Positions 1 to 35,349 of a stretch of 35,349 nt of DNA are shown in pieces. Below the pieces are notes generated by a model. The model was not told where the DNA came from. It saw only the letters and a list, made by a program, of their open reading frames with translations, and searched no databases. Position 1 is the first letter of the stretch; each line of letters opens with the position of its first letter. Source of the DNA: a bacterium (GTDB lineage Bacteria > Patescibacteriota > Microgenomatia > JAMCZE01); NCBI GenBank assembly GCA_021836035.1, contig JAKBJL010000006.1, positions 1-35,349 on the forward strand, given 5' to 3'. The translations under genes were made by a program, and so were the position numbers.

Positions 1-27
1 AAATATGGCTGATTGGGGGTGATCATT

Positions 28-237
28 ATGGAAGCTAATACTCAGCGACCGCCAGAACAATCGAATAGTCAACAATTAGAGACGGCCAGGGCTGCTTATA
101 ATAATGCAAGAGAAGAATGGTTTTCGATGAAAGTCACACCGGAAACAGAGAGAAAAATTGATCAAGCAACAGTTAATTTTCTTGAAGCTCGCTTAAAATT
201 TGATCCGCAAGTAGATATCGATAGGGCTCGGGATTAA
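28..237 (+). CDS. Small hypothetical protein
   Basis: Short hydrophilic protein of 69 residues, rich in Glu, Gln, Asn and Arg, with no signal peptide, membrane segment or Cys; the pattern suggests an alpha-helical, possibly coiled-coil, cytoplasmic protein. I do not recognise a family. The ATG at 28 is preferred over the in-frame TTG at 13 because a GGGGGTGA Shine-Dalgarno-like stretch at 15-22 lies just ahead of it and overlaps the TTG. It is the first gene in the AT-rich left end of the window and is followed by a weak hairpin with a T-run. Upstream context is outside the window. Confidence 0.55.
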   Translation: MEANTQRPPEQSNSQQLETARAAYNNAREEWFSMKVTPETERKIDQATVNFLEARLKFDPQVDIDRARD

Positions 238-277
238 ATTGAACAGCATATAAATTTTCTTAAAGAATTTCACCTAG

Positions 278-304
278 CCCCAAAGAAATAAACTTCTGGG
301 TTTT
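278..304 (+). terminator. Weak hairpin plus T-run after the small gene
   Basis: CCC at 279-281 and GGG at 298-300 flank an AGAA/TTCT inner stem, followed directly by TTTT. The stem has a bulge and is short, so this is only a possible intrinsic terminator for the gene ending at 237. Confidence 0.3.
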
Positions 305-356
305 AATTGATAAATCAGGGCGAGGGAATTAGCAGAAACGTTTAGTAGGGTGCGTG

Positions 357-482
357 ATGCTCAGAAACCCAAAGCTCCCCCTTGTAGATGTATTTACTAA
401 CCGAAAAATTGAGTTTGATATTCAACTTCCACAGCTAAAAACTTTTTTTGAAACTTTTGGCCTACCTGCCCTTGTATATTAA
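357..482 (+). pseudogene. 41-codon open frame, possible gene remnant
   Basis: Most of 238-524 is non-coding. One frame from ATG 357 to TAA 480-482 encodes 41 residues containing VDVFTNRKIEF and a hydrophobic C-terminus LPQLKTFFETFGLPALVY. The composition looks like the C-terminal end of a real protein, not random DNA, but there is no convincing ribosome site and no upstream extension. It is either a tiny gene or the 3' remnant of a deleted one. Nothing else recognisable lies in 305-356 or 483-503. Confidence 0.3.
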
Positions 483-503
483 GAAATCAGATTATAAGGA
501 TTT

Positions 504-518
504 CTGCTAAAATATAAT
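504..518 (+). promoter_or_regulatory. Promoter -10 region, leaderless type, for the P1 peptidase
   Basis: An extended -10 TGC-TAAAAT (505-513) overlaps a perfect TATAAT (513-518), which ends 6 bases before ATG 525. No clear -35 and no Shine-Dalgarno are seen, so transcription would start at or within a few bases of the ATG. The 14-base core 504-517 recurs exactly at 5922-5935 at the same distance from another start codon. Confidence 0.6.
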
Positions 519-524
519 CAAGTT

Positions 525-1547
525 ATGAACAATACACTTACAGCATTAAGGGGTGTTAAGGTTGGTCAGTCCACACATCTTGATAAATTAACTGGTTGCA
601 CCCTAGTAATGTTTGATCAGTCATTCCCTGTTGCATATAAATCCTATGGTGGAGCTGCTGGCACTTTCAATACTGACCTACTAAGAAACGGTTTATCCTT
701 CAATAGACGGTGGGGATTGTTTGTAGCTGGCGGAAGCATGACTGGCTTAATGAGTGCGTCAGAGATCATGCAACGAATGATAGAAAACAAAATGGGTGCG
801 AAAAGCGAAGCGATTTATAACCCAAACATTAGCGGAGCAATCGTCTTTGATCTAGGAACTCGTATAGGTCAATATGATCCAAAATACGGCACAGAAGCTT
901 TTGATAACCTTTCAGACAAACCTGTCGAAAGCGGAAATGTCGGAGCTGGTACTGGGACTGTCGTAGGCAAGTTCCAATATGTAGAAAAAGGTACTAAAAA
1001 TGGAGGAATGAAAGCTGGTGTTGGATCAGCAAGAATCAATTTAGGAAACGGAATAATTATCTGTGCTTTATCAGTGGTCAATGCTTTAGGAAACGTGGTC
1101 AATCCCGATGGTACGATTCTGGCTGGAAACAGAGATGAAAATAAAAAGTTTAAGGTATTCGAGGACACAACTACTTTTGTAACTGGCGACAAGATGAACA
1201 CTACTATCTCGATAGTGGGTATTAACGTTGATCTAAAAACCAGAGAAAACTATGAAAGAATTGCCCATTTTGGTTCTCAGGGTCAAATAAGGGCAATCAA
1301 CCCAGTGAATACATCCATCGATGGTGATACTGTATTTGTCTTTTCTAATGAGGAGATAAAGAAGCCTCTTAATGATATGGGGCAGTATTTTGAAACCCCC
1401 GATTGGCCGCTATTTACAGTTGACGTTATTGGTCAAGCAGCAGCAAAAGCAGTGCAAGAAAGCATTTATGACGCCTGCAAACAGGCTAAAACTATTGAGT
1501 TTGAACAGGGATATAAAGGTGTAATACCTTCCTGTAAGGAGTATTGA
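525..1547 (+). CDS. P1 family peptidase (DmpA / S58, aminopeptidase-esterase type)
   Basis: 340-residue member of the DmpA/L-aminopeptidase-D-esterase family (MEROPS S58), self-cleaving N-terminal-nucleophile hydrolases that release N-terminal residues from small peptides or amides. Seen: the Gly-rich core GNVGAGTGTVVGK (138-149), GMKAGVGSA (161-169), the VVNALGNVVNPDG strand (184-196) and the C-terminal DGDTVF (266-271). By family alignment Thr269 is the likely autocleavage site and nucleophile; that assignment is inference. Length is normal for the short bacterial subgroup. No signal peptide, so probably cytoplasmic. The start follows a TATAAT by 6 bases. The stop lies 2 bases before the next gene, an alpha/beta hydrolase, so the two are probably co-transcribed. 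Confidence 0.88.
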   Translation: MNNTLTALRGVKVGQSTHLDKLTGCTLVMFDQSFPVAYKSYGGAAGTFNTDLLRNGLSFNRRWGLFVAGGSMTGLMSASEIMQRMIENKMGAKSEAIYNPNISGAIVFDLGTRIGQYDPKYGTEAFDNLSDKPVESGNVGAGTGTVVGKFQYVEKGTKNGGMKAGVGSARINLGNGIIICALSVVNALGNVVNPDGTILAGNRDENKKFKVFEDTTTFVTGDKMNTTISIVGINVDLKTRENYERIAHFGSQGQIRAINPVNTSIDGDTVFVFSNEEIKKPLNDMGQYFETPDWPLFTVDVIGQAAAKAVQESIYDACKQAKTIEFEQGYKGVIPSCKEY

Positions 1548-1549
1548 TA

Positions 1550-2125
1550 ATGAAAAACGCAATTATTCTACACGGTGGCCCTTCAAAAACAGAGTACTAC
1601 GACACCAAAGCACCAAGCATGAGCAATGCTCATTGGATTCCCTGGCTACAAGGCCAATTATTGAAACACGATATTCCTACGGCAACACCAGAGGTACCAT
1701 GGTCGTTTGATCGAAATTGGAAAGTTTGGAATAAGGAAGTTGAAAGGTTTGATATTGGGCCCGAAACGATACTTGTTGGGCATTCAACAGGGGCAGGATT
1801 CTTTATAAAGTACCTAAGTATTCACAACATTAAAGTAGCCAAAGTTGTCCTGGTTGCCCCTTGGCTAGACCCAGATCATGAACACACTAAAAATTTCTTT
1901 GACGATTTTGAAATTGATCCTGATCTTGTAAACAAAACTAATGGTATAACCGTATATTACTCAAGTGATGACCAAAAAAGTGTACTTAAAACTGTCGAAA
2001 TTCTTCGTACTAAGACAAAGGGCATAAACTTCAAGGATTTCAACAATTATAGTCATTTCACTTATGAAGACATGAAATCATTAGAATTTCCAGAACTATT
2101 GGGGGAGGTATTGAAAAATGAATGA
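1550..2125 (+). CDS. Alpha/beta hydrolase, RBBP9/YdeN-like
   Basis: 191-residue serine hydrolase of the alpha/beta fold. Seen: N-terminal strand and oxyanion loop AIILHGGP (4-11), nucleophile elbow VGHSTGAGF (Ser79), VLVAPWLDP strand (99-107), an acidic candidate at Asp140/141 (YYSSDDQ) and His169 (NYSHFT). Size and motifs resemble RBBP9/YdeN-type esterases; the substrate cannot be told. The start is ATG 1550: AAGGAG at 1536-1541 is 8 bases upstream, which argues against the in-frame TTG at 1544. It follows the P1 peptidase by 2 bases and overlaps the next gene by 8, so this is a translationally coupled operon that uses Shine-Dalgarno sites. Confidence 0.85.
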   Translation: MKNAIILHGGPSKTEYYDTKAPSMSNAHWIPWLQGQLLKHDIPTATPEVPWSFDRNWKVWNKEVERFDIGPETILVGHSTGAGFFIKYLSIHNIKVAKVVLVAPWLDPDHEHTKNFFDDFEIDPDLVNKTNGITVYYSSDDQKSVLKTVEILRTKTKGINFKDFNNYSHFTYEDMKSLEFPELLGEVLKNE

Positions 2126-2396
2126 TGAACAATACATGAAGCTGGCAATGGAAGGCAGAAAAGTCCGATATAACGTGCTAAAACCCTTTGATACAATCCT
2201 AAATTACGCTGATAATAAACTTTTGCTCGAAAATCGTAACACTAATATAACCACACAATTATCTCATATTATCAAGGCTTTCTCAGATTTTATGCTTGTC
2301 GCTCAAACCAGAGAGGAAATCTCTTTAATAAATACTTATCAAAAAAACAGCACAATAGCGCCTGAATCGGTAATTTTATCTTGCTCATGCTATTAA
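2118..2396 (+). CDS. Hypothetical protein, possibly truncated
   Basis: 92 residues, unrecognised. ATG 2118 overlaps the end of the hydrolase gene by 8 bases and has a strong GGAGG (2104-2108) 9 bases upstream, so translation start is well supported. The N-terminus MNDEQYMKLAMEGRK resembles the first helix of RibD/dCMP-deaminase-type proteins, but no HAE or PCxxC zinc motif follows, so that identity is not supported. The C-terminus (ILSCSCY) looks accidental and the last third overlaps an opposite-strand frame, suggesting that recombination replaced the original 3' end. It would be the third gene of the peptidase-hydrolase operon. Confidence 0.5.
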   Translation: MNDEQYMKLAMEGRKVRYNVLKPFDTILNYADNKLLLENRNTNITTQLSHIIKAFSDFMLVAQTREEISLINTYQKNSTIAPESVILSCSCY

Positions 2397-2529
2397 TTTT
2401 ATTTATCTCTTCATCAGAATTTTCCCAAACTTTCGATATCAAAGACGGAATATAAATTTTTGATAAATATTCACTGTATATAGCATTAATAGGAAATTTA
2501 AAAGAGTGCCCTTCCTCATTTAGAAGCAA
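2290..2529 (-). other. Doubtful 79-codon open frame
   Basis: Minus-strand frame starting at TTG 2529, 8 bases after the stop of the Cys-rich secreted protein, with no ribosome site. The product (contains FPINAIYSEYLSKIYIP) has plausible globular composition but no family I recognise. It overlaps the plus-strand 92-residue gene tail-to-tail by 107 bases, so at most one of the two is intact here. It may be a fragment of a gene whose remainder is lost. Confidence 0.25.
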
Positions 2530-2537
2530 ACCACGAT

Positions 2538-3537
2538 TTATTTTAACTTAAAAATTCTTCTTATAAGATTTCTAATTGAATCAACAAAAATTTGTTGCCA
2601 GTTTCGTTCATCTGCTCCTTGGGTCTTAACGTCGTTTTTTGTTACCTGGCTAGAGGATGACCCAGGCGTGCTTATCTTTTCATCTTTAATTTTCTCTTTA
2701 ACTTCTATTTGAATAGGGGTAGGTTTGTTTTGATTTATAATCGGGAGCACAGGAGCCTTTACGGGTTCGGGAACACATTCTGAGCCTTCGAAAATCCATC
2801 CAGATAAACATTCGCAGTCGCCGCTTAGGGAATCATACTGGCTCATCACTCCAAATTGTTCATGACAGGCCTCGTTATTTGAGATACATTTCGTTTTGGC
2901 TTCGTTCCACGCATATCCATATTTGCACTCGCACTTATCGCCCGATATTGTAGCTTTTGAGTTATACCCAAATTCATTCTGACAGGCTTCATCCTCGCTA
3001 ATACATTCTGTCGAGGTAGTATTCCAAACATAACCATAACGGCATTTACAGCTTTTGCTTAAAGAATCGTATTCGGAATTATAACCATACTTATTTGAGC
3101 AGTATTGGCTACCACTGATGCAAGAGGTACTAGAATCATTAAAAACATATCCATATACGCATTTACACCCACCGGAAAGATAATCTTCTTGGGCCATTAC
3201 CCCGTACTTATTAATGCATGCTTGGTTTTTTGAGATACAAGTATTCCCAGACGCAACATATCCGCTCATACATTCGCATTGACCAGATAGGCTGTTGTAA
3301 GTAGACATTAAGGGACAAGAGGGGGGGAGGTTGATAAGTACCATATCCACTACATTCAGGATAATAAGGGGCGCATGTTGCTGATAGGGGTGTTCCATCA
3401 CAACATTCGCAACCACAAACCCCTCCATGCCATGAGCAACATCCGCTACGTGCAACTACCCCTCCCGGGGAAATAGCAAAAAAATAAATCCAAACCAGAA
3501 GACCAGGGCAGAGCAACCATCTCACCAGCCTACCCAT
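2538..3537 (-). CDS. Secreted Cys-rich repeat protein, interrupted by a frameshift
   Basis: Two overlapping minus-strand frames form one gene. The first (ATG 3537) has a basic, hydrophobic signal peptide (about 1-29) and a Cys-dense domain GCCSWHGGVCGCECCDG. The second, one base out of frame, carries five EGF-like repeats starting about every 39 residues (C-x-C-x-x-GY core, closing C-I-S), then a Pro/Lys/Ser-rich linker and a basic amphipathic tail (RNLIRRIFKLK). The frames join at the G7 run 3321-3327 (C7 on the coding strand): removing one base gives a continuous protein of about 332 residues reading YQPPPSCPLMSTYNS. This is either an assembly error, a real null mutation or slippage-based switching. 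An extracellular, disulfide-rich adhesion or envelope role is inferred. It starts 18 bases after the Tyr-rich gene and probably shares its promoter. Confidence 0.75.
2775..3317 (-). repeat. Five EGF-like coding repeats, period 117 bases
   Basis: The first cysteines of successive units fall 33, 39, 39 and 39 codons apart. Each unit has a C-x-x-x-(Y/F)G or similar opening, an SLSG-type turn, a C-x-C-x-x-G-(Y/W) core and a closing Cys. The units are diverged at DNA level, so this is an old tandem duplication and not a recent satellite. Confidence 0.75.
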
Positions 3538-3555
3538 ATTATTCAGGGGAATATT

Positions 3556-3855
3556 CTACCAACCCCATCTACTCCGATAGGAGTTTAGGCCACTATAATA
3601 GTCAGATTGCGTCGACCAGCTCGGGGTATTCCATTTGTAAGTATTGTAGCGTCCGTAGCTGTTATTATACAGAGATTGTCCCGATCTGTAGCTGTAATTG
3701 TCATACCTCAGTCCGTTCGGGTTGCTCCGGTAATAAGGTCGCACATAAGTTCCGTTCCTGCGATAGTAACCACTAACATAACCGGCGTTGACAATTCCAA
3801 TGGTAAAACTTAAAAACAACAATAAAGCGATGGTACTTGCCAAAACCCTCTTCAT
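3556..3855 (-). CDS. Small secreted Tyr/Asn/Ser-rich protein
   Basis: 99 residues. A classic signal peptide (MKRVLASTIALLLFLSFTIG, cleavage after about residue 24 at VNA-GY) precedes a mature chain made largely of Tyr, Arg, Asn, Ser and Gly. The segment GYYRRNGTYVRPYYRSNPNG matches a motif found in many bacterial secreted proteins, in which a GYY-x-x-(D/N)GTYV-x-P-(H/Y)-x-R pattern precedes an N/Y/S-rich tail. Function unknown; probably exported and surface-associated. A near-consensus promoter ends 6 bases before the ATG, so the mRNA should be leaderless. It is the first gene of a two-gene unit with the Cys-rich repeat protein. Confidence 0.75.
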   Translation of the reverse strand: MKRVLASTIALLLFLSFTIGIVNAGYVSGYYRRNGTYVRPYYRSNPNGLRYDNYSYRSGQSLYNNSYGRYNTYKWNTPSWSTQSDYYSGLNSYRSRWGW

Positions 3856-3861
3856 ATTCTG

Positions 3862-3890
3862 ATTACAAACCTTTCACAAGCAATTGTCAA
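3862..3890 (-). promoter_or_regulatory. Strong sigma70-type promoter of the secreted-protein pair
   Basis: On the minus strand, TTGACA (3885-3890), a 17-base spacer and TGTAAT (3862-3867). The -10 ends 6 bases before ATG 3855 and no Shine-Dalgarno exists in the gap, so the start point should fall on or next to the start codon. Confidence 0.75.
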
Positions 3891-3904
3891 GCAGATTACT
3901 ATAA

Positions 3905-4132
3905 TTTGTCGATTTAGCAAGGGAAATAGGCTCCAAAAGTGGTAAAATATACCCATTAGATGGTAAATTGTCCAAATTAGATGAGCAGATAGGACACGAG
4001 CTTGATGTTTGTGAAATTTATGATGAAGTTAGTGAATATCTAAACGAAAATTTCCCGATGGACTTTGATATTCCACCTTCAAGGAAGCCTTCAAAACGGC
4101 ACCAATTGTATCTGTACCCTATAAGGATCTGA
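3905..4132 (+). pseudogene. 75-codon open frame without a start, probable gene remnant
   Basis: The gene-free stretch 3856-4170 contains an uninterrupted plus-strand frame from the TAA at 3902-3904 to TGA 4130-4132. It reads like an acidic protein (contains LDEQIGHELDVCEIYDEV and NENFPMDFDIPPSRKP), yet its only in-frame starts are TTG 3968 and ATG 4058, without ribosome sites. I do not recognise the family. It most likely is the 3' part of a gene whose 5' part was lost at the island. It ends at the point where base composition shifts to that of the core. Confidence 0.35.
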
Positions 4133-4134
4133 TC

Positions 4135-4169
4135 GGGCGGGGGTTCAAAATAATTTGCCTCTCCCGCTC
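4135..4169. other. Inverted repeat beside the obgE stop
   Basis: GGGCGGG (4135-4141) can pair with CCCGCTC (4163-4169, one G-U), with a 21-base loop. It sits immediately 3' of the obgE stop codon but has no T-run on the minus strand, so it is not a classic terminator. The sequence GGGGGTTCAAAA followed by CTCCCGCTCC resembles the T-arm and acceptor end of a tRNA with extra bases inserted. A degraded attachment site is possible but unproven. Confidence 0.3.
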
Positions 4170-4170
4170 C

Positions 4171-5112
4171 TTAGGCAAGAAGTTGCTTCTTTAAGTCGGC
4201 GAGGCTTTGGTCGTCTAAAACGGATACGACTAAAATATTTTTATTTACTTTGCCCAGAGATTTGGAAAGTTGGCTTAACCCTTTTTTATCCACCAGGTCG
4301 GATTTGGTTATTAAAACAATTTCTTTTTTCTCCAGCAGCGCGGAATTATATTGCCCCAGCTCGTTTCTGATCGTTTGATAATCGCCTAAAATATCCCGGC
4401 TGTCGGAGGCTACGCAGTGCAAAATTACCGGGACCTTTTCAATATGTTTTAAAAAGCGGTCTCCCAAACCCTTGCCGCCCGAGGCCCCCTCAATCAGTCC
4501 CGGAATATCCGCGATAACCCGTCCGTCCACCACCCCCAAATTGGGTTCCAGAGTGGTAAAAGGATAATCAGCGACTTTTGCGGAAGCATTGGTCAGGGCG
4601 TTTAAAAGAGAACTTTTCCCCGCGTTCGGTAAGCCTACCAGGCCAAAATCGGCTATTAATTTCAGGGTTAATTTTAAATGTCTGTTTTGCCCGGGTAAAC
4701 CCGGCTGGGCTTTAAGCGGGGTGGTCATTCGGGAGTTAGCCCGGTCAGCGTTTCCCAGTCCCCCCACCCCCCCCGTACAGAGCAAAATAAGCTGGTTGGG
4801 TAAGTTCAGAGAAAAAACTTCCCCGGTATCTAAATCAACCAGGTCGGTTCCGACCGGCGCGGTAAGAATCAAATCCGCTGCTTTTTGACCGGCCTTTTTG
4901 TTGGAACTGCCCGCTTCTCCATCCGCAGCGGAGAAGGATTTTTTGCTGGCATAACGGTTAAGGGCCATCAGATCGCTGGTAGAACGAAAGTATAAATCTC
5001 CCCCTTTGCCTCCGTTGCCGCCGTCGGGACCGCGCCCTTTTTTAAAAAAAGAGGCTTTCCCCGGTCCGCCATGCCCCCCGGAAACGGCAATTATGGCCTC
5101 GTCAATCAACAT
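4171..5112 (-). CDS. obgE: Obg-family GTPase (ribosome-associated)
   Basis: Obg/CgtA GTPase, which binds the 50S subunit and acts in ribosome maturation and stress control. Seen: Gly-rich Obg domain (about 1-155, with GGHGGPGKASFFKKG and DGGNGGKGGDL), then a G domain with P-loop GLPNAGKSS (160-168), switch I YPFTTLEPN (183-191), G3 DIPG (202-205) and G4 TKSD (269-272). The usual G5 'SA' is replaced by VSVLDD. At 313 residues it has only the Obg fold and G domain; the C-terminal OCT domain or acidic tail of longer homologues is absent. The start ATG 5112 follows an extended -10 by 6 bases, suggesting a leaderless mRNA. It lies far from rplU/rpmA, with which obg is often clustered. Divergent from def. 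Confidence 0.95.
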   Translation of the reverse strand: MLIDEAIIAVSGGHGGPGKASFFKKGRGPDGGNGGKGGDLYFRSTSDLMALNRYASKKSFSAADGEAGSSNKKAGQKAADLILTAPVGTDLVDLDTGEVFSLNLPNQLILLCTGGVGGLGNADRANSRMTTPLKAQPGLPGQNRHLKLTLKLIADFGLVGLPNAGKSSLLNALTNASAKVADYPFTTLEPNLGVVDGRVIADIPGLIEGASGGKGLGDRFLKHIEKVPVILHCVASDSRDILGDYQTIRNELGQYNSALLEKKEIVLITKSDLVDKKGLSQLSKSLGKVNKNILVVSVLDDQSLADLKKQLLA

Positions 5113-5118
5113 AAGGCT

Positions 5119-5127
5119 ATTTTACCA
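5119..5127 (-). promoter_or_regulatory. Extended -10 promoter of obgE
   Basis: Minus-strand TGG-TAAAAT (5119-5127), with the -10 ending 6 bases before ATG 5112. No clear -35, which fits an extended -10 promoter; no Shine-Dalgarno, which fits a leaderless mRNA. Confidence 0.5.
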
Positions 5128-5132
5128 GAGAA

Positions 5133-5161
5133 TTGGCAACTTAAGATAACTGTGTTATTAT
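5133..5161 (+). promoter_or_regulatory. Promoter of def
   Basis: TTGGCA (5133-5138), a 17-base spacer, TATTAT (5156-5161). The -10 ends 8 bases before GTG 5170 and so decides that codon as the start, with an mRNA leader of at most about two bases. Confidence 0.6.
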
Positions 5162-5169
5162 TTTATAAA

Positions 5170-5751
5170 GTGGTCAAGAAAGTTTTACAAATAGGCGACG
5201 CTCTGCTCCGCGCACCGAATCAACCGGTAACGAATTTTGCTGATAATAAAATACAACAGGTTTTATTGGACCTGGTGGAAACAATGCGGGCGAACGATCT
5301 TATAGGCCTGGCGGCCCCGCAGATAGGAGTAAATTATGATATTTTTATCACCGAACCCCGTCCCACCAAGGCAAGGATTGCCGACCAGGCAGACGATTTA
5401 AGATATTTTTTTAACAGCAAGCTTGTCCAGCTATCTTTGGAGCAAACCGTCATTTTTGAAGGTTGCGGTTGCGTCATTAACGGCCAGTTGTTGGCTCCGG
5501 TTCTGCGGCGTAAAGAAATTACTGTTGAATCTTTTAACAAAGAAGGGCGAAAATTCCAGCTCCGCTGTGACGGTTTACTGGCGAGGGTAATTCAACATGA
5601 GTTAGACCACATTTCCGGTAAGGAATTTACGGAAAGGGTAACCGATTATAACCGCATGATGAGCTTCGAACATTACGTGATGGAAGCAAAAGGCTCCCGG
5701 GAACAAGTCAGCGCCTCAATTATCACCGTCAAAGAATATAAAGAAATTTAA
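5170..5751 (+). CDS. def: Peptide deformylase
   Basis: 193-residue metal-dependent deformylase, removing the formyl group from N-terminal Met of new proteins. Motif 1 GLAAPQIG (about 46-53) is canonical, as is motif 3 QHELDHISG with the HExxH metal site. Motif 2 is EGCGC instead of the usual EGCLS; the metal-binding Cys is kept, but Leu-Ser is replaced by Gly-Cys. GTG 5170 is chosen because a 17-spaced promoter ends 8 bases upstream; the frame remains open to 5071, but that part would lie inside obgE on the opposite strand. There is no ribosome site, as expected for a leaderless mRNA. Divergent from obgE; tRNA-Thr follows. Confidence 0.92.
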   Translation: MVKKVLQIGDALLRAPNQPVTNFADNKIQQVLLDLVETMRANDLIGLAAPQIGVNYDIFITEPRPTKARIADQADDLRYFFNSKLVQLSLEQTVIFEGCGCVINGQLLAPVLRRKEITVESFNKEGRKFQLRCDGLLARVIQHELDHISGKEFTERVTDYNRMMSFEHYVMEAKGSREQVSASIITVKEYKEI

Positions 5752-5837
5752 TAGCGAACTTTAACCGGAATTGTTAAAATACGGGTAGAAGTCGACATTT
5801 CTAAGCTGCAGGGCGGTTATTTCACCCGTAAGCTTTA

Positions 5838-5912
5838 GCCGATGTGGCTCAATGGTAGAGCGACTCTTTCGTAAAGAGTAGGTTGTGAGTTCGATTCTCA
5901 CCATCGGCTCCA
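5838..5912 (+). tRNA. tRNA-Thr (anticodon CGT)
   Basis: Complete cloverleaf: acceptor GCCGATG/CATCGGC, D stem GCTC/GAGC with GG in the loop, anticodon stem ACTCT/AGAGT with loop TTCGTAA (anticodon CGT, reads ACG), and T stem GTGAG/CTCAC with loop TTCGATT. The discriminator is T, followed by an encoded CCA (5910-5912). No intron. A TAAAAT at about 5777-5782 could be its promoter, giving a leader of roughly 50 bases; no sharper signal is seen. Confidence 0.95.
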
Positions 5913-5921
5913 AGACAAGAC

Positions 5922-5936
5922 CTGCTAAAATATAAG
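5922..5936 (+). promoter_or_regulatory. Promoter -10 region of the Ig-like protein gene
   Basis: Extended -10 TGC-TAAAAT (5923-5931) overlaps TATAAG (5931-5936), which ends 6 bases before ATG 5943. The 14 bases 5922-5935 are identical to those ahead of the P1 peptidase (504-517), with the same distance to the start codon. Confidence 0.55.
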
Positions 5937-5942
5937 CAATCC

Positions 5943-6647
5943 ATGTCTTATTACTCCCGATTACAGCGCAGGTACGACCGAACCAGCCGAAGGCAGTCCT
6001 ATCTGCTTTTGGGAGCCACTCTGGCCCTGGTAATTTTAATTGTCTTTTTTGGGTTGCCGTTGGTTTTTAATCTTTCCACAATCATCAGCTCGTTCCGGCC
6101 CAAAGTAAAAGTTGCCGAAGACCGCGGTATCGCCCCTACCGCTCCGCGCTTTTCCCAAGAATATACCGCCACCAAATCGGCGCAAATAAAGCTTAACGGT
6201 GTCGCCGATCCGGGGATAACCGTAGAAATTTATCAGGATAACAACCTGCTGGGAACCACTCTTGCCGAGGATAACGGTAATTTCAGTTACGAGATAACTT
6301 TAAATACCGGCCAAAATTCTTTTGAGGCCCGGGCTATCTCTTCTAGCGGAGAAAAGAGCGACCGCTCTGAAATCTACACCATTAATTACAGCAACAAAGA
6401 TCCGAAATTAGATCTGGATAACCTTAAAGACGGGGATACGATCAAGGCAAATCCTTTTAATGTCCGGGGTAAAACAGATGCGGGCAACAGCGTTACCGTT
6501 AACGACCATCTGGCCATCGTCGGAGGCGACGGCTCTTTTTCTTACCTCCTCAATTTAAATAACGGCGATAACAAACTAAAAATTACCGCCGCTGACCCCG
6601 CCGGTAACCAAACCTCCAAGGAGCTGACCGTTAAATATTCTCCCTGA
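5943..6647 (+). CDS. Membrane-anchored protein with two Ig-like domains
   Basis: 234 residues. A basic N-terminus (about 1-20) and one transmembrane helix (about 22-45, LLLGATLALVILIVFFG) are followed by a linker and two bacterial Ig-like beta domains (about 70-150 and 152-234). Each has the pattern of short strands with G-D-G-x-F-S-Y or D-N-G-N-F-S-Y turns typical of bacterial 'Big'/glucodextranase-B-like modules that bind sugar or act as spacers. Predicted N-in, C-out surface protein; function otherwise unknown. The gene comes 30 bases after tRNA-Thr, has its own promoter and probably yields a leaderless mRNA. Its 3' end overlaps the convergent O-antigen ligase-like gene by 17 bases. Confidence 0.75.
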   Translation: MSYYSRLQRRYDRTSRRQSYLLLGATLALVILIVFFGLPLVFNLSTIISSFRPKVKVAEDRGIAPTAPRFSQEYTATKSAQIKLNGVADPGITVEIYQDNNLLGTTLAEDNGNFSYEITLNTGQNSFEARAISSSGEKSDRSEIYTINYSNKDPKLDLDNLKDGDTIKANPFNVRGKTDAGNSVTVNDHLAIVGGDGSFSYLLNLNNGDNKLKITAADPAGNQTSKELTVKYSP

Positions 6648-7788
6648 CAGCCAGCATCAGCCAGAGCCACTCCATAACCCAGGGATAAAAGAGCGTATTG
6701 TTAAACCAGCTGTGGATAAGGATTGCCAATAAACCGGCCGTAAAAATCAGATTATTTCTCCCCGTCAGCCACATCACCCGGAGCAGGTTAAGAAAACAAA
6801 TAAAACCGACTAGGCCGGTTGTTGCCAGAACCAATAAGAGAGAGGAATCCGCGCCCGCTCCCGCGTGGCTTACGGCTAATGACTGGCTAAGCTCGGGATT
6901 TAACTTTTCCCGGGTATAACGATAGGCATCAAAACCGACTCCCAAAACGGGGCTGATAGTCCAGATCCGCAGACTTTGCTGCCAGTTTTGTATCCGGGCA
7001 TAAATGCTGTTCTCGCGTGACAGACGGGTTCCTTCACCCGTGGACTGGGGTAGCAGGGGGATCGTTACGGCTATTACCAAAGCGGCGACCACCAGGATCT
7101 TCGGCGATCTTTTAAAGAAGGCTATAACGGCAAAAGCCGCCAGGTACATTAGGTATGAAGCCCGGGAATAGGTCAAAGCCAGTGCCATGTAGATAACCGC
7201 CATGATTGGCCAATAATAAAACCGGCCCGGATTTAAGACTCTCTGCCCCTGGAAAACCATTAGCAGTCCCAGGGCCAGGATCGCTCCGGTAAAACCGGGG
7301 TCAAGGAAAGTCCCGACAAGACGGTAATAATGATCATCCCAGCCCCATTGGGCTAAAAAGGAAACGTCGGGAATGAATACATATTGTAATAGGCCGAGTA
7401 TGGCGACAGCCAAGATCGCGATAGTAAACAATTTGAGCAAATAAATATTTTCCTCCCGGGAGCCGTCTTTAAAAACGAAATATAGTCCGGCATAGACAAA
7501 AAAGCGCAGCGGATAGAGTCCCGCAATTGCCAATTGCCGGATGGTTAAGTTCGGAAGGTTAACAAAAAGCGATAAAACTATCGCTACGGCAAAAACCAGT
7601 AAAGCCCGGAATAAAGGATGATAAAACCAATTTTTAATCAGCCGCCGCTTGGTTATTAATCCGGACAGAACTACCAGTCCCACCGCCAAATCGTTTAAAG
7701 GGAGGGCCACCTCATTTCCCGGGAGATTAATCCTTCCCAATTGTCCCAGGACAAAAATTGCCAAGAGGACGGTTAAATAAACCTTCAT
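6631..7788 (-). CDS. O-antigen ligase / Wzy polymerase-like membrane protein
   Basis: 385 residues with about ten hydrophobic segments. The pattern fits the O-antigen ligase/polymerase superfamily (WaaL/Wzy/TuaE): a TYSRASYLMYLA helix (about 208-219) and, near residue 283, a large outside loop beginning LGVGFDAYRYTREKLNPE, followed by the His-Ala-Gly segment AVSHAGAGADSSLLLVL. Such proteins attach or polymerise undecaprenyl-linked glycans on the outer face; donor and acceptor are unknown. ATG 7788 overlaps the upstream GT-C stop by 4 bases (ATGA), so it is translationally coupled and is the last gene of the 9980-6631 unit. It converges with the Ig-like gene with a 17-base overlap. Confidence 0.82.
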   Translation of the reverse strand: MKVYLTVLLAIFVLGQLGRINLPGNEVALPLNDLAVGLVVLSGLITKRRLIKNWFYHPLFRALLVFAVAIVLSLFVNLPNLTIRQLAIAGLYPLRFFVYAGLYFVFKDGSREENIYLLKLFTIAILAVAILGLLQYVFIPDVSFLAQWGWDDHYYRLVGTFLDPGFTGAILALGLLMVFQGQRVLNPGRFYYWPIMAVIYMALALTYSRASYLMYLAAFAVIAFFKRSPKILVVAALVIAVTIPLLPQSTGEGTRLSRENSIYARIQNWQQSLRIWTISPVLGVGFDAYRYTREKLNPELSQSLAVSHAGAGADSSLLLVLATTGLVGFICFLNLLRVMWLTGRNNLIFTAGLLAILIHSWFNNTLFYPWVMEWLWLMLAVRENI

Positions 7789-9173
7789 AAACGATATACT
7801 ATCAATTTTTGGCGGTTATCCCGATAAACTTCCTGCCACCGGTAACTCCGGTATAAAGTCTCCGTATTTTCACTCCAGGGGCCGTCCGGAACGATTAAAT
7901 AATCGACTTTCTCTCCCCGGTACCAAGATTCCTCAACGAAGGGAAAATCAAGATAATAAAGGTTATGCACGCCGGATACATAAGCCAGGTCGGTACTTTG
8001 AATATGGTCCGCAAACCACCCGGAACAATCGTAAAAAGTCCCCGGGAGCTTAGCTAAATTACGGCAAAGGTACGCTGTGCGCGTTTCCCGGCCCAAAATA
8101 ACCGGCAACAGGCGAAAAGTCGCGATTCCCCGGTAAAACAAATTAAGGACCGCGATAACCAGCGCACCCGCGAACAATAAGCGGCGCAGGAAACGGTCCG
8201 GAATATTTTTAATTACGAGGCCGCTTAGCAAAGCCCAGACCGGCAAATAGGGCAAAAGGAAACGGCCGCCCCCCGTGCGCGGAATTAGCCACCAAACCAA
8301 ATAAGCTAAAACGGAATAAATAATCAGGGGATAACTATTCTTCGGCATGTTTTTGCGAAATATGATTAAAAACGGCAAAAGCATCAGAAATAAAGGGCTG
8401 ATGGGGTCGGCGGACCCTATTGCCAGTTTGACAAAATCGGTTATTAAACCCGGAAATTGAAACACCAGACGATGGCTTTTATCCAGAATATCCGCTCCCA
8501 GGGGGTAAAAAGGATAGCCGGTATTTAAATAGGCGGATACAAACCAGGGAAGCGCGACTACGCCGGCGGTAACGGTAAGCAGCAATATTTTCTTCAGATC
8601 CCGATATACCATAAGGCCTAACAGTAATAATATTCCTGCGGTTCCGAGAGCCAGGGTTTTGCTGGCAATTGCCAGCCCCAAAGCTATCCCTGACCAGAAA
8701 ATTTTCCTGTTCAGCAAAAGATACAAGGCCAAGATTTCCCAAAAGGTTCTTTCTAAATCAATATAGGCGCTCCCCGAAAGCCAACCGACCAGGGGAGTCA
8801 CGTAAAAAATCAGCACTGCTAGCAGGCTGTAGGTTTCCTCAAGATATTTACGGGCCAATAAGTACAAAATCCCGGCGCTGCCCGCTCCCGCCGCCCACCC
8901 CAGAAGATGCGGACCGGTTTCCCGCCCCGCCGGGAAGAATTTTAATAAAAATAGAAAGATCATTTCCGTCAGGCGCGGCATCTCGCTGTAATAGAGCAAA
9001 CCCCCGGGGATATGATAAACAGCGCGGGCCGCGAGGTATAATTTAGGGATCGTCAAATGGTACCAGAGGGCGTCAAAACCCATTTCCGGACCAAAAGCAC
9101 TTAAAAGATTTACCGCCAAAGCAGCCGCCAGCAAAAAGAGCAATCCTACCTTAAGCAAATATTTCCCCGGCAT
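7785..9173 (-). CDS. GT-C glycosyltransferase, ArnT/PMT-like
   Basis: About 462 residues and roughly eleven hydrophobic helices, the GT-C fold of enzymes that use polyprenyl-phosphate sugars on the outer membrane face. The first outside loop has the acidic motif GPEMGFDALWYHLTIPKLYL, where Glu/Asp are the expected catalytic or metal residues; a GSAYIDLERTFWE loop and a soluble C-terminal domain follow. Sugar and acceptor are unknown. The frame opens at TTG 9215, but ATG 9173 is preferred because the 14 extra residues (MGRRCSARICSDAL) look non-native ahead of the first helix; there is no Shine-Dalgarno to decide. Second gene of the GT2/GT-C/ligase run. Confidence 0.8.
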   Translation of the reverse strand: MPGKYLLKVGLLFLLAAALAVNLLSAFGPEMGFDALWYHLTIPKLYLAARAVYHIPGGLLYYSEMPRLTEMIFLFLLKFFPAGRETGPHLLGWAAGAGSAGILYLLARKYLEETYSLLAVLIFYVTPLVGWLSGSAYIDLERTFWEILALYLLLNRKIFWSGIALGLAIASKTLALGTAGILLLLGLMVYRDLKKILLLTVTAGVVALPWFVSAYLNTGYPFYPLGADILDKSHRLVFQFPGLITDFVKLAIGSADPISPLFLMLLPFLIIFRKNMPKNSYPLIIYSVLAYLVWWLIPRTGGGRFLLPYLPVWALLSGLVIKNIPDRFLRRLLFAGALVIAVLNLFYRGIATFRLLPVILGRETRTAYLCRNLAKLPGTFYDCSGWFADHIQSTDLAYVSGVHNLYYLDFPFVEESWYRGEKVDYLIVPDGPWSENTETLYRSYRWQEVYRDNRQKLIVYRL

Positions 9174-9230
9174 AAGAGCATCAGAACATATCCGAGCAGA
9201 ACAGCGCCGACCCAAAATAGAGCGATTATC

Positions 9231-9980
9231 TTATAAATTCTGCTCATACATTTTTACCCTGACAACCAGGGACTGGAAGCTCATCAGCCAAGCCATGACT
9301 AAACCCGCTTCCCCGTCGAGAAGTCCCCTTTTTAAAAGGTAATTTTGAAGAAATTTTCCCAAAGGGTTTATCACCACCCGCCAGTAGCGAAAGCTTTTTC
9401 CCTCTTTCGCAAGTTCCCCGGCGTCAATCCCGCTGTAATAATTTACGCTATCCAGAAAATCCCTGACCGTTGGGTGGGGATAATGCATAAGAGGAGTTTT
9501 AAGCTCCCCCGTCTTTCCTTTAATATCCCAAAACTCGTGCACTTTCCGTCTCCAGAAACCGGCCTCTTTTCTACCCAGACGCAAAAGCTTAACCCGGCCG
9601 GTTTCGCCGTGGCGCAGCATCCGTTGCCGAAAACTATCACTCCTTTTTATAAAATATCCAACGCAGGGTGTACCGGCCAGTGTTTGTTGTATCTCCGCGG
9701 CCAATTCCGGGGTAACCTCCTCGTCAGCGTCCAAAAATAAAATCCAATCCCCCGCCGTTTTACTGAGAGCAAAATTGCGTTGGGCCGCAAAATCACCGTT
9801 TAACTTCCTGGTAAGCAAATGGCAATGGCGATTTTCCCTGCTGAAGCGGGAGACGAGAGCGGCCGTTTGATCTCCGGAACAATCATCAATTACCAGGATC
9901 TCCCCCGCCCAAATGACGGACCGCAGACAACGCTCAATATTTTTTTCCTCATTATGCGTTAAAATAGCCACTGTCAGCAT
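9231..9980 (-). CDS. GT2 glycosyltransferase (WaaE/KdtX-like)
   Basis: 249-residue GT-A-fold family 2 enzyme. Seen: N-terminal TVAILTHNEEKNIERCLRSV (nucleotide-binding start), VIDDCSGDQT (about 31-40), and the metal-binding LDADEEVT (about 83-90); after that comes an LPS-core-type region with KVHEFWDIKGKTG and MHYPH. Cytoplasmic or membrane-associated, it transfers a sugar from a nucleotide donor in glycan assembly. Its ATG at 9980 overlaps the start codon of the divergent GT-C gene (CATG, 9978-9981), so its promoter must lie inside that gene: TAAAAT at 9989-9994 ends 8 bases upstream. First gene of the 9980-6631 unit. Confidence 0.88.
   Translation of the reverse strand: MLTVAILTHNEEKNIERCLRSVIWAGEILVIDDCSGDQTAALVSRFSRENRHCHLLTRKLNGDFAAQRNFALSKTAGDWILFLDADEEVTPELAAEIQQTLAGTPCVGYFIKRSDSFRQRMLRHGETGRVKLLRLGRKEAGFWRRKVHEFWDIKGKTGELKTPLMHYPHPTVRDFLDSVNYYSGIDAGELAKEGKSFRYWRVVINPLGKFLQNYLLKRGLLDGEAGLVMAWLMSFQSLVVRVKMYEQNL
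9960..9965 (+). promoter_or_regulatory. Candidate -10 for the plus-strand GT-C gene
   Basis: TAAAAT 13 bases before ATG 9979, inside the 5' end of the opposite GT2 gene. No good -35 is visible. Confidence 0.35.
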
Positions 9981-11133
9981 GTGGTCCTATTTTATCTTAT
10001 TTCTTTACCTGGTAACACTTCCGCTGCTTTTTATTTTTTCCTATTCCCAGGCCGACCCGGGTTTTTACCTGCTTTCTAATCCCGCCTTTAAAATATTTCA
10101 GGACCGGATGGTTTACCTGGGAACACAGGAACGATACTTTTCCGGTAACCTCTTTTTCCTGATTTTGCTGCTGCTTTTCGCCGCTTATTTTCTCCTCTCT
10201 TACCGGCAATATCTAACCCCGAGACCGCTGCTCATTGCTCTTTTCGTCCTGATTATCGTTTTTGGCCTTATGACTTACCCGGCGTTTCTTTCGCACGATA
10301 TCTTCAGTTACCTGCTTTACGCCAAGATAACCGCTTTCTACCACAAAAACCCCTGGTTCGTACTACCCCGGGATTTCCCTTCCGATCCCCTGCTCCCCTA
10401 TAACCACTGGCCAACCAGCGCCAGCCGTTACGGACCAACCTGGATTGCTTTATCGAGCGCGCTTTATTATCTCGCCCGGGGGAATATTACCTTCCTGATG
10501 TTTCTTTTCAAATCCGCTCTGGCGGCCCTTTTCCTCGGTAACCTTTTCTTGCTGAAAAAGCTGGCCATAAACTTAAAAGTCAACTTCCGGCCGGTGCTGA
10601 TTTTTACCGCTTTTAACCCCTTTTTTATTATGGAGTCGATTGTCAGCCCGCATACCGATACGGTCATGACCTTTTTCGCTCTTTTGGCTTTCCTCCTGCT
10701 GCTGCGTAAACGTTACTTATTTTCCGGGTTCTCTTTCCTGCTTTCCCTCGGAGCAAAGATCGTTTCCCTGCCGCTGGGGCTAATATATCTCTTGCTTTAT
10801 TTCCTGCCACTTACGGCCAGGCAGCTGGCCTGGCTATTTTTAGGTTTAGGCTTTGGCGGTGCGGCGATCATTATAGCCCGCTGGTCAATTAACCCCTGGT
10901 ACCTTTTTTTGCCTCTTACCTTCGGCAGTCTTTTGATTAACTACCGTAGCGTTCGCTACCTTCTCTGGTCCTTATCGGCGGCAGCTTTGGTCAGATATCT
11001 GCCCTATTTTTATCTGGGCTATTTTGATCCGCACAATAAGATAAGACTGCTGCTCTTCTGTTTGCTCCTGGTTCCCTACGGAATCTGGCTTATTCGCCGA
11101 TGGCGTAGATATCGGTTTGGGGGAAAGATTTAA
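9979..11133 (+). CDS. GT-C mannosyltransferase-like membrane protein (MptB/MptA-like)
   Basis: 384 residues with about ten or more hydrophobic helices. The first large loop carries YPAFLSHDIFSYLLYAKI and then KNPW, which matches the S-x-D-I-F-S-Y motif of polyprenol-phosphomannose-dependent alpha-mannosyltransferases (MptA/MptB type); Asp in SHDIF is the expected catalytic base. It would add mannose or another polyprenyl-phosphate sugar on the outer face. ATG 9979 is chosen because it opens directly into the first helix; upstream codons would be antisense to the GT2 gene. It is the only plus-strand gene in 6631-17771 and its 3' end overlaps the convergent gene by 44 bases. Confidence 0.8.
   Translation: MWSYFILFLYLVTLPLLFIFSYSQADPGFYLLSNPAFKIFQDRMVYLGTQERYFSGNLFFLILLLLFAAYFLLSYRQYLTPRPLLIALFVLIIVFGLMTYPAFLSHDIFSYLLYAKITAFYHKNPWFVLPRDFPSDPLLPYNHWPTSASRYGPTWIALSSALYYLARGNITFLMFLFKSALAALFLGNLFLLKKLAINLKVNFRPVLIFTAFNPFFIMESIVSPHTDTVMTFFALLAFLLLLRKRYLFSGFSFLLSLGAKIVSLPLGLIYLLLYFLPLTARQLAWLFLGLGFGGAAIIIARWSINPWYLFLPLTFGSLLINYRSVRYLLWSLSAAALVRYLPYFYLGYFDPHNKIRLLLFCLLLVPYGIWLIRRWRRYRFGGKI
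9989..9994 (-). promoter_or_regulatory. Candidate -10 for the GT2 gene at 9980
   Basis: Minus-strand TAAAAT ending 8 bases before ATG 9980, inside the first codons of the divergent GT-C gene. The spacing fits the leaderless pattern; the -35 is weak. Confidence 0.4.
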
Positions 11134-12652
11134 TTAACTTCAGGGCCGGATACCTGCTGATTTTTGCTTCCCACGATACCGGAGCCAAAACCAATTTAAT
11201 CTTCTGGTCCTGCAAATATTGAATCGTCGCGGCGGAAGGAAAATTTGCCTGCAGCCAGCGGACCTTTACTTCCCACTCCTTTGGAGAAAAGCCGGAATAA
11301 CCGTTAAACATCGGCTGCCAATGAATGGTGGAGTAATATTCCCTCAGGGTTTCCCTTTCCAATTGGGAATCGTCCCAGCGGTAAATCGGGAATTGAATCA
11401 GGGGCAGGGTCGTTTTCAGCGTGCTCAACCAAACCTGCTCCGGCGGAAAAGAGGCGGGTTTGGGAACCGGGTAAAAAGAGAGCGGATACTTAATTTGGAA
11501 AAGCACTAAGAGAGAAAACAATAATAATATTTTCGGGCGGAGATGCTTGCGTAAGATCATTCCCGTTGCGACGCAAACCGCTAAAAAAGAGAGGATCAGC
11601 CAGCGGGAAGGTGTTCGAAAACCGGAAAATCCCGGCACCAGGTAATAAAAAAGAGCATAAGGCAGAGGCAGCGCCGGCAGGGGGCCGATATGAACCGTAT
11701 TTTTAAAAATATGCAGCGCCGGGCCCAACGCTAAAACAAAAGCCAAGAGGGCTAATATAAACCAGTAACTTATCTCCCTGGGTAAAATATCTATTTTTTT
11801 CGACTTCCTAAAAGTTGAGATTAGCATCGCCAGGGTCCCTAAAAAAAGCGTTATAAATACCCAACCGGGGAAAAATTGTCCGGCTAAATCCTGCGGGGCC
11901 AGGGAAAAATGGATAGCGTCTCTAATGGGGCGCACGTAATGGTATTGCCGGGAGACAAAAAAGTAGGGTAAAAGAAACGGGGCGGTAAACAGTCCCGCGA
12001 TTAGCGTAGACTTTATTATTGCCACACGTTCCTTTTTTTGCCAAAGAAACCACAACCCGGCGGTCAACAGTAAAAAATACAGAAAAAGGGCGGTGGTAAG
12101 GGAGGAGATCCCAAAAAAGAGGGCATAGAGAAAGTATCTTTTCCGCAGCAAAAAATATATCGCTAATATTACCGGCCAGAAATTAAGCAGTTGTAAATGC
12201 ACCAGATAAACAAAGCGGAACGGGGAAAAGGTAAAAAGCAAAGCGATAAAAAAAGCTAAATCCGCTTTTCCCGACAAATAACGTACCAGCAGAAAAACCG
12301 CCCATCCGGTGAGGATGAAACCGCCCAGGAGATTAAGATTATAAGCCAGCAGGGGTTCGTGAAATATCAAGACGGCAGGCATCGCCAAAATCGCTTCCGG
12401 AAGCATAAAATCCGAAAAGGCTAAGGTGCCTCCGGCCGGAAAAAAGATATTGGCGTTATAAAAATTCCTGAGTCCCTCCCCTCCGGAAGTTAAAGCATGA
12501 ATAACCCAGTTCAGATACCAGGTAATTAGCAAGCCGTCAACGCGGTCAACCACCAGGGTATCTAAATGCAGAATTAAAGGCCAGGTTATGACAATAGTGA
12601 TGGCCGTCATAACCGCCAGCACCCCGAGAGACGTTTTATCTGCTTTAATCAC
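11090..12652 (-). CDS. Uncharacterised GT-C-like multi-spanning membrane protein
   Basis: About 520 residues with some twelve hydrophobic segments. The first outside loop has LVVDRVDGLLITWYLNWVIH followed by NANIFFPAGGTLAFSD, a pattern I associate with a widespread, functionally uncharacterised GT-C-like family; the soluble C-terminal part contains YSTIHWQPMFNGYSGF. Probably an outer-face sugar transferase. GTG 12652 is preferred as start (8-base overlap with the preceding stop, coupled translation); the frame extends to 12742 but that part is a shadow of the upstream gene, and ATG 12610 is an alternative. Last gene of the DUF2130-led minus unit; its end overlaps the opposite GT-C gene by 44 bases. 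Confidence 0.72.
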   Translation of the reverse strand: MIKADKTSLGVLAVMTAITIVITWPLILHLDTLVVDRVDGLLITWYLNWVIHALTSGGEGLRNFYNANIFFPAGGTLAFSDFMLPEAILAMPAVLIFHEPLLAYNLNLLGGFILTGWAVFLLVRYLSGKADLAFFIALLFTFSPFRFVYLVHLQLLNFWPVILAIYFLLRKRYFLYALFFGISSLTTALFLYFLLLTAGLWFLWQKKERVAIIKSTLIAGLFTAPFLLPYFFVSRQYHYVRPIRDAIHFSLAPQDLAGQFFPGWVFITLFLGTLAMLISTFRKSKKIDILPREISYWFILALLAFVLALGPALHIFKNTVHIGPLPALPLPYALFYYLVPGFSGFRTPSRWLILSFLAVCVATGMILRKHLRPKILLLFSLLVLFQIKYPLSFYPVPKPASFPPEQVWLSTLKTTLPLIQFPIYRWDDSQLERETLREYYSTIHWQPMFNGYSGFSPKEWEVKVRWLQANFPSAATIQYLQDQKIKLVLAPVSWEAKISRYPALKLIKSFPQTDIYAIGE

Positions 12653-14132
12653 AATCAGAAACGCAATATATCCGGGCCCCGGCAAAATCCGCCACCAATC
12701 TTCCCCGGTCCCGGAAAAATCCGTAGCCTTTCTCCCTTTCACACAAAAAATATTTTACCCGGTACTCCCGGATAAAGCGGACGAAATTATCTTTGGATAA
12801 ATTATCGGGTACAAGAATCGCCGGCCGGTCAACAAAGATATTAAACTGCAGGGCGTTGGTGGTGGCAAAAATTGCTGACGGGGCAGTATGCTTGTCTATC
12901 CAACGGTAAACCTCCTGTTTCTCCAAACGATTCCAGATATCAATCTGCGGTTCGGTATTACGGGCCCAGAAGATTCTGTGTATATCCAAAACCAGATAAA
13001 CGCTCAGTGTCAGTACGCTAACCACCGAGGGTAGCGGCCAACGGGAAAACTCTTTTAAAAACTGCAATACCAGCGGCAAGAGCAGTAAATAAATAACTAT
13101 AAAATGCCTTTCGCGCTCAAAAATCGCCGCCCACAAGAGCGTGTACAAACCCAGGGTCAGGAAACTAAAAATCAGCAGCGGACTGAATTTTTGCCACCGG
13201 CGAAAACCATAGAGCACAAAAAATATTAAAGGGCCGAAATAACCGAAAGTCATAAAACTATTCAGGTGGTTTATGAGGTTAATGCCAAGCCTGCTGATAA
13301 TCCAAAGATAGTTTTGGCGGACAAATTCCGCGATCGCGGGGATAGGGCGCTCAAAACCTCCGCCCAGCGCTTCCTGAAGGGATCTTACCCGAAAATAGAT
13401 CTCGTTATAGGTAAATAAAGGATTCCCGTTGAGGCGGAAATTAAGATAAAAGAAGGGCAAAGCGGTTAGTAAAAATCCCAGAAACAGCAAGAACAGATAA
13501 CGAGGCTTTCGTTTTAAAGACCAGCCGAAAGCCGGCAATATAAATAGGCCTTCCAGGCGCGTAAGATAAGCAAGCCCCGCCAATATTCCCAGAATAAAAT
13601 ACTTGCCCGCTTGTTCCCGCATCCTGAAAAATACAACCATCGCTATAAGTACCCAGAATATTAACAGCGGTTCCGAAAGAATCAGGCGGCTGTTAACAAA
13701 CATATTGGGGTTAAAAGCCGCCAATAATCCGCCGAAGAAGGATAATTTTGCGGAAAAGAAAGAGCGGCAAAGAAGATAAACCAAACCGGCGTTTAAAGCA
13801 TTAAGCAATAAATAACCCAGTTGGAGAAAATAGGCATCGTTTTTAATGCGTAATAAAAAAGAGAGCGCGATCGCCGTCGCCACGGGACGGCCCTTTAAAG
13901 CCGAAGTAATCACCGGATCGGTTTGAAAGAGACGGAATTTTACGCTTTGGGTCAGCCCCCTCCCCAGGGCGAGATTCCGCGCCACATTCAGATACTCGCC
14001 GGTATCATCCGTACGCCAATACGGAGTGTGATACAACGGAAGACGGATCATTAAGGCCAGCAGGATAACTAATAACGGGAGAGGGAAACCCCTAGAGTTC
14101 CAATTGGTTAACGCTCTGCCAATCGTTTTCAT
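12645..14132 (-). CDS. GT39/ArnT-like GT-C glycosyltransferase
   Basis: 495 residues, about eleven helices. The hallmark first-loop motif WRTDDTGEYLNVARNLALG (about 38-56) is the D-D/E site of the PMT/ArnT family, and SRLILSEPLLIFW plus TRLEGLFILPAFG follow in the expected helices. It uses polyprenyl-phosphate sugars to modify lipids, proteins or glycans outside the membrane; the acceptor is unknown. ATG 14132 lies 41 bases inside the end of the beta-propeller gene; a TAAAAT at 14144-14149 could give it an additional promoter. It runs into the next GT-C gene with an 8-base overlap. Confidence 0.85.
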   Translation of the reverse strand: MKTIGRALTNWNSRGFPLPLLVILLALMIRLPLYHTPYWRTDDTGEYLNVARNLALGRGLTQSVKFRLFQTDPVITSALKGRPVATAIALSFLLRIKNDAYFLQLGYLLLNALNAGLVYLLCRSFFSAKLSFFGGLLAAFNPNMFVNSRLILSEPLLIFWVLIAMVVFFRMREQAGKYFILGILAGLAYLTRLEGLFILPAFGWSLKRKPRYLFLLFLGFLLTALPFFYLNFRLNGNPLFTYNEIYFRVRSLQEALGGGFERPIPAIAEFVRQNYLWIISRLGINLINHLNSFMTFGYFGPLIFFVLYGFRRWQKFSPLLIFSFLTLGLYTLLWAAIFERERHFIVIYLLLLPLVLQFLKEFSRWPLPSVVSVLTLSVYLVLDIHRIFWARNTEPQIDIWNRLEKQEVYRWIDKHTAPSAIFATTNALQFNIFVDRPAILVPDNLSKDNFVRFIREYRVKYFLCEREKGYGFFRDRGRLVADFAGARIYCVSDCD

Positions 14133-16110
14133 TTACTACTACTATTTTATTATCCGCTAGAATATATAAATAATCATTAATATACAAGGCTCTCCGGGGG
14201 TTTATCCCGCTGACTGCCTTAACCATTGTTAACTTATTGCCGGCGTAGGAAAAAATATAACCGCCGCGGCTTCCCGGCAGAAAAAATATTTGGTGTTTAG
14301 GATCAGCCAGGAAAGCGTGGTGAGTATTACTGACATCCGTCCAATACTCGTCCAGATTATATTTATCCGCCTCCTGGGGGTTTTCGGTATTGCTGACGTC
14401 GAAAAGCACCACTTTAACTTTTTGATTTTCCATCCCTACCCCTAAAAGCAGATTATCTTTTAAGGGATGAAGATAGGAAGAATAGCCGGGTATTTTTAAT
14501 TGTCCCTGTACCCGGGGACCGGAGGGATCAGAAAGGTCTACGACGAAAAAGGGGTCAACCTGTTTAAAGGTGACCAGATACCCCCGGTTGCCGATAAAAC
14601 GGACTGCGTAAATTCTTTCTCCTGCGGCCAAATCTTTAACCGCACCTTTAATATTCAGATTCTGATCCAAAATATAGAGGTCGTTAGCGCTTTCTCCCGC
14701 CGCCCCCATACCCGCCCCCCACCAGCCGCCGCCGACAGTTGTAGCCAGACGAAGATTCTTTTGATATTCATCCATGGCAAATTGGTTTAAAAGGCTCCCG
14801 GGAACGCTGCCTGTAGCTTCGATAGCCAAATTATCCGTCCCGATCCGTACCAATCCGGTCTTTTCGAGCTCCCGGTTATGCTTCTTAAGATAATCGTTCA
14901 GGCGGTTCTGCATTTCGTTTTCCCATTTCAGGCGGGCGTCATTGTCCATGGAGTTACGGTAATTTTCCAGAACGACGGACAATTCCGTGTTTTTGGCTGC
15001 CGCCGAAATATCCAAACCCGTTAATTTTTCCAGGTGGGCGATAATTTCCGGGGTAACTAAATCTTTGTTCTGCAGATAAAAATTCAGGAGGAAGGAAACC
15101 GTATCTCCCCTAAGGGTAAAACCGACATAGATATTATTTTCCGACATATAAATATTTGTAGTCCCGGCGGAACCGACAAAAGAAACCTTTTTCATTACCT
15201 CTCCGCTGGCGGGGTTGATTGTCAGGACCGTATAGGTTGCATCTACCGGCGTCGTTCCCTGGGGGTGATAAATTTCAACGCAGGGGATACTCAGCGCTTT
15301 TTCCCCGAAAGATAAAGGTAAAACCGGGCAGGGATGAGAGTTATTCACCCCGGTCCTCATTACTAAATAAATACGGTCTTTATATAAACGGGCGGTAACT
15401 ATTGAGCTGTTGTCTTTAGCCTCGTAATGCCAGACGGACTGCGGTTTTGCCGGATCGGCAACATTATAAGCGTTAATCTTATTATCCGAAGAGAGAACAA
15501 CCAAAGTCTTCCCGCTTAAGAGCAAGTCTCCCGATTTATCCAGTTTTGCCTCTTTAGCCAATTGGTTAAGCGGAAAAGCCCGGATAAGATTCACTCCGCT
15601 CCCCTCTTGGGGTATGGGTAAAGTACCCGGGGCTATTTTTTCCGGAGCGGAGGGAACGCCAAGCGCGCTTACCGAGGTACCCTGCATAATTCTGATAGGA
15701 TAAGTGGTTTGGGCGGAAAAATAAATTTCCTGACCGTCGGTTTTAACGATATCCGGCTCGTCGATACCCTTTACCTGGACGTTTGTTTCGGAAACCCGCT
15801 GCGGAACCGCTCCTATATCCATCGCCCCCGCTTTCGGCGCCAGCGCGCCTGTGGAAGGCAAGGCCTCCCCTAACATTAACCTCGGCTCTCCGTTGGTGAT
15901 TCCCGATTGCTCCTGGGCTTTAGCTATATAATCCCTGAATTCTTTTTCCGAATGAAAGGGAACTAAATTACTCTCGGCTGAAGAACTTAACGGCGGAGAA
16001 GCCGGCGGGCTGATTATCCTGCCCGTAATTTTAAGGTAAATTAGGGTGGCGGCAACGGAAAAGACCGCTATGATAATTATCGCCCCCGCTAATAAATAAG
16101 TTCTTTTCAT
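14092..16110 (-). CDS. Exported beta-propeller domain protein (PF09826 type)
   Basis: 672 residues. One N-terminal transmembrane helix or uncleaved signal (about 5-27) is followed by a Pro/Ser linker and a long C-terminal beta-propeller domain of the kind described as distantly related to WD-40 (PF09826). The hallmark start is VQVKGIDEPDIVKTDGQEIY (about 112-131). Later blades have repeated strands such as GDLLLSGKTLVVLSSDNKIN and NRGYLVTFKQVDPFFVVDLSDP. About residues 350-450 form a helical insertion between blades. Family function is unknown; probably anchored outside the membrane. An AGGGGGA site ends about 3 bases before ATG 16110. It lies 13 bases after the DUF192 gene and overlaps the following GT39 gene by 41. 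Confidence 0.85.
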   Translation of the reverse strand: MKRTYLLAGAIIIIAVFSVAATLIYLKITGRIISPPASPPLSSSAESNLVPFHSEKEFRDYIAKAQEQSGITNGEPRLMLGEALPSTGALAPKAGAMDIGAVPQRVSETNVQVKGIDEPDIVKTDGQEIYFSAQTTYPIRIMQGTSVSALGVPSAPEKIAPGTLPIPQEGSGVNLIRAFPLNQLAKEAKLDKSGDLLLSGKTLVVLSSDNKINAYNVADPAKPQSVWHYEAKDNSSIVTARLYKDRIYLVMRTGVNNSHPCPVLPLSFGEKALSIPCVEIYHPQGTTPVDATYTVLTINPASGEVMKKVSFVGSAGTTNIYMSENNIYVGFTLRGDTVSFLLNFYLQNKDLVTPEIIAHLEKLTGLDISAAAKNTELSVVLENYRNSMDNDARLKWENEMQNRLNDYLKKHNRELEKTGLVRIGTDNLAIEATGSVPGSLLNQFAMDEYQKNLRLATTVGGGWWGAGMGAAGESANDLYILDQNLNIKGAVKDLAAGERIYAVRFIGNRGYLVTFKQVDPFFVVDLSDPSGPRVQGQLKIPGYSSYLHPLKDNLLLGVGMENQKVKVVLFDVSNTENPQEADKYNLDEYWTDVSNTHHAFLADPKHQIFFLPGSRGGYIFSYAGNKLTMVKAVSGINPRRALYINDYLYILADNKIVVVNENDWQSVNQLEL

Positions 16111-16123
16111 CGTCCCCCTTAAT

Positions 16124-16633
16124 CTAATTTAAAGCATCGCGAATATCAACGGTAGTCCCCAAACCCACACCGTGCTCCTGGGTCCAACCGGCATTGACTT
16201 CCAGGACATATTGCGCCGGCACCCGGGAGCTGAAATTAACCGGAAAATCATTAATGGAAATTTCTTTTGTGATATCGACCACCTGAAAATTCTGATCTAT
16301 CCAAAGGATGTCCAGGGGAAAGTTCATTCCTTTCATCCAAAAATAATAATTCCCGGGTTGATTAAAAACAAAGAGCATGCCCTGATTCCGCGGCATACTT
16401 TTGCGCCCCGACAGGCCCTGTGCCATATCCACCTGCTTGGTAACCACTTCTACGGCCATACGGTTATCGCCAATGTCTATATAAGCCGTGCGTTTGGGGG
16501 GCTCTCTATTGCTCTGTTCGGGGGCTTTACTGTTATTGATAAAAATATGAGGATAAACAAGGAAAATATAAATATTAAACAGTACTAATAAAATTGCTAC
16601 CAGGGACAAACCGATATCAATTATCTTCCGCAT
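16124..16633 (-). CDS. DUF192 domain protein, membrane-anchored
   Basis: 169 residues: one N-terminal transmembrane helix (about 8-30) and an extracytoplasmic DUF192 domain (about 50-169). The domain is recognised by AQGLSGRKSMPRNQGMLFVF, then FWMKGMNFPLDILWID and VLEVNAGW. DUF192 proteins are small beta-rich exported proteins of unknown role in bacteria and archaea, sometimes placed near carbohydrate genes. ATG 16633 overlaps the DUF2130 gene by 17 bases; a TATAAT 11 bases upstream, inside that gene, could serve as an extra promoter. Middle gene of DUF2130 / DUF192 / beta-propeller. Confidence 0.88.
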   Translation of the reverse strand: MRKIIDIGLSLVAILLVLFNIYIFLVYPHIFINNSKAPEQSNREPPKRTAYIDIGDNRMAVEVVTKQVDMAQGLSGRKSMPRNQGMLFVFNQPGNYYFWMKGMNFPLDILWIDQNFQVVDITKEISINDFPVNFSSRVPAQYVLEVNAGWTQEHGVGLGTTVDIRDALN

Positions 16634-17771
16634 CCTCTTTACTGATTATACTATTTATATTACCGGCTTTAAGTTCCGGTAAAGAGGTACCCATGATCCC
16701 CTGAAGGTCCCCATACATACCATGGGTATGGTCGATTACCCGGCGTAAACTTTTCTCCTGACGCGCCCATTTGCTGGAAAACCAGCGCTTTTCCCGCTCA
16801 ATCTCTGCCTGCATTTCGGAAAACGATTCGACGATCGCTTCCACTCTTTGGCGAAACTCGATTCCCGAGAGGTAATTATAAATTACTTCCATTTTCTCGT
16901 TTTTTCCCACGGCGGCCGTCTTCAGATTAAAAATTTGAATCAGGTTATACCTTAAAGCATAGGCCAGGGCCAGAGACGCTGCCCGTCCGGAAATCCAAAC
17001 CCCTTCGCGATAAACAAAAACGGGAACGTCTTCTACCGGCGCAGCCGAGACCAGAACCGCCACCTCGGCTTTCAGGTTGCGTTGGTCTTCCCGCAATTTA
17101 GCTATCCAATTAGCCTGCCATTTGGCGTTTTTAAGCTCCCAGAGAACCGTCCCGCAACTGCGTCCGTTACGGTCAATGACCTTTTGGATAATGTCGCCGC
17201 CCCTTACCCCCTTGGCAATAGGTTTTATCTCGTCGTTAGGAAACGTCTCCCGCAACTCTCTCTCCAGTTCCAGTTCCAATACTTCTCCCTGGGTTTGCTG
17301 CGAACCCTGTTCCAGCTTCCGCCGCAGCTCCTCGTTAGTCTTTAGAGCGTCCTGCAATTGCTTTTCCCTTTCCAGGTTTTTTAGGTGTTGTTCCTCCTCC
17401 GCCTGTTTTTTTGCTTCCTGGCGTATTTTTTCTTCTTCTGCGGCTAATTTTTGTTCCAATTTCAGCCGACTTTCTTCGGCCTCTTTGCGGATTTGCCGCA
17501 GGGTGCGTGTCATTTCTAATATTTGCTCCTGTAACTCCCGGTTCCTTTTTTCCGCCTCCGCTATTTCTTCGCGATGCTCCTTTTGTTTAAATTCCATTTC
17601 CTCCCTGAGCCTTTTTTCCGCCTGTTCGCTTACCAGCTTTTTTATCTTCTCGATATCCTGGGCGTGTTTCTCTTTTTCTAAGCCAACCGCCTCCTCCTCT
17701 ATCTGGTGGCGCAGCGCTTCACTAACCTCTATTTCTTCTCCGCATCGCGGACATACTATCCTTCCCGTCAT
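16617..17771 (-). CDS. DUF2130 domain protein with zinc ribbon and coiled coil
   Basis: 384 residues from ATG 17771. It starts with a zinc-ribbon half IVCPRCGEEI, followed by a long Glu/Lys/Arg/Gln-rich coiled coil (about 25-170). The C-terminal DUF2130 domain has ELERELRETFPNDEI, GDIIQKVIDRNGRSCGTVLWELKNAKWQANWIAKLREDQ (split across about 188-226) and VFVYREGVW. The arrangement of the D-x-n-E-x-K-type residues (CGTVLWELKNAK) recalls PD-(D/E)XK nucleases; that link is inference. The frame opens at TTG 17807, but a promoter (TTGACT-17-TCTAAT) occupies those codons and ends 7 bases before ATG 17771, which fixes the start. First gene of a minus operon into DUF192, beta-propeller and two GT-C genes. 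Confidence 0.88.
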   Translation of the reverse strand: MTGRIVCPRCGEEIEVSEALRHQIEEEAVGLEKEKHAQDIEKIKKLVSEQAEKRLREEMEFKQKEHREEIAEAEKRNRELQEQILEMTRTLRQIRKEAEESRLKLEQKLAAEEEKIRQEAKKQAEEEQHLKNLEREKQLQDALKTNEELRRKLEQGSQQTQGEVLELELERELRETFPNDEIKPIAKGVRGGDIIQKVIDRNGRSCGTVLWELKNAKWQANWIAKLREDQRNLKAEVAVLVSAAPVEDVPVFVYREGVWISGRAASLALAYALRYNLIQIFNLKTAAVGKNEKMEVIYNYLSGIEFRQRVEAIVESFSEMQAEIEREKRWFSSKWARQEKSLRRVIDHTHGMYGDLQGIMGTSLPELKAGNINSIISKEDAEDN

Positions 17772-17778
17772 GCTCTCC

Positions 17779-17807
17779 ATTAGAGCCTCTTTTTTAGGGA
17801 AAGTCAA
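17779..17807 (-). promoter_or_regulatory. Promoter of the DUF2130 operon
   Basis: Minus strand TTGACT (17802-17807), 17-base spacer, TCTAAT (17779-17784), then 7 bases to ATG 17771. It implies a leaderless mRNA and rules out starts at 17807 and 17780. Confidence 0.7.
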
Positions 17808-17818
17808 ACCCCAACTAC

Positions 17819-17847
17819 TTGAAAAAAGTCCCGCGATATCTTAAAAT
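17819..17847 (+). promoter_or_regulatory. Divergent promoter for the putative winged-helix gene
   Basis: TTGAAA (17819-17824), 17-base spacer, TAAAAT (17842-17847). The start point would be near 17854, giving a leader of about 35 bases to ATG 17889. It lies back-to-back with the DUF2130 promoter, 11 bases apart. Confidence 0.5.
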
Positions 17848-17888
17848 GGCGGTTCTCTAAAAGTATTTTGATATACATTGATATCTAT

Positions 17889-18188
17889 ATGTGTACCGCT
17901 GAAGATCCAAAACCCGACCAGCTTAATACCACCGCACACCGTTTTAACACCCTTTGTCATCGGGCTCCTGAACCGGTCAGGGAGTTGGTAATAAACGGAA
18001 GCTATGGACCGTCCCGGGAAGAAATTGACGAAACCCTGCATAACTTAAAACGCCTGAAACTTATCAGGATGGATGATAACGGCCATTGGAACATTGATAC
18101 TAACTCCTTAGCCGCACTGCCAAACCGCGCCGGGTCCAAAATACATAAGCGCCCTCTTTGGCAACCGGCTGATAGTTCTCTTCAATAA
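17889..18188 (+). CDS. Putative small winged-helix protein
   Basis: 99 residues from ATG 17889 (an in-frame TTG at 17868 is possible). The central part, EPVRELVINGSYGPSREEID followed by ETLHNLKRLKLIRMDDNGHW, looks like a helix-turn-helix ending in a beta-wing, as in MarR/ArsR-like DNA-binding proteins; this is pattern-based and the family is not recognised. The last 30 residues are read antisense to the end of the convergent GT-C gene (89-base overlap) and may be unstructured. It has its own promoter, divergent from the DUF2130 operon, so local regulation of the glycan genes is conceivable. It could also be a spurious frame. Confidence 0.5.
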   Translation: MCTAEDPKPDQLNTTAHRFNTLCHRAPEPVRELVINGSYGPSREEIDETLHNLKRLKLIRMDDNGHWNIDTNSLAALPNRAGSKIHKRPLWQPADSSLQ

Positions 18189-19584
18189 AATTATTTAAGC
18201 GGTTGTTTTTGGCTTCTGTTTCCGCCCCGGTTATAATAAGCGTTACCCCCCGACGATTAAGCGAGTCGATTATTTCTTCTTCATAACCCGGATTTAAAAA
18301 AGCGCTATTAAGATAATCAAATCTGGTAGGATTTTTACGGTCCGTTAAAAAATAAATCCAGGGCGCGTAATAGTCCGCGAAAACAGCATCACCGGCCTGA
18401 CTATATTTATTAAGAGTGTTAACAAATCGGGGAAACTCCCGATAAGTCTTATCATCGACCCAAACGGCAAGACGCTTGTCCGGCAACCAGTAATTATTCT
18501 GTAAAATTGGTGTCCCCCAACGGAAGTAGCCCCAAAACAGGGCGGTATATATTCCCCCGGAAATCGTCATAAATATCCCTAAACCAACTAAGGCTTTAAT
18601 TACCAAATTTTTCGTTTTAAGAAGCATGAGCAGACTTATCCCGCTGAGGGATAATAAGGGAGCCACGTGGATGAAGTCGGTTACCGGCCTAATTCCCAGG
18701 AAATAATACGTCAGGCAAAATACGGGTAGGAAAAGCAGCTCCCGCCCGAACGGCGAGACAAAGAAAATTGCCGTAACGGAAACAAGGAGGGGCAAAAGAT
18801 AGAAGCCGGTTTTAATAAATACCTCCGGCAATGTTCCCGGATAAATAAAGGGAGTGCTGGCTTGACCTTCTAAAATAATCTTTTGAAAACTATAAAAGTA
18901 GAGGTTTTCCCCGAATTGTCGGATTGATCCGCTAATCCAAAGATAAAGCAAAAATACTAACGCCCCAAGACTTAATCCCGCTATAATTAGCCCGGCTGAT
19001 CTTCTATTCCTTAACCGTTTGTTAAAGATAAAAGCCGTAAAACAGGTCAAAATCAGCGCGGCCCCGAAGTTTTGTTTAAATAGGAAAGTGAGAAATACCG
19101 TCACCCCTGCTAAAAAGAGAGACATCCCGGCGACAGCTTTTCGTTTTGCCCTTAACAATAATAAGCAAGTTAGAGTGCCGCCCCAGATCGCGTACATGGT
19201 AGCTGATGAATAATTTAAGTGAATTGGCCCCCAGGATAAAAAAACAAGAACGGGAACAAATCTTAGATAGCTATTTTTATGCAAATAACCGGCGCAGAAA
19301 TACAAATTTATCGCCGTGAGAAGGGCAAATATTAAAGCCATTAATCTGCCTCCCAAAACACTATCGCCGAATATCCTAAAGCCCAGGGCGGTAATGAAAA
19401 AAGACCCCGGATTGTAAGTAACTAAGAAATTACGGTAAGGAACTTCACCGTGGAAAAGTCTTTGGGCCGAATTTAGGACATAAAACTCATCGGCGAACGT
19501 GTAATTAAGCCCGTGAGTATAAAAGAAGAAGAGGAAAGGTATTAGGAAAAACAGGAATAATATAAAAATTTTAGGCTGCCTCAC
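18100..19584 (-). CDS. GT-C-like membrane glycosyltransferase
   Basis: 494 residues with about ten helices. The first loop reads NYTFADEFYVLNSAQRLFHG and then VPYRNFLVTYNPGSFF, the pattern of a GT-C subfamily in which an acidic residue after helix 1 and a PYRDF-type turn are conserved; the gene at 22074 has the same turn (LPYRDFTMIYTP), so the two are relatives. The soluble C-terminal part includes VFADYYAPWIYFLTDR. The start is GTG 19584, overlapping the methyltransferase stop by 14 bases; no Shine-Dalgarno. Last gene of a three-gene minus unit (GT2, methyltransferase, GT-C). The long 3' overlap with the plus-strand winged-helix gene is unusual. Confidence 0.78.
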   Translation of the reverse strand: MRQPKIFILFLFFLIPFLFFFYTHGLNYTFADEFYVLNSAQRLFHGEVPYRNFLVTYNPGSFFITALGFRIFGDSVLGGRLMALIFALLTAINLYFCAGYLHKNSYLRFVPVLVFLSWGPIHLNYSSATMYAIWGGTLTCLLLLRAKRKAVAGMSLFLAGVTVFLTFLFKQNFGAALILTCFTAFIFNKRLRNRRSAGLIIAGLSLGALVFLLYLWISGSIRQFGENLYFYSFQKIILEGQASTPFIYPGTLPEVFIKTGFYLLPLLVSVTAIFFVSPFGRELLFLPVFCLTYYFLGIRPVTDFIHVAPLLSLSGISLLMLLKTKNLVIKALVGLGIFMTISGGIYTALFWGYFRWGTPILQNNYWLPDKRLAVWVDDKTYREFPRFVNTLNKYSQAGDAVFADYYAPWIYFLTDRKNPTRFDYLNSAFLNPGYEEEIIDSLNRRGVTLIITGAETEAKNNRLNNFIEENYQPVAKEGAYVFWTRRGLAVRLRS

Positions 19585-20221
19585 ATTTACGATAGATAAT
19601 GAAGCTCTGCCGACCCAATAATCGCCAAAGCATCGGCAGTTTAAGGTACAGACTGATTAAAAAACTATTTTGGGGGAAACGGCTTTTAGTAGTAAAAGGA
19701 AGAAAACGCAAAATTTTCATTTTGACTTCAAACCCGTAAACCCGGAATATTTCGTCTAAGGCGCGGTCATCAATAGGGGTAAGGTGGTCAAAAAACATCC
19801 AGTAATCCCGCGTCAGGAATCGTATATTGGGTTGTAATACCAGAACTTCTCCGCCTTCTTTAAGTACACGCTTAAGTTCGGCAATGGTCGAGATTATCTG
19901 TTTTCTCTCTAAATGCTCGAAAAAATTACTGGCAAATATTTTAGCGATACTTTTGTCAGGAAGATTAATTACCGAGGACATAGAGTTGAGGAATTTGATA
20001 TCGGGTTTGAGAAATTTTGCCATTTCGGGGTTGATATCCAGCGCAAATTTTTTGCCGCAATTAATATGGTTAATAAATTCGCCGTAACCGCAGGCCATAT
20101 CTAAAACGGTATCCTGGGAATAAATAAACCGCTGAAAGTACTCGCGGACCAGTATTTGCCAGAGCAAATTTTCTTTATCTCTTTTCGCAAACCTTATCCG
20201 GTAAATTTCTTTTTCTTTCAT
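19571..20221 (-). CDS. SAM-dependent methyltransferase (class I)
   Basis: 216-residue class I methyltransferase. Motif I is TVLDMACGYGEF (about 38-49), the acidic end of strand 2 is FALDINPEMAKF (about 58-69), and FASNFFEHLE (about 94-103) followed by LKRVLKEGGEVLVLQPN matches the Methyltransf_11/23-like fold. The C-terminal region with DHLTPIDDRALDEIFRVYGF is typical of enzymes in polysaccharide clusters, where the target may be a sugar or a lipid-linked intermediate; target unknown. It starts 26 bases after the DPM1-like gene, without a Shine-Dalgarno, and overlaps the GT-C gene by 14. Confidence 0.85.
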   Translation of the reverse strand: MKEKEIYRIRFAKRDKENLLWQILVREYFQRFIYSQDTVLDMACGYGEFINHINCGKKFALDINPEMAKFLKPDIKFLNSMSSVINLPDKSIAKIFASNFFEHLERKQIISTIAELKRVLKEGGEVLVLQPNIRFLTRDYWMFFDHLTPIDDRALDEIFRVYGFEVKMKILRFLPFTTKSRFPQNSFLISLYLKLPMLWRLLGRQSFIIYRKCEAA

Positions 20222-20247
20222 CTGTTTAAGGGGGGAAAATCAGGCAT

Positions 20248-20964
20248 TTAAGTAAGCATTCTGGTTACATTTTTTTCAATGGACCAAAAATACCAACGCA
20301 AATAATGGGGTAATAAATTAAATATTTTAAAATGGGAATTGCCGTTTTTCCTTTCCCTCCAAACGGTGGGAACCTCGCCGATTTTCTTTCCCAGATAATG
20401 CGCTTTTACGGTTAACTCCAGGGGCAGTTCAAACCCCCGGTTACTTTCTAATTTAATTTCCTTTAATAAATCCCGGCGGAAACATTTAAAAGCGTTGGTG
20501 GCGTCGCTGGTTTTTAAACCGGTAAGATATTGCAGGCTCACCGAACCACCGAAAGAAAGCATTTTCTTTAACAGCGGGGCATGGAGTCTTTTTCCCCCGC
20601 GGATATTCCTAGAGGCGCAAACCAGATCATATCCCCGGTTAATTTTTTTAATCATCCGGTCGATAGAAGAGGGGTCGTCTGAGCTGTCGGACATCATTTC
20701 CACCACCAGGGGGGTGGTTACTTTTTGAAAACCGGTTTTTAAAGCCTTAGCCAGGCCAACTCCGTCGGGGGTAAAATAAACTTTAATCCGTCTATTTTTC
20801 TTTTGGAGTTTTTTGATTACCGGAAATGTCGGATCTTTCCTGTCCTGAAGAATTATCTTAATATTATGCGCTGCTTTTACCTCTTTATTAATTCCGGCAA
20901 TTACTGCCGCAATATTTTCCTGCTCATGATAGGCAGGTAAAATAATATCAACTGCCGCCTTCAT
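20248..20964 (-). CDS. DPM1-like GT2 glycosyltransferase with unusual acidic motifs
   Basis: About 238 residues. The fold and order of motifs resemble polyprenyl-phosphate sugar synthases (DPM1-like GT2): VDIILPAYHEQENIAAVIAG at the N-terminus, GLAKALKTGF, a central acidic motif VEMMSDSSDDPSS (about 88-100) in place of the usual MDADLQHPP, and SDATNAFKCFRRD followed by FELPLEL. The first acidic motif, normally DDGSxDGT, is replaced by LQDRKDPT. It lacks C-terminal membrane helices. It may make the lipid-linked sugars used by the GT-C proteins. ATG 20964 is chosen over ATG 21003 because TACAAT ends 6 bases upstream and the 13 extra residues do not fit the family start. Divergent from the epimerase gene. 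Confidence 0.82.
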   Translation of the reverse strand: MKAAVDIILPAYHEQENIAAVIAGINKEVKAAHNIKIILQDRKDPTFPVIKKLQKKNRRIKVYFTPDGVGLAKALKTGFQKVTTPLVVEMMSDSSDDPSSIDRMIKKINRGYDLVCASRNIRGGKRLHAPLLKKMLSFGGSVSLQYLTGLKTSDATNAFKCFRRDLLKEIKLESNRGFELPLELTVKAHYLGKKIGEVPTVWRERKNGNSHFKIFNLLPHYLRWYFWSIEKNVTRMLT

Positions 20965-20970
20965 AGCCTT

Positions 20971-20976
20971 ATTGTA
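20971..20976 (-). promoter_or_regulatory. -10 box of the DPM1-like gene
   Basis: Minus-strand TACAAT ending 6 bases before ATG 20964, without a Shine-Dalgarno. The -35 is weak. Confidence 0.45.
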
Positions 20977-21069
20977 TTCTAACAGAATATTCCTGCTTGT
21001 CATCGGTTTACTTGCTTCATAATATCCTGCCTAAATATGCTAATATTAAAAACAAAAGAGAAGCTTGCT

Positions 21070-22092
21070 ATGAAGAATTTGGTGGTATTCGGCGGCGCGG
21101 GTTTTATAGGAACTAATATTTGCAAATTGGCTCTCAGTCGGGGCTACCGCGTTTACGCTTTCGACAGTCTCATGCGCCCCGGAGTAGAAGAAAACTTAGC
21201 TTTCCTTAAGCAATTAAAAGGTTTTCACTTTATTTGGGGCGATATCCGCAACAGCAGCGACTTTCAAAATCTGCCGGAAAAAATTGACGGCCTGATTAAC
21301 GTCGCGGCTAACCCTTCCATACCCAAAAGCTTTTTAAACCCCCGGCATGATTTTGAATGCAACGTCATCGGCCATCTGAATATCCTGGATTATGCGCGGG
21401 AACACGGCGGTATCCCCCTGATTTTTGCCTCTACAATGAAAGTTTATACTGATAGCATTAATCTGCTACCCCTAAAAGAAAATAAAACCCGCTTGCTTCT
21501 GAAAGAAAAAAAATACCGCTTTGGTTTTGATGAAAAAACGGATATCGACGGTGTTGACGGTTTTACTAATTCCCCTTACGGCGTTTCTAAATTCGCTGCC
21601 GATAAATATTCCCGGGAATATGCCAAACACTACGGAGTGCCGGTAGTAATTAACCGCATGAGCTGTATTTACGGACTTTACCAGAAGGGGGTTGCTGACC
21701 AGGGATGGCTGGACTGGTTCGTCCGCGCCAAGAAATACGGTTATCCCTTAACTATTTTCGGCAGCGGTAAACAGGTACGCGACTGCTTATTCGGTACGGA
21801 TCTGGCGGAACTTTACCTTTTGCAGATGGAAAAGATCAACCAATACTCGGGAAAAGTCTTTAACGTCGGGGGCGGTCCGGAAGAGGGATTTAATACCAGC
21901 CTTCTTGAAATTATCGCTCATTTAAATAAAAACTATCCGGGCCCGCAACTCAAATTAACTTTTGCCGACTGGCGCCCCAGCGACCAACGGGTTTATATCT
22001 CTGATATCCGTAAAGTCAAAAAGGCTACCGGTTGGAAACCCAAAACCGATATTGCTAAAGGGGTGCAGCAAATATGGCAAAGTCTGCCATAA
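21070..22092 (+). CDS. NAD-dependent nucleotide-sugar epimerase/dehydratase (CDP-paratose 2-epimerase-like)
   Basis: 340-residue extended short-chain dehydrogenase. Seen: NAD-binding FGGAGFIGTNICKLAL at the N-terminus, NVAANPSIPKS, the active-site SPYGVSKFAADKY (Tyr-x3-Lys), and NRMSCIYGLYQKGVADQGW followed by GKQVRDCLFGTDLAE. The Q-K-G-x-x-D-Q-G-W and Q-V-R-D motifs resemble CDP-tyvelose/CDP-paratose 2-epimerases (RfbE group), although the exact sugar nucleotide cannot be fixed. It would supply an activated sugar to the cluster. ATG 21070 is chosen because the 11 residues from ATG 21037 precede the conserved first strand; a weak AGAGAAG lies 9 bases upstream. First gene of the plus-strand unit with three GT-C genes. 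Confidence 0.88.
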   Translation: MKNLVVFGGAGFIGTNICKLALSRGYRVYAFDSLMRPGVEENLAFLKQLKGFHFIWGDIRNSSDFQNLPEKIDGLINVAANPSIPKSFLNPRHDFECNVIGHLNILDYAREHGGIPLIFASTMKVYTDSINLLPLKENKTRLLLKEKKYRFGFDEKTDIDGVDGFTNSPYGVSKFAADKYSREYAKHYGVPVVINRMSCIYGLYQKGVADQGWLDWFVRAKKYGYPLTIFGSGKQVRDCLFGTDLAELYLLQMEKINQYSGKVFNVGGGPEEGFNTSLLEIIAHLNKNYPGPQLKLTFADWRPSDQRVYISDIRKVKKATGWKPKTDIAKGVQQIWQSLP

Positions 22093-23456
22093 AAAAATAC
22101 TGGTGGATATTTATACCCCCGATATTCCACGTTTTAGCCAGTTTTAGCTTTACCTTTACCTATTGGCCGGAAATGCTCGATTGGCCCCGGGCCATGGCAC
22201 AAGGCTGGCTCCCCTATCGGGACTTTACGATGATTTATACCCCCCTGATCCCTCTCCTGATCATGCTCTCGGGCAAGATATTCGGCTTTACTCCCTTAAA
22301 TCTTCACCTCCTGGGAACATTTCTTCTTGCCTTAACCAACGCTCTTTTAGTCTTTGCCGCCTATCGCCTTACCCGGAATAAAATTATTAGCCTCCTCCTG
22401 GGGGGGTTATACCTTTATTTAACCCTGGCTTTCGAGGGCAATACTTTAGCTCCGGCTAATTTACTCACTCCCCTATTTTTCGGCATTTGCCTTCTACAGC
22501 TATCTTATCTGAAAAATAATAAGACCGTCTTGCTATTTTTATCCGGTATTCTAATGGGCTTGGCCTTTCTAACTAAACAAACCACCGCTTATGTTTTACC
22601 CGAATTTCCCCTCCTGCTTTCCTACCTTTATTTTAAAAGGCGTCGCGTTCGGCTAATTGCTCCGGCTTTTAAAGCCTTTGTTTTCCCTTTATTGCTGATC
22701 ATAACCTTTTTTCTGTTAATCCTTATCTCCTTAAACATCCTGGGCGATTTTTATAATTGGGGGGTAAAATTTAGCCTCTTATTGCCGACTTTGACCCAAA
22801 AGGCTAAGGTTTCGGATATATTATTCCCATCGTCCAGGCATATTCCGTTGCTTTTGGGATTCTGCTTTTTGGCCTTATCCGTTGTTATCCTGCGCAAGAA
22901 TTTTATCTCCTTTTTTCTATTTTCCTGGATAATTCTCATCAGCCTGTTTATTTTTCCCCGTTTTGCTTACGCCCATCTGTTACCGGCAATAGCTGTCTTT
23001 TTATTGTTGATCGCGGAAATCTATCCGCTCTCTAAAAAAAAGCCCCTTGCCCTCGCGGCCGCTTTTATTATTATCTTTCTGATGGCCTGGCCAATTTTTA
23101 AAAAAACCCGCCTGGAATCGCGGACCTACCTTGAACCCGATATTATCCTGATGGCCGATTATCTTAGCAAAACCTACCCTTCTTCCTCCTTGTATATTAT
23201 TAACAGTCCCGAACAAATCTATTTTCTTACCGATAAACTCCCGGCAGTAAAACCCTGGGTAGAGCAGCTTCCCTGGCAAATGGCTTATTTTAACCAGGAA
23301 TTTACCCTGGCGTTTAAAACCACCCCGCCCGATATCGTTCTCTATACCCCTTATAAAACAAACGAGTTTTCGCCCTCCCTCGTACCATATCTGAAGGAAA
23401 ATTATTCGCTTGTTCATTCCTTCCCCGGCGGCGAGCAGGTTTTAGAAAAACTCTGA
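22074..23456 (+). CDS. GT-C-like membrane glycosyltransferase
   Basis: 460 residues, about eleven helices. The first loop has YWPEMLDWPRAMAQGWLPYR and DFTMIYTP, the same layout as the protein at 18100-19584, so these two form a subfamily. The later FLTKQTTAYVLPEFPLLLSY helix is typical of GT-C proteins. The C-terminal soluble part contains SLYIINSPEQIYFLTDKLP. Predicted outer-face transferase using polyprenyl-linked sugar; specificity unknown. Its ATG overlaps the epimerase stop by 19 bases, so translation is probably coupled. Four bases separate it from the next GT-C gene. Confidence 0.78.
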   Translation: MAKSAIKKYWWIFIPPIFHVLASFSFTFTYWPEMLDWPRAMAQGWLPYRDFTMIYTPLIPLLIMLSGKIFGFTPLNLHLLGTFLLALTNALLVFAAYRLTRNKIISLLLGGLYLYLTLAFEGNTLAPANLLTPLFFGICLLQLSYLKNNKTVLLFLSGILMGLAFLTKQTTAYVLPEFPLLLSYLYFKRRRVRLIAPAFKAFVFPLLLIITFFLLILISLNILGDFYNWGVKFSLLLPTLTQKAKVSDILFPSSRHIPLLLGFCFLALSVVILRKNFISFFLFSWIILISLFIFPRFAYAHLLPAIAVFLLLIAEIYPLSKKKPLALAAAFIIIFLMAWPIFKKTRLESRTYLEPDIILMADYLSKTYPSSSLYIINSPEQIYFLTDKLPAVKPWVEQLPWQMAYFNQEFTLAFKTTPPDIVLYTPYKTNEFSPSLVPYLKENYSLVHSFPGGEQVLEKL

Positions 23457-23460
23457 ACCC

Positions 23461-24837
23461 ATGAGCAAAATCAGTAAAACACGCTTAAATTCACCCTCAA
23501 CCGGGGTATTTATTATTTTATTTTTAACCTTTGTTTTTTGGATTTTGCTGACCAAAGACAATTACTTTCATTGGGACGAATGGGGAATATTTTCCCAATT
23601 TAAAGAGGGCCCAACCTTTTATCTTCTCCATCCCCTGAATGAGCACTATATTCCTCTCAGCGCCACAATCCATTATTTCCTTTTTAGGTTTTTCGGTTTA
23701 AACTATCTTCCTTTCCAAATCGTTCTTATCAGCTTACACACTTTTAATTGTTATCTCCTTTACCGGATAGTATATCGCCAAACCGGGGATCACTTCCTCG
23801 CAACGATTGGCACTATTCTTTTCGCTATCGCCAGTACTGCAGCCGAGAACCTTGTTTGGTCGATCGGAATTAATATTACCCTGGCCGGGACCTTCGCCTT
23901 TTTGGCTTATTATTTTTTCCCCAAACACCCGTTCCTTTCCTGTCTTGCCCTTTTCTTTTCTCCCCTGTCCCACGATTTATCCCTTCTTTATCCTCTCCCC
24001 TTTGCCCTCATGGCTTACTTACGCAATAAAAACCCGCTGCCCTATCTAGCCGTTTCCCTGGTTAGTATCGCCACTCTTTTTTATTTCTCTCATGAAAATA
24101 TATATAGGAGTGTTTCTTCGCAGATAAGTTTTCTTTTGCCTAACGGTTTTGCTTTTATCACCGCAGGGGTGGTCAGGGGTGTCCTAATCAGGTTTTTTAT
24201 GCCCAACCTCAATTTCTTCCCGAATAGCGCCAGTCTGATCGGCTTATATTTCCGCCCGGTAATATTTGTAATACTCCTGATTTTCGCGCTCTTCTTCCTC
24301 TATCGAATTTGGCAATCGCCAAAGAAACAAAAATATTTCGCTCTTATCCTTTTTTACTTGCCACTGATAATAATTCCTTATATCGCCATTCTTCCCGCCA
24401 GAGTTGCCCAAGGAAGCGACCAGGCAAGTATAGCCAGGTATACCTATCTGCCCCTTTTCTTTCTCCTCGTATTTCTGGCCGACATTATTAAGCTGGCAAC
24501 CCTAAATAGAAAAATCATTTATGGTTTCTCTTTAGTTTTAATAGCGCTTCATCTAATATCCACGTTCAATTTTCAGACCCGCTATTGGGCTCCGATTGTT
24601 TCCCATGACAAATCGTTTTCCCGGGATATGGCTTATCTCTTCGCCAGTACGGATATTATTTATAATCCCAAATTGATTGGTATTAATGGGCAAATGCGAC
24701 CCTCCGATTTATGGTATTTTCATTTAGCTCAGAAAAAATATCTCTATACCGGTACGATTCCATCCCCGGTTACTGATATGCGTACAAAGGAGATATTTTA
24801 CCGCTTGGCCGGTGATTACCAAAAAAAATATGATTAA
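23461..24837 (+). CDS. GT-C-like membrane glycosyltransferase, paralogue A
   Basis: 458 residues with about ten helices. The first outside loop has NYFHWDEWGIFSQF, then NEHYIPLSATIHYFLFRFFG and LNYLPFQIV; Asp-Glu of HWDEW is the expected catalytic pair. The following gene has the same motifs in the same order (NYFHLDEW, GHFIPLLEIYYYLMIKIFG, LNYIPFQV), so the two arose by tandem duplication and have diverged. The donor is presumably polyprenyl-phosphate sugar. It starts 4 bases after the preceding stop; its stop overlaps the next start by 8 bases. Confidence 0.78.
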   Translation: MSKISKTRLNSPSTGVFIILFLTFVFWILLTKDNYFHWDEWGIFSQFKEGPTFYLLHPLNEHYIPLSATIHYFLFRFFGLNYLPFQIVLISLHTFNCYLLYRIVYRQTGDHFLATIGTILFAIASTAAENLVWSIGINITLAGTFAFLAYYFFPKHPFLSCLALFFSPLSHDLSLLYPLPFALMAYLRNKNPLPYLAVSLVSIATLFYFSHENIYRSVSSQISFLLPNGFAFITAGVVRGVLIRFFMPNLNFFPNSASLIGLYFRPVIFVILLIFALFFLYRIWQSPKKQKYFALILFYLPLIIIPYIAILPARVAQGSDQASIARYTYLPLFFLLVFLADIIKLATLNRKIIYGFSLVLIALHLISTFNFQTRYWAPIVSHDKSFSRDMAYLFASTDIIYNPKLIGINGQMRPSDLWYFHLAQKKYLYTGTIPSPVTDMRTKEIFYRLAGDYQKKYD

Positions 24838-26254
24838 TAAACTAAAGGCTTCAGTCGTTATTCCTAAAACTCCTTTTCTAATTTCCCTGGCCATTTTCTT
24901 ATTTTGGTTTTTTATCAGCCGCCATAATTATTTTCATTTAGACGAATGGAAATATTTTATGAGAATGAGTCTTCCTCCCGCACGGTTTCTGGCCATGTCC
25001 TATAACGGCCACTTTATTCCGCTCTTGGAAATTTATTATTACCTGATGATAAAAATATTCGGCTTAAACTATATTCCCTTTCAAGTAGCTACGGATCTCC
25101 TTCACGCCCTGAATTCCCTCATAATTTACCTGGTTGCTTCCCAATTAACCAAAAGGCGCGATTTGCCGTTGGCGGCGATGATTTTATTCGGTTTTTCCAG
25201 CGTCGGAGTTGAAGTGCCCGTCTGGTCTATAAATGTGGCCGCGGCGGCGATCGGAACGTTTACCTACGCGGCTTTTTATCTTCTGCTTAAAAATATCCCT
25301 AAGATCAACTTAAAAATAATTTCTATTTCTTGTCTCTTGTTGTTAATTCCTCCCCTTTGGTACGATCCCTCGATTCTGTCCGCGTTTGGATTTTGTTTCA
25401 TTACTCTTTTAGGGGGAAAAGGGAAAAAAAGATTTAGCGCCGCGGTTTTATACGCCGTTACGGGGTTTATCAGTGTCGCGGTGCTGTTACATTTCTCCAA
25501 TTATTTCGGAGTAAAAAACCCCTTAATAAATCCCGCCGGGTTTGCCCGCGATTATCTCGATTTTGTTTCCTCGGGTATAGTTTTTGGTTTAATTACCAGA
25601 TTTATTCTTCCTAACTTATACTTTTTTATCGGATCAAACAGTTTTTTCGGAGTTTGGGTAAGGCCGCTGCTGTTTTACGCGGGGCTATTGGCTATCCTTA
25701 TTTTCTTAATTAAAACGGCAAGAGCGGGAAAAATTAAAGAAATAATAAAAATTGCCCTACTCACCTGGCCGTTAATAATCCTCAATTATATGTCCATAGC
25801 CCTGGGGCGAACCAGCTTCGGGTCTTATTTTGCCCGTAACCCCCGCTACCCTTACTTTCCTTCATTCTTTCTGGTCCTTTTTATTATCCTTTTGTTAAAT
25901 ATTTTCCGGATAAAAAGAACCGTTGTTTATCTTCTGGTTGGTCTTTTCCTGGCCTTAAATCTTACTTCCGCCTGGAATTTTGAAAATAACTACATCCTTC
26001 CCGATATGCAAAAAGACAGAAAATTTATTAAAGAAGTAACCTATTTATTCACCCATAACCAGCGCGTCATCAACTACCAGGCTGATTTGTTTGACGTGAA
26101 GATACAATTATCCAGGCTCTGGTTTCTGCCCGACTACCAGAGGATTGTTTTCCTCGATCCCGCATCTAACCCTAAAGACGTAGAGGCCTTACTTTCTGCC
26201 TCGGATTACAATTCGCAACAAATATATTCCCGCATCGCGTATCCTCTTAAATGA
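24830..26254 (+). CDS. GT-C-like membrane glycosyltransferase, paralogue B
   Basis: 474 residues from ATG 24830, about ten helices; tandem paralogue of the preceding gene. NYFHLDEWKYFMRM holds the expected acidic catalytic pair, and GHFIPLLEIYYYLMIKIFG and EVPVWSINVAAAAIGTF match the neighbour. ATG 24830 (8-base overlap with the upstream stop) is preferred over ATG 24812, which would lie 26 bases inside the previous gene. Last gene of the plus-strand unit; it stops 16 bases before the convergent GT4 gene. Confidence 0.78.
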   Translation: MINKLKASVVIPKTPFLISLAIFLFWFFISRHNYFHLDEWKYFMRMSLPPARFLAMSYNGHFIPLLEIYYYLMIKIFGLNYIPFQVATDLLHALNSLIIYLVASQLTKRRDLPLAAMILFGFSSVGVEVPVWSINVAAAAIGTFTYAAFYLLLKNIPKINLKIISISCLLLLIPPLWYDPSILSAFGFCFITLLGGKGKKRFSAAVLYAVTGFISVAVLLHFSNYFGVKNPLINPAGFARDYLDFVSSGIVFGLITRFILPNLYFFIGSNSFFGVWVRPLLFYAGLLAILIFLIKTARAGKIKEIIKIALLTWPLIILNYMSIALGRTSFGSYFARNPRYPYFPSFFLVLFIILLLNIFRIKRTVVYLLVGLFLALNLTSAWNFENNYILPDMQKDRKFIKEVTYLFTHNQRVINYQADLFDVKIQLSRLWFLPDYQRIVFLDPASNPKDVEALLSASDYNSQQIYSRIAYPLK

Positions 26255-26270
26255 AATTCGATTAGTTAGC

Positions 26271-27392
26271 CTAAATTACCTCCTGATATATATGCTCTAG
26301 GTTAAGAGCATATTTCCGGCTGTCTAAATTTTTCCGGGCGTAAAGATTGGCTCTTTTTGAAAGCTTATCCCTAAGTGTTTTATCGGCTAATAATTTCTTT
26401 ATATTAGCCTCTAATAAATTAGCGTCTGCCACAATTCCCCTGTTTCCGACAACCTCTTTTACGGCCCCGTTATCCGCCGCTACTATGGGTAAGCCGCAGG
26501 CCATGGCTTCAACAAGTACCATCCCGTATTGCTCTTTCCACGTCCTGGAACCGATCACCGGGTGGACAAATATATCACAGATATTGTATAAGTTTGGCAT
26601 CTCTTCATAAGGAACCGCCCCCAGAATATATACCTTGTTTAAACGATTTTTTATCAGGTAAGTTTTTATCTCGTTTAAAAGCCCCCCCTCGCCCACAATA
26701 ACCAATTCTAAATCCTTATTTGCCGACCACAGGTTTTGATAGATTGATAGTAATTCCCTGATCCCTTTTTCCGGAACTAATCTGCCGGCAAAAAGCAACT
26801 TTATGCCCCGGTTTCTTCGCAGGGGTCCGTAATTGTTGATATTTCCGGGTTTAAATCTCCCTAAATCAACACCGGGATAAAGTACTACTATCTTATTTTC
26901 TGCGCATCCCTCCTTAATTAACGCCTGCTTGGCTCCTATTGTCGAAGCAATAAATTTATCAATATATTTAAAAGCTCTTCTCTTAAAATCCCTCCTTTGA
27001 TAAATTCCCTGGTTGCCAAAAGGAATGTTCTCCCACACCGTTGAAACGATTTTTTTGAGATAACCCTTTTCCTTGGCGTTAATACATTGTTGGGTATAGT
27101 AATAATATGTTTCTGCACAATGAGCTATATCAAATCCGTTTAATTTCTCCTCAAGCCCAAAAAGTACATGGGCATCCCCGTAGAGGCGGTTTAGCAGGGG
27201 CATTTTTAAAGGTTTTAACGGCCCAAAGGGCAAATCAACGGGCGAGGGTAATCTAACCACCGGAAAAGAAAACTCGCTGTGCAGCGGAAATAAAGAAGAA
27301 AAGGCCACCAGTTCATGTTTAGTTGCCAACGGTTCAAATAGTTGCCCTTCATATTTATTCAAAAATGCGCCCCTGATTAAAGCTATTTTCAT
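26271..27392 (-). CDS. GT4 family glycosyltransferase
   Basis: 373-residue GT-B-fold enzyme. The N-terminal half is an acceptor domain (KIALIRGAFLNKYEGQLFEP at the start). The C-terminal half has the family signatures KLLFAGRLVPEKGIRELL (about 195-212), LVIVGEGG and the E-x7-E motif EQYGMVLVEAMACGLPIVAA, which binds the nucleotide sugar. Retaining transferase acting at the cytoplasmic face on lipid-linked glycans; donor unknown. It lies 13 bases after the GT2 gene at 27406 and is co-transcribed with it. Its 3' end faces GT-C paralogue B with a 16-base gap. Confidence 0.9.
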   Translation of the reverse strand: MKIALIRGAFLNKYEGQLFEPLATKHELVAFSSLFPLHSEFSFPVVRLPSPVDLPFGPLKPLKMPLLNRLYGDAHVLFGLEEKLNGFDIAHCAETYYYYTQQCINAKEKGYLKKIVSTVWENIPFGNQGIYQRRDFKRRAFKYIDKFIASTIGAKQALIKEGCAENKIVVLYPGVDLGRFKPGNINNYGPLRRNRGIKLLFAGRLVPEKGIRELLSIYQNLWSANKDLELVIVGEGGLLNEIKTYLIKNRLNKVYILGAVPYEEMPNLYNICDIFVHPVIGSRTWKEQYGMVLVEAMACGLPIVAADNGAVKEVVGNRGIVADANLLEANIKKLLADKTLRDKLSKRANLYARKNLDSRKYALNLEHIYQEVI

Positions 27393-27405
27393 CTATTTTT
27401 AAAAT

Positions 27406-28170
27406 TTAACCGCTTTTCTCAAACACCTTAATCTTTTCAATAAGATTATAAATAGCATATAAAAAGCAAACAATAAATCCGGTAAATTTATCTAAAAATC
27501 CCAATTGTAACAGGTAAAGTTTTAAGAAACTCTTAAGGGGCGAAGCTATAATCTGTTTAACGCTGATCTGGGTATTCTTAGCCGCTATCTCGGAATCCAG
27601 CTCCGTATAGACATTTGTTTTTTTAAAAAATTCGGAAATATTTTTGTAATTAAAATGATCGTAGGAATTGATAAAAGAAGCAACCTTCCCGTCGACCGTA
27701 ATTTGCTGATGGAACCGGTAGGGATTGTAATGCCATTTGCCTTTTCTTACCATTCTTAATTCATGCGAGTGGGGTTTTACAAACCCGTGTTTAATCTGTT
27801 TTCCGAACATAAAAACCCTATTATAAAAGTTAAACCCGTTGATTTTTCCGTCGTCGTCTCCGTTTAAAAACTCTTGGATTTCATTTTGTAAATTAAGAGA
27901 TAATACTTCATCGGAATCCAGCTTTAAAAGCCAATCCGAGCGGGCTATCTTCATCCCCAGTTTTCTGTTCCGGTCAAAATTTCCGTCAGGGGGTATGTTT
28001 CTGTAAATTTTAGCCTGGTATTTCCTACAAATACTCAAAGTATTATCGGTAGAACCCATATCCACGATGATTATTTCGGTCGCCCACTTAATGCTTTCCA
28101 AACAGTTTTTGATTTTATCGGAACAATTATATGTCGGAACTATTACACTTATAGTTTTGGCTGCTGGCAT
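27406..28170 (-). CDS. GT2 glycosyltransferase (WaaE-like)
   Basis: 254-residue family 2 GT-A enzyme. Seen: SVIVPTYNCSDKIKNCLESI, IIIVDMGSTDNT, FDRNRKLGMKIARSDWLLKL and LDSDEVLS, where the metal motif is DSD rather than DAD. The order of motifs and a late HELRMVRKGKWHYNPYRFHQ region parallel the GT2 at 9231-9980 (both WaaE-like), so they are probably distant paralogues. Cytoplasmic sugar transfer from a nucleotide donor. ATG 28170 is preceded by TATAAT 13 bases upstream and no Shine-Dalgarno. First gene of a two-gene unit with the GT4. Confidence 0.88.
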   Translation of the reverse strand: MPAAKTISVIVPTYNCSDKIKNCLESIKWATEIIIVDMGSTDNTLSICRKYQAKIYRNIPPDGNFDRNRKLGMKIARSDWLLKLDSDEVLSLNLQNEIQEFLNGDDDGKINGFNFYNRVFMFGKQIKHGFVKPHSHELRMVRKGKWHYNPYRFHQQITVDGKVASFINSYDHFNYKNISEFFKKTNVYTELDSEIAAKNTQISVKQIIASPLKSFLKLYLLQLGFLDKFTGFIVCFLYAIYNLIEKIKVFEKSG

Positions 28171-28183
28171 AATAATATTTTCA

Positions 28184-28189
28184 ATTATA
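28184..28189 (-). promoter_or_regulatory. -10 box of the GT2/GT4 unit
   Basis: Minus-strand TATAAT ending 13 bases before ATG 28170, giving a leader of about six bases. The -35 is not clear. Confidence 0.45.
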
Positions 28190-28204
28190 CATAATTATCT
28201 TGCC

Positions 28205-28384
28205 CGGGCTGTTAAGGACGCTTATAGAGAATATAGGCACGTCGGTGGCCGCGCGGGGGAATGTTAGGGGGAAATTTATTTAGCAGCCCGCCAGGCAGGG
28301 ATAAAACCTGCCGGTTCTGTTCCTTGTCGTTGAGGCCCGAACTTTTTGCTTCCCGCGGCCCCAGCTGTTTGCGGGGGGGTTTTT
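28205..28384 (+). ncRNA. Candidate structured RNA, GC-rich intergenic region
   Basis: The 228 bases between the GT2 start and tRNA-Val have no credible protein and are GC-rich and able to fold. CGGGCT (28205-28210) pairs with AGGCCCG (28333-28339, one bulge) and AAGGA (28214-28218) with TCCTT (28321-28325), joining the ends of a domain. Inside it are hairpins CTTATA/TATAGG (28221-28237) and GGCAGG/CCTGCC (28294-28312), and a GCGGG/CCCGC stem (28253-28257 with 28287-28291). T5 follows at 28343-28347, and a second hairpin ends in T5 at 28380-28384. I looked for SRP, tmRNA and RNase P signatures and found none. The strand is inferred from the T-runs. No firm promoter is seen, so this is a hypothesis. 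Confidence 0.35.
28352..28384 (+). terminator. Intrinsic terminator-like hairpin
   Basis: CCCGC (28352-28356) pairs with GCGGG (28371-28375) around a 14-base loop; G7 (28373-28379) is followed by TTTTT (28380-28384). It would end plus-strand transcription just before it runs into the 3' end of tRNA-Val on the other strand. Confidence 0.45.
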
Positions 28385-28403
28385 CGCATCAAATCGATAC
28401 TCG

Positions 28404-28475
28404 TGGACCCAGGAGGTGCTGATCCTCCCGCCTCTTCGATGTGAACGAAGCGCTCTGCCGCTGAGCTATGGGTCC
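28404..28475 (-). tRNA. tRNA-Val (anticodon CAC), aberrant T-loop
   Basis: Minus-strand cloverleaf: acceptor GGACCCA/TGGGTCC, D stem GCTC/GAGC with loop AGCGGCA, anticodon stem CTTCG/CGAAG with loop TTCACAT (anticodon CAC, reads GTG), and T stem GGAGG/CCTCC. The T-loop is ATCAGCA instead of the TTCRANY consensus: positions 54 and 58, which normally form the T-A reverse-Hoogsteen pair, are A and G. The discriminator is A and CCA is not encoded (CGA follows). All stems pair perfectly, so it is probably functional. Confidence 0.88.
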
Positions 28476-28486
28476 GAACCGCTTAA

Positions 28487-28492
28487 ATTATA
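28487..28492 (-). promoter_or_regulatory. -10 box of tRNA-Val
   Basis: Minus-strand TATAAT ending 11 bases before the tRNA 5' end. The -35 is weak. It lies close to the divergent lepB promoter. Confidence 0.5.
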
Positions 28493-28515
28493 CCAAACTG
28501 TTACCTAATTACCGA

Positions 28516-28544
28516 TTGAATCATACGTTTAAATAACATAAACT
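28516..28544 (+). promoter_or_regulatory. Promoter of lepB
   Basis: TTGAAT (28516-28521), 17-base spacer, TAAACT (28539-28544), then 7 bases to ATG 28552. No Shine-Dalgarno; predicted leaderless. Confidence 0.6.
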
Positions 28545-28551
28545 AGTCCCT

Positions 28552-29103
28552 ATGATAGGGGCTGCCAAACGAGTTTTGGGGGTTTTTTGGGAATTCATCG
28601 AAGCCGTGGTTTTTGCCCTGGCGATCTTTGTTATCATCTACCTTTTCCTCTTCCAGCCCAATCAGGTCAAGGGCAGTTCGATGGCCACTACTTTTGAAGA
28701 CAATGAATATATCCTCACCGATAAAATTTCCTATCGCCTAAACAACCCCCAGCGGGGAGATGTGATCGTTTTTAAATCCCCGCGCAACCAGGAGGTTGAT
28801 TTTATCAAAAGGATTATCGGTCTTCCCGGCGACCGCATTAGAATCTGGGGCGGCCGCGTCTATCTGAACGGGCAGCTTTTGGATGAACCTTACCTGTCGC
28901 CCGGAACGGTAACCAGCAGCGGCCTTTTCGCCCGGGAAGGGCTTACCATTACTGTTCCGCCCGGCGAATACTTTGTGATGGGCGACAACCGCAGTCATAG
29001 CAGTGACAGCCGGGAATGGGGTACGGTTACCAGAGATGAATTTATCGGGAAAGTTTTCTTCCGCTATTTCCCCTTTACGAGGTTCGGACCTATTCCAAAT
29101 TAA
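28552..29103 (+). CDS. lepB: Signal peptidase I
   Basis: 183-residue type I signal peptidase, which cleaves signal peptides at the outer face of the membrane. One N-terminal helix (about 12-34) anchors it. The catalytic Ser is in GSSM (Ser43) and the general base Lys in FIKRIIGLPGD (Lys86); RGDVIVF (68-74) and MGDNRSHSSDSREWG (box E) are all present. The usual MxPT after the Ser is here MATT. A single-helix form of this length is typical of small bacterial genomes. The 7-base gap from -10 to ATG indicates a leaderless mRNA. Its end overlaps the convergent parB by 14 bases. It would process the secreted proteins at 2538-3855. Confidence 0.95.
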   Translation: MIGAAKRVLGVFWEFIEAVVFALAIFVIIYLFLFQPNQVKGSSMATTFEDNEYILTDKISYRLNNPQRGDVIVFKSPRNQEVDFIKRIIGLPGDRIRIWGGRVYLNGQLLDEPYLSPGTVTSSGLFAREGLTITVPPGEYFVMGDNRSHSSDSREWGTVTRDEFIGKVFFRYFPFTRFGPIPN

Positions 29104-29917
29104 AAGCCTGAGCCAGGACGCTGTAAATTCTTTTAATTGTTTCCAGTGTTTTTGTAGAATCACCTTTTAGGTTGATAACTAATTTCGCCTGGCGGCCGGA
29201 TAAGACGATATTGGTTTTTCCCAAACCGCTGCTTAATTTTTTCTGCATGTCTTCTAATTCCGAGTTATAAATTCTTTCTCCGTCATGACGGGCGGCAACC
29301 TGGGCTTTCGCTTTATATTCACGGGCCATTTCCTCCGCCTTACGGACGCTGCCTTCCTGCTTAAGAATTTCCCGGAGGGCATTTACCATTTGCTCGGGAT
29401 CTTCAATGGCAGCCAGGGCCCGAATATGGCCTTCGGTAACCAAACCCGATAATAAAGCATCTTTAAGGGCATCCGGGAGGGTCAAAAGCCTTAAAGAATT
29501 GCTGACATAAGCCTGGGACTTGCCGATTCTTTGGGCAATTTCCGCCGTTCCGAGACCAAATTCGTCCATCAAGCGCTTAAAACCCTGGGCGCGTTCCAGA
29601 GCGTTTAAATCCACCCGCTGGATATTCTCCACCATCGCCATCTCCAGCATGCCCCGATGGCTCGTTTTTCTGACGATACAGGGAAGGTTAGTCAAACCGG
29701 CAATTTTAGAAGCCCGCCAACGCCTTTCCCCCGCAATAATCTGGTAACCGGCTGGCGTTTCCGCGACTACCAGCGGCTCCAGTACTCCGTGTTCTCTAAT
29801 AGAATCAACCAGATCTACCAGAGATTCCGGGGTAATCAATCCCCGGGGTTGCAGCGGATTAGGCTGAATGAGGTTAATATCCAAATACTCTATTTGCGAG
29901 TTTGTCGGATCAGCCAT
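29090..29917 (-). CDS. parB: ParB/Spo0J chromosome-partition protein
   Basis: 275 residues. The N-terminal CTP-binding ParB/Srx domain (about 8-100) has PNPLQPR, VLEPLVV and GERRWRAS (GERRYRA in most homologues); ENIQR follows. The central helix-turn-helix TAEIAQRIGKSQAYVSN (about 124-140) would bind parS, and the C-terminal dimer region is about 205-275. It acts as a CTP-dependent sliding clamp that loads at parS and works with ParA. No parA is in the window and I could not find a parS-like TGTTTCACGTGAAACA palindrome. Its start lies 5 bases after rpmA with no Shine-Dalgarno, so it is read from the rpmA promoter. It converges on lepB. Confidence 0.95.
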   Translation of the reverse strand: MADPTNSQIEYLDINLIQPNPLQPRGLITPESLVDLVDSIREHGVLEPLVVAETPAGYQIIAGERRWRASKIAGLTNLPCIVRKTSHRGMLEMAMVENIQRVDLNALERAQGFKRLMDEFGLGTAEIAQRIGKSQAYVSNSLRLLTLPDALKDALLSGLVTEGHIRALAAIEDPEQMVNALREILKQEGSVRKAEEMAREYKAKAQVAARHDGERIYNSELEDMQKKLSSGLGKTNIVLSGRQAKLVINLKGDSTKTLETIKRIYSVLAQAFNLE

Positions 29918-29922
29918 AAACT

Positions 29923-30171
29923 TTATTCAGCGACGGTTGTAAATTTGTTGCCTTTCCGGGTAATAAAACTGAGCGTTCCCTTTCTGGTGGCAAAAATAGT
30001 ATCGTCCCCGCCGAGTTCGGTTCCTTCTCCCGCCCGAAAATGTGTGCCTCTCTGGCGGACCAGGATACTCCCGGGCTGGACCGATTGTCCGGCATAAAGC
30101 TTCACGCCCAGCCTTTTTGCTACGGAATCGCGGTTTCCTTTTGTAACCCCACCCGCTTTGATATGCGCCAT
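29923..30171 (-). CDS. rpmA: 50S ribosomal protein L27
   Basis: 82 residues, complete. N-terminus MAHIKAGGVTKGNRDS and the core KRLGVKLYAGQSVQPGSILV, RQRGTHFRAG and GGDDTIFA are diagnostic of bL27. The N-terminus begins directly with the mature MAHxKAGG form and needs no processing. Upstream, TATAAT at 30180-30185 overlaps the stop codon of the methyltransferase gene and ends 8 bases before the ATG, so L27 probably has its own leaderless mRNA as well as read-through from rplU. parB follows after 5 bases. Confidence 0.97.
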   Translation of the reverse strand: MAHIKAGGVTKGNRDSVAKRLGVKLYAGQSVQPGSILVRQRGTHFRAGEGTELGGDDTIFATRKGTLSFITRKGNKFTTVAE

Positions 30172-30179
30172 AGTTTTAA

Positions 30180-30185
30180 ATTATA
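30180..30185 (-). promoter_or_regulatory. -10 box of rpmA-parB
   Basis: Minus-strand TATAAT ending 8 bases before ATG 30171; the TAA inside it is the stop codon of the upstream methyltransferase gene. No good -35. Confidence 0.5.
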
Positions 30186-31371
30186 CCCTTTTAAAGATAC
30201 AAATATTTCTTTTGACCCTTGCCTGGGGACGACCGTAAATATATGGTCCTTGGGCCAAACTATAGCCCATAGGAACGACTTTGTCAATAACAATTTTCAC
30301 GAGACTGTCATCCACCATTTCGCAACCGCCCCGGGATAAAACAAAACTCGGCAAAGCTATGGCCACACAGCCTATAGGAGTAAGAGCCTGACGCCAATCG
30401 GCAAAACAATCCAAATATAATTTTTCCAGCCGGGACTTAATTTCCCCCGGGTCCCCTCTGCCCGGCTGATTCGGTCCTAAATCCGGCTCCGTCACCAGGC
30501 AATCTACAGCTCCGATCCCTATCTCTTTTTTTAAATTTCTGGCGTCGCCGGCGGTTATTTGAAATTCATCCGGCGAAATCTGATAAACCCCGGCCAGCCA
30601 TTGCAGGTTTTTTCGGCAGCGCGCCACCTGCTCCGGATCCAGATCGACACCGAATACCCGGCAACCGCAAAGCAAAGCTTCCGCCAGAATCGTGCCCGTA
30701 CCGCAAAAGGGGTCGGCAAACAGATACTTGCCGGTTGGTTTCTTGCTCATCTGGCCTAAGCCCAAATTGACCATCATCCGGGCCACTTTCGGCGGCAACA
30801 TCCCGATATGCCCCTGGGCGGCAGGTCTTTCGTAATCCCGTTTTCCCCAGGCAGCATAATCCTGAACTGCCGTCGTTAAACCTATAGTCAACCGGCCCTC
30901 ACTGCTAAAAACAATTACCTCGGCAAGATTCTGGGTGGTAACCACTACGCTGGAAATTTCCTTTTTACCCGGAGCCGGCAAAAAAAAGCGGGAAGCCTTT
31001 CCTGATTTGGCCAGGCTTTCTTTTAATATTTTAAGGGGGAGCAGGGGTTTGGTACCGTACCAGCTAATTCCGAAAGTAAGTTTTTTTGATTCAGCGGAAA
31101 ATTGGGAAGAGAACAAATCTAAAATTGCCTCTTCCAGCCGCTTTCGTTCAACTTGGGAAATAACCCGGGCAATTTTTACCGTTCCCCCTAAAGCCCTGAT
31201 CAAGATTAACGGTGCGTCTTTTTCCTGGAAATTATCCCCTAAAGAAACCTGCCAAACGTGATCGTTATAAGAAATCTCTCGGTAAACGATATTTAAACGC
31301 CGCAGAACTGCCTTTGCCTCGTAAAGCGCAAGCTCCGGAGTATTTCCGAAGATAAAAAGTAACTCAGACAC
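30181..31371 (-). CDS. Trm11/TrmG10-like RNA methyltransferase
   Basis: 396 residues. The N-terminal half (about 1-180) is a THUMP-like/ferredoxin-like RNA-binding region. The C-terminal half is a Rossmann methyltransferase of the UPF0020/Trm11 type, with the SAM motif FADPFCGTGTILAEALLCG (about 219-237) and VFGVDLDPEQVARCRKN. The catalytic position is TEPDLGPN, where classic Trm11/TrmG10 enzymes have DPPYG; TEPxLG variants occur in related bacterial proteins as far as I recall. The likely substrate is a guanosine in tRNA, but this is inferred. It overlaps rplU by 8 bases and ends 9 bases before rpmA, so it sits between the two ribosomal genes in one transcription unit. Confidence 0.85.
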   Translation of the reverse strand: MSELLFIFGNTPELALYEAKAVLRRLNIVYREISYNDHVWQVSLGDNFQEKDAPLILIRALGGTVKIARVISQVERKRLEEAILDLFSSQFSAESKKLTFGISWYGTKPLLPLKILKESLAKSGKASRFFLPAPGKKEISSVVVTTQNLAEVIVFSSEGRLTIGLTTAVQDYAAWGKRDYERPAAQGHIGMLPPKVARMMVNLGLGQMSKKPTGKYLFADPFCGTGTILAEALLCGCRVFGVDLDPEQVARCRKNLQWLAGVYQISPDEFQITAGDARNLKKEIGIGAVDCLVTEPDLGPNQPGRGDPGEIKSRLEKLYLDCFADWRQALTPIGCVAIALPSFVLSRGGCEMVDDSLVKIVIDKVVPMGYSLAQGPYIYGRPQARVKRNICIFKRV

Positions 31372-31729
31372 CTTTTTTACGACGGGTTTTTTTCTCTTTC
31401 GAAGGGGTAGCTTTCGGAAAATTGATTTTATTTACCCGGACCTTAGTTAAATCGGCCCGAAAACCCATAGACCTTCGGTAGCGCGCTTTTGCTTTAAATT
31501 TTTGCACCCGGATTTTTTCTCCCCGCAGGTGCTCCAAAACTTCCAGCTGTACACCCGCTCCGGCAACCAGGGGATTACCGACGGTCGTGGTTTCGCCGTC
31601 AGAAATTAAAATAACCTCGGGAACAGTCAGTTTGGCTCCTTTTTCCCCGGATAAACGGTCTACTTCTAATTCCTCCCCTTCGGAGATTTTATATTGCTTA
31701 CCGGCCAGTTTGATAACCGCGTAACTCAT
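31364..31729 (-). CDS. rplU: 50S ribosomal protein L21
   Basis: 121 residues. The bL21 core is clear: YAVIKLAGKQYKISEGEELE at the N-terminus and KIRVQKFKAKARYRRSMGFR in the middle; a Lys/Arg-rich C-terminal tail (KATPSKEKKTRRKKGV) extends beyond the usual end at about residue 103. It binds 23S rRNA. TATAAT at 31739-31744 ends 9 bases before ATG 31729, with no Shine-Dalgarno, so it has its own promoter just beyond the rodA stop. Followed, with an 8-base overlap, by the RNA methyltransferase. Confidence 0.96.
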   Translation of the reverse strand: MSYAVIKLAGKQYKISEGEELEVDRLSGEKGAKLTVPEVILISDGETTTVGNPLVAGAGVQLEVLEHLRGEKIRVQKFKAKARYRRSMGFRADLTKVRVNKINFPKATPSKEKKTRRKKGV

Positions 31730-31738
31730 ACATTGTCG

Positions 31739-31744
31739 ATTATA
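31739..31744 (-). promoter_or_regulatory. -10 box of rplU
   Basis: Minus-strand TATAAT ending 9 bases before ATG 31729, in the 24-base gap after rodA. A weak TGGAAA lies 17 bases upstream, inside rodA. Confidence 0.5.
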
Positions 31745-31753
31745 CCTAAACGA

Positions 31754-32818
31754 TTATCCGATTTCCACGGCCTGTTTGGCCACATTCTCCGCAATCCCGA
31801 GAATGACCATCACCGCCAGAACCGAACTCCCGCCATAAGAAACCAGGGGCAGAGTGATGCCGGTCACCGGCAACAGGCCGATATTCATGCCGATATTAAT
31901 CACCACCTGAACGACCAGAATAAATAACAAACCGGTTAAAAGGACGGTCGCGTAACGGTCCCGGGAGTGGGAAATCAGCCATAACAAACGGTAAAATATT
32001 ACTCCGTAGGCTAACAGCAAGATCGTCACGCCGACAATCCCGAATTCTTCGGCAAAAGAAGCGAAAGCAAAATCGGTATGCCTTTCGGGGAGAAAAGCCA
32101 ATTGCGATTGCGTCCCGTGGCCCATGCCTTTACCGAAAATCATGCCGGAACCGACGGCAATTATCGATTGGATCGCATTATAAGAACTCCCCAGGGGGTC
32201 GGTATGGGGGTTGAGGAAACTTATAATCCGCTGGCGCTGGTAACCTTTCAAAACCCGATAAACCAGCGGCAGGCCAAGCGGTACCAGAAGGGCTGCCGCC
32301 AGCAAATACCACCAGGGAATTCCGGCGATAAAAATCATCGCCACAAAACTGATCAAATAAACCAGCGCGCTCCCCAAGTCCGGTTGACGCAAAATTAAAA
32401 AAGCCGGCAGAGCAACCAAAACTAAATGGATAAGCATCCGCTGCCATTTCACCGGCGGCAGGGAAACTAAAGACGCGCTGATACCGGCGACCAGAAAAGG
32501 TTTTAATAATTCACTGAACTGTAAGCGAAAACCGCCAAATTCAATCCAACGTATCGCTCCGCGGGACTCAATGCCGATAAGAAAGGTAACCAAAAGAATA
32601 ACAACGGAAATAAAGTAAATTAACGGCCAAAGGTTGGCATAAAGATGATAATCAATATTTGCAAACAAAAGTAGCACCGCCAGCCCCAGCAGAAAAAATA
32701 TCAGCTGGGCCAGAACCAGGTTGGGAGAAACACTGTTGATTACTGCTAAACTGAAAGCGGCCAAAATAATAACGCAAATAATAATCCACCAGTCGAAATT
32801 ACGGAAAAACCTGGTCAT
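31754..32818 (-). CDS. rodA: RodA, SEDS peptidoglycan glycosyltransferase
   Basis: 354 residues with about ten transmembrane helices. SEDS (shape, elongation, division, sporulation) family signatures are present: GAIRWIEFGGFRLQFSELLK (about 86-105), LRQPDLGSALVYL with the key Asp (about 147-159), LAFLPERHTDFAFASFAEEF, and the C-terminal PLVSYGGSS. RodA polymerises glycan strands from lipid II together with a class B PBP; its length fits RodA better than FtsW. ATG 32818 overlaps the ileS stop by 4 bases (ATGA), so it is coupled to ileS. No penicillin-binding partner is in view. Confidence 0.94.
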   Translation of the reverse strand: MTRFFRNFDWWIIICVIILAAFSLAVINSVSPNLVLAQLIFFLLGLAVLLLFANIDYHLYANLWPLIYFISVVILLVTFLIGIESRGAIRWIEFGGFRLQFSELLKPFLVAGISASLVSLPPVKWQRMLIHLVLVALPAFLILRQPDLGSALVYLISFVAMIFIAGIPWWYLLAAALLVPLGLPLVYRVLKGYQRQRIISFLNPHTDPLGSSYNAIQSIIAVGSGMIFGKGMGHGTQSQLAFLPERHTDFAFASFAEEFGIVGVTILLLAYGVIFYRLLWLISHSRDRYATVLLTGLLFILVVQVVINIGMNIGLLPVTGITLPLVSYGGSSVLAVMVILGIAENVAKQAVEIG

Positions 32819-35349
32819 GACGGCAGAATCCTCAATACCGGCCCTTTACGCAATTCTTTAGCTAGGGTTTCTTTTTTGATGTATTCAGTATACTCCTGCG
32901 GCCAAGAAGGCATTTCGACCAAGATAAAATCGCTTAGGCCGCAACCGGCAGTTTTTCGCGCCTCCTGAACGGAGCGCACCAGCTCCCTTGCTTCTCCTTC
33001 GGCGATTAATTCCGGAGTCAACTGCGTATCCAATTCGACAGCCAGTTCGCCTGCTCCCTTTTGGAAATTCACACTTTTAATATTCAACTCTTCCCTGATC
33101 AGTTGTGCCAATTCTTTTCCGATAGTCTTTGGTTCCGCATTTAAAACCTTTATTTCCTTTAGGGGTTGGCGGACCTTAATCCCGGCTTCCTTTCTCTTGG
33201 CGTGGCCTAATTCGCAAATTTTTCTCACGGTTTCCATCCCGCTAATTAACTTTGAGCTGTTTACCGAAAGCTTAAGATCGTTAGCGGGCCAATCAGCCAG
33301 ATGAACACTTTCCTTATTCGTCAGATTCTGATAAATTTCATCGGAAATAAAGGGTATAAAGGGTGCAAGCAATTTACTCAATGTTAGCAATACTACATAT
33401 CCTGTGTCATAAAACGAATACTTATTTTCTGAGTTGTCCGCCGCAGGACCCACCCGGTCCCTATTACGGCGGATATACCAGGTGGAAAAATCATCAACAA
33501 AACTTTCAAGAGCAATACTCGCGGTGTAAGCATCATATTTCTCCAGGCTTTCAGTAACGTTTTTAATTAATTTACTCAAAAGCGCCAGTACCCATTGATC
33601 CAGCACGTTCTGGGAATATTTTTGCCCCTTGGCCGAAGCAGGCTGCCAATTATCCAAATTGGCATAAGAAACGAAAAAGTTGTAAGCATTCCATAAGGTA
33701 AGATAGAAGCGCCGCCTGGTTTCGTCTGCGGCCTTATATCCGAAAAGTAAATTATCATACGGGTTGTGGGTCAAAAACATCCAGCGCATCACATCCACAC
33801 CGATTTTGTCCGCCCCTTCATTAAACTCAATCATATTGCCTTTGGACTTATGCATAATTTCCCCCTTCTCATCCATCAGGGAAGCAAAACCCATAATGGT
33901 CTTTGTCGGCGCTGTCTTTTCTAAAACGGCCGCCATCACAATCAGGGAGTAGAACCAATTTTTAAACTGGCCGGGGAAGGATTCGGTAATAAAATCCGCG
34001 GGATACCACTCCTGCCAATATTTACGGTTATCCCGGTAATGTAGGGTGGAAAAAGAAACAATACCGGCGTCTAACCAGGGATTACCGACGTCGGATATCC
34101 GGGAAACAACAGCGCCGCATTTCCGGCATTTTATCTTTACCTCATCGATCCAGGGCTTATGCGGGGTATGGCCTGCAAACTTTTCCCAACCGGAAACCGC
34201 CCGTTGTTTCAGTTCCTTCTCGCTGCCGATAACCTCGAAACTATGGCACTCCGGGCACTCGTAAATGGGCAAAGCCAGCCCCCAATAGCGGTTCTTTTTA
34301 GAAATTAACCAATCATGCATATTATGCAGCCAATCTAATTCCCGATCTAATCCGAAAGCCGGCAGCCAAGTAATTTTCTGGGTAACTTCCAGCAACTGTT
34401 CTCTGAGCGTTCCGGAATCCGGCTTATGGTTCCCGGTCCCGCCGGGGCGGGAGGAAGGACGGTCCATGCCGATATACCATTCGTCTGCCACTTTCCAGAC
34501 CAGTTCCGTTTTACAGCGCCAGCAGGCAGGATAACGATGGGTATAGTTTTCCACTTTCCAGGAAAATCCCTGATGTTCCATATAATCCAGAATTATTTCC
34601 GGACGTTTCTTCGCATTCTGTCCGGTTAAAAAATCCAGGCCGGGCAGATAATCCGCATTATCGGCGATCACCGGAATCATCGGTAACCCTAATTTTTGAC
34701 CCAAACGATAATCCTCTTCCCCGGCGCTAACGGCGGTATGGACCATCCCGGTTCCTTCGGTGGTCGTAATCGGCATTAAAAGCTGGTCTGTCGGAACTAC
34801 CGTATGAAAGCGGGGATTTTCCGCGGCTTTTTGCACCGCTTCCAGTTCATCAAAAGCCCCGCGGTATTTCAGGCCCACCAAATCTTTTCCTTTGACTTCT
34901 TTTTCCGTTTTTATCTCGGCATCGAAAAGCCTTTTTACGGCGTCTTTGACCATCCAGTATTTATCGCCGTTTTGCTTCACCAAAACGTAGTCATAATTTG
35001 CATCCACCGCCACGGCGATGTTAGCCGGTATTGTCCAGGGGGTGGTAGTCCAAACCAGGAGATATTCCCTCTCGCGGCCGACGAGAGGGAAACGCATATA
35101 GATGGATTTATGCGTTATTTCTTTATAATCTTCGGTGAGCATTTCGTGCTGGGAAATGGCAGTTTCGCAGCGGGGGCACCAGGGAACGGAGTCGTGGCCT
35201 TTATAGATCCAACCGCGTTCATAGCAAACTTTTAAAAACCACCATATGGTGTAATTATTTTCATCGGACATCGTGTAATAAGAGTTTTCCCAGTCCATAA
35301 AATTCCCGAGCCTTTTCGTCTGTTCCGTCTGGATCGCGGCGTATTTTAA
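32815..35349 (-). CDS. ileS: Isoleucyl-tRNA synthetase, 5' part cut by the window edge
   Basis: 845 residues are visible; the frame stays open to 35349, so the gene starts outside the window and the HIGH motif is not seen. Class I synthetase charging tRNA-Ile. Seen in order: a zinc knuckle in PWCPRCETAISQHE, the CP1 editing domain with TTPWTIPANIAVAV and EGTGMVHTAVSAGEEDY, a second CxxC pair in RYPACWRCKTELVWK, another zinc pair (YECPECHSFEV, IKCRKCGAVV), GNPWLDAGIVSFSTLHYRD, the KMSKS-type loop IMHKSKGNMIEF (MHKSK), and an anticodon-binding domain. After WYIGMD there is a Pro/Gly-rich insert (RPSSRPGGTGNHKPDSG). First gene in view of the ileS-rodA unit. Confidence 0.95.
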   Translation of the reverse strand, partial: LKYAAIQTEQTKRLGNFMDWENSYYTMSDENNYTIWWFLKVCYERGWIYKGHDSVPWCPRCETAISQHEMLTEDYKEITHKSIYMRFPLVGREREYLLVWTTTPWTIPANIAVAVDANYDYVLVKQNGDKYWMVKDAVKRLFDAEIKTEKEVKGKDLVGLKYRGAFDELEAVQKAAENPRFHTVVPTDQLLMPITTTEGTGMVHTAVSAGEEDYRLGQKLGLPMIPVIADNADYLPGLDFLTGQNAKKRPEIILDYMEHQGFSWKVENYTHRYPACWRCKTELVWKVADEWYIGMDRPSSRPGGTGNHKPDSGTLREQLLEVTQKITWLPAFGLDRELDWLHNMHDWLISKKNRYWGLALPIYECPECHSFEVIGSEKELKQRAVSGWEKFAGHTPHKPWIDEVKIKCRKCGAVVSRISDVGNPWLDAGIVSFSTLHYRDNRKYWQEWYPADFITESFPGQFKNWFYSLIVMAAVLEKTAPTKTIMGFASLMDEKGEIMHKSKGNMIEFNEGADKIGVDVMRWMFLTHNPYDNLLFGYKAADETRRRFYLTLWNAYNFFVSYANLDNWQPASAKGQKYSQNVLDQWVLALLSKLIKNVTESLEKYDAYTASIALESFVDDFSTWYIRRNRDRVGPAADNSENKYSFYDTGYVVLLTLSKLLAPFIPFISDEIYQNLTNKESVHLADWPANDLKLSVNSSKLISGMETVRKICELGHAKRKEAGIKVRQPLKEIKVLNAEPKTIGKELAQLIREELNIKSVNFQKGAGELAVELDTQLTPELIAEGEARELVRSVQEARKTAGCGLSDFILVEMPSWPQEYTEYIKKETLAKELRKGPVLRILPS

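Follow-up and report, generated by a model that had tools for sequence, protein, structure and literature searches.

A surface-glycan cassette with eight GT-C-like proteins at a fixed chromosomal site in Microgenomates-group Patescibacteria

What coats the cells of Patescibacteria is dealt with in one sentence only in PMC7143001 and PMC5220378. The 35,349-nucleotide stretch analysed here (the window) raises the question of what a gene cluster unusually rich in GT-C-like membrane proteins, located at positions 6631 to 28170, may build, and by which route. The interval is a surface-glycan gene locus of a tiny uncultured Patescibacterium, whose genome is small and yet devotes much coding capacity to glycan assembly. 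The interval and its boundary genes are as follows:

5943..6647, plus strand: Ig-domain, single-TM extracytoplasmic protein (Pfam Glucodextran_B/Big_6; 14-member alignment; synteny)
6631..7788, minus: Wzy_C protein (O-antigen ligase/polymerase-type), cassette core (PF04932, E 8.8e-16)
7785..9215, minus: GT-C-like GTC1 (PMT_2 E 0.0056, below cut-off; alignment A4; hhalign 95.4%)
9231..9980, minus: GT2a, cytosolic glycosyltransferase, cassette core (PF00535, E 1.1e-23)
9913..11133, plus: GT-C-like GTC2, weakly MptA-like (TIGR03459 E 2.6e-7, well short of the equivalog threshold)
11090..12742, minus: GT-C-like GTC3 (without a Pfam match; hhalign 98.2%; 16-member alignment)
12645..14132, minus: GT-C-like GTC4, PMT/PMT_2 (PF13231 at 29.3 bits, PF02366 at 24.3 bits, each above its cut-off)
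14092..16110, minus: beta-propeller protein, a passenger apparently with no part in the glycan pathway (PF09826, E 2.8e-110)
16124..16633, minus: DUF192 protein, passenger (PF02643, E 2.2e-29)
16617..17807, minus: DUF2130 protein, passenger (PF09903, E 9e-59; synteny)
18100..19584, minus: GT-C-like GTC5 (PMT_2 E 3.6e-4, below cut-off; hhalign 93.4%)
19571..20221, minus: class I SAM methyltransferase (PF08241, E 1.6e-10)
20248..21003, minus: DPM1-like GT2, candidate polyprenyl-phosphate sugar synthase (PDB 5mlz, E 3.2e-20)
21037..22092, plus: NDP-sugar epimerase (9rl0 E 3.5e-65; 1orr E 8.8e-63)
22074..23456, plus: GT-C-like GTC6, PMT_2 (PF13231 42.1 bits, above cut-off)
23461..24837, plus: GT-C-like GTC7, paralogue of GTC8 (A3 alignment; profile to ArnT)
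24812..26254, plus: GT-C-like GTC8 (A3 alignment; profile to ArnT)
26271..27392, minus: GT4 glycosyltransferase, recurrent cassette member (PF00534, E 2.9e-33)
27406..28170, minus: GT2c glycosyltransferase (PF00535, E 5.7e-19)
28552..29103, plus: lepB, signal peptidase I, a conserved boundary followed by parB (PF10502; synteny)

The open reading frames agree in order and length with the first-pass annotation. Its inventory of one O-antigen ligase/polymerase-like protein, three GT2 enzymes, one GT4 enzyme, an epimerase and a methyltransferase was confirmed by Pfam; the GT-C identity that it gave to seven proteins holds, but eight were found. The remaining three genes (14092-17807) are unrelated, non-glycan ones.

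Judged by sequence, all eight polytopic proteins, with 7-12 TM segments in hydropathy plots, are GT-C-like. GTC4 and GTC6 exceed the PMT_2 cut-off of Pfam; GTC5 and GTC1 fall below it. GTC7 and GTC8, tandem paralogues sharing 32% identity, belong to one family with known GT-Cs (alignment A3), in which the first-loop Asp is invariant, 8 of the 17 members match PMT_2, and the family profile finds ArnT (5EZM) with E 2.7e-5. Compared with this profile by hhalign, GTC3, GTC1 and GTC5 reached the probabilities listed above, whereas the control profiles of Wzy and Wzx gave 4.8% and 0.1%. The motif FDALWYHL is invariant in the GTC1 alignment (A4), and GTC3 carries the first-loop motif DxxDGLLITW with a near-invariant D (A6). 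Thus, every family that could be aligned keeps the first-loop Asp and the Wzx and Wzy controls are negative, that is, the opposite of the two findings named in advance as refuting the GT-C reading. GTC2 showed no match to the PMT-type profile (hhalign 4.2%), so that its assignment comes from similarity to MptA (TIGR03459); translation probably starts at the ATG near 9979, in which case little of the overlap with GT2a is left. Paralogues of GTC2 and GTC6 lie at C1:138259-139284 and C4:80188 (E 9e-78 for the latter, a close one) on other contigs of the genome. GTC3 is present in 20 of 137 class genomes; a scan of named genomes yielded no confirmed relative, and no relative was found in phage records. 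AlphaFold models of GTC3 by itself and of GTC7 together with GTC8 had a mean pLDDT of 40-43, too poor for fold comparison. Weak lectin matches at the C-terminal part of GTC1 (E 0.012 and above) were taken as chance. GT-C abundance is class-wide: PMT_2 has 29 matches in this 1.06-Mb genome and at least one in 231 of 232 sampled class genomes.

Comparison with relatives reveals that a surface-glycan cassette of variable content, of which the interval is one version, occupies a fixed chromosomal site in Microgenomates-group Patescibacteria. This site is flanked by lepB-parB on one side and by the Ig-domain protein gene and obgE on the other, a position common to many families of the class. Cassettes bordered by both lepB and the Ig gene were found at 21 loci, the window included, and 19 of them contain Wzy_C. 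The constant core consists of GT2 and Wzy_C, and the Wzx or GT-C genes vary. Most of the complete cassettes contain a strong match to GT2a (E below 1e-60). Homologues of the GT4 enzyme occur in the cassettes of genomes G002, G003, G009, G017, G024 and G034 and in the partial one of G020; G002 also has an orthologue of GT2c (57% identical), and G003 a DUF2130 homologue between the Ig gene and obgE. This fixed locus with its constant core provides a concrete, testable handle on the coat of Patescibacteria.

No Wzx, ABC exporter or PGT is encoded within the interval. The first-pass annotation was right on this point, but the absence does not extend to the genome, where contigs C1 and C4 carry all three: a single phosphoglycosyltransferase (C1:30174), three Wzx-type flippases (C1:48953, C1:117373 and C4:162928) and a Wzm/Wzt-type ABC exporter pair (C1:73016-75096), most of them in a glycan island of about 113 kb on another contig. 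The PGT and Wzx genes on C1 and C4 are surrounded by dozens of further GT genes, which may be their only users. The only GtrA domain found (C1:141674) belongs to another cluster, outside the cassette. These presences, the gene identities and the synteny are read directly from the sequence. The window was not joined to any other contig by readable contig ends. Contig C5 (43 kb), with N at both ends, could hide relevant genes.

We consider it reasonably likely that the locus makes a lipid-linked glycan by means of GT2 and GT4 enzymes, that Wzx is supplied from elsewhere, and that the product is joined by Wzy_C and decorated outside by GT-Cs. The PGT would begin a lipid-PP-linked glycan, the GT2 and GT4 enzymes of the cassette would extend it in the cytoplasm, and a Wzx encoded on C1 or C4 would flip it. 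Wzy_C would then polymerise the glycan or transfer it to a surface acceptor, and the eight GT-Cs would add further sugars outside the membrane from polyprenyl-phosphate sugars. The latter may be produced by the DPM1-like GT2 (20248) and by further synthases of this kind on C1, and may be flipped by the GtrA domain or another carrier. We infer the order of steps and the coupling of the cassette to the C1 and C4 genes. The polyprenyl-phosphate donors proposed earlier gain from the enzyme at 20248-21003: its best PDB match, aligned over nearly the full length, is a dolichol monophosphate mannose synthase. The enzyme has no TM domain, and as a neighbour of GT-C genes it is a candidate donor maker for them. 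The earlier view that the polymer is not predictable also stands. By similarity the epimerase comes nearest to CDP-tyvelose 2-epimerase, but of CDP-glucose dehydratase and glucose-1-P cytidylyltransferase, the two upstream enzymes searched for, neither exceeds its curated cut-off in the genome, and tyvelose was rejected as the product.

The first-pass annotation went further: from the missing export genes it concluded that most sugars join the glycan on the outer side of the membrane, with polyprenyl-phosphate donors and a separate GT-C for each linkage, in the manner of arabinogalactan or S-layer/protein-glycosylation systems. Such a flippase-independent polymer seems quite unlikely to us. 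It would fit eight GT-Cs next to a DPM1-like synthase in a cassette devoid of Wzx and PGT, and the G002 cassette likewise has GT-Cs (GTC1 and GTC3) and no Wzx. However, the genome does carry the PGT, flippases and ABC exporter, Wzx occurs in relatives' syntenic cassettes (Pfam-confirmed in G003 and one Levyibacteriota genome), and the cassette retains GT2 and GT4 enzymes, which normally act in the cytoplasm. The local absence of Wzx is hardly informative because several cassettes without GT-C lack it too: neither was detected in G012, G017 and G037, whereas G034 and G038 have both. Replacement of Wzx by GT-C is only a trend (Fisher p 0.14, in a table of the complete cassettes surveyed plus G002 and G003, filled by hand), with no clean exchange across complete cassettes. 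The arabinogalactan comparison was not borne out either, since no Emb or Aft domain was matched by Pfam among the window proteins and the MptA similarity is sub-cut-off only. It is also distinctly improbable that most of the GT-Cs are unrelated decorations specific to the strain, gathered in a recombination-prone slot and sharing no pathway with the core. In favour of this view, a close relative of GTC8 is missing from the 58 other class genomes searched, GTC8 forms a tandem pair of paralogues with GTC7, GC drops to about 0.40-0.42 over 22.5-28.5 kb, and three non-glycan passengers lie within the interval. Nevertheless, five genomes (this one, G002, G013, G026 and G034) have a GTC1 homologue at one and the same place, flanked by GT2a and Wzy_C, and the GTC3 gene of G002 is likewise syntenic.

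What the glycan is attached to bears on two other readings. In the PDB, the profile of the Wzy_C family matches only the WaaL-type ligase 7TPG (E 4.9e-4), aligned through the loop region; the loop Arg is kept, and 11 of 13 members have the ligase-type His (SHAG). Ligase, polymerase and protein O-oligosaccharyltransferase are not told apart by the Wzy_C sequence. LpxC (PF03331) has no match in this 98%-complete genome, lipid A is therefore an unlikely acceptor, and this argues against LPS; we expect another acceptor. Protein glycosylation is possible. Its specific form, in which Wzy_C would act as a PglL/TfpO-like oligosaccharyltransferase on a surface protein, either a pilin or the constant Ig-domain protein, we regard as unlikely. 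In its favour are the missing lipid A route, the His/Arg pattern and the Ig gene as a constant tail-to-tail neighbour of Wzy_C in syntenic cassettes, but genes in this arrangement do not share a transcript, and two cassettes without Wzy_C (G027 and G029) have the Ig gene all the same. No STT3 match was found among the window proteins. A wider reading, to which we give a low probability, is that these Patescibacteria possess, throughout the class, a dedicated surface-glycosylation locus built on GT2 and Wzy_C, whose partner or acceptor is the Ig protein next to it, and that lineages vary the outer glycan by exchanging Wzx- and GT-C-based modules. If true, these very small cells, which are probably host-dependent, would carry variable coats at their surface.

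Set against known systems, the cassette has points in common with three-component Gtr-type extracytoplasmic glycosylation, composed of a synthase, a flippase and a GT-C (PMC11127046). A DPM1/GtrB-like synthase adjoins the GT-C genes and a GtrA domain exists in the genome, but there are eight GT-Cs for one synthase candidate and GtrA is not in the cassette. With ArnT and PMT enzymes the proteins share PMT_2 matches, the profile match to 5EZM and the first-loop Asp, although their sequences are divergent and several of the eight have no Pfam PMT match. The likeness to actinobacterial lipomannan/arabinogalactan assembly (MptA/MptB, Emb, Aft) is confined to the weak MptA/MptB similarity of GTC2, far below the equivalog cut-off, and the window proteins have no Emb/Aft domains. 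The WaaL-type O-antigen ligase (7TPG/7TPJ) is the only structure matched by the Wzy_C family profile, whereas the natural WaaL acceptor is probably missing here, LpxC being undetected. Wzx/Wzy-dependent O-antigen and capsule loci also lie at a fixed chromosomal site, for example galF-gnd in enterobacteria. Although the cassette differs from them in having no Wzx or PGT, in its eight GT-Cs and in a genome without detected LpxC, it shares their fixed flanks, variable GT content, Wzy_C and GT2/GT4 enzymes, and relatives' cassettes contain Wzx. In general, the interval is a variant of known surface-glycan loci, not a machine of a new kind.

On the sequence evidence, a GT2-Wzy_C core occupies a fixed site beside the Ig protein, between lepB and obgE. 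The lepB side was examined via parB positions in other families and via named loci; lepB and the Ig gene were both found in 21 loci, the window counted, of which 19 carry Wzy_C (not detected in the G027 and G029 cassettes) and most a GT2a-type gene. Genome G002, of the same family, keeps the order obgE, Ig, Wzy_C, GTC1, GT2a, GTC3, GT2, GT4, GT2c, lepB, parB, and the glycan proteins it shares with the window are 44-58% identical. The slot between GT2a and Wzy_C holds GTC1 homologues in the window, G002, G013, G026 and G034. The lepB-to-Ig interval of G003 lacks GT-C; besides Ig, Wzy_C, GT2a and GT4 it contains a Wzx and other GTs. G010 and four Pacebacteria-like records, whose loci are long enough to judge, lack the lepB/Ig arrangement beside parB. 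The G026 Wzy_C gene (locus position 6266-7377) is split into two overlapping frames, as a pseudogene or an assembly error.

Many glycosyltransferases have been mentioned, without detail, for a Microgenomates genome (29; PMC7143001) and a parcubacterium (20; PMC5220378), and no description of the lepB-to-Ig glycan cassette was found in the literature searched. This is a glycan locus of known type, and the cassette is a variant new to that literature. Its genes are as follows.

6631-7788, minus, Wzy_C
7785-9215, minus, GTC1, GT-C-like
9231-9980, minus, GT2a
9913-11133, plus, GTC2, GT-C-like
11090-12742, minus, GTC3, GT-C-like
12645-14132, minus, GTC4, GT-C-like
14092-17807, beta-propeller, DUF192 and DUF2130 genes, none of the three with a known role in glycans
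18100-19584, minus, GTC5, GT-C-like
19571-20221, minus, class I SAM methyltransferase
20248-21003, lipid-phosphate-sugar synthase candidate, almost all of which aligns to the catalytic part of dolichol-phosphate mannose synthase 5mlz
21037-22092, epimerase, closest to CDP-tyvelose 2-epimerase
22074-23456, plus, GTC6, GT-C-like
23461-24837, plus, GTC7, GT-C-like
24812-26254, plus, GTC8, GT-C-like
26271-27392, minus, GT4
27406-28170, minus, GT2c

These gene calls agree with those of the first-pass annotation, which had counted seven GT-C-like proteins; their GT-C character stands, and the number rises to eight. GTC4 and GTC6 exceed the cut-off for PMT_2, which GTC5 and GTC1 match below threshold. 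GTC2 hits TIGR03459, the MptA model, at E 2.6e-7, far below the cut-off of that model. Pfam gives no GT-C match for GTC3, GTC7 or GTC8 themselves. The last two are paralogues with 32% identity. In an alignment of these two with proteins from their own genome and from others of the class, 8 of 17 members match PMT_2, and the first-loop Asp and a single Pro are the sole invariant residues; the family profile finds ArnT 5EZM (E 2.7e-5). Compared with this profile by hhalign, GTC3 (16-member family) scored 98.2%, GTC1 (5-member family) 95.4% and GTC5 (single sequence) 93.4%; GTC2 alone gave no match (4.2%). Control profiles of similarly hydrophobic proteins stayed low (Wzy_C 4.8%, Wzx 0.1%). With the first-loop Asp retained in the aligned families and profile matches leading to GT-C, not to Wzx or Wzy_C, the GT-C reading survives the test set by the first-pass annotation, which missing acidic residues or transporter matches would have decided against it. 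AlphaFold models of GTC3 and of GTC7 with GTC8 were of too low confidence to be informative.

The Wzy_C family profile retrieved one sequence only from the PDB, the polysaccharide polymerase/ligase 7TPG (E 4.9e-4). The loop Arg is kept, and the ligase-loop His is present in 11 of 13 members, the window's included. The epimerase's likeness to CDP-tyvelose 2-epimerase does not fix its substrate, since neither CDP-glucose 4,6-dehydratase nor glucose-1-phosphate cytidylyltransferase exceeds the cut-off in this genome. GC is 0.40-0.42 at 22500-28500 vs. about 0.45-0.48 over most of the remaining locus, hinting at a different origin for the GTC6-8/GT4/GT2c half.

The genome (1.06 Mb, 97.9% complete), assigned to the Microgenomates group of Patescibacteria, comprises six contigs, the window being all of one (35,349 bp). 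The window's right end truncates ileS and joins none of the readable ends of the remaining contigs. The order lepB, parB, rpmA, THUMP-methyltransferase, rplU, rodA, ileS (28552-35349) is mostly kept in family and class relatives. On the minus strand at 2538-3537, overlapping frames 3211-3537 (hydrophobic N-terminus) and 2538-3455 (Cys-rich repeats) look like a single secreted Cys-rich protein broken by a frameshift.

A high GT-C number is a class trait, not special to the cassette. PMT_2 matches are present in 231 of 232 genomes of the class sample; this genome has 29, of which 22 lie on contig C1 and 4 in the window. By first-look candidate counts, which allow only a rough ranking since scored counts stop at 15, the class median is 24 and this genome has 37, with 23 genomes higher.

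The first-pass annotation saw no initiating phosphoglycosyltransferase (PGT), Wzx or ABC exporter; this holds for the cassette, but all three occur elsewhere in the genome. The genome's only PF02397 PGT lies at C1:30174, Wzx-type proteins at C1:48953, C1:117373 and C4:162928, and an ABC-2 permease with a Wzt-type ATPase at C1:73016-75096. A nearly unbroken glycan-gene run of ~113 kb (C1:30000-143500) includes the PGT, two Wzx-type proteins, the ABC exporter pair and most of the genome's GT-Cs. The one GtrA domain is fused to a DPM1-like GT2 synthase (C1:141647-142819), giving synthase and candidate flippase in a single protein. LpxC has no match in the genome. Both 6-kb ends of contig C5 (43 kb) are N, which limits the view of its gene content. 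A 1048-aa ORF at C1:35096-38242 carries Wzy_C (233-453) and PMT_2 GT-C (637-785) domains, a possible ligase/GT-C fusion; G001 and G155 also have PMT_2-matching frames of about this length.

Some cassettes carry Wzx and others GT-C; G034 and G038 have both kinds of gene, while G012, G017 and G037 have neither. As the association falls short of significance (Fisher p 0.14), we do not claim that GT-Cs have replaced Wzx.

By sequence, the cassette combines GT-C enzymes with a lipid-phosphate-sugar synthase candidate, and PGT, Wzx and GtrA lie elsewhere in the genome. We infer that the PGT would start a lipid-linked glycan, which GT2 and GT4 enzymes would lengthen and a Wzx acting in trans would flip; Wzy_C may then polymerise it or join it to a non-lipid-A acceptor. 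The GT-Cs would decorate the glycan on the outer face, for which three-component systems (PMC11127046) serve as the model.
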